NCBI RefSeq assembly: GCF_900110645.1
Contig: NZ_FOFB01000017.1
Coordinates: 62,001 to 126,000, forward strand
DNA from: Neolewinella agarilytica
GTDB taxonomy: Bacteria > Bacteroidota > Bacteroidia > Chitinophagales > Saprospiraceae
Reading direction: 5' to 3'
Length of the DNA stretch: 64,000 nt
Numbering within the stretch: position 1 is the first letter of the stretch; the number at the start of each line of letters is the position of its first letter. The notes under the pieces are model-generated. The model worked only from the letters and a program-made list of their open reading frames with translations. It ran no database searches and was not told the DNA's origin. Shown here piece after piece: positions 1 to 64,000 of the stretch. Both the position numbers and the translations under genes were made by a program.

Positions 1-36
1 TACGGTTTCGCGGGTGGGGATTTGAAAAGTTGCCAT
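1..36 (-). CDS. N-terminus of a gene running off the left edge (possibly carboxymuconolactone decarboxylase-like)
   Basis: An ATG on the minus strand at 36 opens a frame that reads MATFQIPTRETV and leaves the window at base 1. The start pattern (short hydrophobic stretch, then PTRE) resembles the first residues of carboxymuconolactone decarboxylase/peroxidase-related proteins of Bacteroidota, but twelve residues cannot prove a family. The sequence upstream of the ATG is A/T-rich, as expected for a promoter and leader here. Only existence is claimed; function is a guess. Confidence 0.3.
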   Translation of the reverse strand, partial: MATFQIPTRETV

Positions 37-158
37 AATAAAATTGATTTGATAATTATCGCCGTGGCTTCATTGCCTTGACGATGCAAAGGTGGAGCCA
101 GACGAGCCCTTTCCAATTATCAATTTCACCTGATGGCGTACCTATTTTTCCCGATCTG

Positions 159-608
159 CTATTTCCCTGCCGAGGGTGTGGTCGTGTTTCTGCGGAACCA
201 CTCCCGGCAGGCGTCCAGAGATAGAGCTCCGCTGGTTATTTCCATCGTGAGCTGTCTCCAGATGGCGGCCCGGTCTTTGGCGTGGGCGGGTACCTGCTGA
301 CCATTGTACTCCACCACTTTCAACTTCTTATGGAAGGTGCCGCCGTTGAGCCTGACGAAGGTGCGTGCGGCCAGCAAGGCAGTACGCGGGTTCGCATCGA
401 GGAAAATATGCTGGCTAATGATGCCGTACATGTATGCAGCGGCCTTGTCCCCCAGGTGAGGCAACCCGTCAGCGGCAATTTCTTCCAGCAGGGCGGTCAG
501 GGAATCCTGATTCGCCAGGTTGTCGGGTCCTTCAAACTGGCCACCATGCGCCTTTATCGTTCGCTCATTGAGATGGGCCAGGTCATTTTCGTTCAGGTAA
601 TCAATCAT
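159..608 (-). CDS. doc: Doc-type (Fic fold) toxin of a toxin-antitoxin pair
   Basis: A 149-residue protein, the usual size of Doc toxins. Residues about 67-76 read HIFLDANPRT, a good match to the Fic/Doc active-site loop HxFxDANKR (catalytic His, acidic Asp, Asn and Arg for nucleotide phosphates). Known Doc proteins are kinases that phosphorylate EF-Tu and stop translation. Here the Lys of the classical Doc loop is Pro, so activity cannot be assumed to be the same. The ATG overlaps the stop of the small upstream gene by ATGA (605-608), the usual arrangement of an antitoxin-toxin operon with translational coupling. Family assignment is firm; the exact chemistry is inference. Confidence 0.85.
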   Translation of the reverse strand: MIDYLNENDLAHLNERTIKAHGGQFEGPDNLANQDSLTALLEEIAADGLPHLGDKAAAYMYGIISQHIFLDANPRTALLAARTFVRLNGGTFHKKLKVVEYNGQQVPAHAKDRAAIWRQLTMEITSGALSLDACREWFRRNTTTPSAGK

Positions 609-772
609 TGGGCGAGTTTATGGAGCAAATCTGTTAGCGTGACGAAATCTTCATCAATCAGGGCGTCAATCTTAGCGCGCCGCTGCTTAATATCGTTTTG
701 CCGGCCGCTCTGATTGAGCTGCTGTACGAGGGATTTAAGATCGGGTTGTTGATCAGGAGTTGGCTCGGTCAT
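605..772 (-). CDS. Probable antitoxin partner of the Doc-type toxin
   Basis: A 55-residue protein starting with MTEPTPDQQP from the ATG at 770-772. It is mostly helical-looking and charged (DIKQRRAKIDALIDED, then a leucine-rich tail) and has no recognisable Phd/AbrB motif. The frame is open upstream to 907, but that extension (MKNIALQLLCFK...) overlaps a dispersed repeat at about 848-886 and looks non-coding, so the internal ATG is preferred. Its position directly before the toxin with a 4-base ATGA overlap is the main reason for calling it an antitoxin. No family was recognised. Confidence 0.6.
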   Translation of the reverse strand: MTEPTPDQQPDLKSLVQQLNQSGRQNDIKQRRAKIDALIDEDFVTLTDLLHKLAQ

Positions 773-847
773 ACTTGAAATAACGAACCTGAGTGAGGGA
801 AGTTTTCGGCGCGCATACCGCAATACTGACGGGACCTGTTTGGCGGC

Positions 848-886
848 GGCGCGCAGGTGCAAGGGAAAGTTTTTGAAGCAAAGAAG
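848..886 (+). repeat. Half copy of the CGCAGGTGCA palindromic repeat family
   Basis: The stretch begins GGCGCGCAGGTGCAAGGG and continues with a GTTTTTGAAGCAAAG tail. It matches, end to end, the left half of the full palindromes at 14585-14681 and 52291-52387 and the half copy at 35338-35380. It lies in the gap between the divergently transcribed toxin-antitoxin pair and the metallophosphoesterase gene. Confidence 0.6.
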
Positions 887-938
887 TTGCAAGGCAATAT
901 TTTTCATAGAACTTTGTTATTCAAAGTAAATAGTGAGC

Positions 939-1775
939 ATGATCTCCCGAAGAACTTTTCTCCGCACTACCGGCCTGCTCGCTGCCGGTGGGGTATTGGC
1001 GGGCCTGTACATCTGGCAGGTGGAGCCCTTTTGGCTGGAATTTGTCCGTCGAAAACTTCCCATCGTGGACTTGCCAAAGTCTTTAGTGGGCAAAACCCTG
1101 CTGCAGATCAGCGATATCCACGTCGGCAACCGGTTCGACTACCAATTTATCATTGACTCTTTTAAAAGAGTCTCGGCCCTGGAGCCGGACATTGTGGTGT
1201 ATACCGGTGATTTCGTGAGCTGGGAGGACGAGCAACAACTGCGGCAGCTCCGCGAAGTGATGGCTCATGCCGTAAAAGGGACACTCGGCACTTTTGCTAT
1301 TCTTGGCAACCATGATTACGGCCATAATTGGGGGGAGGAGACCGTTGGGGACGAGATTGTTGGTATCCTTAGCGGCGCTGATGTCCGTACACTACGCAAT
1401 GAGACGGTCGTCGTCAACGGGCTACACCTTACGGGTATTGATGACCTGTGGGGAACTAACTTTAACCCCAGTTCCGCCACAAGCGGTATTGACCCGGCTG
1501 CCGCCAACCTGGTTCTTTGCCACAACCCTGACGTCTGCGATATGGACGTCTGGAACGGCTACCGGGGCTGGATTCTCTCCGGCCACACTCACGGCGGACA
1601 ATGCAAGCCCCCCTTTTTACCGCCACCCCTGCTGCCGGTGAAAAACCGGCGCTACACCGCCGGTGCCTTTGATCTGGGAGATGGCCGTCAGTTGTACATT
1701 AATCGTGCGCTGGGACATAGCCAGCAGGTCCGCTTCAACGTCCGGCCGGAGATTACCGTCTTTACCCTGGCGTAA
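939..1775 (+). CDS. Exported (Tat) calcineurin-like metallophosphoesterase
   Basis: A 278-residue protein with all metallophosphoesterase blocks in order: SDIHVG (metal ligands Asp and His), TGDFV, GNHDYG, a CHNPD block and GHTHGG near the C-terminus. The N-terminus MISRRTFLR followed by a hydrophobic segment is a twin-arginine signal, so it probably folds with its metals in the cytoplasm and then acts in the periplasm or as a membrane-anchored enzyme. The arrangement resembles the YkuE/YaeI group of membrane-associated phosphoesterases; the substrate cannot be told. A GTG at 933 is an alternative start two codons upstream. The gene stands alone and its stop is followed directly by two hairpins (1776-1816). 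Confidence 0.85.
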   Translation: MISRRTFLRTTGLLAAGGVLAGLYIWQVEPFWLEFVRRKLPIVDLPKSLVGKTLLQISDIHVGNRFDYQFIIDSFKRVSALEPDIVVYTGDFVSWEDEQQLRQLREVMAHAVKGTLGTFAILGNHDYGHNWGEETVGDEIVGILSGADVRTLRNETVVVNGLHLTGIDDLWGTNFNPSSATSGIDPAAANLVLCHNPDVCDMDVWNGYRGWILSGHTHGGQCKPPFLPPPLLPVKNRRYTAGAFDLGDGRQLYINRALGHSQQVRFNVRPEITVFTLA

Positions 1776-1816
1776 GCTGCTTCCAGCAGCGACCGGCCAA
1801 AGCGCCTTCCAGGCGC
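1776..1816. repeat. Two tandem CTTCCAG-centred hairpins
   Basis: GCTGCTTCCAGCAGC (1776-1790) begins at the base after the stop codon of the phosphoesterase gene, and GCGCCTTCCAGGCGC (1802-1816) follows 11 bases later. Both are short stems around the same CTTCCAG centre, which recurs at 33998-34014. They sit between two convergent genes and could serve as a bidirectional terminator or be REP-like. Confidence 0.6.
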
Positions 1817-1833
1817 GCTAAAAACAGAGGTAT

Positions 1834-2328
1834 TTAACCCGCTGAAGGTAGAAAACGGATAATCTCCCCGGTGCCTACATTCGTAGGGCCTTCGTTAATA
1901 AACCATTTCTTACCAACTTTCAGGTAAGGCTCTATCCTCTGCGAGAGAATAAACCTAACGTTGACTTCGTAAGCTTTGCCCAATTCAAGTATGTCGGGTT
2001 CTTCAAATGAAATCTCTCCCATAAAGCACTCTACACGATCATCATATTCATCAAGGTGGAAAAAGTGATTAGGTCGGTATCCACTATAGATACCTGTACT
2101 TCGTCCATCTTCCGTAGGAGGGTTAAACCGAATTTTTGCTCTTACGGTGATCACATAAGGAGAGTTTTCTATGTCCAGATCAGTATAACTTGCGTAAGTG
2201 TATTTACTGTAAGCCATCAGATCAAAAACCTTGGAATTACCGGTATTCAACCATCTTTTGTAGATGAGTTTACCGTTCATGTACAGGTATAATTCGTTGT
2301 GCTCGGAGATTTCTTTTCTTACAACCAT
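1834..2328 (-). CDS. Stand-alone homologue of EF-Tu domain III
   Basis: A 164-residue protein from the ATG at 2326-2328 (the frame is open to 2385, but the added residues look non-coding). From about residue 60 onwards it aligns with the C-terminal beta-barrel of elongation factor Tu: EDGRSTGIYSGYRPNHFF corresponds to EGGRHTPFFKGYRPQFYF of E. coli EF-Tu, and the end NEGPTNVGTGEI to REGGRTVGAGVV. There is no GTPase domain and no domain II. The N-terminal 60 residues are unassigned. At the position of E. coli Thr382, the residue modified by Doc, this protein has Asn150. Two sample lines (2041-2100 and 2161-2220) each have 22 of 60 G+C bases, against 33 of 60 at 1081-1140, suggesting recent transfer. 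Function unknown. Confidence 0.75.
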   Translation of the reverse strand: MVVRKEISEHNELYLYMNGKLIYKRWLNTGNSKVFDLMAYSKYTYASYTDLDIENSPYVITVRAKIRFNPPTEDGRSTGIYSGYRPNHFFHLDEYDDRVECFMGEISFEEPDILELGKAYEVNVRFILSQRIEPYLKVGKKWFINEGPTNVGTGEIIRFLPSAG

Positions 2329-2407
2329 TACAAATCGATGGGTGGTTTTAAATGGCCAACAAACACATGAAAGTGGAAGTTGCAAATGTTCAACTTACCT
2401 TAGTTCC

Positions 2408-3379
2408 ATGCTTCGATTTCCCCTCCTTCTCCTCTGCTCCCTTATCCTCCTCTTTGCATCCTGCGGCCGCGCCCCCGAAAATAAAGGGGCGAAGGGGGAA
2501 GGGATAAAGGGCAATCTTCGTTTGGAAGAAACGAACGAAGAGTTACGTATTTTTCAACATGATCAGCCGGTATTGGCGTATCGCATCGCCTCTAATATGC
2601 CTGCTGACTTACCCGCTTATTACCAACGCACCGGCTTCCTTCATCCCATTTACAGCCCTTCCGGGCAGATTGTGTCCGACGGTTTTCCCGTTGGCTACGC
2701 CCACCAGAATGGCTTTTTCAGTGCCTGGACGAACACGACTTTTCGCGACAGTTTTGTTGACTTCTGGAATACGCACAAAGAGCTGGCCACGATAATGAAC
2801 GATGAGGTAGAAGAAACTATCGATGCTGATGGCTTCCTCGGCTTTAAATCTAACGTAACCCATCTGGTGAATGCTTACGGGTGGAAGGAGCCTGTGCTGG
2901 AAGAAAACCTCACCGTCCGCGTACACGACCGCAACGACGTCTTCGTCTGGGACGTCCGCAGCGAGCAAACCAACGTTACGAAAGACACGCTTTTCCTCAA
3001 CAAACACCTCTACGGCGGCCTCGGTATCCGAGGCAGCAAACACTGGAATCCGAAGGACACGGCCAACTTCCTTGCCCCCGCCGAATTCCTGACCAGCGAC
3101 GGCCTCACCGGCGATTCCGCCAACCACACCCACCCGGAATGGACCGCGATCTACGGAGACCTGCCCGGCGGCAAAGCCGGCATGGCCGTCATTCCTCATC
3201 CGGAGAACTTCCGCTGGCCCGTCGGCGTACGGGTACACCCCGAGTTGCCCTATTTTTCCGTTTCACCGGTTATCAGGGAAGGCTTTTTTATTGCACCGGG
3301 AGAGACCTGCCTGGCGCGGTACCGGGTGGTGGTTTTTGATGGGGAGGTGCCGGATTTAAATTCCTATTTCTGGAAGTAA
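2408..3379 (+). CDS. DUF6807/PmoA-family lipoprotein
   Basis: A 323-residue protein starting MLRFPLLLLCSLILLF, with lipobox FASC, so it should be lipid-anchored in the envelope. The ATG at 2408 places the signal peptide at the very N-terminus; the open frame further upstream has no signal and is ignored. The body (GFLHPIYSP, GLGIRGSKHWN, EFLTSDGLTGDSANHTHPEW, then HPENFRWP) follows the pattern of the DUF6807 family, often annotated methane oxygenase PmoA although no link to methane oxidation is known for these Bacteroidota members. A short low-complexity ENKGAKGEGIKGN linker follows the lipid anchor. A near-consensus TACCTTAG box lies just before the ATG. Confidence 0.75.
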   Translation: MLRFPLLLLCSLILLFASCGRAPENKGAKGEGIKGNLRLEETNEELRIFQHDQPVLAYRIASNMPADLPAYYQRTGFLHPIYSPSGQIVSDGFPVGYAHQNGFFSAWTNTTFRDSFVDFWNTHKELATIMNDEVEETIDADGFLGFKSNVTHLVNAYGWKEPVLEENLTVRVHDRNDVFVWDVRSEQTNVTKDTLFLNKHLYGGLGIRGSKHWNPKDTANFLAPAEFLTSDGLTGDSANHTHPEWTAIYGDLPGGKAGMAVIPHPENFRWPVGVRVHPELPYFSVSPVIREGFFIAPGETCLARYRVVVFDGEVPDLNSYFWK

Positions 3380-3467
3380 AGCCACAAAAAAACAAAATAA
3401 AGACATCAATAATGACCTGCTTGACGCTCCGACTTCTCCCAATACCAAATCTGCTGTCTGGGCAAAA

Positions 3468-3758
3468 GTGGGCGCAATAGGAGTTGCTGGAACAGTTTTG
3501 AGCACCTTAATCCGGCTGTACTACTTTAATTTTTTCGCAGGTAAAATTTCGCTGACGGACTCGCTCTCAATCCCTGGTTGGGTTTACAGCTTAGCCCGAG
3601 TTTCTGCTTTAGCAACCTTATGTGGAGTAGTGCTAACCGTCGCCCGTAAAGAACCAAAGAGTTCTTTTCGTTCTACAGTGATCAGCCTTGGCTCAGTATT
3701 ATTACTATTAATGTTGGTAGCAATAGCTTTCGCTTTTTACATGGATAACATGAGATAG
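3468..3758 (+). CDS. Small membrane protein of unknown function
   Basis: At least 96 residues with two or three hydrophobic segments (GAIGVAGTVLSTLIRLYYF, WVYSLARVSALATLCGVVL, VISLGSVLLLLMLVAIAFAF) and a short charged tail. GTG at 3468 is the only conventional start, but it leaves no hydrophilic N-terminus before the first helix. The same frame is open back to 3360 and reads a protein-like NNDLLDAPTSPNTKSAVWAK just upstream, without ATG, GTG or TTG. The true start may therefore be unusual, or a base change may have broken the start. No homologue recognised. Base composition is lower in G+C than its neighbours. Confidence 0.5.
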   Translation: MGAIGVAGTVLSTLIRLYYFNFFAGKISLTDSLSIPGWVYSLARVSALATLCGVVLTVARKEPKSSFRSTVISLGSVLLLLMLVAIAFAFYMDNMR

Positions 3759-3798
3759 GCAGAATAATGCCTGAAAAAGCTAGATGGCTCATCGTTTA

Positions 3799-4782
3799 CT
3801 ACCTATACCAGCTCGCAAAATCCTTAGCGAAGTAACTAATGATCACGCTCGCTCCCGCCCGACGAATGGAGAGCAGTGCTTCCGAGGCCGCAGATTGGTA
3901 GTCCAACCAACCTTTTTCCGCTGCGGCCAGCAACATTGCACATTCGCCGGACACATGGTAAGCGGCGATGGGCAGGTGGTGCGCGTCGGTGAGTTCCCGG
4001 ATGATGTCTAGGTAGTTGATGGCGGGTTTCACCATCAGGTAATCGGCGCCTTCGGCGGCGTCGAGGGCGGCTTCGCGGAGGGCTTCGCGGCGGTTGGCCG
4101 GGTCCATCTGGTAGGTCTTTTTGTCGGTGGGTACGTCTTCCAGCTGGCGGGGGGCGGAGTCCAGTGCATCGCGGAAGGGGCCGTAAAAGGCGCTGGCATA
4201 CTTGGCGCAATAACTCATGATGGAGGTGTCCGTAAAGCCTTCCGCGTCGAGGGCGCGGCGGATGCTTTCGATGCGGCCGTCCATCATTTCACTGGGGCCG
4301 ATGACGTCGAAACCGGCGCGGGCCTGGGCGACGGCCATGGCGTCTACGAGCGGTAACGTTTGGTCGTTGTCGATTTTACCGTTGACGACGAGGCCATCAT
4401 GACCATCAGTGCTGTAGGGGTCCAGGGCCACGTCGGAAATCAGGCAGATGTCCGGAAATTCTGCCTTTAGCCGGGTGGCTGCGTGCAGGTAGAAGTTCTC
4501 TTCGCTGGTGGCGTAGGTTCCGGTTTTATCCTTGTGCTCCTCGGGTACGGCGGGGAACATGATGAAGCTGTAAATACCGAGCTGGCGGCATTCAGCGACT
4601 TCTTTCACGACCTGATCGATACCCAGTCGGAAGGTGCCTGGCAGGCTTTTGATCGGCAGGCGGGCATCGGGTTCGGGCATCAGGAAGATAGGCTGTACGA
4701 GATGACCGGGCGTAAGCTCGGTTTCACGAATCTGAGCGCGGATGGCGGCGGACTGTCGGTTGCGGCGGGGACGGGAGAGCAT
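3799..4782 (-). CDS. hemB: Porphobilinogen synthase (delta-aminolevulinate dehydratase)
   Basis: A 327-residue enzyme that condenses two 5-aminolevulinates to porphobilinogen in haem and other tetrapyrrole synthesis. The start MLSRPRRNRQSAAIR is the usual HemB beginning; an ATG two codons upstream (4788) is possible. Both active-site lysines are present, in SYCAKYASAFYG (about 194) and YLMVKPA (about 252). The metal loop reads SDVALDPYSTDGHDG, with Ala/Asp in place of the three cysteines of zinc-dependent enzymes, so this is the zinc-independent, magnesium-type class. The gene is monocistronic here and carries a consensus -7 box upstream at 4865-4872. Confidence 0.97.
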   Translation of the reverse strand: MLSRPRRNRQSAAIRAQIRETELTPGHLVQPIFLMPEPDARLPIKSLPGTFRLGIDQVVKEVAECRQLGIYSFIMFPAVPEEHKDKTGTYATSEENFYLHAATRLKAEFPDICLISDVALDPYSTDGHDGLVVNGKIDNDQTLPLVDAMAVAQARAGFDVIGPSEMMDGRIESIRRALDAEGFTDTSIMSYCAKYASAFYGPFRDALDSAPRQLEDVPTDKKTYQMDPANRREALREAALDAAEGADYLMVKPAINYLDIIRELTDAHHLPIAAYHVSGECAMLLAAAEKGWLDYQSAASEALLSIRRAGASVIISYFAKDFASWYR

Positions 4783-4864
4783 AGTCAAAGAGTCAATCAG
4801 TCAGGTAGTCAATTAGTAGGCTGCCGCTCTTTGGAGCTGTCTCAGGCGGCAGATTGCTGGTGTG

Positions 4865-4872
4865 CAAAGGTA
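4865..4872 (-). promoter_or_regulatory. Bacteroidota-type -7 box for hemB
   Basis: On the minus strand this reads TACCTTTG, an exact match to TAnnTTTG, about 80 bases before the hemB start. The leader between them contains repeated TTGACT/CTGACT words and a CTGCCGC hairpin (about 4828-4859). Confidence 0.5.
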
Positions 4873-4977
4873 AGCAGGCCGAGGGCTTGCCTTCGTCATG
4901 GGGAGGGCATTTTTGGAGCCCTGCAATATTGGAAGGTGCAGGGGGAGTAAGACAAGCTGTGCTACAGATGAGCGGTA

Positions 4978-5874
4978 TTACCGGCCCCCAAAAAATGGTA
5001 TTAGAGCGGCAACTATCTCCCTGGCACAGTCTTCCTGCAAAAAATGCCCACCGCCCTTCAGGATGAGATGTGGCTGGCCCCTGGCTCCGGGAATGGATTT
5101 CTGAAAGTACTTCTCGACACCAATAGTAATGGGGTCAGAATCGGAGAATAGGGTCAGAAGGGGAAGCTGCAGCTCTCGCAATTTTGCCCAGGCAGCCCGG
5201 TTGGCGGGTGTAGCCGGGTCATTTGGTCTACTGGGCACAAGGCTAGGGAAAACGCGTACGCCAGCTTTATAGGTTTCGTCGGGGAAGGGGGCATCATAGG
5301 CTGCCATTTCCTGAATAGAGAGTTGGGAGACGGTGCCGACTTGCAACAGGCTCCCTACCGGGAAAGGATTCATGGTTGCGGTCATTGCTTTCCATTGCTC
5401 GAAGCCTTGGCCGAGGTTTTGATCGCCGGTAGGCATAAAAGTATTAGCTGCAGCTATCCGCTTAAAACGATCGGTATGCTCGGCCAGCAGGCGAAGACCG
5501 ATGAGGCCGCCCCAATCCTGAATGAAGAGGTTGATGTTGCGTAGATTCAAATGATCGAAAAGCAACTCCCGCACCCAGTCTACGTGGCGTTGGTAGGTGT
5601 AATCGCTTTCGGCAACGGGTTTGTCTGATTTGCCAAAGCCAATGAGATCAGGTGCAATAACACGGTAGCCCTCTGCGACCAGAAGTGGAATCATCTTTCG
5701 GTATAAGTAGCTCCACGAGGGTTCACCGTGGAGGCAAACGATGAGTTGATCGGCTCCGGGGTTCACATCCAGATAGTGCATCCGTAAACCGTGACTGACA
5801 TCAACGTAGTTTGGTGCAAAATTATAATTGCTCAGGTTTTTAAAGCGGTCGTCCGGGGTGCGGAGGAAATGCAT
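4978..5874 (-). CDS. Haloalkane dehalogenase
   Basis: A 298-residue alpha/beta-hydrolase matching haloalkane dehalogenases of subfamily I (DhlA-like), which hydrolyse carbon-halogen bonds to an alcohol and halide. Visible features: oxyanion-hole block HGEPSWSYLYR, nucleophile in FIQDWGG (Asp about 120, followed by the halide-binding Trp), acid in FSDSDPIT (Asp245/247) and base in GGHFLQED (His about 277). The N-terminus MHFLRTPDDRF is characteristic of the group. It has no signal peptide, so it is cytoplasmic. It is a single gene; a near-consensus -7 box (TACCTTTA) lies at 5896-5903 on the minus strand. Natural substrate unknown. Confidence 0.9.
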   Translation of the reverse strand: MHFLRTPDDRFKNLSNYNFAPNYVDVSHGLRMHYLDVNPGADQLIVCLHGEPSWSYLYRKMIPLLVAEGYRVIAPDLIGFGKSDKPVAESDYTYQRHVDWVRELLFDHLNLRNINLFIQDWGGLIGLRLLAEHTDRFKRIAAANTFMPTGDQNLGQGFEQWKAMTATMNPFPVGSLLQVGTVSQLSIQEMAAYDAPFPDETYKAGVRVFPSLVPSRPNDPATPANRAAWAKLRELQLPLLTLFSDSDPITIGVEKYFQKSIPGARGQPHLILKGGGHFLQEDCAREIVAALIPFFGGR

Positions 5875-6288
5875 GCCTGCTGTGTTTGAACTTGCTAAAG
5901 GTAGTGCTTTGGGTAGATAATTTTTAAAGAAAAGAAAGCTGTCTTGTAACCGATGACTTGAAAAAATTAGTCTGACTCCGGGGTGCCAGGACTGTTAAGT
6001 GCTAAGCGTAGAAAAAATTGGTTTTAGCCGTTCGAATAACACGGATGCTTGTGCATGAGCCCGCGTATATCTCCAAATGTATTGCTGAGAGGGTAGGCTC
6101 ATCTACTTCAATTGCAGACTCAGCAAAGAACGGGCAGAGTGGCACAGCCAGAATGTTACCTGCTGCATATTTTTTAAGGAGTTAGGGTGAGCTTAATCCC
6201 TTCATTAGTGCATTTTGGGGATACCTATCACGGCCCCTTTCTTATCTACTGCCGTATATTTCCACCTCAAAGCCCAACCATACCATTC
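5875..6288. other. Gap without a recognised gene
   Basis: About 410 bases between divergent genes. I see no convincing coding frame, tRNA or long inverted repeat. It should hold the promoters of both neighbours: a TACCTTTA box at 5896-5903 (minus) and a TATATTTC-like box shortly before the ATG at 6289. Confidence 0.4.
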
Positions 6289-9200
6289 ATGAGACTAACC
6301 AAGTTTACCCTCCTTGCTCTTTTTACCATCCTCTGCACCTGCGTCAGCGCCCAGGTTGACCTGAAGCACTGGGACGCCCTGGCCCCCCGCAACATCGGCC
6401 CTTCCGGCATGTCTGGCCGGGTAACGGCCATCGACGTAAATCCCACCGATAAGGACCATATCTACGTCGGCACCGCCTCCGGTGGCGTCTGGATGAGTAA
6501 GAATAAAGGGATCAGCTTCGAGCCCATTTTTGATAAGCAGCAGTACCTCGGCATCGGCGCGGTGGCCGTCTCCGACGCTAACCCGAGCATCGTCTGGGTT
6601 GGCACCGGTGAGGGTAACCCCCGGAACTCCGCCAACTACGGCGGCGGTATTTACAAAAGCCTCGATGGTGGAAAAACCTGGCGCCACATGGGCCTGGAAG
6701 CCACCCGCCACATCCACCGCGTGATTCCGCACCCAACCAACCCCAAGGTCTGCTATGTCGGCGCCATGGGAAACATGTGGTTCCCGAATCAGGAACGCGG
6801 GGTGTATAAAACCACCGACGGCGGCGAAACCTGGAAGAAAATTCTCTACGTCAACGACGGCACCGGTATCGCCGAAATGGTGATGGACCCCAGTAACCCG
6901 GAAAAACTCATCGCCGCTACCTGGACCTTCGACCGTGACCCCGATTACTTCAACTCCGGCGGCTCCGGCTCCGGCATCTGGATCACCCACGATGGCGGTG
7001 ACAGCTGGGAGCGCCGCACGGCTAAAGACGGACTGCCCAAGGGAAACCTCGGCCGCATCGGACTGGCCATCGCGGCTAGTAAACCCAACATCGTCTACGC
7101 GCTGGTGGAAGCCAAGAAAAACGGTCTCTACAAATCTACCGACGGCGGCGCGAGCTGGAAGCTCGTGCAGGACAAAGAGATCGGCAACCGGCCCTTCTAC
7201 TACGCCGAAATCTACGTCGACCCGAAGAACGAAAACCGACTCTATAACGTCTATACCTACGTCGCGAAATCAGAAGACGGCGGCCGCACTTTCCGCGAAA
7301 TTGCGGACTATGGCAATAGTGTTCACCCTGATCATCACGCTTTCTGGATCGACCCCGAAGACCCCGAATACCTGATCGACGGCAACGACGGCGGCCTGAA
7401 CATCAGCCACGATGCGGGCGAGACCTGGCGCTTCGCCGCCAACCTGCCACTGGCCCAGCTCTACCACATCAACTACGACATGAGCTTCCCCTATAATGTG
7501 GGCGGCGGTATGCAAGACAATGGCTCGTGGGTGGGCCCCAGCCAGGGACTCAAATCCGGTGGTATCACCGAGTCCGACTGGCAGGAGGTTTACTTTGGCG
7601 ATGGCTTTGATCTGATCTTCAAACCCGGAGACGCCAACACTGTCTACGCCGCCAGCCAGGGCGGCTCCTTCGGCCGCGTAAACCGGACGACGGGCAAGAC
7701 CAAATCCATCAAACCGCTTCACCCCGACGGTACCTTCCTGCGCTTCAACTGGAACGCACCCATTGCCCAGGGGCCACAAGATGACTGCACGCTCTACGTC
7801 GGTAGCCAGTTCGTACACAAGTCAACGGATTGTGGAGATCATTGGGAAATCATCAGCCCCGATCTGACGACGAACGACACCACGAAACAACGCTCGATGA
7901 TCTCGGGTGGCCTTACCATCGATGCTACTCAGGCAGAGAACTTCACCACCTTGCTCGCCATCGTGCCGAACCATAAGAGCGGAGGCAGCCAGCAGGGGCT
8001 CTGGGTGAGTTCTGATGATGGTAAACTCCACTTTAGCCCCGACGATGGCGAGAGCTGGAATGACCTGACCGGTAACCTTCAGGCAGCCGGCATGAAGGCC
8101 GGAAGCTGGATCCCCTATGTTGAGGCCAGTACCCATAATGAGGCGGAAGCCTGGGTGGTGGTCAACGACTTCCGCCGCGGCGATACCCGGCCAATGGTGT
8201 TCCATACGGACAACTTCGGTAAGACCTTCACCAAAGTTGTGAATGAGAACAAGGTGAAGGGCCACGCCCTCTCCATCGTGCAAGACCCGGTGGAGCCCAA
8301 ATTACTCTTCCTTGGTACCGATCAGGGGCTGTTCATCAGCTTCGATAAGGGAAGCAGTTGGACGCACTACAACAAGACCTATCCCGGCGTTTCTACGCGG
8401 GACATGAAGATCCACCCCCGCGAGCATGACCTCATCATCGGTACCTTCGGGCGGGCAGTCTGGATTCTGGATGACATCCGTCCGCTAAGGGCAATTGCCT
8501 CTAAAGGTACAGCGATGTTGCGCGACAGTTTCGCCCTATTCCCAGCTCCGGATGCCTACCAGTGGAGCACGCGCTCTTACCAGGGGACCCGCTTCTACGC
8601 ACAGGGGCAATTTCAGGGGCAGGACCGCCGCAGAGGAGCGATGCTAACCTACTGGGTACTGCCAGGAGCAGAGAAAGGGGGTAAAGGTGAAAAGGAGAAA
8701 GGTGAAAAGGAGAAAGGGGGCGCTGACGCAGGTGCAAAAAAAGGTAAAAAAGCAATGGACCCCGCTGCCAAAATGCTTTACTACGGAGACGTGAAGGTTC
8801 AGGACCCCGCCACTGACCCCAACCCGGAATCCAAGCCTAAGGGCAAGGTGAAAATCCAGGTCGTTGACGTGCAGTCCGGTGACACCATCCGCACCTACAG
8901 AACCACGCCCCGCTGGGGCATGAACCGCACGAGCTGGAACATGCGTCGTGACGGAATGTCCTTCCCCAGCCGCCGTGCACCGCGGCCGGATGCGGATACA
9001 CCCAGCGGCGCAAGTGTCGCTCCCGGCGTCTACGAAGTCATCATGACCTACGGCAATACCACCGACAAGACGATGGTCACCGTTCACGCTGATCCCCGCG
9101 AGAAAGCCATCCCGAACGCCCTCGACGCACAGGAAGCGCTACGGGCTCAGCTCGACACCACCACGGCTCACCTGACCACCGCCTGGAACGATCTCCAGCA

Positions 9201-9573
9201 GGCCGGCAAGGCCGTCAAGCGCATCCAGGGCTTGCTGAAAGATGCCCCCAAAATGGTGAAAGACAGCCTCGGGAAGGATGCCAAGGGTATTCTGAAATCC
9301 ATCGCTGAAATTGAAGAGATCTTCGTGGAGAAGGAAGGCCTTAAGGGCATCCAGCGCAACCCGACCAACTTGCGGGCCAAGATGTTCTCCGCCAGCCGCT
9401 ACATCGGTCAGGTGGAAGGCAAACCCACTCAGATGGCGGAGGTTGCCCTGGAGCAATACCAGGCGGGAGCCAAAGACTTTATCGCTAAAATCGAATCCTT
9501 CCTCTCAGGAGATTTCGCCGCCTTCCGCAAGGAGGTGGATGCGGCTGATTTGTCTCTGTTCGGGAAGCTGTAG
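6289..9573 (+). CDS. Secreted VPS10/sortilin-like beta-propeller protein
   Basis: A 1,094-residue protein with signal peptide MRLTKFTLLALFTILCTCVSA and cleavage before QVDLKHW. The first about 750 residues contain many Asp-box (BNR) repeats: SLDGGKTW, TTDGGETW, THDGGDSW, STDGGASW, SEDGGRTF, SHDAGETW, SPDDGESW, typical of ten-bladed sortilin/VPS10-type propellers widely annotated as glycosyl hydrolase or BNR proteins in Bacteroidota. No catalytic residues can be assigned. A Lys/Gly/Glu-rich linker (about residues 800-825) precedes a C-terminal beta and helical region. The frame is open 34 codons further upstream, but the ATG at 6289 starts the signal peptide. The stop TAG is part of a REP hairpin. 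The linker contains a copy of the CGCAGGTGCA motif at 8719-8736. Confidence 0.85.
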   Translation: MRLTKFTLLALFTILCTCVSAQVDLKHWDALAPRNIGPSGMSGRVTAIDVNPTDKDHIYVGTASGGVWMSKNKGISFEPIFDKQQYLGIGAVAVSDANPSIVWVGTGEGNPRNSANYGGGIYKSLDGGKTWRHMGLEATRHIHRVIPHPTNPKVCYVGAMGNMWFPNQERGVYKTTDGGETWKKILYVNDGTGIAEMVMDPSNPEKLIAATWTFDRDPDYFNSGGSGSGIWITHDGGDSWERRTAKDGLPKGNLGRIGLAIAASKPNIVYALVEAKKNGLYKSTDGGASWKLVQDKEIGNRPFYYAEIYVDPKNENRLYNVYTYVAKSEDGGRTFREIADYGNSVHPDHHAFWIDPEDPEYLIDGNDGGLNISHDAGETWRFAANLPLAQLYHINYDMSFPYNVGGGMQDNGSWVGPSQGLKSGGITESDWQEVYFGDGFDLIFKPGDANTVYAASQGGSFGRVNRTTGKTKSIKPLHPDGTFLRFNWNAPIAQGPQDDCTLYVGSQFVHKSTDCGDHWEIISPDLTTNDTTKQRSMISGGLTIDATQAENFTTLLAIVPNHKSGGSQQGLWVSSDDGKLHFSPDDGESWNDLTGNLQAAGMKAGSWIPYVEASTHNEAEAWVVVNDFRRGDTRPMVFHTDNFGKTFTKVVNENKVKGHALSIVQDPVEPKLLFLGTDQGLFISFDKGSSWTHYNKTYPGVSTRDMKIHPREHDLIIGTFGRAVWILDDIRPLRAIASKGTAMLRDSFALFPAPDAYQWSTRSYQGTRFYAQGQFQGQDRRRGAMLTYWVLPGAEKGGKGEKEKGEKEKGGADAGAKKGKKAMDPAAKMLYYGDVKVQDPATDPNPESKPKGKVKIQVVDVQSGDTIRTYRTTPRWGMNRTSWNMRRDGMSFPSRRAPRPDADTPSGASVAPGVYEVIMTYGNTTDKTMVTVHADPREKAIPNALDAQEALRAQLDTTTAHLTTAWNDLQQAGKAVKRIQGLLKDAPKMVKDSLGKDAKGILKSIAEIEEIFVEKEGLKGIQRNPTNLRAKMFSASRYIGQVEGKPTQMAEVALEQYQAGAKDFIAKIESFLSGDFAAFRKEVDAADLSLFGKL

Positions 9574-9601
9574 CCACGGCTTCAGCCGCCGATTGGCAAG
9601 C
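9570..9601 (+). repeat. GTAG-led REP hairpin overlapping the stop codon
   Basis: GTAG followed by the stem-loop CGGCTTCAGCCG and then GCAAGC about 16 bases on. It is a diverged copy of the 32-bp units at 9680-9711 and 10485-10516. Bases 9571-9573 (TAG) are the stop codon of the propeller gene. Confidence 0.75.
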
Positions 9602-9619
9602 GCAGCGCCAAAGCACATT

Positions 9620-9664
9620 CTCCCCCCCTTCACGTCTCTTCCATGAGGTGTGGAGGGGGATTTG
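9620..9664 (+). terminator. Probable terminator of the propeller gene
   Basis: A C-rich arm (TCCCCCCTTCAC) pairs with GTGTGGAGGGGGA about 12 bases later and is followed by a short ATTTG tract. It lies 50 bases downstream of the stop codon. Confidence 0.5.
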
Positions 9665-9679
9665 CTATTGTCTGGGACT

Positions 9680-9711
9680 GTAGTCGCGGCTTCAGCCGCT
9701 GACTAGCAAGC
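9680..9711 (+). repeat. Left REP unit flanking the RAYT gene
   Basis: A 32-bp unit: GTAG, then a hairpin with stem GCGGCT/AGCCGC extended by AGTC/GACT with one bulge, then GCAAGC. It is the exact reverse complement of 10485-10516. It overlaps the stop codon (9703-9705) of the transposase gene on the other strand. Confidence 0.85.
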
Positions 9712-10389
9712 AACGCGCCAATACGTATGCGCAAAATCCCTAACCTCCGCCACCAACCCCGCCTTCACCGGATTATTGAGAATATACCACCAGATATTCT
9801 CAAAACTCCTGGCATTCCGTACGAAGTGGTCGTAGGAATCCTTTTGCCAGAAAGCGGTTCCGGTACGACCTAAATACTGATTGATGAGCCGTGAAGAACT
9901 ACCCTTAATCCGGCGCATTACTTCGTGTAGCGGGCGATAGGTGAGGGACAGTTCCTTGTCGCTGAGGTAAAACTGTTCCTCATCCACCGTCTGATTTGCC
10001 AGACTGATCAATAAATGAACGTGGTTAGGCATGATACAATACGCGATCAGGTCATAGAGCTCACCATCAAGTTCATGCAGCTTGTCCGTCAGAATTTTGG
10101 CGACTTCAGGATCGGCGAGCGGCGTATCGGAACAGGCAGCTCGATCGAGCCGGTGATCAAAATTCCGGAAAAAGCGGTAGCGGGCTTTGGCTATTTCGAG
10201 TTCCCGTACCTGCCGGGGTAATTCCCGTCGCTTAATGGCGGTCACTTCTTTAAGGAATTGTAAACGCATCCCCTTCATCATGGTGGCGGGTAGGGTGTCC
10301 TTTACTCGAAAGGTAACGAAGAAGGTTCCTCCGATGGGCGTAAGGTGGGGGAGGTTGGAAGTATAGAAGGTAGTTAGGTTGTCGGGCAT
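9703..10389 (-). CDS. REP-associated tyrosine transposase (RAYT, Y1/IS200-like)
   Basis: A 228-residue HUH/Y1 transposase. The metal-binding pair is in IMPNHVHLLIS (His123 and His125); the conserved C-terminal block SYDHFVRNARSFENIWWYI then NNPVKAGL carries the likely catalytic Tyr. The length and the NPVKAG ending are those of single-copy RAYTs, which cut single-stranded DNA at REP hairpins that begin with GTAG-type tetranucleotides. The gene is bracketed by two inverted 32-bp GTAG-led hairpins (9680-9711 and 10485-10516), its probable substrates, so transposase and substrates form a compact unit of about 840 bp. The ORF appears intact. Confidence 0.93.
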   Translation of the reverse strand: MPDNLTTFYTSNLPHLTPIGGTFFVTFRVKDTLPATMMKGMRLQFLKEVTAIKRRELPRQVRELEIAKARYRFFRNFDHRLDRAACSDTPLADPEVAKILTDKLHELDGELYDLIAYCIMPNHVHLLISLANQTVDEEQFYLSDKELSLTYRPLHEVMRRIKGSSSRLINQYLGRTGTAFWQKDSYDHFVRNARSFENIWWYILNNPVKAGLVAEVRDFAHTYWRVAC

Positions 10390-10484
10390 GTGGTGTTTGG
10401 TAGGTGAACACCGAAAGTAGGGTGAAATGCTTGTTTATACAAATTGTGTTTTATTTAAAAGTGACTTTGTTACTGTTGCGCTTC

Positions 10485-10516
10485 GCTTGCTAGTCAGCGG
10501 CTGAAGCCGCGACTAC
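10485..10516 (-). repeat. Right REP unit flanking the RAYT gene
   Basis: Read on the minus strand from 10516 it is GTAG plus the same hairpin and GCAAGC, identical over 32 bp to 9680-9711. The GTAG at 10516-10513 includes the TAG stop codon (10515-10513) of the adjacent nucleotidyltransferase gene. Confidence 0.85.
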
Positions 10517-11562
10517 TGGGCTGAGGCTGCCAGTAATTCCTCCCGCATCCCCACCAGCAGTCCACTAACCCACTCCGGGTCAACCCTTTCCGGCAGTGAA
10601 CTTGTCGCGGCAAACCCTTCCAGCAGCGCCAGCCGCTCCTCCGCCATCTGCAGCACTTCTTCCAGGGAGAATTTTCCCGCCTTCACGTCCAGCAAAAAAT
10701 CACGGTCGGGCCGAAGTACCCGCAACTCGCCATCCCGAAAGATTTCGATGGCCATGTCGAGTAGCCGGAGAGTGTGCATCATATTCTTGGCGTCGTAGCC
10801 CTGACCGTGGTTGAGGGTGGATTGATAACGGACATCATTCCGTTCTGCCACCCACTGCCAGTATTCCCGATGCTTGCGGCAATAGACGGAGTAACTGTCG
10901 TGGTTGAAGGATAAATAAGCCAGGCATTTCTCGCCCTTTGGCACGTTGCTCAGGTGAACGTCGTTGGCCTTTGGGCCACTGCTCACGCCCCGTCCCCAGC
11001 TGCGGGAAGCGTCACGATATATGGCGTGAATACCCTGCGTGTGATCCACCCGGGCGAGGGCGAGCTCCTCCTCCGGAATCCCCTTCACTTCGAGCCATTT
11101 CTGTAGCCGGAGACTTTTGCCTTCCGAAATCACGTAACAGAACTGCGCGACGGTCTTCCGCTCCTCCGGCATGGGGTTATGGACTTTTTTATTCAGTCCC
11201 CGGGCCTTCCTGATCTGAGTGGTTGCGTAACCGGCGAAGGTGTTTTTGCAGGCCTTCGTGAGGAAGTCTTCCACCCGAAGTTGATCCATTACCGGATGCC
11301 GGAACAGTACGGCCTCCGGCGGGCTGGCCAGCAGTTCCAGTGCAGTAGGGTTGGCCTTTGTCAGCAATTCCAGAAACCGCCCTAGTTCGTAGTAAACCCG
11401 GTCGTTGGTCGCATCAGCCAGCTGCTCCGGCGCAGTACCCGCGTAGAGCTGTTCCCGGCTGGCGTAGAATACGCCGCGGAAGTCTTCGTCGGAGGTCTCC
11501 GTTGCCAGACCATAGGCGTGGGAGCCGGAGCGACAGTTGAGCAGGAGATTAGGGGTTTGCAT
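10513..11562 (-). CDS. RlaP-type predicted nucleotidyltransferase (first of two)
   Basis: A 349-residue member of the DNA polymerase beta-like nucleotidyltransferase superfamily, RlaP group. The signature is at the N-terminus: CRSGSHAYGLATETSDEDF, with the Gly-Ser of the nucleotide-binding turn and the acidic pair of the metal site (SDED). The rest is helical, with conserved-looking KARGLNKKVHNP and GYDAKNMMHTLRLLD blocks. RlaP proteins are named from association with RNA-repair ligases elsewhere, but no ligase, kinase or RtcB gene is in this window, so the role is unproven. A second member lies 114 bases upstream in the same orientation, suggesting a pair. The stop codon is supplied by a REP hairpin. 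Confidence 0.85.
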   Translation of the reverse strand: MQTPNLLLNCRSGSHAYGLATETSDEDFRGVFYASREQLYAGTAPEQLADATNDRVYYELGRFLELLTKANPTALELLASPPEAVLFRHPVMDQLRVEDFLTKACKNTFAGYATTQIRKARGLNKKVHNPMPEERKTVAQFCYVISEGKSLRLQKWLEVKGIPEEELALARVDHTQGIHAIYRDASRSWGRGVSSGPKANDVHLSNVPKGEKCLAYLSFNHDSYSVYCRKHREYWQWVAERNDVRYQSTLNHGQGYDAKNMMHTLRLLDMAIEIFRDGELRVLRPDRDFLLDVKAGKFSLEEVLQMAEERLALLEGFAATSSLPERVDPEWVSGLLVGMREELLAASAQ

Positions 11563-11575
11563 GAATTCTTTCTTT

Positions 11576-11612
11576 TAACCCCTCCCTAACCCTCCACACG
11601 GGGGAGGGGACC
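11576..11612 (-). terminator. G/C-rich hairpin between the two nucleotidyltransferase genes
   Basis: CCCCTCCC at the left pairs with GGGAGGGG at the right; on the minus strand the stem is followed by TTAAAAG. It lies downstream of the 11677-12450 gene, so the two genes may be separate units or linked only by read-through. Confidence 0.45.
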
Positions 11613-11676
11613 AGAAACACGCTAAGCGCCTTTTGTTTAGCTCAGGTAGAGAGAGGAAGGTAAAGTTACTATTGCA

Positions 11677-12450
11677 TCAATATCCAATCAATTCCCGAAA
11701 CAGCGTATCGGCCGCTGCCCGGTCGGTGGTAACTCTTGAGCCGGAAGCGAGCTTCTCGTCCAGTATTGCCTTCAACCCGGAAAAATGATGGTCCAGCGCT
11801 GGCGGGATCACCGTCCGATGACCTTCACCCACGGTTTCCTTCATCGCGATGAGCGTTTCAACTTCCCGGCGGATATCAGCCTGAGGCATTCGCACCAGCA
11901 GGTCTGATAGTAATACCGGAGGGTTTTTCTCTTCAGTAAGCACGAACTCCGCCGCCAGCACTGGCCGGAGGTAATAGCAATATTTCTTCAGGTTCCAGTC
12001 GCCAGCGGCCTCATCGTATCCGGCAATTTTTGCACTACGGGCGATACCTAGGTAGTGGGCGGCTACTTTATTGGGCTGGAGATAGGTTGCCGCTAATTCC
12101 CGAAGCCGGCATAAGAAGTCCGTGTCCTCGAAGTAAACTACGGGGGAGTGGAGCCATTCGATCACGCCGGCGTTGCTGCCGGCAATGTGGCTCATGACTT
12201 TACGCAGGTCCCAGCCCACGAGGTCCAGCTCACCATCGAGCTCCATGATGGGGCCAATCATGTCCTTCGGGCGGTCCAGCCGCAGATACCACTCTTTGGG
12301 GTGTTGATAGATAAAGCGGACGTCGTAGTCGCTGTCCGTGCTGGCCATGCCCCAGGCACGGCTGCCACTCTCGTTGGCGTAGCGGACGGTTACCCCGCGC
12401 TCAGCCGCTACTTCCGCCAGCCGGGTCTTGATGAATTCTCTGGTAAGCAT
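11677..12450 (-). CDS. RlaP-type predicted nucleotidyltransferase (second of two)
   Basis: A 257-residue protein of the same superfamily as its neighbour: YANESGSRAWGMASTDSDYD holds the Gly-Ser turn and the SDYD metal site. Further blocks, DLVGWDLRKVMSHIAGSN and LKKYCYYLRPVLA, are typical of the YcgL-like branch of this family. The two proteins differ in length and sequence outside the active site, so they are not a recent tandem duplication. Likely reaction: transfer of a nucleoside monophosphate to an RNA, protein or small molecule; substrate not known. Starts at the ATG at 12448-12450. Confidence 0.85.
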   Translation of the reverse strand: MLTREFIKTRLAEVAAERGVTVRYANESGSRAWGMASTDSDYDVRFIYQHPKEWYLRLDRPKDMIGPIMELDGELDLVGWDLRKVMSHIAGSNAGVIEWLHSPVVYFEDTDFLCRLRELAATYLQPNKVAAHYLGIARSAKIAGYDEAAGDWNLKKYCYYLRPVLAAEFVLTEEKNPPVLLSDLLVRMPQADIRREVETLIAMKETVGEGHRTVIPPALDHHFSGLKAILDEKLASGSRVTTDRAAADTLFRELIGY

Positions 12451-12487
12451 GAGGCGAAAATGCTAAAGGGTGACGGAAAGTTGCAAG

Positions 12488-12541
12488 TTGCACTGCCGAG
12501 TGCGCTTCGCGGCTGCCTTCGGCGGCCAGTCGGCGGTGCAA
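12488..12541. repeat. Complex hairpin between divergently read genes
   Basis: TTGCACTGCCGA (12488-12499) pairs, with one mismatch, with TCGGCGGTGCAA (12530-12541); the middle can fold into smaller GC-rich stems with TTCG loops. It lies directly before the stop of the outer-membrane gene at 12544, so it could end that transcript or protect its 3' end. Confidence 0.5.
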
Positions 12542-12543
12542 AA

Positions 12544-13248
12544 CTATCGTGGGTCCATAAACACCCGCACCCCCAACTCCATCGTCAACTGCCAGGGCTG
12601 CATCCGCCACAAGTCCCGATCATTAATGGATGTCAAGTGACACTGTAATACAGGCTGGCCGTAAACACCGACGTGCTCGTTGAAATTGTAATTAACACCA
12701 ACTCCAAAGCGACCAATGGGGGAGAGCGAACGGAAGTCGTCCACCTTACGGGTGGTGGACGGCTCTGTGCCGGATTTATCCCGGCTCAGGGTAGACCCGT
12801 ATTTTCCCAGTATGAAGCCACCTTCCACGAAGGGTCGCCATGGGCTGTAAGTCTCAAACTCATAGCGAAGGGCGAGCATCCCCTCGGCGTATAAGTGGCG
12901 GATGTCGGTCTTGATTTCCCCAAAGTCCTCCCCGGAGGTAATATCACCATTAAACCCTCCGTCTCCATCGTGCTGAGTGCCCCAGAGGAGGGCTTGCGTA
13001 TGCAGCGTAGCGGTTTCGCCATATTGGTTAAACTGCAAACCCGTGCGCAACAGCAGGCGATGCCCGACCAGGAAACTGGCCCCGAAGCCAAACCGGAACA
13101 CGGAGACTGGCCCGGAGGAAAAAGCTTCTGACGTTAATTCTTGTGAAGTACCAGAGATGCCCCCGCCGCTAAAAACCTCAAACGAACCATAGCATTGCCC
13201 CGCTAAGCAGAGGGGGAAGAGAAAGGCGAGGAGTAAAGAAAGTCTCAT
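12544..13248 (-). CDS. Outer-membrane beta-barrel protein
   Basis: A 234-residue protein with signal peptide MRLSLLLAFLFPLCLAG and then alternating beta-strand-like stretches (FRFGFGASFLVGHRLLLRTGLQF, PFVEGGFILGKYG, GRFGVGVNYNFNEHVGVYG), ending WQLTMELGVRVFM. This is the pattern of small eight-stranded PorT/OmpA-like barrels common in Bacteroidota. The ATG at 13246-13248 starts the signal peptide; the frame is open further upstream, but that part lacks one and overlaps the divergent MFS gene. No specific function can be given. Confidence 0.75.
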   Translation of the reverse strand: MRLSLLLAFLFPLCLAGQCYGSFEVFSGGGISGTSQELTSEAFSSGPVSVFRFGFGASFLVGHRLLLRTGLQFNQYGETATLHTQALLWGTQHDGDGGFNGDITSGEDFGEIKTDIRHLYAEGMLALRYEFETYSPWRPFVEGGFILGKYGSTLSRDKSGTEPSTTRKVDDFRSLSPIGRFGVGVNYNFNEHVGVYGQPVLQCHLTSINDRDLWRMQPWQLTMELGVRVFMDPR

Positions 13249-13359
13249 GCGTGTCGTTTTTGTGTACTTCTTATACGGCGGCCCTTCCGCTAACGTGACA
13301 ATGTTAAGAAAAATTAACCTTTCGGCAGACTTCTCGCCCGTTCGTTTGTTAGGCTGGCT

Positions 13360-14574
13360 ATGACGATGCTTTCTCTCCTCCGCCAGCACCCCCGCTACCT
13401 CGGCTTTGGTTTTCTGCACTATTTCTTCAGTGCCGTTGGGCAAACCTTCTTCATCAGCCTCTTCGTCGCCAGTATGAGCGAACGGATGAATTGGGAGGAC
13501 GGCACTTTCGCCGCCCTCTACTCCGGGGCAACACTGCTGGCGGCTTTCAGCCTGCCCTTCATCGGTACGCAGGTGGACCGGCTGCGCGTTCGCTACGTCA
13601 GTACGGCTACGGCCTTACTGGTGGTGGCTGGCTGCCTGATCCTCGGGTTCACGCGCAACATTTACTTGTTGGCAGCGGCGCTTTTTGTTGTCCGACTGGG
13701 CGGGCAGGGAGTATTGACCCTGATTGGGTCAACCACCATCGGGCGTTACTTTGAAGAAGGGCGGGGCAAGGCGCTTTCCGCGTCCATTATCGGCATTTCG
13801 GTGGCGGAAGTTCTGCTGCCCTCCGGGGTGGTGTACCTGCTGGAGCGGCAAGGCTACGGTATGGTGTGGCTGATTGCGGCAGGGGTAATTTCGCTGGTGT
13901 TTATCCCTGCGGTGTGGTTGCTTATCCGGCGGCACGACAACTTTCAGCGGGCGGATACCGTGGCGGCGGAGCAAGCCGCCGCTGACCCGGAGCGAGAAAC
14001 AGCTGTTTCCTGGACCCGCGGACAAGTGCTCAAAGATCGCCGCTTTCAGATCCTGATTCCGGTTTTCATTTTTATCCCCTTTGTGTTTACGGGGCTGGTG
14101 TTTAACCAGTCCGTCATCGCCGGGCAGCGGACCTATACGGCTGCCTGGATGGCGCTGGGCCTGAGCACCTACGGGCTGAGCAAAGTGATTTGCCTGCTGT
14201 CAGCCGGCAGCATCTCCGATGGCTTCGGCCCGGCCCGGCTACTGCGCTTTGTTTACTTTCCGGTACTGATGGGACTGTTCTGTTTGTGGGCGATAGACGG
14301 CAAGTGGTCGATCCCCCTGTTCTTCGCGCTAACGGGCATTACGGCGGGCATTGAATCAGTCGTTTGGCCGGCGCTGTGGGCGGAGCGTTACGGGCCGCGT
14401 TTCCTGGGTAGCATCAAGAGCACCGTTCGCCTGCTGGTGGTGCTGGCCTCGGCAGTGGCGCCAGTGGCGTTTAGCTACGGGCTGCGCCTGGGGCTGGACA
14501 ATCTGTTGCTGGGCTTACTCGGCTACGGGGTGATTTGCGTGCTGCTGGTCTGGCAGGAATACCGCCTGAAGTAA
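13360..14574 (+). CDS. Major facilitator superfamily transporter
   Basis: A 404-residue integral membrane protein with about twelve hydrophobic segments and a charged central loop (about residues 185-215, RRHDNFQRADTVAAEQAA). The loop after segment 2 (GTQVDRLRVRY) fits the MFS GxxxDRxGRR-like motif. The family exchanges small solutes across the inner membrane; the substrate cannot be inferred from the neighbours. ATG at 13360 is used; ATG at 13366 is equally possible. It is divergent from the outer-membrane barrel gene and its stop is followed within 12 bases by a 97-bp palindromic repeat. Confidence 0.85.
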   Translation: MTMLSLLRQHPRYLGFGFLHYFFSAVGQTFFISLFVASMSERMNWEDGTFAALYSGATLLAAFSLPFIGTQVDRLRVRYVSTATALLVVAGCLILGFTRNIYLLAAALFVVRLGGQGVLTLIGSTTIGRYFEEGRGKALSASIIGISVAEVLLPSGVVYLLERQGYGMVWLIAAGVISLVFIPAVWLLIRRHDNFQRADTVAAEQAAADPERETAVSWTRGQVLKDRRFQILIPVFIFIPFVFTGLVFNQSVIAGQRTYTAAWMALGLSTYGLSKVICLLSAGSISDGFGPARLLRFVYFPVLMGLFCLWAIDGKWSIPLFFALTGITAGIESVVWPALWAERYGPRFLGSIKSTVRLLVVLASAVAPVAFSYGLRLGLDNLLLGLLGYGVICVLLVWQEYRLK

Positions 14575-14584
14575 AAAGAGAGGG

Positions 14585-14681
14585 GGCGCTCACCGCAGGT
14601 GCAGGGAAGGGTTTTGAAGAGCAGCGGGAGAGGCATCTCCCCTTGCGCTTATACCCTCCCTTTGCACCTGCGGTGAGCGCC
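14585..14681. repeat. Full 97-bp CGCAGGTGCA palindrome
   Basis: GGCGCTCACCGCAGGTGCA (14585-14603) is perfectly inverted at 14663-14681. The inner parts also pair imperfectly (GGGAAGGG with CCCTCCC). The same layout and similar inner sequence occur at 52291-52387, and half copies occur elsewhere. It lies between the convergent MFS and tail-fibre genes. Confidence 0.8.
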
Positions 14682-14708
14682 AGAATATTTTTTCGTAGCC
14701 TCCAATTA

Positions 14709-14740
14709 AAAAGCGCCCGCTGGCCAAAACCAGCGGGCGC
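14709..14740 (-). terminator. Terminator of the 970-residue tail-fibre gene
   Basis: On the minus strand GCGCCCGCTGG-TTTTGG-CCAGCGGGCGC is followed by TTTTTAATT: an 11-bp GC-rich stem and a U-tract, 40 bases after the stop codon. Confidence 0.85.
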
Positions 14741-14780
14741 AACACGTTGCTTAGAAAAATGCTTCAGAGGGGATTATAGA

Positions 14781-17693
14781 TTATTCTCTGTCAGCCTGTG
14801 GTAATAGCAGCGCCTCGAGGCGGGCCAAACGTGCCTTCAGGTCATTGATCTCTGTTTCCTGCTCATCAATTACTTGCTGCTGCTCCTGAATGGCCTTGAT
14901 GGCCACCATGCTGAAGCCGGCGTAATTAATACCATATAGCTGGTCGGCTTCGGAGTAGGAGACCAGCTCAGGGAAGAGGTCTTTCGCTTCCTGTGCCAGC
15001 AAGCCTATGGTCGTTTCTGGCTTCTCGGCTGATTTATACTGGTAAGTCTTTACGCTCAGGCTACGCAGTTTGTCCATGACTGGTGTGATGGCGGCAACGG
15101 CCGTTTTCAGGCGGGCATCAGAGGATTGGGTGTAGGCCCCAGTGTTAGCATTGATCAACCCACGCAGGGAGCCACCATAGTGGAAACGCAGGCCAAACCC
15201 ATGCGTTACGTCCCAGTCGCTATTGGCGGTGCCGTCGTCAAAACGTAGGCCGGAACCCACTGTCTGGCTTCGCTGGAATAGTTCCAGCCGGGCGGTTGGA
15301 GAACCATTAATGCCTACCTCTCCGTCGCCGGTGATTGTCATCCGATCTGCTGCGCCGCTGGCGTTGCGGAAGTAAAAGTTCAGCCGGGCGCTGGACGTTG
15401 TGGCGGAGGGCAGGCCCGCGAGGTGCCAGTAGGCGCCACCGGCCGCATCATTGGTTAATTCGAGGCGGGCGTAGTCGTTACCACTTTCTTCCAGTTTTAG
15501 TTGCGGTTTGGTAATGGAGCTGTTCGCTCTGATGTGCATCCAGGCAGAAGGATCGGTGGAAGTTCCTAACTGAAACTCCCCGTCCTGCATCATCCGGAAG
15601 CGAGTGGAGTAGGATGTTGCACCACTAAGCTTTGATCGAAACTGTAAAGTTGCTCCGCTACCTATAGTACTCAGCGCCCAACGGGCACCATCGTTCGGGA
15701 AGCCCAGCTGAAGGTTGCCGAGGTTCGTTTGTACGAACAGGTTGCCACCAACGTGCATCTTTTCGTCCGGCTCATCAATGCCGATACCTACGTTGCCCCG
15801 GCCAGTCGTCAGAGCAGCTACCCCAGTGGTAGTTGTATAAAAATGGCCGCCCACACCGCCGCCAAAGCCGTAGCCCTGTACACCAACGCCCGTTGCAGAA
15901 TTGGATACTCCCTGCACGCCGGCGTAAAAACTGTTTTCTGAGCGACCATATACACCATGTGCCTCAGTAGAATAACCCAGTACCCCCGCCCGGTTAGCGG
16001 GGATCGTAGAACCATCCGTTCCGGTGGTGCCCACTACGCCGTAAGAGCCGCCGGTCGTGTTGTTGTGTGCGTGGAAAGCCCCTCCGGAATGACTTACCCC
16101 TCCGTAATAAGGAAGCTCAAAGCTACTCCCGCCAGCGGGTAGGTTAACGGATCCGCCTCCGTCACTTAGGCTCAGAGTGGTGCCGCTAAGGCTCAGCATC
16201 TGAATCTCATTAGTCGGGTCCGCATCCGCATCTTCCTTCTCATCGGTAAAGGTTCCGCCGCCGTTAGAAAGCGTGACCACGTCCCCGGCTTTGCTGATGG
16301 TCTGAATCTCATTCGTGGGGTCTGCGTCGGCGTCCTCCGTTTCATCGGTGAAGGTTCCGCCGCCGTTAGAAAGGGTGACGATGTCACCAGCTTTGCTGAT
16401 CGTTTGTAACTCGTTCATTGGGTCCGCATCGGCATCAGCTCCTCCGGTAGGGATGGTGATCGTTGATCCGTTGGTGATGCTCAGTTCGTTCGTAGCGGGG
16501 TTGAAACTGATATCCTGAATTTCGTTTGCTGGGTCTGCGTCGGCGTCCTCCGTTTCATCGGTGAAGGTTCCGCCGCCGTCAGAAAGGGTGACGATGTTAC
16601 CGGCTTTGCTGATCGTTTGTAACTCGTTCATTGGGTCCGCATCGGCGTCAGCTCCTCCGGTAGGTATGGTGATCGTTGATCCGTTGGTGATGCTCAGTTC
16701 GTTCGTAGCGGGGTTGAAACTGATATCCTGAATTTCGTTCGTGGGGTCTGCGTCGGCATCAGTGCCGCCCGTTGGGATGGTGACGGTATTGCCGCCGGTA
16801 ATCGTCAGTTCGTTGGTGGCCGGGTTGAAGCTCAGGGTCTGCTCATCCGTATTGCCACCGCCGCCAGAGGGGATGGTAACCGTGCCGCCGCCGTTACTGA
16901 GGGAGAGCTGGTCTCCGGAAATGGTAATGGTCTGAATTTCATTCATGGGGTCTGCGTCCGCGTCGGTGCCGCCGCTTGGAATGGTGATGGTATTCCCTCC
17001 GTCAATGCTCAGTTCGTTGGTGGCCGGGTTGAAGCTCAGGTTCTGAATCTCGTTGGTAGGGTCGGCGTCGGCGTCATTCACGCCGTCCTGTAGTGCGGAG
17101 AGGTCTACGGCATTGCCGCCCTCAATACTTAGTGTGGTGCCGGACAGGGAGATGGTCTGGTCGTCCGTACCTCCTCCACTACCGACTTGCAGGGTAACGG
17201 AGTTACCATCCGTCAAGGTTAGTGTCTGGCTGCTGGGGTCATAGATCAGGTTTTGGAGTTCGTCGGTAGGGTCTCCGCCGCCACCGCCAGAGCCTGCAGA
17301 GGTGGCATACATAGCGTAGGGAACGGATAGTAGCTGACTGGCGCCGAGGTTAACGTAGCTCGTGCCGCCGTTGGGGTCCATGTCCACCTTGAGGTAGTAG
17401 TTGTCTGCTCCCCAATCGATGGTGGACATATCTCCGGAGAGACTAACACCGTTGCCGATGTGCAGGTCAAATACACCCAGGTCGGTGGTAGTTACTTCAT
17501 GGCGCTCGCTGTAGGAAACGGAGCCGGAAGGGCCGCCTTTGAGTAAGCTGACGCGCACGGCGATGTTTTCGGTGGCCATGGCGTTGTTGTCCACGTCGCG
17601 GGCAACGGCCTGAAATTTGAAGCCGGAAGGCGCCTGAGCGAAGAGGCCGGCCGCCAGGAAAAACGCACAGAGGGAAAAGAGTAATCGTTTCAT
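14781..17693 (-). CDS. Large surface protein with C-terminal S74 (tail-fibre type) chaperone domain
   Basis: A 970-residue protein: signal peptide MKRLLFSLCAFFLAAGLFAQ; an N-terminal beta domain ([17 protein letters not shown], to about 135) shared almost word for word with the gene upstream; a repeat region (about 140-520) built from blocks such as DADPTNEIQDISFNPATNEL and TISKAGDIVTLSNGGGTFTD with a 71-residue period; a unique part; and a C-terminal Peptidase S74 intramolecular chaperone domain (SSDARLKTAVA, GLLAQEAKDLFPELV) ending in a coiled coil. S74 domains fold trimeric phage tail spikes and similar fibres and often cut themselves off at a Ser before the Asp of SDxRLK. No phage genes are near, so a trimeric cell-surface fibre is likely. 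Own terminator at 14709-14740. Confidence 0.85.
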   Translation of the reverse strand: MKRLLFSLCAFFLAAGLFAQAPSGFKFQAVARDVDNNAMATENIAVRVSLLKGGPSGSVSYSERHEVTTTDLGVFDLHIGNGVSLSGDMSTIDWGADNYYLKVDMDPNGGTSYVNLGASQLLSVPYAMYATSAGSGGGGGDPTDELQNLIYDPSSQTLTLTDGNSVTLQVGSGGGTDDQTISLSGTTLSIEGGNAVDLSALQDGVNDADADPTNEIQNLSFNPATNELSIDGGNTITIPSGGTDADADPMNEIQTITISGDQLSLSNGGGTVTIPSGGGGNTDEQTLSFNPATNELTITGGNTVTIPTGGTDADADPTNEIQDISFNPATNELSITNGSTITIPTGGADADADPMNELQTISKAGNIVTLSDGGGTFTDETEDADADPANEIQDISFNPATNELSITNGSTITIPTGGADADADPMNELQTISKAGDIVTLSNGGGTFTDETEDADADPTNEIQTISKAGDVVTLSNGGGTFTDEKEDADADPTNEIQMLSLSGTTLSLSDGGGSVNLPAGGSSFELPYYGGVSHSGGAFHAHNNTTGGSYGVVGTTGTDGSTIPANRAGVLGYSTEAHGVYGRSENSFYAGVQGVSNSATGVGVQGYGFGGGVGGHFYTTTTGVAALTTGRGNVGIGIDEPDEKMHVGGNLFVQTNLGNLQLGFPNDGARWALSTIGSGATLQFRSKLSGATSYSTRFRMMQDGEFQLGTSTDPSAWMHIRANSSITKPQLKLEESGNDYARLELTNDAAGGAYWHLAGLPSATTSSARLNFYFRNASGAADRMTITGDGEVGINGSPTARLELFQRSQTVGSGLRFDDGTANSDWDVTHGFGLRFHYGGSLRGLINANTGAYTQSSDARLKTAVAAITPVMDKLRSLSVKTYQYKSAEKPETTIGLLAQEAKDLFPELVSYSEADQLYGINYAGFSMVAIKAIQEQQQVIDEQETEINDLKARLARLEALLLPQADRE

Positions 17694-17760
17694 GATACTG
17701 AAATTGGGATGTTGTGTTCTTTTATGCTTCCGCTTTGTAGTCCGTTACACCCTACAGAAT

Positions 17761-17791
17761 AAAAAAGGGTGCCTCCGGAAGGAGACACCCG
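17761..17791 (-). terminator. Terminator of the collagen-like tail-fibre gene
   Basis: On the minus strand GGGTGTCTCC-TTCC-GGAGGCACCC is followed by TTTTTTA, 25 bases after the stop of the 1,305-residue gene. It makes the downstream 970-residue gene a separate transcription unit. Confidence 0.85.
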
Positions 17792-17814
17792 TTAAGACAC
17801 CTTTTTACGTGGAA

Positions 17815-20800
17815 TTACTTTTCTTCGGGAGCAATTAGCAGTGCCTCCAGCCTTGCCAGCCGGGCTTCCAGCGCGTCGTTCTTTGCTTTCAGGGCGTCAA
17901 TCTCTGTTTGCTGCCCGTCAATTTCGGCCTGCTGTTCCTGGATGGCTTTGATGGCCACCATGCTAAAGCCAGCGTAGTTAACACCGTAGAGCTTATCTGC
18001 TTTGGAGTAAGAGACGAGTTCCGGGAAGAGCTCCTGAGCTTCCTGAGCGATCACACCAATGGTAATCTCCCGGCTTTCGTCGGTTTTGTAGTGATAGGTT
18101 TTCACGGCTATCTGATTAACCTTGCTTAGTACAGGAGAAAGAACATTAATGTCTGCCTTCAGGCTCTTGTCAGACCCCTGAATATAAGCCCCGGTAGTAG
18201 CACTAATGACGCCTCGCAGCGCGCCTCCATAGTGGAAGCGAAGACCAAAACCGTGGGTGACATCCCAGTCGGCGTTAGCGGTCCCGTCAGTGAACCGTAA
18301 CCCGGTACCAACGGTTTGGCTACGCTGATGTACATGAAGTCTGGCCGTTGGCGTACCGTTAATGCCTACCTCTCCGTCGCCGGTGATCGTCATACGGTCA
18401 GCAGCGCCATTAGCGTTACGGAAGTAAAAGTTCAGGCGGGCGCTGGCGGGGGTTTGGCTGGGCAGACCAGCTACGTGCCACAGCGCACCGGCGGCGGCGT
18501 TGTTCGTCAACTCCAGGCGGGCGTAATCATTACCTTCTTCCTCCAACTTCAGGTGCGGGCGGGCGACGGTGCTATTCGCCAATACCGTGATTTCCCCCAG
18601 CGTCTCGATGGCCGGGCCATCGGAGTTGTGGACTTCAATGGCTGCTTTATCGTCGTTGTCAGCATCGATGTGAAGGCCGGAAACATCAGTGCCTGGCGCT
18701 GGGTTAATGTATAATTTGGTGTTAGTATCGTTGGAGAATGTACTAAAAGCACCATCCTTTAACTCCAGACTGTTGGTCTGTACGTGACCGTAGAGCCAGT
18801 GCGCTCCGCCAAGGCCACGAGGAGAGAATAGGGGATTTGAGGTAACCTGATAGAGTGGATTGGCCGATGCCCCTCCACCATTATCAGCAATCAGAGTTTC
18901 ACCGAAGCTGAACGTAGCATCTCCCGTAGAGGTCTTCCCGGACTCCAGGCCGATGAAATGATCGGCATTGGAGGTCTTAATGTCAAAGTCGAGACTGGCT
19001 CCCTGTTTGAATTCCTGATCGTTGCCATTGAGTTTTACCCGGCCAGTGAACGTGTGCAGGTTGAATCCACCATCAAAGCGATCAGCGGTATACAATACGT
19101 CGTTATCCAGTAGGTTGATGAAGGAGGTAGTGTCATATTCCCAGTTTGATAGCTCAAAGCGGGTCCGGAGTGCTGTCTCATCGTACGAAGTGTTCATACG
19201 CATTGTTTTAGCAATGTTGTCAACGGCGGACGGGAAAAACTCTAGTACAGCGTTCCTGCCAGTTCGTCCTTCAATGGAAACAAATCCGTCCATTTCAGCA
19301 GATCCGGTCCAGCGATGGGTGTAAAGAGGAAGGCCGAAAAATGGAGGTTCCCGGCGCAAGCTGTAGAGCTCTTTTTTGTTTTCATTGTCAGGGGTGCCAA
19401 CCAGGTAATCGTAGTCGTAGAGACTGATTTTTGGATTGGACACATCGCTGATGTCAGATTCCCATAACCAGCCCTGGTAGCTGTCAATACCCTGAAATTG
19501 CTTGAAGGCAAGACTGCTAATGCCCTCACTCTCTTCTCCGTTGAGGGTAAGGCGAGTTTTGGTGTTGTCAACGATCTCGACTTTATCAAAAGGGGTCTCC
19601 GTGCCAAAACCAACCCGGCCAACACCTGTGGATAAAGCCGCTTTCCCGAAGGAGGTGGTGTAGAAATAACCACCGATACCGCCACCGATGCCGTAACCAC
19701 TTACACCGTAGCCTTCTTCTGAGGCGGAAACACCGTAAACCCCGGATGAAAAGCCGTTTTCGGCATGACCCAACACACCGTGTGCAGCATTGCCAAGGCC
19801 AATTACCCCAGCACTATTCGGTGGCAAATCTTCAGCATTAACACCAACGGACCCTGCGATGGCGTAGCGACTGACGAAGGCGTCGTTTTGTACGTGGAAG
19901 GCTGCTTCATTTGCCAGGTTGACTTCTTCGTAGTAGGGCAATTCTATGGCGCCGTCCTCTCCCGCAGGCCCTTGCTCGCCCTGTGGACCAGCCTCGCCTT
20001 GCTCACCTCTGGGCCCACGCAGGGAGCCCAGGTTATTCCATGTTGTACCGTCCCAGGCATAAACAATTGACTGGATTCCAACCAGGTATAGGTCTCCAGG
20101 CTGGTTGCCGCTTACCGGAAGCCCACCAGTCGAGTTGACACTACCGCGAAGAGTTATACTTGTACCATCTGCTCCTGCCGGTCCGGGAAGCCCTTCCGGG
20201 CCAGCATCACCGGTATCTCCTTTGGGGCCTTGCTCTCCCTGCGGTCCTTGTTCCCCTGCGGGTCCGGCATCACCGGTATCTCCTTTGGGACCTTGCTCAC
20301 CTTGCGGTCCTTGTTCCCCTGCGGGCCCGGCATCACCGGTGTCTCCTTTGGGACCTTGCTCGCCTTGCGGTCCTTGTTCCCCTGCGGGCCCGGCATCACC
20401 GGTGTCTCCTTTGGGACCTTGCTCGCCTTGCGGTCCTTGTTCTCCTGCGGGCCCGGCATCACCGGTTTCTCCCTGTGGGCCTTGTTCTCCCTGCGGTCCC
20501 TGAATGGAGCCAACGTTGTTCCATAACATGCCATCCCAGGCGTAGGCGTCTCCGTCTGCTTCCACGAGGTATAAATCACCGGGCGTGTTGCCCGCTGCTG
20601 GCAGGTCGGTGACGGCAGCGACGCTTCCGCGGATGGTAATACCGGTGCCGTCCTGACCCGCCGGTCCTTGTTCGCCGGCCGGGCCGGTATCTCCGGTGTC
20701 GCCTTTAGGGCCTTGCTCGCCTTGCGGCCCTTCGGGGCCGATTTCCCCTTGTGGTCCTTGTTCTCCCTGTGGTCCGGGCGCACCGGTTTCTCCCTGTGGT

Positions 20801-21732
20801 CCTTGTTCTCCCTGCGGTCCCTGAATGGAGCCAACGTTGTTCCATACCATGCCATCCCAGGCGTAGGCGTCTCCGTCTGCTTCGACGAGGTATAAATCAC
20901 CGGGCGTGTTGCCCGCTGCTGGCAGGTCGGTGACGGCAGCGACGCTTCCGCGGATGGTAATACCGGTGCCGTCCTGACCCGCCGGTCCTTGTTCGCCGGC
21001 CGGGCCGGTATCTCCGGTGTCGCCTTTAGGGCCTTGTTCTCCCTGCGGGCCTTCGGGGCCGACGTCCCCTTGTGGTCCTTGTTCTCCCCGTGGTCCGGGC
21101 GCACCGGTTTCTCCCTGCGGGCCAGTGGTTCCGCCGGGAATCATAATGGCGTTGCCGTCGCTGATGGTCAGCATTCTTGTGCTTTCGTCGAAGGCCAGGG
21201 TTTGCGGCATACCGCCACCGCCGACTTGCAGCGTTACTGAGTTGCCATCCGTCAGGGTCAGTGTCTGACTTGTGGGGTCATAGATCAGGTTCTGTAACTC
21301 GTCCGTCGGGTCTCCGCCACCGCCGCCGGAGCCGGCAGCGTTAGCATACATGGCGTAGGGGACGGACAGCAATTGGCTGGCACCGAGGTTAATGTAGCTG
21401 GTGCCACCGTCAGGGTCGATGTCGACTTTGAGGTAGTAGTTGTCAGCGCCCCAGTCAATGGTCGTCATGTCTCCGGAAAGAGATACCCCATTGCCAATGT
21501 GGAGGTCGAAAACGCCCAGGTCAGTCGTGGTTACTTCATGGCGCTCGCTGTAGGACACGGCGCCGGAGGGGCCGCCTCTGAGCAGGCTTACCCGCACGGC
21601 AATGTTCTCGGTAGCCATGGGATTGTTGTCCACGTCACGAGCGACGGCCTGAAATTTGAAACCGCTGGGGGCCTGCGCAAGCAGGGCCACGGTAGATATG
21701 GCAAAGGCGAAGAGAAGTAGAAAGCGTTTCAT
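17815..21732 (-). CDS. Collagen-like surface fibre protein with S74 chaperone domain
   Basis: A 1,305-residue paralogue of the downstream gene: the signal peptide and N-terminal domain ([17 protein letters not shown]) and the C-terminal S74 domain ([28 protein letters not shown], then a coiled coil) are closely similar. In between it carries Gly-X-Y collagen-like tracts (units such as [16 protein letters not shown]), interrupted by a repeated globular insert ([19 protein letters not shown] ... GDAYAWDG). One 63-bp (21-residue) unit is repeated about four times at 20211-20466, and a 321-bp (107-residue) block is duplicated (20501 onward and 20822 onward). Both make the gene prone to length changes by recombination. 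Such proteins form trimeric rods. It follows the T9SS genes with a 162-base gap. Confidence 0.88.
20211..20466 (-). repeat. 63-bp tandem repeats inside the collagen-like region
   Basis: About four nearly identical units, each coding 21 residues ([20 protein letters not shown] + T). The differences between units are mostly third-position changes. The in-frame period keeps the Gly-X-Y register. Confidence 0.85.
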
Positions 21733-21894
21733 GTTATATCTGTTGTGGAAAAGGTTTGTTTTTTAGGTTGTGATGATGCACAAGGGGAGCTGGGCAGGGC
21801 CTTGGCTCTGCTTCAGAAAACATACATTGCACCCGCGGTCGCGCCTGAATACATTGGCAGTGCCCGCGACGAGTGGCTGCGCGAAAAAAACTGG

Positions 21895-22374
21895 TTACCG
21901 ACGGATTACCCGCAGGCTTTTCAGTGGCCGTCCCTGACGGACGAGCGTGAAGACATAGGTGCCCGCAGGATAATTTTGCAGCGACAGAGACAATCTTTCC
22001 AAAGGCAGCTCACGCTCCAGAATGGGGCGGCCCAGCAGATCGTGAACCACCAGGCGATCGTCCGTTAACCAGTCTCCGGTCAGCGTGACGTCGTCGGCCG
22101 TCGGGTTGGGGAAAACACGGACATCGAGCCGGATCTCCGGGGCGGTCCAGATGGAGGTAGCAATGAGTTCGTAAAGACCATGGTGGAAACCGCGTTCCAG
22201 TACGATTCCGTTTTCGGTCCGGTCAATGGAAATTTCACCGACCGTGAAGTGAATGTTGCCGGCATTAATGGCGGAGAGGTAGGTGCCCGAACTGCCCACT
22301 ACGCTCCGGGTCAGTTCCTGAGCGGAAAGTTGGAGGGCGAGGCCGCAGGTGCAAAGTATAAGTAAAAAGCGCAT
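21895..22374 (-). CDS. Small T9SS type A sorting-domain protein
   Basis: A 159-residue protein with signal peptide MRFLLILCTCGLALQLSAQ, a short N-terminal beta domain, and a C-terminal type A sorting domain of the type IX secretion system: RVFPNPTADDVTL, LVVHDLLGRPILE, YPAGTYVFTL. Such domains direct outer-membrane passage and are removed on anchoring to the surface. The cargo part is very short (about 70 residues), so it may be a structural or adaptor component of the surface fibre cluster rather than an enzyme. It lies 21 bases after the gene at 22396-24000 and is probably cotranscribed with it. Confidence 0.85.
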   Translation of the reverse strand: MRFLLILCTCGLALQLSAQELTRSVVGSSGTYLSAINAGNIHFTVGEISIDRTENGIVLERGFHHGLYELIATSIWTAPEIRLDVRVFPNPTADDVTLTGDWLTDDRLVVHDLLGRPILERELPLERLSLSLQNYPAGTYVFTLVRQGRPLKSLRVIRR

Positions 22375-22395
22375 GGTTGGGTTATTGAGGGATGG

Positions 22396-24000
22396 TTATC
22401 GCATTAAGGTTATTTGCCCGCGAATGGGCAGTTGCTTACCGTCAGAAAAGTGGACGATGGCAGAGTAGACGTAGACGCCGGGAGGCATGGGCTGGCCCTG
22501 GTCCGTACCGTCCCAGCGGGCTTCCGCCGGGGGAAGCTCGGCTTCTGCCTGCTGGAAGCGTATGCCACCCCATCGATCGGCAATGGTCAACGCACTGACG
22601 GCTTCGGCCCGGGGGCCGGGGAATATTCTCCAAAAGTCATTTTGATCGTCGCCGTTCGGGCTGAAGGCGGTTGGGGCGTACATCCGTCGGCTGTCTTTCA
22701 CCCGCACCAAAACGGTGTCGGTCACCGAGCACCCACCCGGAGCAATGGCGGATACCCGAAACTCCGTATCGATCAGCGGGAAGGCGACCGGTGCCGGGCA
22801 ATCATTGCAGCTCAGAAACCGGCTGCCGTTCCATTCCCAGCGGTCGACCGTAAAATCAGTCTCCAACAGAAAAGCCAGGCTGTCGCCCCTTTCAATGGTC
22901 ATCTCTTCGGGTAGGCCAGTGGTAAGGTTAATGGCCGGGGCATCCACAATGGTTGTTGTTGCCGTCGTCTGGCAACCATCGGAGCTTTCCACAACGATGT
23001 CGTAGTCGCCGGCGCTGAGACCGGTGAAATTCGGATCGAGCTGGAAGTCGTCTCCGCCGTTCCTGGAGTACATCAGATCGGTATCTCCGGAAACGGACAG
23101 GCGAAGGGCGCCAGAGCTGCCTCCGGGGCAGGCCGGAGAGGTGGTAATCAGGCTGTCCACCACCAATGTCGTTACGTTTAGCTCGTGGCTCAGTTCCAGC
23201 TGACAACCACTGAAGTCGGTCAGGGTCAATCCGTAGATTCCCGCACCGTTCGTCGTTGCCGACAGGCCATCATCTCCCGTACTCCAGGCGTAGCGGGAAA
23301 ACTGACCGCTGATGCGAAGGTCAGGGGTTTCTCCTTCGCAGATGCGATCTGGTCCTTCGATCTCTTCTACACCACTGAAGGCGACGTTGATTTCGTAGCG
23401 GGCAATACTGTCGCAGCCAGAGCTGGCGGTGAAGGTCTCGGTGATTAGGGTGTCGCTCGTAATCATCCGGCCGCGGAAGTTTTCTCCCGGGCAAAGGTCG
23501 ACGAAGAAGAGGTCGTCGTAAGCTGGTAGTAGTTGCAGGAAGGTCTCGACAATGCTGTCGCAGCCGTCTGGGGTACGAATTACGGTCCGGTGGTTCCCAC
23601 CGGTGAAAAGACGCTCATTACCCACAACTACGGTATCGCCCTGGCAGCGGGTAAGGCCCTGGGAGAACATTGGGATCTGCACGGAGAGCTCCGTGGCTGC
23701 CGTCATCTGCCGGCAGGCAGCATCGGCCAGGCAGGTAGCGTCAGCAGCGTAAAGCATCCGGTACCGGATGCCGGGAGTGGGGTTGTTGATCAGCAGGCCC
23801 GGGCTGTCTGATCCCGTTGAAGACCAGCTGCTGCCGCCGTCAAAAGATCGTTCCCATTGGTAGACATAAGTTTGCCCGTCAGTGAGCGGACTGGTAAGTG
23901 TAAATGGTCCTTCCTGGCAGACGATGGTCGTTGCGCTGAAGTCCTGGGCCGTCAGGCCGAAGGAGAGAAGGCAGCATATCCAGAGTGAGAGCCAGTGCAT
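22396..24000 (-). CDS. Gliding-motility-associated C-terminal (CHU_C, T9SS type B) protein
   Basis: A 534-residue secreted protein: signal peptide MHWLSLWICCLLSFGLTAQ, then Ig-like/PKD-like beta domains with cysteine pairs (CQEGPFTL, RCQGDTVVVGN, CPGENFRGR, CPGGSSGALRLS), and the C-terminal block YAPTAFSPNGDDQNDFW ... IADRWGG ... GVYVYSA ... RGQITLMR. The SPNGDDxND block is the mark of the CHU_C/type B sorting domain, for export through the type IX system. It is the first gene of a probable operon with the T9SS type A protein and perhaps the collagen-like fibre gene. Likely an adhesin or matrix protein. Confidence 0.88.
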   Translation of the reverse strand: MHWLSLWICCLLSFGLTAQDFSATTIVCQEGPFTLTSPLTDGQTYVYQWERSFDGGSSWSSTGSDSPGLLINNPTPGIRYRMLYAADATCLADAACRQMTAATELSVQIPMFSQGLTRCQGDTVVVGNERLFTGGNHRTVIRTPDGCDSIVETFLQLLPAYDDLFFVDLCPGENFRGRMITSDTLITETFTASSGCDSIARYEINVAFSGVEEIEGPDRICEGETPDLRISGQFSRYAWSTGDDGLSATTNGAGIYGLTLTDFSGCQLELSHELNVTTLVVDSLITTSPACPGGSSGALRLSVSGDTDLMYSRNGGDDFQLDPNFTGLSAGDYDIVVESSDGCQTTATTTIVDAPAINLTTGLPEEMTIERGDSLAFLLETDFTVDRWEWNGSRFLSCNDCPAPVAFPLIDTEFRVSAIAPGGCSVTDTVLVRVKDSRRMYAPTAFSPNGDDQNDFWRIFPGPRAEAVSALTIADRWGGIRFQQAEAELPPAEARWDGTDQGQPMPPGVYVYSAIVHFSDGKQLPIRGQITLMR

Positions 24001-24129
24001 GGGGGGTGTATTTACCCGTTAATGTTTCGGAAATCAAACATGTTACAGGGTTTGGCAAGGGCAGGGTGAGTTTTACCATTTGCGAACTAAGGCAAAGGGC
24101 ATTGCGCTTTATTTTAAAAACCGATAACC

Positions 24130-24915
24130 GTGAAACTATCCGCTAAAGCCAGGAACCGACTATTTACCGCAGGCTATCTGACTAAAGGTGTTGTTTATCT
24201 GCTGATGGGCGGATTTGCGGTTGCTACGGTCATCGGCTCGTCCAGAAGCTCAAATGGCCCCAAAACGGTAATTAACTGGGTAGGCGAAAATCCTTTCGGT
24301 AAGCTCTTTATGGGGGTGATTGCCATTGGATTATTGGCCTATTGTTGCTGGCGATGGTATATGGCCATTGCTGACACCAAAAGCGAAGGTCATGAGGGTA
24401 GCGGCCTGATTAAACGATTAGGGTGGGCCGTAAGTGGTACAGCTTATGGGGCATTAAGCTTTTACGCGTTTGAGCGGCTGTTTACCGGTCGCGGAGGAAA
24501 GGGAGCGAAGGAAGACATGATTGGCCTGCTGTTAGCTCAGTCGTGGGGACAGCTCGCAGTGTCTGCTATCGGAGTAATCGTAGCCGGCGTAGGACTGTAT
24601 CAGCTTTTTCGTGCTTTGAAAGATAAGCACATGGAGGATGTGGGAATGGAACACTTGAATGAAGGAAAAAGAAAGGTTATTCAGAATGCAGGCAGGATAG
24701 GCTTGATGGCCCGGGCAGTGGTCTATGGTGTCATCGCATATTTTTTGTTTCGGGCGGGGACGATGTCTGATGCCAGCCAGTTTAAAGGCATTGGAGAGGC
24801 GCTCTCTTTTTTGGAAAAGGGGTCTTCAGGAGCGATGTTGCTGGCCGCTACAGGAACAGGCTTGTTGGCTTATGGAAGCTTTATGCTGGTGCGGGCGAAT
24901 TACGAACGGGTTTGA
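24130..24915 (+). CDS. DUF1206 membrane protein
   Basis: A 261-residue protein with six hydrophobic segments arranged as three similar hairpins, each beginning with a KxxxRxGxxAxGxVY-like block: FTAGYLTKGVVYLLMGGFAV, IKRLGWAVSGTAYGALSFY, IQNAGRIGLMARAVVYGVIA. This threefold repeat defines the DUF1206 family; no function is established. It starts with GTG at 24130 (no ATG fits). It stands alone, divergent from the surface-protein operon. Confidence 0.85.
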   Translation: MKLSAKARNRLFTAGYLTKGVVYLLMGGFAVATVIGSSRSSNGPKTVINWVGENPFGKLFMGVIAIGLLAYCCWRWYMAIADTKSEGHEGSGLIKRLGWAVSGTAYGALSFYAFERLFTGRGGKGAKEDMIGLLLAQSWGQLAVSAIGVIVAGVGLYQLFRALKDKHMEDVGMEHLNEGKRKVIQNAGRIGLMARAVVYGVIAYFLFRAGTMSDASQFKGIGEALSFLEKGSSGAMLLAATGTGLLAYGSFMLVRANYERV

Positions 24916-25050
24916 AAAAGAGGATGTTTTACGGGAAAGGCTGGACGTAAATGGTGGTTGGTATAGCACCTCCGGGGCTGGTTGATGATTTGATGGCGCG
25001 TGCGCGATGGGCTCCTCTTCAGGGCTCCAATGGTTCTCCTCCAACAAAGG

Positions 25051-25084
25051 AAAAGCCCTCCCCCGACGAATCGGAGAAGGGCTT
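25051..25084 (-). terminator. Terminator of rpmH
   Basis: On the minus strand AGCCCTTCTCCGA-TTCG-TCGGGGGAGGGCT followed by TTTCC, a long stem with a TTCG tetraloop, 45 bases after the rpmH stop. Confidence 0.85.
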
Positions 25085-25128
25085 GAATTTCCTTTAAACA
25101 ACCTTCCGGATCAAATCCGGCAGGCTAT

Positions 25129-25284
25129 TTATTTCTTGTACGTAGAGTCGCTTACGGTCAGCTTGTGGCGGCCTTTGGCACGACGACGAGCGAGCAGCTT
25201 ACGACCGTTCTTCGTGCTCATGCGGCTACGAAAACCATGCTTGTTTACACGCTTACGCTTGGAGGGTTGGTACGTTCTTTTCAC
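25129..25284 (-). CDS. rpmH: Ribosomal protein bL34
   Basis: A 51-residue very basic protein starting [20 protein letters not shown] and continuing [20 protein letters not shown], the near-invariant bL34 sequence, with a short C-terminal extension [11 protein letters not shown]. It uses a GTG start (25282-25284), so ATG-only gene finding will miss it. It is part of the large ribosomal subunit. In many bacteria rpmH lies next to rnpA; here it stands alone with its own promoter (25342-25349) and terminator. Confidence 0.97.
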
Positions 25285-25341
25285 GGTACTTTATTTTTTG
25301 ATGGGGCGGCAAAGCCGGACCAGAAGGTTTGTAAAGGAGCG

Positions 25342-25349
25342 CAAAGGTA
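25342..25349 (-). promoter_or_regulatory. -7 box of rpmH
   Basis: Minus strand reads TACCTTTG, an exact TAnnTTTG match, 58 bases before the GTG start; a TTTG that could be the -33 element lies about 20 bases further upstream. Confidence 0.6.
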
Positions 25350-25411
25350 AGGCTTTAGGTAGAATCTCGCAAAGGTGTTCGGAAAATATTTAAAGTCAAG
25401 AGTCACAGGGG

Positions 25412-25456
25412 TTCCATTGCTCTTTATCCATTCACGCTGCACCTGCGTGCTGCGCC
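25412..25456 (+). repeat. Half copy of the CGCAGGTGCA repeat family
   Basis: Begins TTCCATTGCTCTTTATCC and ends CTGCACCTGCGTGCTGCGCC, matching the right half of the full palindromes and sharing TCCATTGCTCTT with the copy at 31391-31432. Confidence 0.65.
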
Positions 25457-25575
25457 GCCATATTCCCGTTTGAGAGAATGACGGCTACCGGACGTCCTGC
25501 CTTTATCAATTCATAAATCCACGCCCCCTTTCTTACCTTGCAGAGTACTAGTTGAGATTAAAACACAGAACTGGA

Positions 25576-28500
25576 ATGAAAACAATTATCAAGCTGTTCG
25601 GATTGTCTCTGGCAATCTGCCTTTCTTTTGTTGCCACAGCACAATACGATCTTTCCCCCGGAGAACTGGAAAAGGTGCCGGTAAGCACTATGCCTGCACA
25701 AGACAATGCCTCTTTGCTGGCGGCCGAACTGGCCGAACGCCGTCCTGGCCGGGCCAACACTTTTGCCGTCACGATCCCGGTCCAGATCCGCCCGGCTAAC
25801 GCCGGCGCCTGGACAACGGAAGGCCCCACCTCCATCTGGCGCCATCGCGTCAACAGCCCCGGAGCGCATACCCTCAATTTTGGTTTCAGCGAGTACAACC
25901 TGCCCGCAGGTGCAGAGCTTTACCTGTTGAGTACCGAAGAAAAAATCGGACCCTTCACCCCTGCTGATAACGCCGACCATAACCAACTGTGGACGCCGAT
26001 TCTCGAGAGCGATGAGGTAATGGTGGAGCTTCGGGTGCCGACCAAAAGCAAAGGTCTGGTGCAGCTTTATCTGACATCCGTTAATCACGATTTTCAGGAC
26101 GTGACCAAGTCTCTCTCCGGCTCCTGTAACCTTGATGTAATCTGCGGAGAAGACGATGGCTGGGCTATTGTCGATCCCTATCGTGATATTATCCGGAGTG
26201 TGGCAGCCTACACGCTTGGGGGAGTGGACCAGTGTACAGGTTTCCTGGTGAACAATACAAATAACGACGGAGCGCCGCTGTTTATGACGGCAAATCACTG
26301 TAATGTTACGGCCGGTTCAGACCAGTCATTAGTAGCCTACTGGAATTTTCAAAGTAGTGAGTGCCGGCCGGTAAACAGTACCGCCAGCGGTGGAAACGGT
26401 GGCGGTTCACGTGCCATCTTTAATAGTGGAACGGTTCACCTGGCCAGTAATCCGGCTTCGGATATGACGATCACCATGCTGGAAGAAGCCGTAAATCCTG
26501 CAGCTAACGCTTTCTACGCTGGTTGGTCTAACGAAGCGCCCGTTCCCCAGGACACCGTTATTTGTATTCATCATCCAGGCGTAGATGAGAAACGCATCTC
26601 CTTTAGCTTCAACCAAACTTACCGGACTAACAACGGCGGAGGTACGCCCGATGTCGATGGAAGCTTACTTGAGGTCCCGTCCTGGTCAATCGGAACAACC
26701 GAAGGAGGCTCTTCTGGCTCTCCAATTTTTGACCGCTTCAAGCGCGTCCGTGGTCAGCTATTTGGAGGGCAAGCGAGCTGTACGAACGATTCATACGATG
26801 TCTACGGCTACTTCCACGTCAGCTGGACCGGCGGCGGCACTCCTGAAACCCGCTTGATGGACTGGCTCGATCCTTGTGGAACCGGTGTGGTTTCTGTTGA
26901 CGGATTTGATTCGGCTGATTTACCGCTAACACTGGTGGCGGCCGCTAATTGCGTATCTGGCTGTGGAGCGACCGATACAGAAATGACCTTTACGCTGGGT
27001 AGTGGTTTCCCGGCAGGAACGGCTCTTAGCATTACAGATCAAACGGCAGGCATTACTCCTGTTCTTTCAACTTCTACTGCTGCAGGAGGAGAAGCGGTTA
27101 CCGTAACTGTTCCTGGAAATGTTTCAATAGCGGAGGGTGATTATACCATCACCGTTACTGCGGGCTCTGGAAACACTTCTGACGACATTACTTTCTTTCT
27201 GGAGCTTTTCAATGAGGCGGCTGCTTCAGCTCCTGCGGCTATTCTCCCCGTTGATGGTGGTGTTGGCATTAAGCCAACAACAGCCTTTCAGTGGTCAGAC
27301 GTTGCCGGTGCTACCTCCTACGACGTTGAACTGTCTACTACCGACGACTTTTCCGTGATTACAGATTCTGGTGCTGGCCTGATGGGCACGAGTGCTTCTC
27401 CGGACCTGCCGCTCGATGGCAATACTACCTACTACTGGCGTATTCGGAGCAACGGTGCGTGCGGACCGGGAGAGTGGGCTGAGTATAGCTTCACCACCCT
27501 TGACCAGACCTGTGCGGCGGAGAGTTCTGCTAACCTGCCCGCCGAGATTACGGGGGCGGGCATGCCGACAATTACCGTACCCCTCATGGTTGGGTCTGAA
27601 ATTCCGATTGAAGATATGGAGGTTCGCCTGGATATTGCCCACACTTTTGTTGGTGATCTTGAAGCCACGCTTACGTCGCCTGATGGAGCAAGCATTCAAC
27701 TCTTCAATTCTCCGTTTGATGGTAACTGTGGCTTTGATAATATTTCCGTTGTCTTCTCGGATGACGCTACCCTGACGGCAGCAGATTTTGTGAATACTTG
27801 TGATGAAGGAGACATTGCCGTTTCGGGTATTTACCAGCCCGCCGAATCCTTTGCCGCCTTCGCCAGTGAAAGTTCTGCCGGAGAGTGGATACTAACGGTC
27901 AATGATCTGGCCGGAGGAGACGGCGGCGCCGTGGTAACCTTCGATATTACTTTTTGTGGGCAGGGCGGCGTTGTGCGCGACTTCTCCGTCTTTACAAACA
28001 CGGAAAGCCTGGTCGTTTGCCCATCTGATGAGGCTTCCATTGACTTTAGCCTGGGAACCAGCTTCACGGATGCCGTAGCGGTTCGGGTAAGTACCAGTAA
28101 TACTCAACTGGACAATTTTACTTCGTCTTACGATGGTGGTCAGCGACTGTTAACGGTTGATTTCACGGGGTGGGCAGCATTGACCCCCGGAAATTATGAT
28201 CTGACCTTTACCGTCGTTGCTGAAGATAGCTCAGAGCGGGACATCATCATCCCGCTGACCGTTAATCCTGATGGCCTGCCAGCGGTGCTGGTCAGTCCTG
28301 AAGACGGTGCCGAACTGATGGAAGGTACTATTCGTCTGGATTGGGATGCCGTTACCGGAGCCACCAATTACACCGTTCAGTACTCCGTTAATGAAGACTT
28401 CTCCACCATCGACTTCGAAGACACCCGTGGTGCCTCCAACATTACCGTAGCAGATGTACCCGTAGGTCAGGTCATCTACTGGCGGGTGTTGACGAATAAT

Positions 28501-28818
28501 GATTGTAGCCCGGCTGTCAGTGCTGTGCGGACTTTCCGGATCCGGCCCGTCGGCGTGCAGAATTTTGGTCAGGGACGAGTGCTGAACATTTATCCTAACC
28601 CCGTTCGCGGGCAGTTAACGGTAGAAGCAACGGGCAGTTTCCCCGGTGGCCTTTCTGCTGATCTGTATGACGCAACGGGCCGCTTCCTGCGCACTTACCC
28701 CCGCCTTTTGGGTGGTCGTAATCAGGTTGATCTGAATGGCATTGCCGCAGGTGTCTACTATCTCCGCCTCGCGACGGATGGTGAAGAACGGACGGAGCGC
28801 TTAGTAGTGCTTCCATAG
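25576..28818 (+). CDS. Secreted lysyl-endopeptidase-like serine protease with P-domain and T9SS tag
   Basis: A 1,080-residue protein. Signal peptide MKTIIKLFGLSLAICLSFVATAQ; propeptide-like region to about 190; trypsin-fold (S1, lysyl endopeptidase-like) domain with His241 in TANHC, Asp296 in ASDMT and Ser380 in GGSSGSP; a fibronectin-III-like segment (SYDVELSTTDDFS ... YYWRIRSNG); a proprotein-convertase P-domain (VRLDIAHTFVGDLEATLTSP); a second fibronectin-like stretch (NYTVQYSVNEDFS); and a type A T9SS sorting domain (LNIYPNPVRGQLTV ... GVYYLRLAT). It should be exported and anchored or released to digest proteins outside the cell. A TACCTTG box is 36 bases upstream of the ATG; the eight codons before that ATG do not encode a signal peptide. 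Confidence 0.92.
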   Translation: MKTIIKLFGLSLAICLSFVATAQYDLSPGELEKVPVSTMPAQDNASLLAAELAERRPGRANTFAVTIPVQIRPANAGAWTTEGPTSIWRHRVNSPGAHTLNFGFSEYNLPAGAELYLLSTEEKIGPFTPADNADHNQLWTPILESDEVMVELRVPTKSKGLVQLYLTSVNHDFQDVTKSLSGSCNLDVICGEDDGWAIVDPYRDIIRSVAAYTLGGVDQCTGFLVNNTNNDGAPLFMTANHCNVTAGSDQSLVAYWNFQSSECRPVNSTASGGNGGGSRAIFNSGTVHLASNPASDMTITMLEEAVNPAANAFYAGWSNEAPVPQDTVICIHHPGVDEKRISFSFNQTYRTNNGGGTPDVDGSLLEVPSWSIGTTEGGSSGSPIFDRFKRVRGQLFGGQASCTNDSYDVYGYFHVSWTGGGTPETRLMDWLDPCGTGVVSVDGFDSADLPLTLVAAANCVSGCGATDTEMTFTLGSGFPAGTALSITDQTAGITPVLSTSTAAGGEAVTVTVPGNVSIAEGDYTITVTAGSGNTSDDITFFLELFNEAAASAPAAILPVDGGVGIKPTTAFQWSDVAGATSYDVELSTTDDFSVITDSGAGLMGTSASPDLPLDGNTTYYWRIRSNGACGPGEWAEYSFTTLDQTCAAESSANLPAEITGAGMPTITVPLMVGSEIPIEDMEVRLDIAHTFVGDLEATLTSPDGASIQLFNSPFDGNCGFDNISVVFSDDATLTAADFVNTCDEGDIAVSGIYQPAESFAAFASESSAGEWILTVNDLAGGDGGAVVTFDITFCGQGGVVRDFSVFTNTESLVVCPSDEASIDFSLGTSFTDAVAVRVSTSNTQLDNFTSSYDGGQRLLTVDFTGWAALTPGNYDLTFTVVAEDSSERDIIIPLTVNPDGLPAVLVSPEDGAELMEGTIRLDWDAVTGATNYTVQYSVNEDFSTIDFEDTRGASNITVADVPVGQVIYWRVLTNNDCSPAVSAVRTFRIRPVGVQNFGQGRVLNIYPNPVRGQLTVEATGSFPGGLSADLYDATGRFLRTYPRLLGGRNQVDLNGIAAGVYYLRLATDGEERTERLVVLP

Positions 28819-28820
28819 TT

Positions 28821-28911
28821 TGATAGTGGAGGTAATAATCGTAGTATAATAGTAGAGAGATGAATTTGACTACGATCATACTACGATTACGATCACTACT
28901 ACCATTACTAA
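28821..28911. repeat. Word-repeat hairpin W1
   Basis: The left arm (GTAATAATCGTAGTATAATAGTAG) and the right arm (CTACGATCATACTACGATTACGATC, then ACTACTACCATTACTA) are imperfect inverses built from a GTAGTAT/ATCGTAG word. It begins three bases after the protease stop and is followed directly by the GC-rich hairpin at 28918. Confidence 0.65.
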
Positions 28912-28917
28912 AATCAG

Positions 28918-28962
28918 GCGCGGCCGCAGGTGCAAGGAATGCATTTGCGGCCGCGCTTTTTT
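28918..28962 (+). terminator. GC-rich hairpin plus T-tract; short palindrome of the CGCAGGTGCA family
   Basis: GCGCGGCCGCAGGTGCA (28918-28934) pairs with TGCATTTGCGGCCGCGC (28940-28956), followed by TTTTTT. It probably terminates the protease transcript and is also a minimal copy of the CGCAGGTGCA palindrome. Confidence 0.75.
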
Positions 28963-29045
28963 GGAGGAGACGCTATGCGTTGAAGATCCACAAGGGCCGA
29001 GGCGCAGCGTATCCACCACCAGAAAAATCCACCCTATCTTGCAGC

Positions 29046-30512
29046 GTGAATAATCCTTACCCTTTTTTCCGTCTTGTTTTTGTGCTTGGAGTCCTCCTTT
29101 TTCCGCTTTGGCTAGGGGCACAATCTACAATCAGCCAAAGCGTAAGAGCCTTTGCGCTCGACCCGGAATTGGCCGGCGCAGCGATCTCCATTGACGTGGT
29201 AGACGTTGCTACGGGGCAGCGGGTTGCCGCTCACCAGCCCGAGATGGCCTGTATCCCGGCTTCTACCCAGAAGCTTTTGACGACGGCGGCGGCTATGGAC
29301 ATCCTCGGCCCCGATCATCGTTTTGAGACGAAGCTCTTCATCACCGGTGACGTAGTGGACGGAGAACTACGCGGAGATCTTTACATCGTGGGCGGGGGAG
29401 ACCCCAGCCTCGGTAGCCCCTTCCTGAAGGGCGTCCCCGGTCTGGAAGCCATCCTGGAGCGCTGGCGCAGCGCCGTGCAGCGTGCCGGCATCACCCGCAT
29501 CAACGGCCGGGTGATCGGAGACGGCAGCTACTGGAACACCGACGCTACGCCCGGCGACTGGCCTTACAGCGATATCGGGAACTACTACGGGGCGGGTGCC
29601 TACGGCTTAAGCATTCATGAAAACCTATATTTTCTCGACTTTCTGCAACGCTCGCGCGTCGGTAGTCAGCCGCCCATCCAGCAAACCCGGCCTCAGGTGC
29701 CGGGCCTGCACCTGATCAATGAGCTCCGCAGCGGGCCGCGGGGCAGCGGAGACCAGGCCTATGTCTACGGCTCGGCCTACAACTATCAGAACTACGTACG
29801 GGGCACCATCCCCGTTGGCAGCAAACGCTTTACCATCAAGGGCGCTATCCCTGACCCGCCGCTCTTTACCGCTCAGGCGTTCTGTCGTAAGCTCGAGGCC
29901 GTTGGCATTGACGTGGCTTTACCGGCCGAGAGCCACCGGACGCTGGGCGGTGGCCGCTATCTGGAGGGAAGAGAAATTGACGTCTACGAATCTCCCGAGC
30001 TATCCGTGCTGGTAGACCGCACGAACCTGCGAAGCCTGAACCTCTACGCCGAAGCACTCCTGCGGGAGGTCAACAAAAGCCGGGGGCTGGAAGACCATGA
30101 ACTGGGCTCCGGCAAAGTATTGAAAGACTGGCTCGCAGGCCAGGGGCTCAACCCCGGGCCGATTAACGTCGAAGATGGCAGCGGGCTCGGTACCCGGAAT
30201 TTCTTCCCCGCCGAGTTTATGACGGCCTTCCTGCGGACACAGGTGGATAACGACCGCTGGCGCGCCAGCATCCCGCTGGCTGGCCGAACGGGTAGCATGC
30301 GCGGCTTCCTGAAGGGGACCGCCGCTGAGGGCCGCCTCTCCGCCAAGTCGGGCTCCCTGAACAGCGCTCGTGCCTACGCCGGCTACGCCCGCCGTAAGGA
30401 CGGGCGGGAGCTGGCCTTCGCCATCATGGTCAATAACTACACCATCGAGGGCAAAAGTCTTCGCAACAAAATGATGGTGTTGATGCGGGAGCTTTGTAGT
30501 GGGCGTTTGTAG
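29046..30512 (+). CDS. dacB: D-alanyl-D-alanine carboxypeptidase/endopeptidase, PBP4 class (S13)
   Basis: A 488-residue periplasmic peptidoglycan hydrolase that trims D-Ala or cuts cross-links. GTG at 29046 starts MNNPYPFFRLVFVLGVLLF..LGAQ, a signal peptide; the frame is open to 28860, but that part overlaps a hairpin terminator and is not protein-like. Class C low-molecular-mass PBP motifs: SxxK in PASTQKLLTTAAA, SxN in LRSLNLYAEALLREV, and KSG (for KTG) in LSAKSGSLNSARAYAG. The large insert between the first two motifs is usual for PBP4. The stop TAG is inside a GTAG-led hairpin. Confidence 0.93.
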   Translation: MNNPYPFFRLVFVLGVLLFPLWLGAQSTISQSVRAFALDPELAGAAISIDVVDVATGQRVAAHQPEMACIPASTQKLLTTAAAMDILGPDHRFETKLFITGDVVDGELRGDLYIVGGGDPSLGSPFLKGVPGLEAILERWRSAVQRAGITRINGRVIGDGSYWNTDATPGDWPYSDIGNYYGAGAYGLSIHENLYFLDFLQRSRVGSQPPIQQTRPQVPGLHLINELRSGPRGSGDQAYVYGSAYNYQNYVRGTIPVGSKRFTIKGAIPDPPLFTAQAFCRKLEAVGIDVALPAESHRTLGGGRYLEGREIDVYESPELSVLVDRTNLRSLNLYAEALLREVNKSRGLEDHELGSGKVLKDWLAGQGLNPGPINVEDGSGLGTRNFFPAEFMTAFLRTQVDNDRWRASIPLAGRTGSMRGFLKGTAAEGRLSAKSGSLNSARAYAGYARRKDGRELAFAIMVNNYTIEGKSLRNKMMVLMRELCSGRL

Positions 30513-30552
30513 CGCCGACTTTAGTCGGCGTCTCCGTCGACTAAAGTCGACG
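30509..30552 (+). repeat. GTAG-led double REP hairpin overlapping the dacB stop
   Basis: GTAG at 30509-30512 contains the dacB stop. It is followed by CGCCGACTTTAGTCGGCG (30513-30530) and, after TCTC, CGTCGACTAAAGTCGACG (30535-30552) then GTAC. The two stems have related CGACT arms in opposite order, like a BIME pair. A shorter relative (CCGACTGAAGTCGG) is at 31276-31289. Confidence 0.75.
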
Positions 30553-30595
30553 GTACAAAATGCCGCCTTATCTTACGTCCATTAAAATCCGGTTC

Positions 30596-31258
30596 ATGCG
30601 TTACTTCTTCTTTGGCCTGATGGTCATGCTGCTGTTTACCGCCTGCCCTCCTACTCCGGAGGCACCGCCCCAACTCGACGATGATATGTTCATCGATGAC
30701 CCCGTAAACGAGGAACGCGACCGGAGTATCTGGCAGCAGCCCGGTGCCGTAATGGATGCCATGGGAGACATCCGCGAAAAGGTGATTGCTGACATCGGTG
30801 CCGGTAAGGGCTTCTTCGCCAAGCGCCTCGCGCTGGTCGCTGACCGGGTCATCGCCGTGGAAATCAATGACAGCCTGATTGTAGACCTGGAACAACTCCG
30901 TGAAGTAGAGCTCCCCAAGGAATTCAGGCCCCGGCTGGAGCCCCGCCTCGGTACGGAGAGTGACCCGAAACTGGAAAAAAGCGAAGTAGACATTATTCTC
31001 CTGGTTAATACCCTTATGTACATCGAAAACCAGGAAGATTACCTGAAGAAGCTCTATCCCGCCCTGCGCTCCGACGGCCGCATCGTCATCGTCGACTGGA
31101 AGAAGCGCGATACCATCGAAGGCCCCCAAAAGAGCAAGCGCCTGGCACTAGGTACCCTCGAAGAACAACTAAAAGCTGCCGGCTTTCACCTCGTCTCCAG
31201 CGACGATCTGACGCTGAAGTATCAGTATATCGTGGTGGCGGATAAGGTGAGGGAGTGA
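30596..31258 (+). CDS. Lipid-anchored class I SAM-dependent methyltransferase-like protein
   Basis: A 220-residue protein. The N-terminus MRYFFFGLMVMLLFTACPP is a lipoprotein signal (lipobox FTAC), followed by a Pro-rich linker and then a Rossmann methyltransferase domain: VIADIGAGKGFFAKRLA (motif I), VIAVEIND (acidic end of strand 2), DIILLVNTLMYI (motif IV region) and GRIVIVDWKKRD. Such enzymes normally work in the cytoplasm with S-adenosylmethionine, so an envelope location is odd. Either the anchor is not processed, or the domain has a different role there. The ATG at 30596 starts the signal. The gene follows dacB after a repeat hairpin of about 80 bases. Confidence 0.8.
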   Translation: MRYFFFGLMVMLLFTACPPTPEAPPQLDDDMFIDDPVNEERDRSIWQQPGAVMDAMGDIREKVIADIGAGKGFFAKRLALVADRVIAVEINDSLIVDLEQLREVELPKEFRPRLEPRLGTESDPKLEKSEVDIILLVNTLMYIENQEDYLKKLYPALRSDGRIVIVDWKKRDTIEGPQKSKRLALGTLEEQLKAAGFHLVSSDDLTLKYQYIVVADKVRE

Positions 31259-31290
31259 GGGATGGTTTAGTTTAGCCGACTGAAGTCGGG

Positions 31291-31356
31291 GCTGTGTTAC
31301 GAAGCTCTGCGAGCTCTTCTTTGCGCGGAAGAGCTCGCAGAGCTTCGTAACACAGC
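31291..31356. repeat. Perfect 29-bp inverted repeat
   Basis: The arm 31291-31319 (GCTGTGTTACGAAGCTCTGC, then GAGCTCTTC) is the exact reverse complement of 31328-31356, with an 8-base loop TTTGCGCG. The right arm with its continuation (CACCAGTTTCAACCGG) matches single-arm copies at 35397-35443 and 45731-45775. It lies between the convergent methyltransferase and MMPL genes. Confidence 0.85.
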
Positions 31357-31390
31357 ACCAGTTTCAACCGGAACCAATGGCATAAGCACC

Positions 31391-31432
31391 TCCATTGCTC
31401 TTCAACCTCCCCCTGCACCCGCGCCCGTCGCC
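31391..31432 (+). repeat. Half copy of the CGCAGGTGCA repeat family
   Basis: TCCATTGCTCTTCAACCTCC followed by CCCTGCACCCGCGCCCGTCG. The first part matches 25412-25456 and the second is a diverged TGCACCTGCG core. Confidence 0.55.
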
Positions 31433-31482
31433 CTTCCCACCTCCAAAGTGCGGCAGCCTATCAGACTACAAGCACCACCAGC

Positions 31483-33750
31483 CTACTCCCTGTCCAACCA
31501 TCTAAGCATCAGCGGAATCAGCATCAAGTCACTCAACACCGCGCTCGCCAGCGTCAAACTGATCAATAGCCCGATCGTCACGCTCGGCGGGTGAATGCTG
31601 AAGAGCATCACCAGGAAGCCGAAAAAGAGGACGACGGAGGTGAGCACGATGGCCTTGCCCGCCTCCTTGAAGGTGACGTGGATGGCATCATCGATGCTCA
31701 TGCCCCGGTCGCGTGCGAGCTTGTATTTGGCGAGGAAGTGGATGGTGTCATCCACCGCGATGCCGAAGATGATGGCGAAGACGATGCTCACGCCCGCCTC
31801 CAGCTCGATGCCCAGATAGCCGAGCGTGGCGCCGGCAAAAAGTAGCGGAAGCACGTTGGGCACCAGACTCACGATCAGCATTTTCCAGTTGCGGAAGAGG
31901 AGCATCATCAGTACACAGACGATCAGGATCGCCAGCCCGAGCCCCTGCAGCAGGTTCTCGCGGATGTACTCCGAGTTCTTATCGATGATGACGCCCGTTC
32001 CCGTGCTGCGGACTTCCACCAGCGAGGTGTCGATGTTGGCATTCACCCAGGCGTCCGTGCGGGCCAGGAAGGCCTGGGTGCTGTCTGCCCCAAGGTCATT
32101 GAGGCGGCTGGTGATGCGGGCCTTTTTGCCATCCTTACTCATGAGGATGTTCAGGCTCAGGGCCGGGACCTGCCGGGCGAGGCGCTGGTATTTGGCGTAG
32201 GTCCGCTCGTCCGTCGGCAGCTCGTAGGCATCCGGGCGGTTGTTGTTGAACATCTGATTGATACTGCGGTAGATGGCCGTGACGCTGGCCGTGCTCCGCA
32301 CGGCGTCAAACTGCTTCACGTAGTCCTCAATGCGGCCAATCTCGGTCATCACCGCAAAGTCGGTGATCTGCGCAGAGTCCTTCGCCGTTACCGCCATCTC
32401 GAAGGGGCGAAAACCGGCCAGCTCTTTTTCGAAAAAGAGGAAGTCCTCCGTGATCTTTTTGCCGCGGGGCAGGGCCGACTCGATGCGGTTGTTGGTCGTG
32501 ATCATGCTGATGCCCAGCGCACAGAAGACGGCGAAGAAGGCGGCACCGATCTTGATCTTGCCCGGGCTGGTCTTGGTGAACTGGTAGGCGCGCTCCAGCA
32601 GCCGGTCCCAGAAGGCTTGCTGCCGACCAATTTTGACGATCTGATCCACGCTCAGGTAGGAGAGTAGTGCTGTGGTGAAAAAGATGACCGTCACGTAGGC
32701 GACCATCACGCCCAGAGCGGCGTTGATGCCGAAGTCCCGGATTGGGTTGATCCGGCTGGTGAGCAGGGTGGCGAAGCCAACGGCGGTAGTCAGCGAAGTC
32801 AGCAAGGTCGCCATGCCGATCTCCCGAATGGTGATTTTGATGGCCGTTTCCTTGTCTTTGCCCGCCCGTAGCTCATCGATGTATTTGGACATGATGTGGA
32901 TCACGTCCGAGGTCCCAACAATGATCATCAGTACGGGGTAGAGTGCCGCGATGGCGTTCAACTCCCGCCCCAACAGGCCAAGCAGACCGAGGAACAGCAG
33001 CAGCCCCAGCCCAATACTCACCAGAGAAACGAGAATGCCCAACGGCCGCCGGAACAGTAAAAACATGATGAAAAATACCAGGATTCCGGAGATGACGGCG
33101 GAGACAGCTACTTCCCGCACCTGCATGTCCACCATCTCTTTCTGGAAAAAAGCGGAGCCGAGGTAGTGGTAATCTTCAAAGTCATAGTTGGCCATCAGGT
33201 CTTCCACACCCGCCATCAGGGCCTTACTCTTATCGATGCTGGACGGGCCATCACCTTCTCCCGTCAGGTTGATCAGGCTTTCGGTTTTGAGCAAAACGAC
33301 CAGAGCCGTCCCTCTTTCGTTGATGAGGGTGTTGACGAAGCGCTCGTCCTGCATGATGCGCAGGCTATCGGCTTGGTAGCGTGAGGGGTCATTCCGGTGA
33401 ATGGCCGGGATGGTGGTGACGGCAAAGGGCGTCTTGAGCGGATAGACGAAGGTCGTCAGGCTCTGCACACCCTCGATGTAATCCAGGTCGCGGGCCTTCA
33501 GGGCAAAGTCATGGGCGTTCTCCAGAAAGGTAGAGTCGAACACGCCATTCTCCCGCTCTAAAGCGACCAGCAGGAAATTATCGTCGCCCTCAAATTCCTC
33601 GATAAACTCCAGAAAAAAGGCCAGGTCATCATCTCCCCGCGGGAAGAACTGCGAAAAGTCAAAGGTGAACTTCAGGTTAAAGCAGCCGTAAACTGCCGCA
33701 GCACTGAAGAGGGCAAAAACGATGAGAACGGGGAGGCGGTATTGGCGCAT
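31483..33750 (-). CDS. RND superfamily (MMPL/HpnN-type) exporter
   Basis: A 755-residue inner-membrane protein with the RND plan duplicated in one chain: one N-terminal helix (YRLPVLIVFALFSAAAVYG), a periplasmic domain (FDFSQFFPRGDDDLAFF...), five helices (ILVFFIMFLLFRRPLGILVS to about 400), then one helix, a second periplasmic domain and five more helices. Helix 4-type blocks with acidic residues (IIVGTSDVIHIMSKYIDELR and IIFGIAVDDTIHFLAKYKLAR) are the proton-relay signatures of MMPL/HpnN transporters, which move lipids or hydrophobic molecules towards the outer membrane. The ATG at 33748-33750 precedes the first helix; upstream in-frame codons overlap a repeat region. Confidence 0.9.
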   Translation of the reverse strand: MRQYRLPVLIVFALFSAAAVYGCFNLKFTFDFSQFFPRGDDDLAFFLEFIEEFEGDDNFLLVALERENGVFDSTFLENAHDFALKARDLDYIEGVQSLTTFVYPLKTPFAVTTIPAIHRNDPSRYQADSLRIMQDERFVNTLINERGTALVVLLKTESLINLTGEGDGPSSIDKSKALMAGVEDLMANYDFEDYHYLGSAFFQKEMVDMQVREVAVSAVISGILVFFIMFLLFRRPLGILVSLVSIGLGLLLFLGLLGLLGRELNAIAALYPVLMIIVGTSDVIHIMSKYIDELRAGKDKETAIKITIREIGMATLLTSLTTAVGFATLLTSRINPIRDFGINAALGVMVAYVTVIFFTTALLSYLSVDQIVKIGRQQAFWDRLLERAYQFTKTSPGKIKIGAAFFAVFCALGISMITTNNRIESALPRGKKITEDFLFFEKELAGFRPFEMAVTAKDSAQITDFAVMTEIGRIEDYVKQFDAVRSTASVTAIYRSINQMFNNNRPDAYELPTDERTYAKYQRLARQVPALSLNILMSKDGKKARITSRLNDLGADSTQAFLARTDAWVNANIDTSLVEVRSTGTGVIIDKNSEYIRENLLQGLGLAILIVCVLMMLLFRNWKMLIVSLVPNVLPLLFAGATLGYLGIELEAGVSIVFAIIFGIAVDDTIHFLAKYKLARDRGMSIDDAIHVTFKEAGKAIVLTSVVLFFGFLVMLFSIHPPSVTIGLLISLTLASAVLSDLMLIPLMLRWLDRE

Positions 33751-33997
33751 GGGGAGTCTGGTAACAACCGGACGCTCAAAGGAACTCAGAACTACGCTAC
33801 GCTTCGTGCTGAGCACCTTCGAGGACCTTAATGATAACCTTCGCACCAAGGACCTCGAAGGTGTTGGCCACGTAGCCTAAGGCGGAGGAGCCAATTCCTT
33901 TGAGGGTCCGGTTAACGAAGGATACTTCTCTAAGCGCTCCCACCCGAAATGGTTGGGAAAATCCTGCTTTAATGACTTGTTTTTTACGCCCGGTCAA

Positions 33998-34014
33998 CGC
34001 TCCTTCCAGGAGCG
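33998..34014. repeat. CTTCCAG-centred hairpin
   Basis: CGCTCCTTCCAGGAGCG, a short stem with the same CTTCCAG centre as the pair at 1776-1816. Confidence 0.6.
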
Positions 34015-34090
34015 AGCAGCAGCGAACATTCTCCGGATGCAAGTTGACGGATCCCCTCCTGCCTCCTTGAACCGGACCTCGAAGCGTCGC

Positions 34091-34165
34091 GACAGCGACC
34101 TTCGAGCGTCCTGGTGACAGCGACCTTCAAGGGGCTTGGCGACAGCGACCTTCAAACGTCCTGAT
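34091..34165. repeat. Three tandem 25-bp repeats
   Basis: Units 34091-34115, 34116-34140 and 34141-34165 each begin GACAGCGACCTTCRA and have an exact 25-base period; the ends vary (GCGTCCTGGT, GGGGCTTGGC, ACGTCCTGAT). The array ends 12 bases before the pdxA stop codon. The period is not a multiple of three, so it is not coding. Confidence 0.85.
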
Positions 34166-34177
34166 GACATCACCTCC

Positions 34178-35290
34178 CTACTTCTTCCCCCGAGGCCCCT
34201 TCTTCCCCGCAGGCTTACCGCCAGGTTTTCCACCTTTCGGCTTGCGCTTATACACGAGGTGCATACGGCTGGTAAGCGGGTTCGCCGTGTCTTCGGTGTG
34301 GCGCTCGCGGTTCAGGAAGGCGTCGCGGGCAACGAAAAGAGCAGCGATGAAAGAATCGGGGTTGGCCTCATCTTTTCCTACCAGGTCGTAGGCCGTTCCA
34401 TGGTCGGGGCTGGTACGGATGGCGGGTAGGCCGGCGGTGAAGTTGACTCCTTTGCCAAAGCTGAGCGCTTTGAAAGGAATCAGGCCCTGGTCGTGGTACA
34501 TCGCCAGCACGGCATCGAACTGGTTTTGCTTGCCGGCGCCGAAGAAGCCGTCAGCGGGGAAAGGCCCCATGGCCAGAATGCCCATCTCTTTAGCTTTCTC
34601 TACGGCGGGGCGGACGATCTTGATGTCCTCATCCCCGATGCGGCCGTCATCGCCACCGTGCGGATTCAGGGAGAGCACCGCGATAACCGGGCGGGCGAGT
34701 CCGAAGTCGGCCCGCAGGCTCTTATCCATAATCTTCAGCTTATCGATGATGCGCTGTTTCGTAACCGCTTTGGCGACTTCAGAGACCGGGATGTGGTTGG
34801 TAACTATGCCCACACGAAGCTCATCGGTAACGAGGAACATGAGGCTCTCGTTGGCATCAAGTTTTTCGGTCAGCATTTCCGTGTGGCCGGGGTAGGGGAA
34901 AGCGTCTTTGGGCATCACCGATTTGTTGATCGGGGCGGTGACCAGAGCGTCGAGCTGGCCATCTTTAAGTTCCTCGACGGCGGCTTCGAGGCTCATGGCC
35001 GCAGCGCGGCCGCCGGCTTCGGTGGCTTCGCCGGGGGTGTATTCAATGTCTTCGGGGAAGGCCTCTACGAGATTGATCTGCCCGTCTTCCGCGTCTTCTG
35101 CTTTTGCAATGATGGTAAAGGAAAAGTCAGCCGTTTCTTCGCTGGTATAGCGGCTCAGCGCTGCGGCAGAAGCGTAGATCACGGGCGTCACCAGCTCCAG
35201 GATGCCGGGGCGCGAAAGGGCCTTGATGACTACTTCGGGGCCGATGCCGTTGGGGTCGCCGATGGAGATGCCGATCTGGAGAGGATTCAT
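34178..35290 (-). CDS. pdxA: 4-hydroxythreonine-4-phosphate dehydrogenase
   Basis: A 370-residue enzyme of pyridoxal 5'-phosphate synthesis (DXP-dependent route): NAD-dependent oxidation of 4-phosphohydroxy-L-threonine. Signatures: GISIGDPNGIGPEVV at the N-terminus, YPGHTEMLTEKL, LSLNPHGGDDG (metal His), AMYHDQGLIPFKAL and FTAGLPAIRTSPDHGTAYDL. The ATG at 35288-35290 gives the usual start MNPLQIGIS. The C-terminus has an unusual basic Lys/Gly/Pro tail of about 22 residues (KPKGGKPGGKPAGKKGPRGK) beyond the normal end, perhaps for nucleic acid or ribosome contact, perhaps neutral. A TACCTTCG box lies about 25 bases upstream. Confidence 0.95.
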   Translation of the reverse strand: MNPLQIGISIGDPNGIGPEVVIKALSRPGILELVTPVIYASAAALSRYTSEETADFSFTIIAKAEDAEDGQINLVEAFPEDIEYTPGEATEAGGRAAAMSLEAAVEELKDGQLDALVTAPINKSVMPKDAFPYPGHTEMLTEKLDANESLMFLVTDELRVGIVTNHIPVSEVAKAVTKQRIIDKLKIMDKSLRADFGLARPVIAVLSLNPHGGDDGRIGDEDIKIVRPAVEKAKEMGILAMGPFPADGFFGAGKQNQFDAVLAMYHDQGLIPFKALSFGKGVNFTAGLPAIRTSPDHGTAYDLVGKDEANPDSFIAALFVARDAFLNRERHTEDTANPLTSRMHLVYKRKPKGGKPGGKPAGKKGPRGKK

Positions 35291-35337
35291 ACTGCTTTTA
35301 GTTTGCGGCACGAAGGTAGCGAGAAGTAAAACAATCT

Positions 35338-35380
35338 GGCGCGGACGCAGGTGCAAGGGGAGAATTTAAAAGCAAGGGAA
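35338..35380 (+). repeat. Half copy of the CGCAGGTGCA repeat family
   Basis: GGCGCGGACGCAGGTGCAAG followed by GGGAGAATTTAAAAGCAAGG, like 848-886 and the left half of 52291-52387. Confidence 0.65.
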
Positions 35381-35396
35381 GTGCCCGGCTCGGCCA

Positions 35397-35443
35397 AATA
35401 GCTCGCAGAGCTTTGCAAGACAGCACCGGCTTCAGCCAGCAAC
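35397..35443 (+). repeat. Composite repeat (AGCTCGCAGAGCTT + CACCGGCTTCAGCC)
   Basis: Reads TAGCTCGCAGAGCTTTGCAA, then GACAGCACCGGCTTCAGCC, closely matching 31331-31372 and 45731-45775. Confidence 0.65.
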
Positions 35444-35523
35444 ATTTTAATTAATAATTGCGCTCCGCTTGCCAACACGCTGCTGAAGCAAAGCCTTACC
35501 TTGCGCCCTTCAAACTTATCCCC

Positions 35524-36141
35524 ATGCACACCATCATTTTTGACATCGGCAACGTCCTCATCGGCTGGAACCCGCTACTGCTCTACAACAAAGTCTTCGA
35601 CACTCCGGAGGAAGCCGAATGGTTCGTCAAAAACATTACCCACCTGGATTGGAACGAAGAGCAGGATCGCGGCCGCCCCGTCGCCAAAGCCACCGAATTA
35701 CTCGTAGCGGAACACCCGAAATGGGAGCGCGAAATCCGGATGTACTACGACCGCTGGACGGAACACTTCAGCGGCGCCATCCCCGGAACGGTAGAGATTC
35801 TCAAAACCCTCCACGCAGGTGGCAATTACCGCCTGCTGGCCCTCACCAACTGGAGCGCCGAACTTTTTCCCTGGGCCCGCGAAAATTTCGACTTTCTGGA
35901 ACTCTTCGAAGACATCATGGTCTCCGGCGAAGTGAAAATGAAAAAGCCCGAAGCCGAAATTTTCCATCACCTGGCCAAAGTCTACGATCTCGGCGATTTC
36001 TCCGGCTGCCTTTTTATTGATGACAGCCTCCGGAATTGTGCAATGGCCCGCAGCCTCGGCTTGGACACTATTCGCTTTGAAAATCCGGAGCAGTTGCTTC
36101 AGGAGTTGAAGGAAAGAGGGGTAAAAGTAGAACTTAGCTGA
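35524..36141 (+). CDS. HAD-family phosphatase
   Basis: A 205-residue HAD hydrolase (YihX/dehalogenase-like branch). Motif I IIFDIGNVLIGW has the nucleophile Asp followed by IGNV, typical of YihX-type sugar or nucleotide phosphatases. Motif II is LLALTNWS, motif III the Lys in VKMKKPEAEIF, and motif IV CLFIDDSLRNC. It is cytoplasmic; the likely substrate is a small phosphorylated metabolite. ATG 35524 gives the family start MHTIIFD. A TACCTTG -7-like box lies at 35497-35503. The 3' end overlaps the convergent gene at 36134 by eight bases. Confidence 0.88.
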   Translation: MHTIIFDIGNVLIGWNPLLLYNKVFDTPEEAEWFVKNITHLDWNEEQDRGRPVAKATELLVAEHPKWEREIRMYYDRWTEHFSGAIPGTVEILKTLHAGGNYRLLALTNWSAELFPWARENFDFLELFEDIMVSGEVKMKKPEAEIFHHLAKVYDLGDFSGCLFIDDSLRNCAMARSLGLDTIRFENPEQLLQELKERGVKVELS

Positions 36142-36778
36142 GCCAGGGGTTACTCGTCCGCTCTTTCCCGATCGTCGTCGGCCCACCGTGGCCGGGGTAA
36201 ACGACCGTCTCGTCCGGCAACGGCATCAACTTTGTGAGGATGGACCCGATCAGGGCTTCGTGGTCGCAAAAGGGTAGATCCGTCCGCCCAATGCTACCGT
36301 CGAAGAGCACATCTCCGGCGATGACGTAGCCCTCCGCCCGATTCAGGAAGCACAGGCTGCCGGGGCTGTGCCCCGGGCAGAAGAGTGCCTCGAAGGTCGC
36401 CTCGCCCAGCTTGATCTCATCTCCTTCGTTAATGAAGTAGCCCGGCTTTGGGCTGGGCGTCATGGGCGGTAGCCCGTAGCGGCTGAGCGCCAGCGAGGCG
36501 ATTTCCATTACCTGGACTTCCAGCGGGTGAACACCCAGTTCCAGCCCATATTGGCTGGCAACGAAGGCGTTGCCGTAAATATGGTCAAAATGGCAGTGCG
36601 TGTTGATCAGTTTGACCGGTTTCAGCTCCCGCTCATCAATGGCCGCTACCAGCGCCTGTTCTTCCGCTGTAGAAAAACACCCGGGGTCAAAAATGATGGC
36701 CTCCCGGCTGTCTTCATCATACACGATGAAGGTGTTTTCCTGAACCGGGTTGAAGGTGAAGGAGAGTATTTTGGTCAT
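36134..36778 (-). CDS. Metallo-beta-lactamase-fold hydrolase (glyoxalase II-like)
   Basis: A 214-residue protein of the glyoxalase II/YcbL group, with metal ligands in LINTHCHFDHIYGN (HxHxDH), a His in LFCPGHSPGSLCF, an Asp in YVIAGDVLF and a His in VVYPGHGGPTTIG. These enzymes hydrolyse thioesters such as S-lactoylglutathione or related thiol adducts; the shorter form here often has other or unknown substrates. Cytoplasmic, single gene, convergent with the HAD phosphatase gene with an eight-base overlap of coding ends. Confidence 0.9.
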   Translation of the reverse strand: MTKILSFTFNPVQENTFIVYDEDSREAIIFDPGCFSTAEEQALVAAIDERELKPVKLINTHCHFDHIYGNAFVASQYGLELGVHPLEVQVMEIASLALSRYGLPPMTPSPKPGYFINEGDEIKLGEATFEALFCPGHSPGSLCFLNRAEGYVIAGDVLFDGSIGRTDLPFCDHEALIGSILTKLMPLPDETVVYPGHGGPTTIGKERTSNPWLS

Positions 36779-36818
36779 AGCTTAATCGTTGGGTTGTTTC
36801 CGTTGGACGAAGGTCCGC

Positions 36819-36857
36819 AAAAAAAATCCCCGGAACAACCTGAGTTATTCCGGGGAT
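36819..36857 (-). terminator. Intrinsic terminator downstream of rho
   Basis: On the minus strand ATCCCCGGAA and TTCCGGGGAT form a 10-bp stem around a 12-base loop, followed by TTTTTTTT. It lies 50 bases after the rho stop, so the rho transcript itself ends at a factor-independent site. Confidence 0.9.
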
Positions 36858-36905
36858 AAGGGGATGATGAGCATTCACCCATTTTCCCATTCAAACAGTC
36901 ACTTT

Positions 36906-38954
36906 CTACGAGTTCATCGAAGCGATAAACTCATCGTTGTTAGTCGTGGAGCGCATATGGCCCATCAGGAACTGGAAGGCTTCTTCCGGCTTCATGTCGG
37001 CCAGGTGGTTGCGGAGTACGAACATACGTTGTAGTACTTCACGATTCAGCAGCAGGTCGTCGCGGCGGGTGCTCGACTTGGTGAAGTCGATACTTGGGTA
37101 CATCCGCTTATTGGCGAGGAAACGATCGAGCTGCAGCTCCATGTTACCGGTACCTTTGAATTCCTCGAAGATCACCTGGTCCATCTTGGAGCCAGTGTCA
37201 ATGAGGGCCGTTGCCAGGATGGTAAGAGAGCCTCCACCGTCGATGTTACGGGCGGCACCGAAGAATTTCTTCGGCTTTTGGAGAGCGTTAGCTTCCACAC
37301 CACCGGAGAGTACCTTGCCGGAGCTGGGCTGAACGGTGTTGTAGGCCCGCGCCAGGCGCGTGATGGAGTCCAGCAGGATACAAACGTCGTGTCCGGACTC
37401 AACCATACGCTTGGCTTTTTCCAGTACGACATTGGCTACGCGGACGTGATTGTCCGCCGGCTCATCAAAAGTAGAGCTAACCACTTCGGCCTTTACGCTG
37501 CGCTTCATGTCCGTAACTTCCTCGGGGCGTTCATCCACGAGGAGAACGATGAGGTAGGTTTCGGGGTGGTTCTCGGCAATGGCGTTGGCTACGTCCTTCA
37601 GCAGGAAGGTTTTACCGGATTTTGGCTGGGCAACGAAGAGGCCCCGCTGTCCTTTACCGATCGGTGTAAACAGATCGATGAGGCGCATACCGTAGTCTTT
37701 ACCGTCTGCGCGGTTTGCCAGAGTGAATTTTTCCGTTGGGAACTGGGCCGTCAGGTAATCGAACGGCACCCGGTCGCGAATGTCGCGTGGGTCAAGACCA
37801 TTAATTTTTTCTACTTCCAGCAGGGCGAAGTATTTCTCTCCTTCCTTCGGTGGCTTAACCGGCCCGCGAACGGTATCTCCGGTTCTGAGGCCAAACTGCT
37901 TTACTTGCTGCGGGCTGACGTATACATCGTCCGGGCTCGTCAGGTAGTTGTAGTCGCTGCTACGCAGGAAGCCATAACCGTCCGGCATCATCTCGAGGAT
38001 GCCGGTGGACGTCACCAGACCATCAAGTTTGAACTCCGGCTGGCGGGGTTGGCGGTTTTGGTTGCGGTCTTCGCGGTTGTTGCGGTTGCCACGGCCATTG
38101 TTGCTGCGTTCTTCCCGCTCATCATAGCGGCCACGGCGTTCGTAGCGATCGTTGCGGGGCTGATCACTTGCAGCTGCTTCGTCATTACGTCCGCGCCCGC
38201 GTCCGCGACTCTGGTTCTGCTCTTCATTGTCGTTGCTCGTTTCCTCACTACGACCACGCCCGCGTCCGCGACCGCGACCGCTGTTGTTGTTTTCGTTATC
38301 GTCAGCTTTTTCTGCGCGTGGGGAACGACGGCCTCTGGGGGTGTCCTCCTGGTTGCTTTCTTCTTTTGCTGCACGGGGGGAACGGCGTCCGCGGCTTGGT
38401 GTTTCCTCGTCGCCGCCGCTTTCGCGGGCAGCTCTGGGAGAACGACGCCCACGGCTTGGCTTTTCGTCTTCGTCGGTAGCTTTTTCGCTGCGTCCACGGC
38501 CTCGGCCCCGGCTGCGCGTTGGTGTTTCTTCCTCGTCGGCGGGCTTTTCCGTACGGCCACGGCCACGCCCACGGCTTGGCTTTTCTTCTTCGTCCGCAGC
38601 TTTCTCGCTGCGTCCACGGCCTCGGCCCCGGCTGGGTTTGGTTTCTTCGTCTCCGGGCTTTTCGTCACGGCTACGGCCACGACCCCGCGTGGAGCGGGTG
38701 GTCTTTTCGGTAGTAGCTTCTTCCTTTTTGCGGGCGGAAGCAGCGGCAGCAGCCCGACGGTTGGGCACTCGGTCGGTGTCCGAAGCCGCAGGCGGCTCGG
38801 CAGCAGCAGAGGTTCCCTGAACGGCCTGTTGGTCAAGAATCCGAAGGATCAGATCTTGCTTGTTGTGCTTTTTGTAGGACTTCAGTCCCATTTTTTCGGC
38901 CAGATCCCGTAGTTCCGGAACCAACATGGCCTTTAGTTGCGCTATGCTTAACAT
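36906..38954 (-). CDS. rho: Transcription termination factor Rho with long disordered insert
   Basis: A 682-residue Rho. Residues 1-42 are the Rho N-terminal helical domain ([20 protein letters not shown]). Residues about 45-305 are a low-complexity Arg/Gly/Ser/Glu-rich insert with many RGRGR units alternating with acidic EKPADEEE-type units. The RNA-binding OB fold starts near 308 ([20 protein letters not shown]). The RecA-like ATPase has P-loop [11 protein letters not shown] (about 443), Walker [16 protein letters not shown] and R-loop residues [14 protein letters not shown]. Rho is a hexameric helicase that ends transcription. Long inserts here are known in Bacteroidota, and in Bacteroides thetaiotaomicron the insert is reported to drive condensate formation. 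The 220-base leader may serve autoregulation. Confidence 0.97.
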
Positions 38955-39176
38955 TAATTAATTAGATAATACTGTAATGGGTAAAATTGGGGGGGGATTG
39001 GTGCGCAGAGAATAGATGCGCGCTATAGAGTGAAATTGTCAGTACTTCAGGACGGGCAGCTCAGAAGGAGCAGCGGTGGAAAGTGTCAGGTCCGTAAATG
39101 ACAAAGTAGATAGGGTGACCGGATAGGTATCAAGAAATGATAGCTCCTGGCCATGCCAGCGGAATCGCTTGCCTTG

Positions 39177-39184
39177 CAAAAGTA
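39177..39184 (-). promoter_or_regulatory. -7 box of rho
   Basis: Minus strand TACTTTTG fits TAnnTTTG and would give rho a leader of about 215 bases. Confidence 0.45.
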
Positions 39185-39219
39185 GGGTTTTATTTCTTAA
39201 AACGAATAAAAACCTATGT

Positions 39220-39227
39220 TACCTTTG
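39220..39227 (+). promoter_or_regulatory. -7 box, probably of serS
   Basis: TACCTTTG is an exact match. It is divergent from the rho box and 240 bases before the serS ATG, so the serS mRNA leader would include the repeat at 39323-39362 and the hairpin W2. I see no good small gene in the leader. Confidence 0.5.
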
Positions 39228-39322
39228 CGCCAACCGATGCAGCTTGCCATAAGAATACAGCAACTTATGGGATAAAGTTTACTGTTGTCCCCAAGAAGAA
39301 AATAGCCAACGGGTTAGCTTTC

Positions 39323-39362
39323 TTTGCTCATTAACCTTCTTCTTTGCACCTGCGACCGCGCC
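39323..39362 (+). repeat. Half copy of the CGCAGGTGCA repeat family
   Basis: TTTGCTCATTAACCTTCTTC followed by TTTGCACCTGCGACCGCGCC, matching the right half of the full palindromes. It is followed four bases later by the word-repeat hairpin W2. Confidence 0.65.
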
Positions 39363-39366
39363 AGAA

Positions 39367-39464
39367 TAGTAATGTAGTAGTGTAGTTTGGTAGTACTGTA
39401 GTGCTTCAACTGCTTACCCTACGACCACTACATTACTGCAATAATACATTACTACATTACTACC
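39367..39464. repeat. Word-repeat hairpin W2 in the serS leader
   Basis: The left arm (AGTAATGTAGTAGTGTAG ... TAGTACTGTAGTG) is an imperfect inverse of the right arm (CACTACATTACTGCAATA ... CATTACTACATTACTACC). The word is GTAGTAAT. The right arm ends two bases before the serS ATG. Confidence 0.8.
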
Positions 39465-39466
39465 TC

Positions 39467-40750
39467 ATGCTCCTTCTCCAAACTCTTCGTGATGAAAAAG
39501 ACCGTGTCCTTACCGGACTTGCCAAACGGCAAGTCGCTGATGCGGAAGCCACCATTGATCGAATTATTGCGCTGGATGATCGCCGCAAAGCGACCCAGAC
39601 CAGCAACGATGAAAAGCTGGCCGAGCGTAACACGATCTCTCGTCAGGTAGGGGAATTAATGAAAGCCGGTAAGCGGGAAGAGGGGGCCGCTCTGCGGGAT
39701 CGCGTAAATGAAATTAAGGAAGGTATCGCTGCCGGAGAAGCAGAACTGAACCAGATCAAAGAAGAACTGGAAGAAGCCCTGCTGACCCTGCCCAACGTGC
39801 CACACCCACTGGTGCCCGCTGGTGTTACTGAAGACGATAATGAAGTGTTCCGCCCCTTCGCCGGTGAGCTTCCCGTTTTGCCTGATACGGCCAAGCCACA
39901 CTGGGAACTGGCTGAAGAATACAAGATTTTTGATCTCGAACTCGGTGTAAAGACCACCGGTGCCGGCTTCCCGGTCTTCACCGGCCAGGGCGCACGCCTG
40001 GCGCGCGGGCTCGTTAATTTTTTCCTGGACCGGAACACGGCTGCCGGCTATACCGAGTTCCAGCCACCACTACTGGTTAACGAAGCTACCGCCCGGGCTA
40101 CGGGGCAGCTGCCCGACAAAGAAGGGCAGATGTATCACTGTACGCAAGATGATTTTTACCTCATCCCCACGGCCGAGGTGCCACTGACGAACCTTTACCG
40201 GGACGTTATCCTCGACCCCGAAGAGCTCCCCATAAAGCTAACGGGCTACACTCCTTGTTTTCGCCGGGAGGCCGGCAGCTACGGCGCCCACGTTCGTGGC
40301 CTGAACCGCGTACACCAATTCGACAAAGTTGAGGTCGTGCAGTTGGCTCACCCGGAAAAAAGCTATGAGATTCTCGATGAGATGGTCGCTCACATTGGCG
40401 GACTGCTCGATGAACTGGGGCTTCCTTTCCGCATCCTTCGCCTCTGTGGCGGAGACCTGGGCTTTACGAGTGCAATGACCTTCGACTTTGAGGTCTGGAG
40501 CGCCGCCCAGAAGCGCTGGTTAGAAGTGAGTAGCGTGAGCTGCTTTGAAACCTTCCAGAGTAACCGACTCAAACTCCGCTACCGTGGCGAAAACGGGAAT
40601 GAGCTGGCGCATACGCTGAATGGCTCTGCTCTGGCCCTGCCCCGCATCATCGCTGCCCTGCTGGAAAACAATCAGACAGACGAAGGCATTACTTTACCGG
40701 AAGTGCTGCATAGCTACCTGGGGATGACGAAGCTGGAGAAGAAACAGTAA
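39467..40750 (+). CDS. serS: Seryl-tRNA synthetase
   Basis: A 427-residue class II synthetase that charges tRNA-Ser. N-terminal long coiled-coil arm (about 20-110, ending LTLPNVPHPLVP), then class II motifs: motif 1 region YTEFQPPLLVNEATARATGQ, the TAEVPLTN block, motif 2 CFRREAGSYGAHVRGLNRVH and motif 3 NGSALALPRIIAALLENNQ. Length is normal. The ATG at 39467 gives the standard start of a short strand and then the arm; upstream in-frame codons lie in the W2 repeat. Initiation two bases after a strong hairpin suggests the leader may affect translation. Confidence 0.97.
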   Translation: MLLLQTLRDEKDRVLTGLAKRQVADAEATIDRIIALDDRRKATQTSNDEKLAERNTISRQVGELMKAGKREEGAALRDRVNEIKEGIAAGEAELNQIKEELEEALLTLPNVPHPLVPAGVTEDDNEVFRPFAGELPVLPDTAKPHWELAEEYKIFDLELGVKTTGAGFPVFTGQGARLARGLVNFFLDRNTAAGYTEFQPPLLVNEATARATGQLPDKEGQMYHCTQDDFYLIPTAEVPLTNLYRDVILDPEELPIKLTGYTPCFRREAGSYGAHVRGLNRVHQFDKVEVVQLAHPEKSYEILDEMVAHIGGLLDELGLPFRILRLCGGDLGFTSAMTFDFEVWSAAQKRWLEVSSVSCFETFQSNRLKLRYRGENGNELAHTLNGSALALPRIIAALLENNQTDEGITLPEVLHSYLGMTKLEKKQ

Positions 40751-40861
40751 TAATACCAGGACAATAGTGATGGCAGGTGCTGGCGGTTACTGCTATCTGC
40801 TCAAGTGACCAGTTGCCGGTTCACAACGTCCAAAGATTACAACTGATAAAATACCAAGTCT

Positions 40862-41560
40862 ATGTTTTCCGGTCCTTACGGCATTTACATCATCATCACC
40901 ATGGTTTTTGGTGGCATTGGCATGCTCGTCAGCAACCGGCTGAAAAGCAAATTTCAGCAGTATGCCCGGGTGCCCATGACTAACGGAATGACGGGGCATG
41001 AGGTGGCCCTGAAAATGTTGGATCACTACAATATCCACGATGTCAACATCGTGATGGGGAAAGGTTTCCTGAGTGACCACTATAACCCGAAGACGAAAAC
41101 GGTCAGCCTCAGTCCTGATGTTTACCAGGGCCGGCACGTTTCTGCAGCGGCGGTAGCTGCACACGAGTGTGGCCACGTAGTACAGCATGCTGAAGGCTAT
41201 CAATGGCTTACATTCCGTAGTAAAATGGTGCCGATCGTGCAGTTGGCGGGCCGGGCACAGGGCTTCCTGCTGATGTTCGCCATCGGTGGTGCTGCTACTG
41301 GTTTTGGTGGAGTTTTGTTCCAGATCACCGTTGCCGCCTTTCTGATCACCACCGTTTTTGCGCTCGTTACCCTGCCCGTGGAATTTGACGCCAGTAAGCG
41401 GGCACTCGCCTGGTTAGACGACAGCCACGTAGCTACCGGCGTCCAGCATGAAGGGGCAAAAGATGCGCTCTGGTGGGCTGCCATGACCTACGTCGTTTCC
41501 GCACTTTCCGCGCTTACGGTGCTGATTTGGCTGCTGCTGCGTTCTCAGAATCGACGCTAA
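40862..41560 (+). CDS. YugP-type membrane zinc metallopeptidase
   Basis: A 232-residue integral membrane protein: one helix at the N-terminus (YGIYIIITMVFGGIGMLVS), then a conserved block GMTGHEVALKMLDHYNI and the zinc motif AAHECGHVVQHAEGY (HExxH variant HECGH), followed by further helices (LLMFAIGGAATGFGGVLF, FLITTVFALVTLPVEFDAS). The order and size match the Zn-dependent protease family (YugP/DUF2268-like membrane peptidases). Substrates are unknown. It lies 110 bases after serS in the same direction, with no obvious terminator between. Confidence 0.88.
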   Translation: MFSGPYGIYIIITMVFGGIGMLVSNRLKSKFQQYARVPMTNGMTGHEVALKMLDHYNIHDVNIVMGKGFLSDHYNPKTKTVSLSPDVYQGRHVSAAAVAAHECGHVVQHAEGYQWLTFRSKMVPIVQLAGRAQGFLLMFAIGGAATGFGGVLFQITVAAFLITTVFALVTLPVEFDASKRALAWLDDSHVATGVQHEGAKDALWWAAMTYVVSALSALTVLIWLLLRSQNRR

Positions 41561-41585
41561 AGCTATTTTTTTTCGGCTAAATCTT

Positions 41586-41593
41586 TACATTTG
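41586..41593 (+). promoter_or_regulatory. -7 box upstream of frr
   Basis: TACATTTG matches TAnnTTTG; the transcript would have a leader of about 150 bases that includes a GTCCCGCA/TGCGGGAC hairpin at 41638-41657. Confidence 0.45.
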
Positions 41594-41637
41594 GCGTGCC
41601 GTGAACGTTTTCCCGGAGAGCGAAAGCTTTTTTGGGC

Positions 41638-41657
41638 GTCCCGCAGTATTGCGGGAC
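41638..41657. repeat. Hairpin in the frr leader
   Basis: GTCCCGCA-GTAT-TGCGGGAC, a perfect 8-bp stem with a 4-base loop, followed by AGGTGCAAGG, a fragment of the CGCAGGTGCA repeat. Confidence 0.6.
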
Positions 41658-41747
41658 AGGTGCAAGGTGGGGTTGCTTTTAGCAATTGGCGTCCCTCCTC
41701 CGGCACTTTTCCCCTCCTGATTTACCCCTACCAAAATTACTCCTGAG

Positions 41748-42311
41748 ATGGACGAACTACTGAGCGAACAACTGGAAGAATCTAAAATGCTGATGGACGA
41801 AGCCATCGAGCACCTCGAAAAAGAACTGACTAAAATACGCACCGGCAAAGCCAGTCCGGCCATGTTGGGCGGCCTGATGGTAAGCTATTACGGCGCTAAA
41901 ACGCCACTGCAGCAGGTGGCCAACGTTAGTACGGCAGACTCTCGTACCCTCACGATCCAGGCTTTCGATAAGACGGCTATGCCAGACATCGAGCGGGCTA
42001 TTTTCGAAGCTAACCTGGGCGTAACGCCCATGAACGACGGAGAGCTCATTCGCATCAGCATTCCACCCCTGACGACGGAGCGTCGTAAGCAGCTCGCCAA
42101 GCAGGTGAAAGCTACGGGCGAAGATGCTAAAATCGTTATCCGAAACGTCCGCCGCGACGCCATGGAAGCCATCAAAAAGGAAGTCAAAAACGGTTTCCCG
42201 GAAGATGCCGGTAAGCGGAAGGAGGAGGAAGTCCAGGGATGGGTGAACGGCTACAACAAAAAGATCGAATCCATCGTAGAAACGAAAGAGGAAGAAGTGA
42301 TGACGCTCTAG
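41748..42311 (+). CDS. frr: Ribosome recycling factor
   Basis: A 187-residue protein, the usual length of RRF, which with EF-G splits post-termination ribosomes. Recognised by IRTGKASPAMLGGLMVSYYG near residue 30 and by LTTERRKQLAKQVKATGEDA and VIRNVRRDAMEAIKKE in the second half. Highly charged long helices form domain I. The ATG at 41748 is the only good start. It is followed after about 70 bases by an outer-membrane barrel gene in the same direction. Confidence 0.98.
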   Translation: MDELLSEQLEESKMLMDEAIEHLEKELTKIRTGKASPAMLGGLMVSYYGAKTPLQQVANVSTADSRTLTIQAFDKTAMPDIERAIFEANLGVTPMNDGELIRISIPPLTTERRKQLAKQVKATGEDAKIVIRNVRRDAMEAIKKEVKNGFPEDAGKRKEEEVQGWVNGYNKKIESIVETKEEEVMTL

Positions 42312-42384
42312 TTATGGGCGCTGTTGGTGAACTTAACGGGCCATGGCAAGCTTCTGCTTAGTACGCTTCGCTAGAAACCTTACC

Positions 42385-43530
42385 ATGCTCCGTTTTCTCC
42401 CCTTGCTTTTATTAACGCTGCCCTGCACCGGCGTCCGCGCCCAAAACCTGTTGGATAAGGTTACGGACCTGATGGAGTTTAACCTGGGGAAGCCTCCCAC
42501 GGATACTTCCCGGTTTCAAACCAAAGTGGTACTGGCACCCATTGCCTACTACGAACCACTCACGAGTTTTGGCTTTGGTTTCGGGGCTAACCTGTTGTTC
42601 AAGCCGAAAGGCGCAGGCCCGGAAACCCGGACTTCCAATGTCCCGATCGGAATCAGCTACACGCTAAAAAACCAGGTCTTTTTCACCTCCGGCTATACGG
42701 TCTTCTTTCCCGAAGAGCGCTGGATTTTTCGGGGAAACCTGGATTACACCGATTTTCCCCGCGATTATTTCGGGACAGGGAACGGGACGACCGAAGAAGA
42801 CAGAAGTGAAGTAACCTACCAGCAATTTCTGGTGGAACCCCTGTTGCTCCGGCAGGTCGCTAAAAATGTTTTTGTCGGTGGTGGGTTTCGCTACGACACT
42901 TATTACAGCGCTGAATTGCTAACCGAGACGGATGAGTTGCCCGCTGGCGCCAGCCTGCAGGATAGCCTGGGTAGTAAGGCCGTTGGGCTGGAGTTCGCCG
43001 CCTCCTACGACAGCCGCAACAGTGTGCTGAACGCTCAGAAGGGCTTGCTCGCTGAGTTTACTCAGGGTTTTTACGGACAAAATTTTGGTGGCAATAACGT
43101 TTTTCAACTTACCAAGCTGGACCTGCGCGGCTACAAGCGTACGGGGCCGAAAGGCGTCTTCGGCCTGAACTTCTTCGGCCGCTACGCCGCCGGTGACGCG
43201 CCACCGCTCGAACTGAGTGAACTGGGCGGTGATATGCTCTTGCGCGGTTTTCCGGAGGGGCGCTTTCGGGATCGGCTGGCGCTCTTCGCCCAGGGGGAGT
43301 ACCGCTGGCAGACTTGGCGTGGCGTCGGCTTTGTCTTTTTTGGAGGGCTAGGGCAGGTGGGCAGCGGTGCGGCTGACCTGGGGCTGCGGGAGCTACGCTA
43401 CTCCCTGGGGACGGGACTTCGGGTAACCATTATCCCCAGTGAAAATGTCAATCTGCGGGTCGACTACGGCTTCGGATTGGGCAAAAGCTCAGGAAGCGGC
43501 TTTTATCTGGGGCTGGGAGAGGCTTTTTAG
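42385..43530 (+). CDS. Omp85/BamA-like surface-antigen barrel protein
   Basis: A 381-residue outer-membrane protein with signal peptide MLRFLPLLLLTLPCTGVRAQ and no clear POTRA domain. The remainder is beta-barrel-like and matches the bacterial surface antigen (D15/Omp85 C-terminal) pattern: GLEFAASYDSRNSVLNAQKG, GGDMLLRGFPEGRFRDRLAL, FAQGEYRW, and a final strand ending in Phe (GFYLGLGEAF). Proteins of this kind in Bacteroidota are patatin-like or stand-alone barrels of unknown cargo. The ATG at 42385 starts the signal peptide; 14 in-frame codons upstream are not signal-like. Confidence 0.85.
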   Translation: MLRFLPLLLLTLPCTGVRAQNLLDKVTDLMEFNLGKPPTDTSRFQTKVVLAPIAYYEPLTSFGFGFGANLLFKPKGAGPETRTSNVPIGISYTLKNQVFFTSGYTVFFPEERWIFRGNLDYTDFPRDYFGTGNGTTEEDRSEVTYQQFLVEPLLLRQVAKNVFVGGGFRYDTYYSAELLTETDELPAGASLQDSLGSKAVGLEFAASYDSRNSVLNAQKGLLAEFTQGFYGQNFGGNNVFQLTKLDLRGYKRTGPKGVFGLNFFGRYAAGDAPPLELSELGGDMLLRGFPEGRFRDRLALFAQGEYRWQTWRGVGFVFFGGLGQVGSGAADLGLRELRYSLGTGLRVTIIPSENVNLRVDYGFGLGKSSGSGFYLGLGEAF

Positions 43531-43555
43531 GTAGGAGTATTTTACCTTGCGGTCT

Positions 43556-45676
43556 ATGTCTACCCCCGCCCAGAAATTCACCCGCTCAAAGGCTTACCTA
43601 AGCGGCGAAGTTAGTCTTCCCTCCGAAGAGCAACACTCCGAACTTGCCGATCTCCTTCGCTACCATGAGTGGCGCTACTACGTGCAGGATGACCCGGTGC
43701 TGAGCGATAAGGAATATGATGAGCTGTATAAAATGCTCGAAGGAATTGAGGCGGCTCACCCGGAGCTGATCAGCCCGGACAGCCCGACGCAACGCGTCGG
43801 ATCCGACCTTTCCGGGGACTCCGTCAGTGTCCCACACCTGGTGCCCATGCTTTCGTTGGGTAACAGCTACAACGCCGAAGACCTGGCTGAATTTGACAAG
43901 CAGGTGAAGCGGATGCTGAACATGGAAGAAACTGCTCCTCTGGCCTACGCAGTAGAACCTAAATATGACGGTGGAACAATTGTGCTTGTCTATGAAAACG
44001 ACCAACTCGTCCGGGCAGCAACCCGTGGTAACGGCGTACTCGGTGAAGAGATGACCCACAATGCGCGGGTGATCCGCTCCATTCCGCTTTCGGCTAACTT
44101 TAGCAAGTATGGCTTGCACCGGGTGGAGGTCCGTGGCGAAGTCATCATCCGTAAAGATCGCTTCGAGGCCCTGAATGCCAAGCGCAAAAAAGAAGGACTT
44201 ACCCTTTTCGCCAACCCCCGAAATACCGCCACCGGCGGTCTGCGGATGAAGAGCCCCAAGGAAGTGGCTGACCGCCAGCTGGAAGCTTTTATCTACAGCT
44301 TCGGCTACGGAGTGAACGCTGACGGGGAAGATGCCATTCAGGCATTTGGTACGCACACCAAAGCATTGGATGTGCTGACGGAGCTGGGCTTTAAAGTGCC
44401 CGCTACAGGGTTTGAGCGGGAGAGTGCGCCCGACATCGTGGAAGCTGCCTCCTTTTGCCGTAAGTGGGAAGAACAACGGGAGGCTTACGCCTACGAGATT
44501 GATGGTATGGTGGTGAAGGTTGATGACCTGGCGCTACAGGAGCGTGCCGGCTATACCAGCCACCACCCACGCTGGGCCATTGCCTACAAATTCGCGGCGA
44601 AGCAAGCGACGACTACCTTGGAAAACGTCGAATATCAGGTAGGTAAAATCGGGACCATTACGCCAGTGGCGAAAACGACACCCGTCTCTCTGGCTGGAGT
44701 AATGATCTCAAGCGTGAGCCTGCACAACGAAGACTTTATCCGTGACAAAGACCTGCGCCTGGGCGATAAGGTACTGTTGGAAAGAGCGGGTGATGTTATC
44801 CCTTACATCGTTAAGCCGCTGGCAGACTTACGGGATGGCAGCGAGACGCCGATCGAATGGCCGGCCGTTTGTCCCGTTAATCAGACCGACGAGCCGGTAA
44901 CGCTCATCCGGGAGGAAGGCGAAGCCGCCTGGCGTTGCCCTAACTGTGTTTGCGGCAAACAGGATTTAGCCCGTATCATTTTCCACGTCTCCAAGGCCGC
45001 TATGGATATTGACGGTATGGGGAAACGCTACGTGGAGCTTTTTCATGCCCGTGGCTGGATGAACACCATCGTCGATGTATACCGCCTGCCCTATGAATGG
45101 ATTTCGGTGCTGGACGGTTTTGGTAACAAATCCGCTGAAAACCTGAAAGCGGCCGTTGAAAAAGCGAAGAAACAGCCGCTGTGGCGCCTGCTCTATGGTT
45201 TTAGCATCCATCACTTCGGAAAAAAGGCGACTCAGCTGGTAGCCCAGAACATTGAGCATGCCCTTGATTTGGCCGACTGGACGGAGGAGCAATTCACGAA
45301 CATCAAAGACATTGGCCCGACGGTAGCGAAAAACGTTATGGAGTGGTTTGCCATTCCGGCAAACGTTGAGATGATCCGGGAGCTGGAAGCGCTTGGCGTC
45401 AACGTCCGCCCAACCGACGAAGACCGGCCCGCAGCCGAAGTGACGGAAGGCCCTTTCCTGGGCAAATCCATGCTTTTTACCGGTTCCCTGCAGCAAATGA
45501 GCCGCAAGGAGGCGCAGGAAAGGGCGAAGAACGCAGGTGCAAGGATTGTTAGTGCCGTGTCTGGTAAACTGGATATTCTGGTCGTGGGCGAAAAGCCCGG
45601 CTCCAAGCTGAAAAAAGCGCAGGCATTGGAAACGGTCAGGGTAATGACGGAGGCGGAGTTTTTGGCGGAGTTGTAG
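43556..45676 (+). CDS. ligA: NAD-dependent DNA ligase
   Basis: A 706-residue ligase that seals nicks using NAD+. Domains in order: Ia (RYHEWRYYVQDDPVLSDKEY), adenylation with nucleophile Lys in VEPKYDGGTIVLVY, OB fold (YQVGKIGTITPVAKTTPV), Cys4 zinc finger (CPVN ... CPNCVCGKQD), helix-hairpin-helix repeats (HHFGKKATQLVAQNI, FTNIKDIGPTVAKNV) and C-terminal BRCT (GKSMLFTGSLQQMSRKEAQE). Length is normal. The ATG at 43556 lies six bases after a TACCTTG -7-like box, so the message may be leaderless. It follows the barrel gene by 25 bases. Confidence 0.98.
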   Translation: MSTPAQKFTRSKAYLSGEVSLPSEEQHSELADLLRYHEWRYYVQDDPVLSDKEYDELYKMLEGIEAAHPELISPDSPTQRVGSDLSGDSVSVPHLVPMLSLGNSYNAEDLAEFDKQVKRMLNMEETAPLAYAVEPKYDGGTIVLVYENDQLVRAATRGNGVLGEEMTHNARVIRSIPLSANFSKYGLHRVEVRGEVIIRKDRFEALNAKRKKEGLTLFANPRNTATGGLRMKSPKEVADRQLEAFIYSFGYGVNADGEDAIQAFGTHTKALDVLTELGFKVPATGFERESAPDIVEAASFCRKWEEQREAYAYEIDGMVVKVDDLALQERAGYTSHHPRWAIAYKFAAKQATTTLENVEYQVGKIGTITPVAKTTPVSLAGVMISSVSLHNEDFIRDKDLRLGDKVLLERAGDVIPYIVKPLADLRDGSETPIEWPAVCPVNQTDEPVTLIREEGEAAWRCPNCVCGKQDLARIIFHVSKAAMDIDGMGKRYVELFHARGWMNTIVDVYRLPYEWISVLDGFGNKSAENLKAAVEKAKKQPLWRLLYGFSIHHFGKKATQLVAQNIEHALDLADWTEEQFTNIKDIGPTVAKNVMEWFAIPANVEMIRELEALGVNVRPTDEDRPAAEVTEGPFLGKSMLFTGSLQQMSRKEAQERAKNAGARIVSAVSGKLDILVVGEKPGSKLKKAQALETVRVMTEAEFLAEL

Positions 45677-45730
45677 GGACGACTCTTTAAAAGGTTGTTG
45701 CTTTATTGCGCTTGTGTGTTGACGCCGGCA

Positions 45731-45775
45731 CAATAGCTCGGAGAGCTTCGTAATACAGCACCGGCTTCAGCCGGA
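45731..45775 (+). repeat. Composite repeat (AGCTCGGAGAGCTT + CACCGGCTTCAGCCGG)
   Basis: AATAGCTCGGAGAGCTTCGT, then AATACAGCACCGGCTTCAGC and CGG. It is a third copy of the element at 31331-31372 and 35397-35443, here with an intact CCGGCTTCAGCCGG stem. Confidence 0.7.
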
Positions 45776-45777
45776 TG

Positions 45778-45809
45778 CTAGTGGTCGAATCTCAGTCCCC
45801 GACCACTAG
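45778..45809 (-). terminator. Hairpin containing the rluF stop codon
   Basis: CTAGTGGTCG (45778-45787) and CGACCACTAG (45800-45809) form a perfect 10-bp stem with a 12-base loop. The rluF stop TAG (45808-45806) is in the first arm as read on the minus strand. No U-tract, so it is a REP-like or protective hairpin rather than a classical terminator. Confidence 0.55.
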
Positions 45810-46510
45810 GTCAATGCCAACAGAACCTCCAACTCATCCTCCCGTAATTCCCGCAACTCGCCAACGGGCTGATCATCGAGCCGGACGTTCATAATGCGGA
45901 TCCTCTTTAAGGTCCGGACCTCATAGCCCAGGTATTCACACATGCGGCGAATCTGCCGGTTGAGCCCCTGGGTCAGGATGATACGAAAAGCCTTTGGGCC
46001 AATTTTTTCTACTTCGCAGCGCTTAGTGACCGTATCCAGGATCGGGATGCCAGCGGACATTTTACGCACGAAGTCCCGGTTGATCGGCCGGTCAACGGTG
46101 ACGATGTACTCTTTGTCATGAGCATTCTCTACCCGGAGAATTTTATTGACGATGTCTCCGTCATTAGTCAATAGCAGCAGCCCGGTGGAGGGCTTGTCTA
46201 GCCGCCCGATGGGAAAAATGCGCTCTGGGTAGTTCAGGTAGTCAATGATGTTGGTCTTGTCCCGACGATCAGTGGTGCAGGTGATTCCGGCTGGCTTATT
46301 GAGGGCGAGGTAGACAGCGGCGGGCTTTTCACTGATGATTTTACCATCAACGGTCACCTGATCTCCGGGGGAGACGCGGTTGCCGCGGCGGGCGGGGCTT
46401 CCGTTTAGCAGTACGCGACCAGCGTCGAGCATCCGGTCTGCTTCCCGCCGTGAGCAGAGACCGGTGGAAGAAATGAATTTATTGATGGAGATGGAATCGT
46501 CTTGAGCCAT
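45806..46510 (-). CDS. rluF: 23S rRNA pseudouridine synthase RluF-like
   Basis: A 234-residue RsuA-family pseudouridine synthase that strongly resembles E. coli RluF (which modifies U2604 of 23S rRNA): S4 domain SINKFISSTGLCSRREADRM; catalytic loop FPIGRLDKPSTGLLLLTNDG with the catalytic Asp; then EYIVTVDRPINRDFVRKMSA, GIPILDTVTK and TQGLNRQIRRMCEYLGYEV. The ATG at 46508-46510 lies only four bases after a perfect -7 box (46515-46522), so the mRNA should be leaderless. Confidence 0.95.
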   Translation of the reverse strand: MAQDDSISINKFISSTGLCSRREADRMLDAGRVLLNGSPARRGNRVSPGDQVTVDGKIISEKPAAVYLALNKPAGITCTTDRRDKTNIIDYLNYPERIFPIGRLDKPSTGLLLLTNDGDIVNKILRVENAHDKEYIVTVDRPINRDFVRKMSAGIPILDTVTKRCEVEKIGPKAFRIILTQGLNRQIRRMCEYLGYEVRTLKRIRIMNVRLDDQPVGELRELREDELEVLLALT

Positions 46511-46514
46511 TGGG

Positions 46515-46522
46515 CAAAGGTA
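46515..46522 (-). promoter_or_regulatory. -7 box of rluF; leaderless start
   Basis: Minus strand TACCTTTG followed by CCCA and then ATG. Transcription usually starts within about 4-8 bases of this box, at or next to the ATG. Confidence 0.6.
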
Positions 46523-46652
46523 GTCTTGTGGTCTGATAGTCTTGCAGGCTACCGCATTTGATTGGCGGCAATGTACGGCAGGTATATATTACCTCCAACG
46601 CCTTCAACATGCGGAGCCTGCAAGACTACAAGACGATCAGACTACAAGACTA
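46521..46652. repeat. Word-repeat hairpin W3
   Basis: TAGTCTTGTGGTCTGATAGT then CTTGCAGGCT at the left; GAGCCTGCAAGACTACAAGA then CGATCAGACTACAAGACTA at the right. The arms are near-perfect inverses around a spacer of about 65 bases. The word is GTCTTGTAGTC. It lies between the divergent rluF and HD-domain genes and abuts the rluF promoter. Confidence 0.8.
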
Positions 46653-46744
46653 ATAAATACCTTTACTTACAACTTACGTACTTTAGCCCGCGTTGTAACC
46701 CGAAGTTACATATTTGCCACCCTAAACGAAGATCCAGTTACGTT

Positions 46745-47341
46745 TTGACTTCCGCCGAATTACATGACCTGCTTCAACCGGAAAATCCGCTGGAAGCCAG
46801 CTTTCTGGAAGACGCGGAATTTCGCCGCGGGCTCGTCTGGGGAGTACCCCGATACGGTCATCCTGAAGGAACTATCTGGGCGCACATCATTGAGGTAAAT
46901 GAGAATATAGACCGCTTACCCATTGATGAAGAGACCCGGGCTACCTTACGCATTATCTGCTGGGTACACGATACTTTCAAACACATTGAGGATAAGAGTT
47001 CTCCGCGAGACTGGACAAAGCACCACGGCGTGTATGCCCGTAACTTTCTTGCGCGGTATCTGGATGATGAGCTCTTGCTCAACGTTGTTGAACTACACGA
47101 CGAAGCCTACTATTGCTGGCGCCTGGAGCATCTCTACAATCGCCTGGGCGAAGGAGAAGCACGATTGCAGGAATTGCGGGAAAAAGTTGGTGAATACTGG
47201 CAACTGTATTATCTCTTTTTCAAGTGCGATACAAGCACTGGGGATAAAAATCCGGCACCACTTGTCTGGTTTGAAGAAACCATGCCGGATATCGAGGTTA
47301 TGCACTTCGTGGAAGATCCGGGAGTTTTGACCCGGCAATAG
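46745..47341 (+). CDS. HD-domain protein of unknown function
   Basis: About 198 residues from TTG 46745 (LTSAELHDLLQPENPLEASF); no ATG lies at the right place, and codons further upstream are repeat-derived. HD superfamily metal residues are visible: His in GTIWAHIIEV, the His-Asp pair in ICWVHDTFKH, a His in WTKHHGVYARNFL and an Asp in FFKCDTSTGDK. Such proteins are metal-dependent phosphohydrolases, often acting on nucleotides; the substrate is unknown. It is followed 50 bases later by a glyco- or mannosyltransferase gene with its own promoter box. Confidence 0.7.
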   Translation: MTSAELHDLLQPENPLEASFLEDAEFRRGLVWGVPRYGHPEGTIWAHIIEVNENIDRLPIDEETRATLRIICWVHDTFKHIEDKSSPRDWTKHHGVYARNFLARYLDDELLLNVVELHDEAYYCWRLEHLYNRLGEGEARLQELREKVGEYWQLYYLFFKCDTSTGDKNPAPLVWFEETMPDIEVMHFVEDPGVLTRQ

Positions 47342-47375
47342 CCCTCTTTAGCTATTCACCTTTGCTGTTTGGGTA

Positions 47376-47383
47376 TATCTTTG
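47376..47383 (+). promoter_or_regulatory. -7 box directly before the glycosyltransferase start
   Basis: TATCTTTG, then seven bases (CCCGTAC), then ATG at 47391: a leaderless or nearly leaderless arrangement. Confidence 0.5.
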
Positions 47384-47390
47384 CCCGTAC

Positions 47391-48884
47391 ATGCGTCTTT
47401 CGCCACTCATTTTGCTGTTTACGTTCGCCTATCTGGCGTTTGTGCTTTTCGCTCACCTGGATGATCACCAGCTGGAGATTTATGATGAAGCCCGTCGTAG
47501 CGTCAACGCGATAGAAATGGCTAAGGGGGAGAGTCACTTTCTGGTTCCTACTTATGCTGGAGAAGCGGACCATTGGGGCACGAAACCCCCAATTCTGGTC
47601 TGGTGCCAGGCCTTTTGGGTGAAGGTGTTAGGGCCGGGAGAACTTCCCATCCGTCTTCCTTCGGTGATTGCCACCTTAGTGCTTTGTGGCCTGTTTGCCT
47701 GGTGGGCGCGTAAAGACTGGGGCAGCCCGCTGGTGGGGGCGCTGGCCAGCCTGGTGTTGGTAAGCAATTGGCACTTTATGGGGAACCATGGTGCTCGTTC
47801 CGGTGATTTTGACGCACTGCTCATCCTTTTTCAGATGGCTCAGATTATCTGTTTCTATCGATGGGTGGACAGCGGTAAGACCAAGTGGCTCTGGCTGGCC
47901 GGCCTGGCGGTAGCGCTGGCCGGTTGGACGAAAGGCGTGGCCGGCGGGTTTGTGCTCCCTGGCATCGGCCTATGGCTGTTGCTCTTTGCTGAGGGGCGCA
48001 GGAGATTGCTCGACCCTAAGCTGTATGGGATCATCGGCCTTGGTATTGCTGTTGCGGTAAGCTATTATTTCCTGCGGGAAAATGTGGACCCCGGCTACCT
48101 GCAGCTGGTGGCCGATAACGAACTGGGCGGGCGATTCAACGAAGCCACCGAAGGACACCAGCACCCCTGGTATTTTTACCTCAGCAGCCTGATTAAAGAT
48201 CCGGCCGGGGGCATTTTTTTTAGTCTTGTTTTGCCGGCAGCAGTGTTTAGCTGGTATCAGCCTGACCTGCGCAAACCCGCCATGCTTTGTCTGTTGGCGG
48301 GCTTGGGAGCACTGGCCATTGTCTCCACTTCGGCCACTAAACTTTACTGGTATCAAAGCCCGGCACTACCGCCTCTGGCGATGCTGACCGGGAGCTTCTT
48401 ATACCGTCTGGCAAAAATACTGGCCGGCAATACGCCCGGGCAAGCGGGCAAATGGACAGGCATCGCGTTACTGGCGGGCCTCTTCGCTTATCCCATGAGT
48501 CAAATTGTGGAGCGGGTGCTCCATCCACGCGAATACGTTGAAACCCGTTACAGTAAAGTTCCCTTCCGCGACTTCATGCGATTGGAAGAGCAGGTACAAC
48601 CACCTTATACTGTTGCAACGAAGAATTATAACCCTAACGCCCGGTTTTATGTGGAACGTGCCCGCCATGCAGGTCATGAAGTAGATATTAAACAAGTCGG
48701 TACGATCAACCCTCCCGTAGTAGTAAGCCAACGACCTCCTGCCACTTTTTTTGTGAATGAGCGCGTAGTGATCTGTCACACCGAAACCTGGAAATACCTT
48801 TTCGATCGATTTATTCTTAAAGAAGAGTTCCGGAACGGACCCTGTAAACTGGTAAAGCTAACGGGAGAGAGGGTACGGGAATAG
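47391..48884 (+). CDS. ArnT/GT39-like membrane glycosyltransferase
   Basis: A 497-residue polytopic protein with about ten to twelve hydrophobic segments. After the first helix comes LEIYDEARRSVNAIEMAKGE, the position of the catalytic acidic pair in the PMT/ArnT (GT39/GT83) family, followed by WGTKPPILVWCQAFWVKVLG, the usual KPP block. These enzymes move a sugar from a polyprenyl phosphate carrier to lipid A, protein or another acceptor on the periplasmic side. The C-terminal 100 residues are soluble. A second family member is at 62336-63913, only distantly similar. Acceptor unknown. Confidence 0.85.
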   Translation: MRLSPLILLFTFAYLAFVLFAHLDDHQLEIYDEARRSVNAIEMAKGESHFLVPTYAGEADHWGTKPPILVWCQAFWVKVLGPGELPIRLPSVIATLVLCGLFAWWARKDWGSPLVGALASLVLVSNWHFMGNHGARSGDFDALLILFQMAQIICFYRWVDSGKTKWLWLAGLAVALAGWTKGVAGGFVLPGIGLWLLLFAEGRRRLLDPKLYGIIGLGIAVAVSYYFLRENVDPGYLQLVADNELGGRFNEATEGHQHPWYFYLSSLIKDPAGGIFFSLVLPAAVFSWYQPDLRKPAMLCLLAGLGALAIVSTSATKLYWYQSPALPPLAMLTGSFLYRLAKILAGNTPGQAGKWTGIALLAGLFAYPMSQIVERVLHPREYVETRYSKVPFRDFMRLEEQVQPPYTVATKNYNPNARFYVERARHAGHEVDIKQVGTINPPVVVSQRPPATFFVNERVVICHTETWKYLFDRFILKEEFRNGPCKLVKLTGERVRE

Positions 48885-48989
48885 GCGAAGGAATCTTCAG
48901 GTTGCTGGAAGCTCTTACTCAGAAAAGTTTAAACGGGTTCACTATGGACCTGCGGTCCCGCGGCAAAGAAAGCTCATAGTTTCTTTATT

Positions 48990-48997
48990 TACATTTG
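48990..48997 (+). promoter_or_regulatory. Upstream -7 box candidate for the nqr operon
   Basis: TACATTTG fits TAnnTTTG, 168 bases before nqrA. It is a second candidate besides 49061-49068. Confidence 0.35.
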
Positions 48998-49060
48998 ATC
49001 TAAATAACATTGCTTAATCAACAAGCAAAGAGTATACTGGCTTAGAAGCCTGTGATGTCG

Positions 49061-49078
49061 TAACTTTGCGGCAAAGTT
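49061..49078 (+). promoter_or_regulatory. -7 box within a 17-base dyad upstream of nqrA
   Basis: TAACTTTG (49061-49068) matches the -7 consensus. The 17 bases 49062-49078 are a perfect dyad, AACTTTGC-G-GCAAAGTT, so an operator overlapping the promoter is possible. The nqrA ATG is about 97 bases downstream. Confidence 0.45.
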
Positions 49079-49164
49079 GAAAAATATTGTGGGCGCACGG
49101 TATTTTTCGGCACCTATTTCTGCCAGATTTGGCTACTCATTCTTGATTTAACGCCGCCACGCGT

Positions 49165-50781
49165 ATGAGATCTACCAAGCGACTTGCCAGCTACCTTTTT
49201 TTGATGCTGTTGGTCAACCTCACATTTCAATCCCAGGCTTCTGCTAACGGAGGGAATCTCCTTTTCTACGGTCTTGCTGCCGTAGCGCTTCTCATCTTCT
49301 TTTTTATTGTGATCAGTGTCGCCGATAACTTCATGGTTATCGAGTCGAACGAATCTGGTATTAACGGTGATAAGGTGAACATGGGTCTTTACCCTAAACT
49401 GAGTGAGCTGTTTAGCAAAAGCAAACCCGCATATCTGGAAAACGAGCACGTATACACCCTGAACAAAGGGTATGACATTCCGCTCGAAGGCGCCGCCTCA
49501 TCATCAGTAGACACGAACACAGTTGCTACCCGCTTTGCGGCTATGCCACCGGATTTTATCGGCCTGATGCCCATTCCGGCACTTGAAGTTGCTGTTGGTG
49601 ATTCGGTGAAAGCCGGAGACATTGTCTTTTATGACAAAAAGAAAAGCCGCATCAAGTTTGCTGCTCCCGTAAGTGGAGAAGTGATTGAAATAAACCGTGG
49701 CTTGAAGCGGTCCATTGCCAACATCGTGATTCTGGCAGATAAAGATCAGGTAAGTCGTTCCTATGACCTACCCGCTGCGGATGCAAGCCGGGAAGACCTG
49801 GTGGAGTTTCTGCTCACGAGCGGTGTTTGGCCCGGCATTCGCCAGCGCCCTTACAACGTAGTGGCTGATCCTGAGGTAACGCCTCGCGATATTTTCATTT
49901 CTACTTTCAGCACAGCCCCACTGGCGGCGGATTCGAAACTGGCCATCGCTGGCCGTGAAGATGTTTTCCAGGCAGGTGTGGATACGCTTCGTCGTTTGAC
50001 GGACGGCTTCGTTTACCTCGGCCTGGATGGCAGAGAAGACAGCACTACTCCTTATGCCGGGATCACCGGTGCGGAGAAGCGTTACTTCCGGGGAGCTCAC
50101 CCTGCAGGTAATGTGGGGGTACAGATGCACCACATCCACCCGGTTGGCAACGGAGAGAATACGGTATGGACCCTGGACGTCAACACCGTCCTCCTGCTCG
50201 GAGAAGTCATGAAGAACGGTCGCTACAACAGCGAGCGGGTGGTGGCTTTGGCCGGTGCACCGCTGGATGCGCCCCGGCACGTGAAGACTTACGCTGGTGC
50301 GAATCTCGGAGAACTACTGAAAGGAAACACGCTGGAGAACGTCCGGGTCATCAGCGGAGACGTACTGACCGGTGATGCTGTAGGAACCGACGGCTATCTT
50401 GGTTTTTTCAAAAACCAGGTGACCGTACTGGAAGAAGGTAACGAAGCCGAGATCTTCGGCTGGTTACTACCACTGAAGCCACGGGCTTCCGTTTCGGCTA
50501 CCATCCCGACTCTCGGTGACTTTGCGGCTACGACGAATACCCACGGTGAAAAGCGGGCCTTCGTGGTTAACAATGTTTACGAGCAGGTAATGCCGATGGA
50601 TATTTATACCCAGCAGCTGATGAAGGCCATCTTAGTCAATGACTTTGAGGCTATGGAAGGGCTTGGTATCTACGAACTGGTAGAAGAAGACGTTGCTCTT
50701 GCAGAATTCGCTTGTGTGTCTAAGCAGCCACTGCAGAACATTCTGCGCGAGGGCTTGACCACTATGATGGAGCAGGGATAA
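49165..50781 (+). CDS. nqrA: Na+-translocating NADH:quinone oxidoreductase subunit A with membrane-anchor extension
   Basis: A 538-residue protein; ordinary NqrA has about 450 residues and no membrane span. Homology to NqrA starts near residue 94 (YTLNKGYDIPLEG, equivalent to the normal N-terminus) and runs to the end (YFRGAHPAGNVGVQMHHIHP, VNNVYEQVMPMDIYTQQL). The first 93 residues hold two hydrophobic segments (SYLFLMLLVNLTFQ and NLLFYGLAAVALLIFFFIVI) and a linker (NFMVIESNESGINGDKVNMG). First gene of the nqrABCDEF operon, whose complex oxidises NADH, reduces quinone and pumps Na+. The extension would tether a normally peripheral subunit to the membrane. ATG 49165 is preceded by a promoter-like dyad. 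Confidence 0.93.
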   Translation: MRSTKRLASYLFLMLLVNLTFQSQASANGGNLLFYGLAAVALLIFFFIVISVADNFMVIESNESGINGDKVNMGLYPKLSELFSKSKPAYLENEHVYTLNKGYDIPLEGAASSSVDTNTVATRFAAMPPDFIGLMPIPALEVAVGDSVKAGDIVFYDKKKSRIKFAAPVSGEVIEINRGLKRSIANIVILADKDQVSRSYDLPAADASREDLVEFLLTSGVWPGIRQRPYNVVADPEVTPRDIFISTFSTAPLAADSKLAIAGREDVFQAGVDTLRRLTDGFVYLGLDGREDSTTPYAGITGAEKRYFRGAHPAGNVGVQMHHIHPVGNGENTVWTLDVNTVLLLGEVMKNGRYNSERVVALAGAPLDAPRHVKTYAGANLGELLKGNTLENVRVISGDVLTGDAVGTDGYLGFFKNQVTVLEEGNEAEIFGWLLPLKPRASVSATIPTLGDFAATTNTHGEKRAFVVNNVYEQVMPMDIYTQQLMKAILVNDFEAMEGLGIYELVEEDVALAEFACVSKQPLQNILREGLTTMMEQG

Positions 50782-50835
50782 ATTAAGAAAAAAATCGCCG
50801 GTAGCTACTGCTACTGGCTCAGCTAGAATAGCAAT

Positions 50836-52236
50836 ATGAAAGCATTACACGATTTCGTCAAAAAGTTTGAGCCGGCAAAAGAGAATAAAATTGCCCACAC
50901 GACTTTCGACGCTTTCTACACCTTCCTCTTCCAGCCGGATACGGTGACGGTTGACGGAACGCACATTAAGGACGGTATGGACCTCAAGCGCCTGATGGTG
51001 CACGTGGTACTGGCCCTCCAGTTGCTGTATGTATTCGGAACCTGGAACATCGGTCATCAGCACTTCACCGCCATTGGTGAACACACTGGTTTGCTTGAAG
51101 GATTCCACCTTAAGATTATTTACGGTCTGATTCAGATCCTCCCGATATTCATCGTCACTCACGTTGTGGGGCTGGGGATCGAGTTTATATATGCCGCCAA
51201 TAAGGGGCATTCGGTAGAAGAGGGCTTCCTGGTTTCCGGGGCACTGATTCCGCTCATTATGCCACCGGATATTCCGTTGACGTGGCTGGCCGTTTCCATC
51301 ATTTTCGCCGTCATCCTGGGTAAGGAAGCCTTTGGTGGTACGGGGATGAACATCTGGAACGTCGCACTCCTGGCGCGGGTATTCATCTTCTTCGCTTACC
51401 CGACGACGATCTCCGGTGATGAGGTATGGGTTTCCGGCATCGAAAAGATTGATCTCGATGGCGTTCCTGCCTTTGCATCCGCTAACTACAACTGGGCACA
51501 CGGTCTGTTTGACTGGATCTTCAACGGCCTGGGCCTGTCTACCTTCGGTGAAGGAGGTATGCTGGTAGCTGACGGCTGGACGGGCGCGACGCCCCTCGGC
51601 CTGGCGGCTAAAGGTGGCTGGGAAAGTGTAGCAAATTACTATACGGAGAGTCAGATTTTCTGGGGAACGATTCCTGGTTCTATCGGGGAGTCCAGCGTAC
51701 CGCTGATCGTGATCGGCATGATCTTCCTGATCGTGACCAAGATTGCCGACTACCGCGTCATTTTTGGTGGCCTGATTGGCTTCATGGTGGCAGCCTTAAT
51801 GATGAACGCTATCGCTCCGGCAGAACTGACGGCGGATACACCCGGTGTTTTCAAGTTCATGGCCATCCACCCGCTGCGGCAGATGATGATGGGCAGCTTC
51901 CTGTTCGCCATCACCTTTATGGCTACGGACCCGGTATCGAGTGCTGACACCCCGACGGGTAAATGGATTTATGGTTTCCTGATTGCCTTCCTGGGCCTCA
52001 TCATTCGCGTGATGAACCCGGCTTACCCCGAAGGTTGGATGCTCTCTATCCTGCTGATGAACACTTTCGCGCCACTGATCGACCACTACGTCTACCAGGC
52101 TAACATGAACCGTCGTGCCAAGCGTACCTCGGAGATGGCCAAGCAGCGCGACGAGCTGATTACCAAGCGGGGTGAGATTCAAATCCTTAACGGTGATTCT
52201 GACCTGAAGCCAGTAGGAACCACTAACACCTATTAA
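50836..52236 (+). CDS. nqrB: Na+-NQR subunit B
   Basis: A 466-residue membrane subunit with about ten helices that carries a covalently linked FMN and binds quinone. The flavin attachment motif is DGWTGATPLG, giving Thr252 as the likely FMN site (SGAT-type motif with Thr for Ser). Other conserved blocks are FGGTGMNIWNVALLARVFIF and ATDPVSSADTPTGKWIYG. Size is a little above the usual 410-415 residues, with extra residues at both ends. It lies 54 bases after nqrA; the gap to nqrC (174 bases) contains a palindromic repeat. Confidence 0.96.
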   Translation: MKALHDFVKKFEPAKENKIAHTTFDAFYTFLFQPDTVTVDGTHIKDGMDLKRLMVHVVLALQLLYVFGTWNIGHQHFTAIGEHTGLLEGFHLKIIYGLIQILPIFIVTHVVGLGIEFIYAANKGHSVEEGFLVSGALIPLIMPPDIPLTWLAVSIIFAVILGKEAFGGTGMNIWNVALLARVFIFFAYPTTISGDEVWVSGIEKIDLDGVPAFASANYNWAHGLFDWIFNGLGLSTFGEGGMLVADGWTGATPLGLAAKGGWESVANYYTESQIFWGTIPGSIGESSVPLIVIGMIFLIVTKIADYRVIFGGLIGFMVAALMMNAIAPAELTADTPGVFKFMAIHPLRQMMMGSFLFAITFMATDPVSSADTPTGKWIYGFLIAFLGLIIRVMNPAYPEGWMLSILLMNTFAPLIDHYVYQANMNRRAKRTSEMAKQRDELITKRGEIQILNGDSDLKPVGTTNTY

Positions 52237-52290
52237 CGAAATTGACTGCGAGGCGACAGGGGAAAACCTTATTGCCAGACGTTATATACG

Positions 52291-52387
52291 GGCGCTACAC
52301 GCAGGTGCCGAAGAAGGGTTGAAATAGCAAGGGGGAAAAGTCTTTCCTTGCTTCCCGAAAACTTCCATTGCACCTGCGGCGAGCGCC
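52291..52387. repeat. Full palindromic CGCAGGTGCA repeat in the nqrB-nqrC gap
   Basis: GGCGCTACACGCAGGTGC (52291-52308) is inverted, with two mismatches, as GCACCTGCGGCGAGCGCC (52370-52387). Inner sequences (AAGGGTTGAAATAGCAAGG and CCTTGCTTCCCGAAAACTTC) resemble those of 14585-14681. Inside an operon, so it must be transcribed. Confidence 0.8.
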
Positions 52388-52410
52388 CAGATAACCAAAA
52401 AGTAGAAACC

Positions 52411-53154
52411 ATGAGTACTAAATATATCTACGGATTTGCTTTCGCCATGACGATTCTGGTAGCCGCACTGCTGGCTGGCTCGAAGGTGGTGCTGGAGCCG
52501 ATTGCGATGAAGAATGAAGATATCTTCAATAAGCGTCAGATTCTGGAAGCTATTTCCACCCCGCTGGCTGCGGCCGGCCAGGAACTTTCTTCCCTCAGCG
52601 ACGATCAGGTACTGGAAATTTTCGAGAAGCAGGTTGACCAAACGGTTGTCTCTGCCGACGGTGAGCCAGTTGATGGCATGATGGCCATTGAGGTCGACAT
52701 GGCCAAGGAGCGTAAAAAGCCAGAGGCTGAACGTATGTACCCGGTTTACGAGATCAACTTCGACGGGAAATCCTACTACGTCTTCAGTGTGCGTGGTACC
52801 GGTCTTTGGGACGCCATCTGGGGTAACATCGCCCTTGAAGGAGATATGAATACCGTTGCTGGTGTAAGCTTTGACCACGCCGGAGAAACACCTGGTCTTG
52901 GTGCAGAAATCAAGGATAATGCCGCATGGAAAGCTCAGTTTGTGGGCAAGAAAATCTACAATGATGAAGGCAAATTTGTCTCTGTAACCGCCCGTAAGGG
53001 AGGTGCCATTGATAAGGAGCACGAAGTAGACGGACTTAGCGGAGCAACCGTTACTGCTGACGGCGTAACCGATATGCTGTATGAAGGCCTTAAATCTTAC
53101 GAGCCTTACATGGAAGACGCTGAAACAGCGACGACCAGCATGAAACTAAACTAA
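52411..53154 (+). CDS. nqrC: Na+-NQR subunit C
   Basis: A 247-residue subunit with one N-terminal helix (YIYGFAFAMTILVAALLAG) and a periplasmic FMN-binding domain. The flavinylation motif is DGLSGATVTADGV (Ser210-Gly-Ala-Thr213), Thr213 being the expected phosphoester-linked FMN site, served by ApbE-type transferases. The GVSFDHAGETPGLGAEI block is typical. The ATG at 52411 puts the helix at the start; codons upstream are repeat sequence. Lies 50 bases before nqrD. Confidence 0.96.
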   Translation: MSTKYIYGFAFAMTILVAALLAGSKVVLEPIAMKNEDIFNKRQILEAISTPLAAAGQELSSLSDDQVLEIFEKQVDQTVVSADGEPVDGMMAIEVDMAKERKKPEAERMYPVYEINFDGKSYYVFSVRGTGLWDAIWGNIALEGDMNTVAGVSFDHAGETPGLGAEIKDNAAWKAQFVGKKIYNDEGKFVSVTARKGGAIDKEHEVDGLSGATVTADGVTDMLYEGLKSYEPYMEDAETATTSMKLN

Positions 53155-53203
53155 AAAAATACCGACGGAGATTTTCTTCTCTGGCGTATAAATACCATAT
53201 CTA

Positions 53204-53932
53204 ATGGCAACTACCACAGAAACAAAAATCGTTGAAAAAGAACCCTGGTTCAGCAAGAAAGAACGGGTACTGATGACGGATCCGCTGCTGGATAACAACC
53301 CGATTACCATTCAGGTACTGGGCGTTTGTTCTGCACTGGCCGTAACCTCACTTGTTTACCCTTCGGTGGTGATGTCCATCGCGGTAGTATTTGTTTGTGC
53401 TTTTGCCAACCTGTTTACTTCTCTGCTGCGGAACATGATCCCGAAAGCTGTGCGTCTGATCGTTCAGCTGGTCATCATCGCTACGCTGGTAACGCTGGTA
53501 AACGAAGCACTGAAGGCGATCAACTATCCGATCTACAAGCAGCTATCCGTTTACATCGGTCTTATTATTACGAACTGTATCGTGATGGGCCGTCTGGAAG
53601 CTTTTGCCATGGCGAACAAGCCCTGGCGCTCTTTCCTGGACGGTATCGGAAACGGTGCCGGTTACGGGTTGATCCTGATTGTTGTCGGCTTTTTCCGGGA
53701 GCTGTTTGGCAAAGGAACCCTCCTTGCGGGTAGCCCCGTCCCGATGTTCATCATCGGCTCCGGTGATGATTACTGGATTGACACCACGACCCCCGGACAG
53801 TGGGGCAATACCTTCTTCGGCTGGTATGCTAACAACAACCTGATGGTTATGTCCGTAGCGGCAATGTTCATCATTGCTGTTCTGATCTGGTGGCAGCGTA
53901 GCCGTAACCCCAAACTTGTTGACATTAGCTAG
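53204..53932 (+). CDS. nqrD: Na+-NQR subunit D
   Basis: A 242-residue membrane subunit with six helices (RnfE/NqrD family). Typical blocks are DPLLDNNPITIQVLGVCSALAV near the N-terminus, TNCIVMGRLEAFAMANKPW and DGIGNGAGYGLILIVVGFFRE with the conserved Cys of the inter-subunit iron site in ITNCI. The hydrophilic N-terminus (MATTTETKIVEKEPWFSKKE) is about 20 residues longer than in many homologues. It is separated from nqrE only by the 106-base hairpin W4. Confidence 0.97.
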   Translation: MATTTETKIVEKEPWFSKKERVLMTDPLLDNNPITIQVLGVCSALAVTSLVYPSVVMSIAVVFVCAFANLFTSLLRNMIPKAVRLIVQLVIIATLVTLVNEALKAINYPIYKQLSVYIGLIITNCIVMGRLEAFAMANKPWRSFLDGIGNGAGYGLILIVVGFFRELFGKGTLLAGSPVPMFIIGSGDDYWIDTTTPGQWGNTFFGWYANNNLMVMSVAAMFIIAVLIWWQRSRNPKLVDIS

Positions 53933-54038
53933 TATGGTAGTTATTGTAGTAATGTAGTAATGTAGTGCCCGTCACTCCTGCTGCAGTTGCTACAAGGAAC
54001 TACATTACTACAACACTACATTACTATAATACTATCCC
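53933..54038. repeat. Word-repeat hairpin W4 filling the nqrD-nqrE gap
   Basis: Left arm GGTAGTTATTGTAGTAATGT then AGTAATGTAGT; right arm ACTACATTACTACAACACTA then CATTACTATAATACTATCC. Imperfect inverses with the word GTAGTAAT. It starts at the base after the nqrD stop and ends one base before the nqrE ATG, so it occupies the entire intergenic space. Confidence 0.85.
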
Positions 54039-54039
54039 C

Positions 54040-54648
54040 ATGGGTGATTTCGTAAATATTTTCATCAAGTCGGCCTTCATTGAGAACATGATTCTGGCTT
54101 ACTTCCTCGGTATGTGTTCCTTCCTGGCGGTGTCCAAGTCATTACAGACTGCTTTTGGTCTGGGGCTTGCTGTCATCTTCGTACTGGGTATTACGATGCC
54201 GATCAACTGGCTCATCAACGAGTTTCTGCTGGTGAACTTCGAGGTGGAGTTTCTCCGCTTCATTGTCTTCATTGCCGTAATTGCCTCTATGGTGCAGTTG
54301 GTGGAAATGGTGGTGGAGAAGTTCAGCCCGGGCCTGTATGCCGCACTGGGTATCTTCCTGCCGCTCATCACGGTTAACTGTGCCATCCTTGGTGGTAGCC
54401 TCTTCATGGTTACCCGTGAGTATACTCTGGGCGAATCAGTTGCCTTCGGCCTTGGTGGCGGATTCGGCTGGTTCCTGGCCATCATTGCCATTGCGGCAAT
54501 CCGGGAGCGCATTCGCTACAGTGCTGTTCCTCCCGCGCTTCGCGGACTGGGCATGGCCTTCCTGCTAACGGGACTGATGGGACTCGCCTTCCTCTCCCTG
54601 TCGGGTATCGATCCGGCGGTATTTGGTGGTTATACCCCAAGCAAGTAA
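54040..54648 (+). CDS. nqrE: Na+-NQR subunit E
   Basis: A 202-residue membrane subunit, the usual size, with six helices and inverted topology relative to NqrD. Conserved blocks: FIKSAFIENMILAYFLGMCS with a Cys of the shared iron site, ALGIFLPLITVNCAILGGSL with the second conserved Cys, and GGGFGWFLAIIAIAAIRERI. The ATG at 54040 lies directly after the W4 hairpin; the frame is open upstream only because the repeat has no stop. Confidence 0.97.
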   Translation: MGDFVNIFIKSAFIENMILAYFLGMCSFLAVSKSLQTAFGLGLAVIFVLGITMPINWLINEFLLVNFEVEFLRFIVFIAVIASMVQLVEMVVEKFSPGLYAALGIFLPLITVNCAILGGSLFMVTREYTLGESVAFGLGGGFGWFLAIIAIAAIRERIRYSAVPPALRGLGMAFLLTGLMGLAFLSLSGIDPAVFGGYTPSK

Positions 54649-54758
54649 ACACCCTGATGTTTCGGTTTTTTGGGTGTCTGACAACAGATTCCTGAAAAAT
54701 GACATAAAACGATAAACCGCCGGCCCAGAAACCGGCTTACTATAAAAAACAGACTAAG

Positions 54759-56063
<1,305 letters not shown>

Positions 56064-56082
56064 TGACCAGAAACACAAGCAG

Positions 56083-56117
56083 AAAAGCCCCGGTAACTTT
56101 AGTTGCCGGGGCTTTTT
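56083..56117 (+). terminator. Terminator of the nqr operon
   Basis: AAAAGCCCCGGTAACT and AGTTGCCGGGGCTTTTT form a long stem (one mismatch) with a short loop and a T-tract. Confidence 0.93.
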
Positions 56118-56474
56118 ACGTTAATGCGAAAGGGGAAGGACAGGCTTGAGATGTTCCTACCGGAGAACAGAGTGATTCGGAAGAAACAGAATCCTTCCTT
56201 CATACAATCTTTACTGTGGAAAATGGCGCTTTTGAATGTCTGATGAGCTTGCGTCAGCCTATGCCGGAATCAGGCTTTGTAAGGTTTGCATCACGAGAGG
56301 CGCCGTTAATAAACACTCCTCCTTCACAATTCTATTGGCCCAGCCGGCAGCCGGCCCGCAGCTATAGCGTAGGCCGTCCACCAGCTGGTTAAATAAGTTA
56401 AGCGACCATTTATTTCTCTAGCTATACATACCTCCTTAAGCCAACTTTTTCCAGTTTAGGTATATTGGCTTTTA
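56118..56474. other. Gap without a recognised gene
   Basis: About 357 bases between the nqr terminator and corA. No convincing frame, tRNA or known riboswitch seen. CCAGCCGGCAGCCGG (about 56340) can form a small hairpin. The corA promoter is probably at the right end (TATATTGG about 15 bases before the ATG). Confidence 0.35.
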
Positions 56475-57563
56475 ATGAGACTCACCCGACTAATTCAATC
56501 CGCCACCAGCAACATCCCGAAAGTTCGTAGAATCGTTGGTGCGCCACCGGGAACAATGGTGTACACCGGTGAACGAGTGATGGACGAAGTGCACGTTCAC
56601 CTGACCCACTACAATGCCGGTACTTTTGAAACGTCTACTACACTGGACGCCATACCATCAGAGAGTGTAGGGGAAGGGACAGTTGCCTGGTACGATATGC
56701 GGGGGCTGCACAATACGGAGCTGGTGGAAAGCCTGGGCTCTAAATATGGAATGCATCCCCTGGCGCTGGAAGATGTGGTAGATATTCAGCAACGGCCTAA
56801 AATGGAAGGCTATGACGAGGGGGTGCTGTTACAATTGAAGGCCTTCTCTTACTTCCGGGATAAAAGAGAGCTTCACGTAGAGCAGGTATCTGTTTACCTG
56901 GCCAAGAACACTGTAATTACCTTTCAGGAAGATGGAGGAGACCTTTTTGCCTCCGTTCGGAAACGCTTGAAAAACGCCAGTGGGCGAATTAGGAGCCGGC
57001 CGGCGGATTACCTGGCTTATGCATTGGTGGACAATATCATCGATAACTATTTTGTCGCCCTGGACCAGATAGAAGAAAGTCTGGATGAGCTGGAAGCCAG
57101 CATTATGCAGGAGCCCAAAATGGAAACGAAGGCATTGATCCATAATCTCAAGCTGGCGCTGCTTACAATGAGAAAGAGTTCCAGCCCGCTGCGGGAAATG
57201 ATCGGTCGCTTTGGTGACAGTGAGCACCAACTGATTGGTGAAGACACGCAGTTATTCGTCAGAGACTTAAAGGACCACGTGATTCAGGTCACGGACCTGG
57301 TGGAAACCTACCGGGACGTAACCAACGGGCTCTATGATTTATACGTGAGCGAGATCAGTTTCCGGATGAATAGTGTGATGCAAACGCTTACCATCGTGTC
57401 GACCATTTTTATCCCACTTAGCTTCTTAGCAGGAGTTTACGGGATGAACTTTGAGTACATTCCGGAGCTGAGGCAACCCAACGGCTACTTCATGCTTTGG
57501 GGAGTAATGTTGACCATTATCGGGTTGATGTTGTGGTGGTTCCGCAGGAAGAGATGGTTATAG
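56475..57563 (+). CDS. corA: CorA-family magnesium/cobalt channel
   Basis: A 362-residue pentameric divalent-cation channel. The N-terminal cytoplasmic domain ends in a long helix (QIEESLDELEASIMQEPKME region), then two C-terminal helices with the selectivity motif YGMNFEYIPEL (Gly323-Met-Asn325) after the first and LWGVMLTIIGLMLWWF as the second, ending in the basic RRKRW. The WYDMRGLHNTELVESLGSKY and HPLALEDVVDIQQRPKME blocks are typical. Start ATG 56475. Monocistronic by spacing. Confidence 0.96.
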   Translation: MRLTRLIQSATSNIPKVRRIVGAPPGTMVYTGERVMDEVHVHLTHYNAGTFETSTTLDAIPSESVGEGTVAWYDMRGLHNTELVESLGSKYGMHPLALEDVVDIQQRPKMEGYDEGVLLQLKAFSYFRDKRELHVEQVSVYLAKNTVITFQEDGGDLFASVRKRLKNASGRIRSRPADYLAYALVDNIIDNYFVALDQIEESLDELEASIMQEPKMETKALIHNLKLALLTMRKSSSPLREMIGRFGDSEHQLIGEDTQLFVRDLKDHVIQVTDLVETYRDVTNGLYDLYVSEISFRMNSVMQTLTIVSTIFIPLSFLAGVYGMNFEYIPELRQPNGYFMLWGVMLTIIGLMLWWFRRKRWL

Positions 57564-57657
57564 GAGATGGGATTAGAAAGGCCCTTAACGGTATTTGATG
57601 CCCGGAACTGCGATCAAATGCCGCTACTTTGCGTTATTGTGGAGAAAACCAAGCAGA

Positions 57658-58602
57658 ATGAATAAGAAAACACTGACCGCCATAGCCATCATCCTCGGAT
57701 TACTGTTCCTCGGATCTCTCTTTTGGGGTATAAGCCGTAATAATGCTGCCGGAGAATTGCAGGTGGAAAACGAGACTATTAGTGCTGAAGCAACGCAGCT
57801 TGCCTTATTAAGGGATAAGCTTCAGATGGAGGTAGATAGTATTGGCGTCGCTTTTGAAACAGCTGCTGCTGACAACGAAGAACTCCGCGGGCAGCTAACG
57901 GAAGCTCAGGAACAAGCCAAGCGTGCGCTGTACAGCATGCGGCAGGCGCAGAAGTCTCGTAAGAACGATAATGACGTAGCTTATCAAATGCGACTTCAGA
58001 TCGAGGATTTGATCAATACCCGCGCAACTTTAGAACGCAACCTGGCAGAATTGGAGACGGAGAATGCAGAGTTACGTAAGACCAACGTTGTTCTTCGTCA
58101 GGATTTAAGCACTGCCAAGTCAGCAGCCTACGAAATGGAGAAAAAGGCGACTAACCTGGAAACCATGACGAAAAGCATGGAAGCTGAAATTGAAAAAATG
58201 ACGCTGGGCGCTTTTAAAGCTTCAGCTTTCCAGGTAGATCTCTTCCGTGGAAACAAAGGGACAAAGCTCACTTCCAACGCCAGCCGGGTAAAGCGCATTA
58301 ATGTCAGCTTTGACCTCACGAATGTGCCTGATGAATATCTGGGCGTCAGACCTATCTACTTCGTGTTGACGGATCAGTCCGGCACTCCCGTTACTTCAGA
58401 AAACCCAGTAATGGCTAAGGCGATTGTCAATGGTGCGCCGATGAACCTCATTGCTCTGGAAGGACGCGATGTAAACGTGGAAAAAAACCAACGGCTTAGT
58501 TTTACCCATGAGCTGGACGTAAAGCTAGATGCAGGTTTCTACCGTGCGCAAATTTTTACGGACCTTGGGCTGCTGGGAGCAGCTAACGTACAACTGCGGT
58601 AG
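57658..58602 (+). CDS. Single-span membrane protein with coiled coil
   Basis: A 314-residue protein: one N-terminal helix ([19 protein letters not shown]), a long coiled coil of about 150 residues ([20 protein letters not shown] ... [19 protein letters not shown] ... [19 protein letters not shown]), then a beta-rich C-terminal domain ([40 protein letters not shown]). No family recognised with confidence; similar proteins occur widely in Bacteroidota as hypothetical. Its topology suits a periplasmic spacer or scaffold. ATG 57658 precedes the helix. The stop is followed directly by the W5 hairpin. Confidence 0.8.
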
Positions 58603-58690
58603 TTGCAGGTTTCAAGTTGCAAGTTTCAAGTTTCAGGTTGCAGGTTTGGACGGGAACCTGCCACTTGAAACCTGCAACCTGTACAACTTG
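58602..58690. repeat. Word-repeat hairpin W5 upstream of accA
   Basis: GTTGCAGGTTTCAAGTTGCA then AGTTTCAAGTTTCAGGTTGC at the left; CCTGCCACTTGAAACCTGCA then ACCTGTACAACTTG at the right. Inverted arms with the word GTTTCAAGTTGCA. It begins at the stop of the coiled-coil gene and ends 12 bases before the accA -7 box. Confidence 0.8.
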
Positions 58691-58702
58691 CCTCATAAAC
58701 GT

Positions 58703-58710
58703 TACCTTTG
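58703..58710 (+). promoter_or_regulatory. -7 box of accA
   Basis: TACCTTTG, exact consensus, 31 bases before the accA ATG. Confidence 0.6.
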
Positions 58711-58741
58711 CCCCGCTTTACTCAAAAACCGAATCAAGCCC

Positions 58742-59698
58742 ATGGTATTTCTCGAGTTTGAACGCCCGCTGGAAAAGCTCTATGAGCAATTGGAGAAAGT
58801 CCGCCAGGTGGAAGAAGACGGAGTCGTAGATATGAAGGAGACGATCCAGGAACTGGAGAATCGAATTCGTCAGACACGCAAAGAGATTTACAGCGACCTG
58901 AACGGTTGGCAGCGTGTACAACTCTCCCGTCATCCGGAAAGACCTTATTCCCTTTTCTACATCCAGCAGATGTGCCGCAAATTCGTGGAACTTCACGGGG
59001 ACCGGTATTACGGAGACGATAAAGCGGTAGTTGGTGGAATTGGTAACCTGGATGGCCAGACCGTAGTCATTCTTGGCCACCAGAAAGGTGTTAGTACCAA
59101 AATGCGTCAGTACCGAAACTTCGGGATGGCTAATCCGGAAGGATATCGGAAAGCCCTGCGACTAATGAAGATGGCGGAACGATTCGGCTTCCCCGTGATA
59201 ACGCTGATTGATACGCCGGGTGCTTACCCTGGCATCGAAGCAGAGGAGCGGGGTCAGGCGGAAGCCATCGCCCGCAACCTGTTTGAAATGGCTCAGCTTC
59301 GGGTGCCTATCGTCTGTGCAGTCATCGGAGAGGGGGCAAGTGGTGGTGCCATCGGCATTGGCCTGGGCGATCACGTTATGATGCTTGAAAACACCTGGTA
59401 TTCGGTCATTAGTCCGGAAAGTTGCTCCAGTATCCTCTGGCGTAGTTGGGACTATAAAGAACAGGCCGCAGAAGCACTGAAACTTACCGCCGAGGATATG
59501 CTCGGATTTGGAATCATTGACGAGATCGTGAAGGAACCTCAGGGAGGCGCCCACGGTGCGCCGGAAGAGATGGCAAAGTCTTTGAAAAAACAACTAAAAA
59601 AAGCCATCGCTGCTCTTCAGGAGAAAGATGTGGATACTATGATCGAAGAGCGCATCGAGAAGTACGCGGCCATTGGCCACGTGGCTAACAGGGATTAA
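58742..59698 (+). CDS. accA: Acetyl-CoA carboxylase carboxyltransferase subunit alpha
   Basis: A 318-residue subunit that, with AccD, transfers carboxyl from biotin to acetyl-CoA in the first step of fatty-acid synthesis. The start [20 protein letters not shown] is standard. Conserved blocks: [81 protein letters not shown], and [20 protein letters not shown] with the oxyanion glycines. Length normal. Codons upstream of 58742 in the same frame are W5 repeat. The next gene begins four bases after its stop. Confidence 0.98.
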
Positions 59699-59701
59699 TC
59701 C

Positions 59702-60262
59702 ATGGGGCTGCTCAGCGACATAAAGGACAAGCTCTTCCGCCGTAAACTGCAAGAAGAGAGGGCCCGTTCTTCCCGTAGAAGTATGGGAAGCCAACAACCG
59801 ATAAATACGGACAATGCACGCTGTATTCTTATCCTCTTTCCAGCAGATTCCTCAACAGATCGTAAGGTGGTTGATAAATGGGTGGACGCCCATCGAAAGC
59901 AAGGGCAGAAAATTAAAATAGCCGGATTTTTCAGTCAGGACGTAGGAGAAACCAACTTTGGCTTCCCGGTTATTTCCCCCAGAAACCTTAACTGGTACGG
60001 AATACCCAAAGAAGACTCGTTAGTGGAGATTAAACGAATCGACTGCGACTTAATCTTACGCCTGGGCCCCGTCATCCACAAAGAATTAGACTACCTGGCA
60101 ACGATTCAGCAGGCAGGTTTGAAAGTAGGCCCCTTTAAGCAGGACCTAGAGGACACTCCCTATCATTTACAATTTGACGCCGGTCGTGCAGAATCTATTC
60201 GGGACCAGTTAACCGCCATCGAGCAAATATTCAGCTTTACGAATGCACACAGCACTACCTAA
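59702..60262 (+). CDS. Conserved hypothetical protein linked to dapA (DUF6913-like)
   Basis: A 186-residue soluble protein. The N-terminus is basic (LLSDIKDKLFRRKLQEERAR), then an alpha/beta domain (CILILFPADSSTDRKVVDKW, KIAGFFSQDVGETNFGFPVI, ISPRNLNWYGIPKEDSLVEI, DCDLILRLGPVIHKELDYLA, VGPFKQDLEDTPYHLQFDAG). Proteins of this type are known to me as hypothetical genes next to dapA in Bacteroidota; the DUF number is from memory and uncertain. It starts four bases after accA and overlaps dapA by 20 bases, so the three are likely translated from one message. Confidence 0.75.
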   Translation: MGLLSDIKDKLFRRKLQEERARSSRRSMGSQQPINTDNARCILILFPADSSTDRKVVDKWVDAHRKQGQKIKIAGFFSQDVGETNFGFPVISPRNLNWYGIPKEDSLVEIKRIDCDLILRLGPVIHKELDYLATIQQAGLKVGPFKQDLEDTPYHLQFDAGRAESIRDQLTAIEQIFSFTNAHSTT

Positions 60263-61148
60263 ATTCAGCGGGACGGGCGTTGCCCTTGTTACCCCTTTCA
60301 AAGCGGACTACTCTGTTGACTATCCTTCCCTGGGGCAGATCATTGACTACGTAATTGATGGAGGAGTTGACTACATCGTTTGCCTCGGCACTACGGGGGA
60401 GGCCATTACGCTCAGCTCAAAAGAATGTCGGGAGATACTGGACTTTACTATCCGTCAGGTAGACGGACGGGTAGATATCGTCGCTGGATTTTTCGGAGGC
60501 AACTACACCGAACGGCTGGAGGAAAGAATAAAGGGTTTCAACTTCGACGGGGTAGCGGGAATTATGTCCAGCAGTCCTGCTTACAGTAAACCTCCGCAGG
60601 AAGGCATCTACCAGCACTTTATGCGGGTGGCGGATGCCAGCCCGCTGCCGGTCATCATTTATAATGTACCCGGCAGGACAAGCAGCAACGTCCTTCCGGA
60701 AACCATTCTCCGCCTTTCAGAAAATTCGCAAAACTTCGCAGCGGTTAAGGAGGCCAGCGGAAATCTGGAGCAGTCCATTGCCATCCTCAAGCATTGCCAT
60801 AAAGATTTTGGTGTGCTCTCCGGTGATGACCCTCTGACCACCGCCGTGATCGCCATGGGCGGCCACGGAGGCATCAGCGTTATTGCTAACGCACTACCGG
60901 CTCACTTCAGTCAGATGGTAAAGTCCGCACTTAATAACGACTTCGCCACCGCCCGTCGCTTCAATTACGATCTGTTGGACATTCACCCGCTACTCTACGT
61001 AGAAGGGAACCCGGTAGGCATCAAAGCCGCCGTGTCTATGCTCGGTCTCTGTGAAAACCATCTGAGAGTGCCGTTGGTCCCTCTGACGGAGCCGCGGCGG
61101 GAGCGATTACGGAAGTTAATGAGCCTGGTGCCGGATTTCCGGGTGTAG
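60243..61148 (+). CDS. dapA: 4-hydroxy-tetrahydrodipicolinate synthase
   Basis: A 301-residue class I aldolase-fold enzyme that condenses pyruvate with aspartate semialdehyde in lysine and diaminopimelate synthesis. Schiff-base Lys169 in FAAVKEASGNLEQ, Tyr140 in IIYNVPGRTSSN and the substrate block CLGTTGEAITLS are all present. Length is normal. ATG 60243 lies inside the end of the preceding gene (20-base overlap in another frame), giving translational coupling. Confidence 0.97.
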   Translation: MHTALPKFSGTGVALVTPFKADYSVDYPSLGQIIDYVIDGGVDYIVCLGTTGEAITLSSKECREILDFTIRQVDGRVDIVAGFFGGNYTERLEERIKGFNFDGVAGIMSSSPAYSKPPQEGIYQHFMRVADASPLPVIIYNVPGRTSSNVLPETILRLSENSQNFAAVKEASGNLEQSIAILKHCHKDFGVLSGDDPLTTAVIAMGGHGGISVIANALPAHFSQMVKSALNNDFATARRFNYDLLDIHPLLYVEGNPVGIKAAVSMLGLCENHLRVPLVPLTEPRRERLRKLMSLVPDFRV

Positions 61149-61166
61149 AATATCCAAATCTATACA

Positions 61167-61194
61167 TTTGCCTGATCCTTGATCCGTACCTTTG
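61167..61194 (+). promoter_or_regulatory. Promoter of the small membrane gene; leaderless start
   Basis: TTTG at 61167-61170, a 16-base spacer, and TACCTTTG at 61187-61194 match the Bacteroidota -33/-7 pattern closely. The ATG at 61199 begins five bases after the -7 box, so the transcript should start at or near the ATG. The TTTG is itself part of a second TACATTTG box (61163-61170). Confidence 0.65.
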
Positions 61195-61198
61195 CCCT

Positions 61199-61384
61199 AT
61201 GGATCTCATCATCACCATCGCCTTAGTCTATCTGGCTTATCGGGGATACCAATGGTATTCCGCTATGCAAGCACAGGTAAACCAGGGCCCACCTCCCCCT
61301 CCCAGAGTGGACGATGACACCGTAGAGATTTCCGATCAACCGGACAACGATACGGATTATATCGATTACGAAGAATTACCCTGA
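61199..61384 (+). CDS. Small single-span membrane protein (possibly DUF4834-like)
   Basis: A 61-residue protein: hydrophobic N-terminus MDLIITIALVYLAYRGYQWY, then a Gln/Pro-rich linker (NQGPPPPP) and a very acidic tail (DDDTVEISDQPDNDTDYIDY). Hydrophobic anchor, Pro-rich hinge and acidic end resemble the small DUF4834-type proteins of Bacteroidota, but this is a weak match. It starts at a leaderless promoter and ends four bases before the pseudouridine synthase gene, so it may be cotranscribed with it. Confidence 0.7.
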   Translation: MDLIITIALVYLAYRGYQWYSAMQAQVNQGPPPPPRVDDDTVEISDQPDNDTDYIDYEELP

Positions 61385-61387
61385 ATT

Positions 61388-62071
61388 ATGGCGGATACTC
61401 CCCGATTTAAAGGTCGCATCAGTGACTGGATTTTGCATAAAGACAACCAGCTGATCGCTTTTAACAAGCCTGCAGGCCTGGCCGTACAGCCCGATAAAAC
61501 GGGAGACCCCAGCTTACTCGGGCTGGGAGCCGCTTACATCCGGCATGACCTTTACCTGATTCATCGCCTGGACCGCCCGGTCTCCGGCATCGTCTTACTG
61601 GGGCAAAAACCTTCGGCCCAGACGGCGCTGACGCGCCAGCTTAAAGCCGGAACGGTCGATAAGCACTACCTGGCCATCGTGGCGAACCGCCCGGAAGAAG
61701 ACGAGGCTACGCTCGTCCATCACCTCCGCAACGGAAAAGGGAATCGCTCCGTTATTGAAGAAAACCCGGCCCCCGGCAACAAAGCCGCAGAGTTACACTA
61801 CAAGGTGCTGGGCTCCAGCGACCGGTACCACCTGTTGGCTGTTCAGTTGAAGACGGGCCGCAAGCATCAAATCAGGGCGCAACTTGCCGCCATCGGCTGT
61901 CCGCTTCGTGGAGATGCTAAGTATGGCTTTAAGCGATCCAACGAAGATGGACATATCGACCTGCACAGCCACCGCATTGCTTACAACCATCCCATTACGG
62001 GAGAGCGAATGGAACATACTGCTCCCTTGCCGGAAGGGGCGGTATGGGAAGCTTTCGCTGAGATGGTGTAA
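61388..62071 (+). CDS. RluA-family RNA pseudouridine synthase
   Basis: A 227-residue pseudouridine synthase of the RluA family without an S4 domain. The catalytic Asp is in LYLIHRLDRPVSGIVLLGQK; other blocks are NKPAGLAVQPDKTGDPSLLG, KHYLAIVANRPEEDEATL, TGRKHQIRAQLAAIGCPLRG and GDAKYG. The target (tRNA or rRNA) cannot be told. It starts four bases after the small membrane protein gene. Another pseudouridine synthase, of the RsuA/RluF branch, is at 45806-46510. Confidence 0.93.
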   Translation: MADTPRFKGRISDWILHKDNQLIAFNKPAGLAVQPDKTGDPSLLGLGAAYIRHDLYLIHRLDRPVSGIVLLGQKPSAQTALTRQLKAGTVDKHYLAIVANRPEEDEATLVHHLRNGKGNRSVIEENPAPGNKAAELHYKVLGSSDRYHLLAVQLKTGRKHQIRAQLAAIGCPLRGDAKYGFKRSNEDGHIDLHSHRIAYNHPITGERMEHTAPLPEGAVWEAFAEMV

Positions 62072-62162
62072 ACGGAGAATGTTCCCTCAAAGCCGTTTGG
62101 TCGTTGTGCTGTAGCCTTTCTATTACCATACAACTGCCAACCTACATTACTATCTTCGTCTT

Positions 62163-62336
62163 ATGCCAAAACAGTCTACCCGCCATAGCTATAAGAGCCG
62201 TCGTGAGCGCAATACCGAAACCGGTAAGAAGGCTCGTCTGATTCTGATCTTCGCGGCCATCATCACCGTGTTGATGATTCTGCGCAACTGGCGGGAGCAT
62301 TACGCCTGGCTGAAAACCTACTTTTACGACTTCTGA
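62163..62336 (+). CDS. 57-residue single-span membrane protein, coupled to the next gene
   Basis: Reads MPKQSTRHSYKSRRERNTET at the N-terminus (very basic), then a hydrophobic helix (ARLILIFAAIITVLMILRNW) and a short C-terminus rich in aromatics (LKTYFYDF). Basic side inside predicts a C-terminus outside. The stop TGA overlaps the ATG of the glycosyltransferase gene as TGATG (62334-62338), a strong sign that it is a real translated gene coupled to its partner. A TATCTTCG box is 10-20 bases before the ATG. No family known. Confidence 0.75.
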   Translation: MPKQSTRHSYKSRRERNTETGKKARLILIFAAIITVLMILRNWREHYAWLKTYFYDF

Positions 62337-63913
62337 TGCCCGCTGGTCCGTCCCCGAAATATTGGTTAGTTCTGGCACTTTTACTGGGCCTTGCACTGCG
62401 CGTTCCCGGCTGGTTTACGCAAGATCATAAGGCGAACTGGCAAACCTTTGAGCCCGATGAAGGCCAGCACGTGCACATCGCCACCACTCGTTTCAACGAC
62501 CTTTATGAGGGAGAAAAAGTAGGGAGTTATTCTGACGCCCCGTGGAATGTTCGGGGCTACGGGCACCTAATGGCTTACACGGCTTATGGTTGGTATAAAG
62601 TGAGTGGACAAGTGCCTTCCTTCGCTGGTTTCATTCTGTTGGGCCGGCAGCTGTCCACTGTTTTTGCCATCTTGCTCATCATTGTCGTGTACAAACTCGG
62701 ACGGGTCAGTGGTCTCGATCCGCCGGCCGCTGCCATAGCGGCTTTACTGATGGCCGCTTGCGACGTCAATGCTACCTACAGCCATTACTGTCTGCCGGCC
62801 AGCGGATATATTCTGTGGGGTTACCTCGCGCTGTTGGGGGGCTTCCAGCTATTGCGATTGCCAACAATTAGCGGTCTGATCTGGCTCGCCCTCGGGGTGG
62901 CGGGAGCGCTTTCCTTTAAGTTTGATGTCTTACCATTAGGATGGGGAGGTCTACTATTATTATTTCTCGCTCTGCAAAAGCGAATTCCCGTGTATTTCAT
63001 CGCCCTGGCACTGGGCCTGTTGGCCGTGTTTGTCGCTGCTTTTGTGTACGGCTGGGCGTGGGACAGCATAGCGTCAACCTTTCAGACACTTAGCGAATTG
63101 AACCGTAACGGCGTTCCGGTGGATGATCATTTCCGGGACAACCTGATCGTTTATCCGGCCGGCGTGCTGGCGGGAGTTGGCCTGCCGGTATTTGCCCTCG
63201 CGGTGTACGCACTAAGCCGGGCATTCAGAATGTTTGGGCGCGAGTCCGCAGGTGCAAAGGAGGTTAACGGGCAGGGCTTTACCCGGCTGGCAATACTCTA
63301 CGCCGCCGGCTGGCTCTTGAGCGAATTTCTGGTGCGATGGTCAGTGGATACTGCTTTCATTCGCCGGGTAAATGTATTTATGCCAGCGGTTTGTCTGCTG
63401 GCGGCTTATGGCCTGAGCCAGCTGCGGCAGCGCCGGCCCTGGCTACCGGCGGCGGTGGTAACCTATACGTTCTTGTTCGCCCTCATTGGGCAGAGCAACC
63501 ACTGGTTTGATACCCGCTATGAGATGCGGGAGTGGATCGCCACGGAGCTTCCGGCAGAGGCGACCATCGCTGCGTCCAACTACGTCGGCCATAAAGGCCT
63601 CCGTAAAACCTGGTACTTTATGGATGTCGACTGGGACTACGCCATTCTCCACGAGTCCTATTTCCGCCGCTACGCCAAAAGCATGACTACGCCCTTTGGC
63701 TGGCCAGATTGCGAAACGGAGGTTTACAACCCCGGCCCCGAGGGCCAGTGCGCACAAATGCAGGCCCTGCTGAAAGGGACCAAGCCGGATGCGCGCCTGC
63801 TCAAAGCCTTCCGCCCACTCGAGCTATTCCCCGAGCGTTGGGCCTACCGGCAGTTCTTCGGCTATTACGAGACCTTCCTGGGGGAGACGCTGGTGTTTGA
63901 GCGAGCAAGGTGA
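62336..63913 (+). CDS. ArnT/GT39-like membrane glycosyltransferase
   Basis: A 525-residue polytopic membrane protein with about eleven helices. After helix 1, WQTFEPDEGQHVHIATTRF carries the acidic residues at the place of the PMT/ArnT catalytic site. Later segments are strongly hydrophobic (LLGRQLSTVFAILLIIVVYK, IPVYFIALALGLLAVFVAAF) and the C-terminal about 110 residues are soluble (IAASNYVGHKGLRKTWYFMD). Sugar donor is probably a polyprenyl-phosphate sugar. Translation is coupled to the 57-residue gene through TGATG. The region 63239-63262 contains a CGCAGGTGCA repeat core coding ESAGAKE. Confidence 0.82.
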   Translation: MPAGPSPKYWLVLALLLGLALRVPGWFTQDHKANWQTFEPDEGQHVHIATTRFNDLYEGEKVGSYSDAPWNVRGYGHLMAYTAYGWYKVSGQVPSFAGFILLGRQLSTVFAILLIIVVYKLGRVSGLDPPAAAIAALLMAACDVNATYSHYCLPASGYILWGYLALLGGFQLLRLPTISGLIWLALGVAGALSFKFDVLPLGWGGLLLLFLALQKRIPVYFIALALGLLAVFVAAFVYGWAWDSIASTFQTLSELNRNGVPVDDHFRDNLIVYPAGVLAGVGLPVFALAVYALSRAFRMFGRESAGAKEVNGQGFTRLAILYAAGWLLSEFLVRWSVDTAFIRRVNVFMPAVCLLAAYGLSQLRQRRPWLPAAVVTYTFLFALIGQSNHWFDTRYEMREWIATELPAEATIAASNYVGHKGLRKTWYFMDVDWDYAILHESYFRRYAKSMTTPFGWPDCETEVYNPGPEGQCAQMQALLKGTKPDARLLKAFRPLELFPERWAYRQFFGYYETFLGETLVFERAR

Positions 63914-63916
63914 TTT

Positions 63917-64000
63917 GGTAGACGGTAGGCTGTAGACGGTAGAGCGGTAGACGGTAGAGCGGCAAGCAGTAGATATGCTCTACAGTCTACCGTCTACCGT
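63917..64000. repeat. Word-repeat hairpin W6 (runs to the window edge)
   Basis: Left arm GTAGACGGTAGGCTGTAGAC then GGTAGAGCGGTAGACGGTAG; right arm TGCTCTACAGTCTACCGTCT then ACCGT. Inverted arms with the word GTAGACG. It begins four bases after the glycosyltransferase stop; its end is outside the window or at the last base. Confidence 0.8.

What the first reader, a model, noticed from the sequence alone, without database searches (positions are those of the whole stretch)
28821..64000. A family of hairpins built from locus-specific short words (W1-W6)
Six gaps (28821-28911, 39367-39464, 46521-46652, 53933-54038, 58602-58690, 63917-64000) hold the same kind of object: 85-130 bases, two imperfectly inverted arms, each arm a run of a quasi-repeated 7-13-base word. 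The word changes from locus to locus (GTAGTAT, GTAGTAAT, GTCTTGTAGTC, GTTTCAAGTTGCA, GTAGACG), so ordinary sequence searches would not group them although the layout is the same. They begin within a few bases of a stop codon or end within a few bases of a start codon. I know no named family with such grammar. They may arise by replication-template switching or by an enzyme that copies or extends hairpins, and may act as transcript-processing or 3'-end protecting structures.
Basis: seen in the sequence. Interest (0 to 1): 0.78.

Follow-up and report, generated by a model that had tools for sequence, protein, structure and literature searches.

The report
Word-built hairpins rewritten in place
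Between the genes of a marine Lewinella-type bacterium lie many hairpins built from short repeated "words"; at the same gap between the same two genes a related species can carry a hairpin made of different words, which points to fast rewriting of short DNA repeats in fixed places.

Summary
A scan of 1.64 Mb (26%) of the same genome finds 53 inverted repeats with periodic, mostly 7-8-nt, arms; Markov controls give none. Nine or more word classes recur in the genome. Two features are new: (1) Polarity: the G-rich arm comes first in 51 of 53, whatever the gene orientation. (2) Slots persist while words change: the nqrD-nqrE gap holds GTAGTAAT, GATAGTAGT, TTGGTCTT, GATTGTTA or AACTAGG hairpins in different species; atpD-atpC holds GTAGTAAT in one species and TTGGTATT in its near sister. 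Stop-codon anchoring is real (25 of 49 roomy gaps, 6.2 expected) but shared by other inverted repeats. They are not intrinsic terminators, do not match the repeats beside this genome's Y1-transposase genes, and show no G-U over A-C excess on the mRNA strand. Best reading: inherited REPIN-like intergenic elements whose arms are satellite-like arrays under fast, DNA-level concerted evolution. The writing mechanism and any function are unproved. New variant of a known kind (dispersed intergenic palindromes); nine searches of an open-access library listed no description.

The parts
28821..28911 (.). W1: hairpin of ATAGTAGT/GTAGTAT-type words, 2 nt after the stop of a secreted trypsin-like/P-domain protein gene (25576-28818)
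   Evidence: z -4.9; periodicity below the automatic cut-off
39367..39464 (.). W2: hairpin of GTAGTAAT words, ends 2 nt before the serS start; rho is divergent on the left
   Evidence: z -6.1; same-genus serS leaders
46521..46652 (.). W3: hairpin of GTAGTCTT words round a GGCTACCGCA...TGCGGAGCC inner stem, 10 nt upstream of a minus-strand pseudouridine synthase gene
   Evidence: z -12.4
53933..54038 (.). W4: hairpin of GTAGTAAT words filling the gap between two Rnf-Nqr subunit genes (named nqrD and nqrE here from their order; both match PF02508)
   Evidence: z -5.9; orthologous slot in 21 genomes; fold-back test
58602..58690 (.). W5: hairpin of GTTGCAG/GTTTCAAG words, from the last base of the stop of gene 57658-58602, upstream of accA and of a TANNTTTG-like site (promoter consensus recalled)
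   Evidence: z -4.4
63917..64000 (.). W6: hairpin of GGTAGAC words, 3 nt after the stop of gene 62336-63913; continues to 64005 on the contig
   Evidence: z -6.5; inner segment inverted in sister species G018

Best explanation
W1-W6 belong to a large class of intergenic DNA elements of Lewinella-type Bacteroidota. Each is a pair of inverted arrays of a 7-8-nt word, G-rich array first, so that either DNA strand can fold into a hairpin with a G-rich 5' arm. Shown: the elements sit in non-coding slots, often right after stop codons; slots that could be compared are occupied in both of two sister species in 8 of 11 cases; in most of these the sequence has been replaced much faster than the flanking genes, and both arms carry the new word. 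Inferred: arrays gain, lose and vary words by replication slippage; words spread between the two arms, and now and then from other loci, by inverted strand switching or recombination at the extruded hairpin. This is concerted evolution of a mini-satellite folded back on itself, and a genome-wide set of words results. The product resembles a REPIN (inverted doublet that folds), but I infer upkeep by repeat turnover at the DNA level rather than by recognition of one fixed REP sequence. A useful side effect, as hairpin spacers between genes, is possible and unproved; stop anchoring may only reflect where insertions are tolerated.
For: Excess: 53 periodic inverted repeats in 1.637 Mb against 0; intergenic 50 against 0 in five controls. 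Polarity: 51 of 53 own, 8 of 8 in convergent gaps; sister G018 14 of 14, G008 7 of 7 after dropping 4 rows that are N-runs, G009 7 of 8; array groups found without any pairing criterion: 25 in order G-rich/C-rich, 1 the other way. Slot kept, content changed: 11 slots could be anchored between own genome and G018; 8 are occupied in both, seven of them with changed content, while aligned stretches of these contigs are 75-91% identical. nqrD-nqrE: 7 of 9 tested genomes fold back better than all 40 shuffles, with at least five word types; the own hairpin is closer to that of G017 (score 61) than to that of the nearer sister G018 (29), so G018 was rewritten. W6 inner segment inverted. Stem mismatches show no strand bias (68 G-U, 81 A-C), as a DNA-level process predicts.
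Against: In the GTTGCAG class arms of one locus match no better than arms of different loci, so direct arm-to-arm copying is not shown. The polarity is not explained by plain slippage. For the two swapped G018 hairpins the hits shown elsewhere are only partial (72-95% over 36-120 nt, first seven hits, 1.64 + 0.23 Mb searched), so no donor is identified. The metG leader hairpin is 99% identical to the sister's over 104 nt, against the general pattern. In 3 of 11 slots the own copy is weak or not distinguishable from shuffles. Slot-by-slot presence tests with strict cut-offs were not significant. 82 of 114 array groups are one-armed at my cut-off, some with a weaker partner (W5 is one of them).
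Confidence: 0.5

Rival explanations
1. Selected RNA hairpins at transcript ends or between operon genes: the cell needs a stable stem after the stop codon (3'-end protection, ribosome or polymerase effects) and any word that pairs will do, so sequence drifts while the slot and the stem are kept.
For: Stop anchoring: 25 of 49 roomy gaps within 20 nt of the stop, 6.2 expected. Slots kept across species. RNA z-scores -3.9 to -12.4 in 12 of 12 folded sequences. REPs closer than 16 nt to a stop can lower translation in E. coli (earlier work cited in PMC12306157, passages).
Against: No G-U excess over A-C on the sense strand: 68 against 81, p 0.33, 65 periodic elements (non-periodic ones 93 against 73, p 0.14). 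Polarity is the same in convergent and divergent gaps. W2 and W3 lie before start codons. No T-run follows any of the six; W3-W6 are not among 22 terminator-like sites in 46001-64000, though that scan only admits loops of 3-8 nt. Non-periodic inverted repeats are stop-anchored too (15 of 54 roomy gaps, 5.3 expected). At the metG slot G017 keeps, by eye, only one arm.
Confidence: 0.22
2. RAYT/HUH-moved REPINs: a Y1 transposase in trans spreads the hairpins, recognising GTAG-like feet; the polarity is the head-to-head REP order.
For: Five Y1_Tnp matches in the genome. Several words contain GTAG; head-to-head doublets are the common REP order (PMC3733652, passages). [quoted passage not shown]
Against: Around the five Y1_Tnp matches (3.2-3.3 kb each) there are 0 periodic-arm inverted repeats and one single-armed array, AGTCAGGG, near one of them; by eye the flanks carry GC-rich repeats of other kinds. 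By eye no constant sequence is shared by the word classes. 8 of 11 anchored slots are occupied in both sisters, so persistence rather than presence/absence.
Confidence: 0.15
3. Template-writing enzyme: a reverse transcriptase or telomerase-like activity adds G-rich words to a 3' end, which folds back and is filled in, giving the G-first polarity.
For: Polarity 79 of 82 over four genomes, own and G018 partly orthologous; variant-word arrays look, by eye, like irregular telomere repeats.
Against: Only one RVT_1 match in the genome, against nine or more word classes. No word template was looked for beside it.
Confidence: 0.05

Closest known systems
REP / REPIN elements with RAYT (TnpA_REP)
   Same: Intergenic, dispersed, inverted doublets that fold, fixed relative polarity, often just after stop codons
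   Different: No constant 20-40-nt REP; arms are arrays of a 7-8-nt word; many words per genome; the word differs between species at one slot; no word hairpin within about 1.5 kb of the five Y1_Tnp matches here
Intergenic heptamer direct repeats (TAACTGA repeats of Beggiatoaceae, Cyanobacteria and five Bacteroidetes; PMC4679880, abstract and passages)
   Same: Tandem 7-nt words in intergenic space near gene ends, also in Bacteroidetes
   Different: One fixed heptamer as direct repeats, with one inverted case among the 170 sets of the Maribeggiatoa genome; here inverted pairs, many variant words, hairpins
Atypical structures beside Bacteroidetes TnpA_REP subclass 2.6 (PMC6006769, passages)
   Same: Bacteroidetes; secondary structures with copies elsewhere in the genome
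   Different: Defined next to the transposase gene; the Y1_Tnp loci here hold no word hairpin. The subclass of the five genes was not determined
Intrinsic terminators / bidirectional terminators
   Same: Stem after the stop codon, also between convergent genes
   Different: Long stems without a U-tract, also before start codons and inside operons (nqr, atp)

Membership tests
REP (GTAG/CGTC families) | 20-40-nt palindrome, stem 5-13 bp | tested here: not met
   W1-W6 are 84-132 nt with ungapped arms of 24-37 nt; definition from PMC3733652 (abstract, passages)
REP (GTAG/CGTC families) | GTAG or CGTC tag at the hairpin foot | tested here: not met
   Not shared by all: by eye GTTGCAG, TTGGTCTT, TAGTCAAA, GATTCTC and GAATGAGG elements lack it
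REP/REPIN with RAYT | Copies flank the cognate Y1_Tnp gene | tested here: not met
   0 periodic inverted repeats and 1 single-armed word array in five loci of 3.2-3.3 kb
REPIN | Inverted doublet folding into one hairpin, fixed polarity | tested here: met
   51 of 53 G-rich arm first; folding z-scores
REPIN | Mobile: empty and occupied sites among close relatives | tested here: inconclusive
   8 of 11 anchored slots occupied in both sisters; several higher-GC species have, by eye, short plain spacers at accA and nqrDE
Intrinsic terminator | GC-rich stem followed by a U-tract | tested here: not met
   No TTTT within 15 nt after any of the six on either strand; W3-W6 not among the hits (loops of 3-8 nt only)
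Structured RNA families (Rfam 15) | Match at gathering score | tested here: not met
   0 matches in the window
Tandem heptamer/octamer repeats | Head-to-tail copies of a 7-8-nt unit | tested here: met
   150 arrays in 1.637 Mb, 2 in one Markov control
MITE | Terminal inverted repeats with target-site duplication | not tested
   No search for target duplications was made

The most novel reading that the evidence does not exclude
A repeat-writing system: fixed intergenic slots act as landing places that are repeatedly re-written, both arms together and always G-rich arm first, from a genome-wide and lineage-specific set of 7-8-nt words, by an unknown DNA-level machinery.
Probability: 0.2. Interest if true: 0.9.

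Novelty: new variant of a known kind. Interest (0 to 1): 0.63.

Why it matters
A hairpin that stays in place while its sequence is replaced is hard to see for alignment-based searches for conserved RNAs or repeats, so a whole class of intergenic elements may have gone unlisted in these bacteria. The strict arm polarity and the word swaps at orthologous slots give a testable handle on how palindromes are born and kept in bacterial chromosomes, where long inverted repeats are usually thought unstable (recalled).

Tried and rejected
RAYT cognates: five Y1_Tnp loci hold other repeats, by eye, and by scan no word hairpin, one single-armed word array; with about one element per 14 kb one in 16 kb is what chance gives. 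Reverse transcriptase origin: a single RVT_1 match; kept as a weak rival. RNA selection: G-U against A-C test negative. Arm-to-arm copying: negative in the only class tested, 14 loci. Slot-by-slot 2x2 tests with strict cut-offs were small and not significant: G018 p 0.11, G008 p 0.25, G009, G015 and G003acc p 1. I therefore rest on fold-back tests of single slots, which were picked by eye and cut by hand from the outputs. Leader-peptide idea for the dispersed motif next to W1 and W2: the three frames behave much alike, frame 0 slightly ahead. A viral-contig scan with the NqrF-like protein gave no relative. BLAST of window 27501-47500 against G018 showed repeat matches only (40 of 502 candidates scored, genome 55% complete), so W1-W3 have no sister comparison. 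Paper searches for such elements; listings only, except five papers of which I saw abstracts or passages. The library holds no bioRxiv preprints and lacks most subscription journals.

Limits: 26% of the own genome was scanned, in six contigs; gene calls are my own codon-usage calls; word classes are patterns I made by eye. The names atpD/atpC, metG, folC-like, nqrD/nqrE are recognised from sequence and order, without a family search for the first three. G018 contigs fetched, other than c85, were chosen because they had repeat matches, which favours slots occupied in G018; most of them did not align to the own sample.
Full report
What is there. The window is a 64-kb part of a 6.22-Mb genome in 74 contigs. 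Its AccA is 91% identical to that of Neolewinella persica; the next hits are a Bacteroidia MAG and further Neolewinella/Lewinella records, so this is a Lewinella-type Bacteroidota. The six hairpins are present as described. Each consists of two inverted arms, each arm a head-to-tail run of a word, mostly 7-8 nt, in which some positions are constant and two or three vary (by eye; for example RGTTDCA, AGTCARNN). They fold with z-scores from -4.4 to -12.4.

More than chance. I took stretches of the same genome, 1.637 Mb with the window, and scanned them for ungapped inverted repeats whose arms have an internal period of 6-16. 200 inverted repeats reach the score; 53 have periodic arms; an order-4 Markov control gives 4 and 0. 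On intergenic sequence alone (257,087 bases) the figures are 50 periodic inverted repeats and 134 arrays against 0 and 0-1 in five controls. Three 50-kb pieces of E. coli K-12 give 0 and 0. Together with array-only places there are 119 elements (53 + 66); 5 lie in predicted genes and 1 at an edge. Scaled up, the genome would hold some 450; this is an extrapolation.

Word classes. By patterns that I made by eye the 119 fall into GTTGCAG 34, TAGTCAAA 13, GATTCTC 10, TTGGTCTT 10, GTAGTCTT 8, GTAGTAAT 8, GAATGAGG 8, GGTAGAC 6, GTAAGGGA 1, and 21 unclassified. W5 has 82 matches in the genome, itself and both strands of some loci included, with 40 of 98 candidates scored. 15 of 53 carry a GCTRCCGC-type piece. 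Other genomes use other sets, by eye: G008 mainly GGTTGTCG, G009 often AGTCTGT, with GATTCTC and TTGGT-type words shared. The layout with other words occurs in 9 of 67 AccA-flanking loci outside Neolewinella (L106-L172, mostly Saprospiraceae by title; 13 elements, N-runs left out).

Polarity. The arm with more G than C comes first in 51 of 53, in 14 of 14 in G018, 7 of 7 in G008 (four N-run rows dropped) and 7 of 8 in G009; in the wider set only 10 of 13. The own and G018 sets share some slots, so these are not all independent. Non-periodic inverted repeats show a milder bias, 87 against 53 with 7 ties. Reverse-complementing a hairpin leaves this order unchanged, so the rule does not depend on the direction of transcription; it holds in 8 of 8 convergent, 4 of 5 divergent and 39 of 40 co-directional gaps. 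Array groups found without any pairing criterion give 25 in this order and 1 in the other.

Place. 113 elements are intergenic: 74 between co-directional genes, 21 convergent, 18 divergent, close to the background of spacers. In co-directional gaps with more than 60 nt of free room, 25 of 49 start within 20 nt of the upstream stop; random placement gives 6.2 (largest of 2000 trials 15). The start side is not enriched, 9 against 6.2. Non-periodic inverted repeats are also stop-anchored (15 of 54, expected 5.3), so this is not special to the word hairpins.

Slots persist, words change. G018 is the nearest relative among the 20 same-genus genomes (AccA 98%); the aligned stretches used here are 75-91% identical. 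Between it and the own genome 11 slots could be anchored. In seven both species have a hairpin: W4, W5, W6, atpD-atpC, a folC-like slot at C34:214176 and C27:402 kb (fold-back above all 40 shuffles in both species), and metG (99% identical over 104 nt). In one both have an array (C45:143558). In three the own copy is weak or not above shuffles. Three more own elements had no anchors. Most G018 contigs had been chosen for repeat matches, so this is not an unbiased sample of slots. At atpD-atpC the own hairpin is GTAGTAAT-type and that of G018 is TTGGTATT-type, between closely similar flanks. At nqrD-nqrE 21 genomes were read. Nine slots that looked hairpin-like were tested; seven fold back better than all 40 shuffles (G000, G018, G017, G003, G008, G015, G010), with at least five word types; two do not (G016, G001); G003 and G015 pass by one unit only. 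The other 12 were not tested; by eye they hold short spacers or remnants. The own W4 is much closer to G017 (score 61) than to G018 (29), although G018 is the nearer relative (NqrE 96% against 93%, AccA 98% against 87%), so the change lies in the G018 lineage. At accA the own genome and G018 share the word but not its order, and G015 has an AACTAGA hairpin. At W6 an inner segment is inverted between the two species (21 of 23 nt; inverted score 19, forward 6).

Mechanism. The slot is inherited, the pairing is kept, the text is replaced. That fits arrays under rapid turnover. For an RNA function one expects G-U mismatches to be tolerated more than A-C on the sense strand: 68 against 81 in 65 elements from four genomes. 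This gives no support to RNA-level selection and fits a DNA-level process, which is blind to the strand. The W6 inversion is what strand switching between inverted arms would leave. Against simple arm copying, in the GTTGCAG class (14 loci) arms of one locus are no more alike than arms of different loci (0.69 against 0.70); so words, not word order, are shared. The G-first rule is unexplained by slippage and is the strongest hint of a directional writing step. The suspects looked at fail: no word hairpin and one single-armed array lie within about 1.5 kb of five Y1_Tnp matches, and there is one RVT_1 match. The metG leader is the exception, nearly unchanged between the sisters; by eye the same TAGTCAAA word is found at that slot in G017 (one arm only) and G015, but not in G003 or G008. 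It may have been put to use as a leader, or may simply be young.

Against the known. REPs are 20-40 nt with a GTAG or CGTC tag (PMC3733652, abstract and passages); REPINs are inverted REP doublets proposed to be moved by RAYTs (PMC3116915, passages); heptamer direct repeats are known, including long arrays in some Bacteroidetes (PMC4679880, abstract and passages); atypical structures flank Bacteroidetes subclass 2.6 TnpA_REP genes (PMC6006769, passages). The present elements share parts of each and meet the full definition of none that was tested. Nine searches of the open library listed no paper on such word-built hairpins; this library lacks most subscription journals and preprints.

Noticed in passing
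window 28917-28933 (minus) and 39346-39362 (plus); 256 strict copies in the 1.637-Mb sample: A dispersed motif, about TTGCACCTGCGNCCGCGCC, 256 copies, 112 of them inside my gene calls. Of 135 placements within 400 nt of a same-strand start, 74 lie at -175 to -1 and 15 at +25 to +49, the latter by eye in signal peptides. It adjoins W1 and W2 and occurs, with variation, in serS leaders of several same-genus species. Not a consistent leader peptide by frame test. Deserves its own study.
   Followed up: partly
G000:C34:57368-57459 (metG leader): TAGTCAAA hairpin forming much of the metG 5' leader is 99% identical in sister species G018 while the aligned gene stretch is 84% identical; related word at this slot in G017 and G015.
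   Followed up: partly
window 30506-30559 and 31276-31371: Two strong non-periodic hairpins: a CGCCGACTTTAGTCGGCG element with similar copies in the sampled genome and a 44-nt-arm inverted repeat.
   Followed up: no
L046-L050 (five Y1_Tnp matches of the own genome): By eye each lies among GC-rich repeats of its own type, for example GACGCATAGCGTC or GGACCTGGAGGTCC units; L048 also has a single-armed AGTCAGGG array at 824.
   Followed up: partly
G000:C27:111865, 152142; C41:83487, 207861; C55:115234: A near-identical dispersed hairpin with arm AGCGATCAGCGKACAGCATTCAG and an 11-nt loop.
   Followed up: no
window 20197-20499 and 20426-21123: Gene 17815-21732 (minus) holds 63-nt and 321-nt repeats of CCTTGnTCnCCCTGnGGnCC type, which looks collagen-like (my reading, not searched).
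   Followed up: no
L221 (G001, serS leader): By eye, a long near-perfect non-periodic palindrome sits near the place where W2 lies in the own genome, just upstream of the dispersed motif.
   Followed up: no
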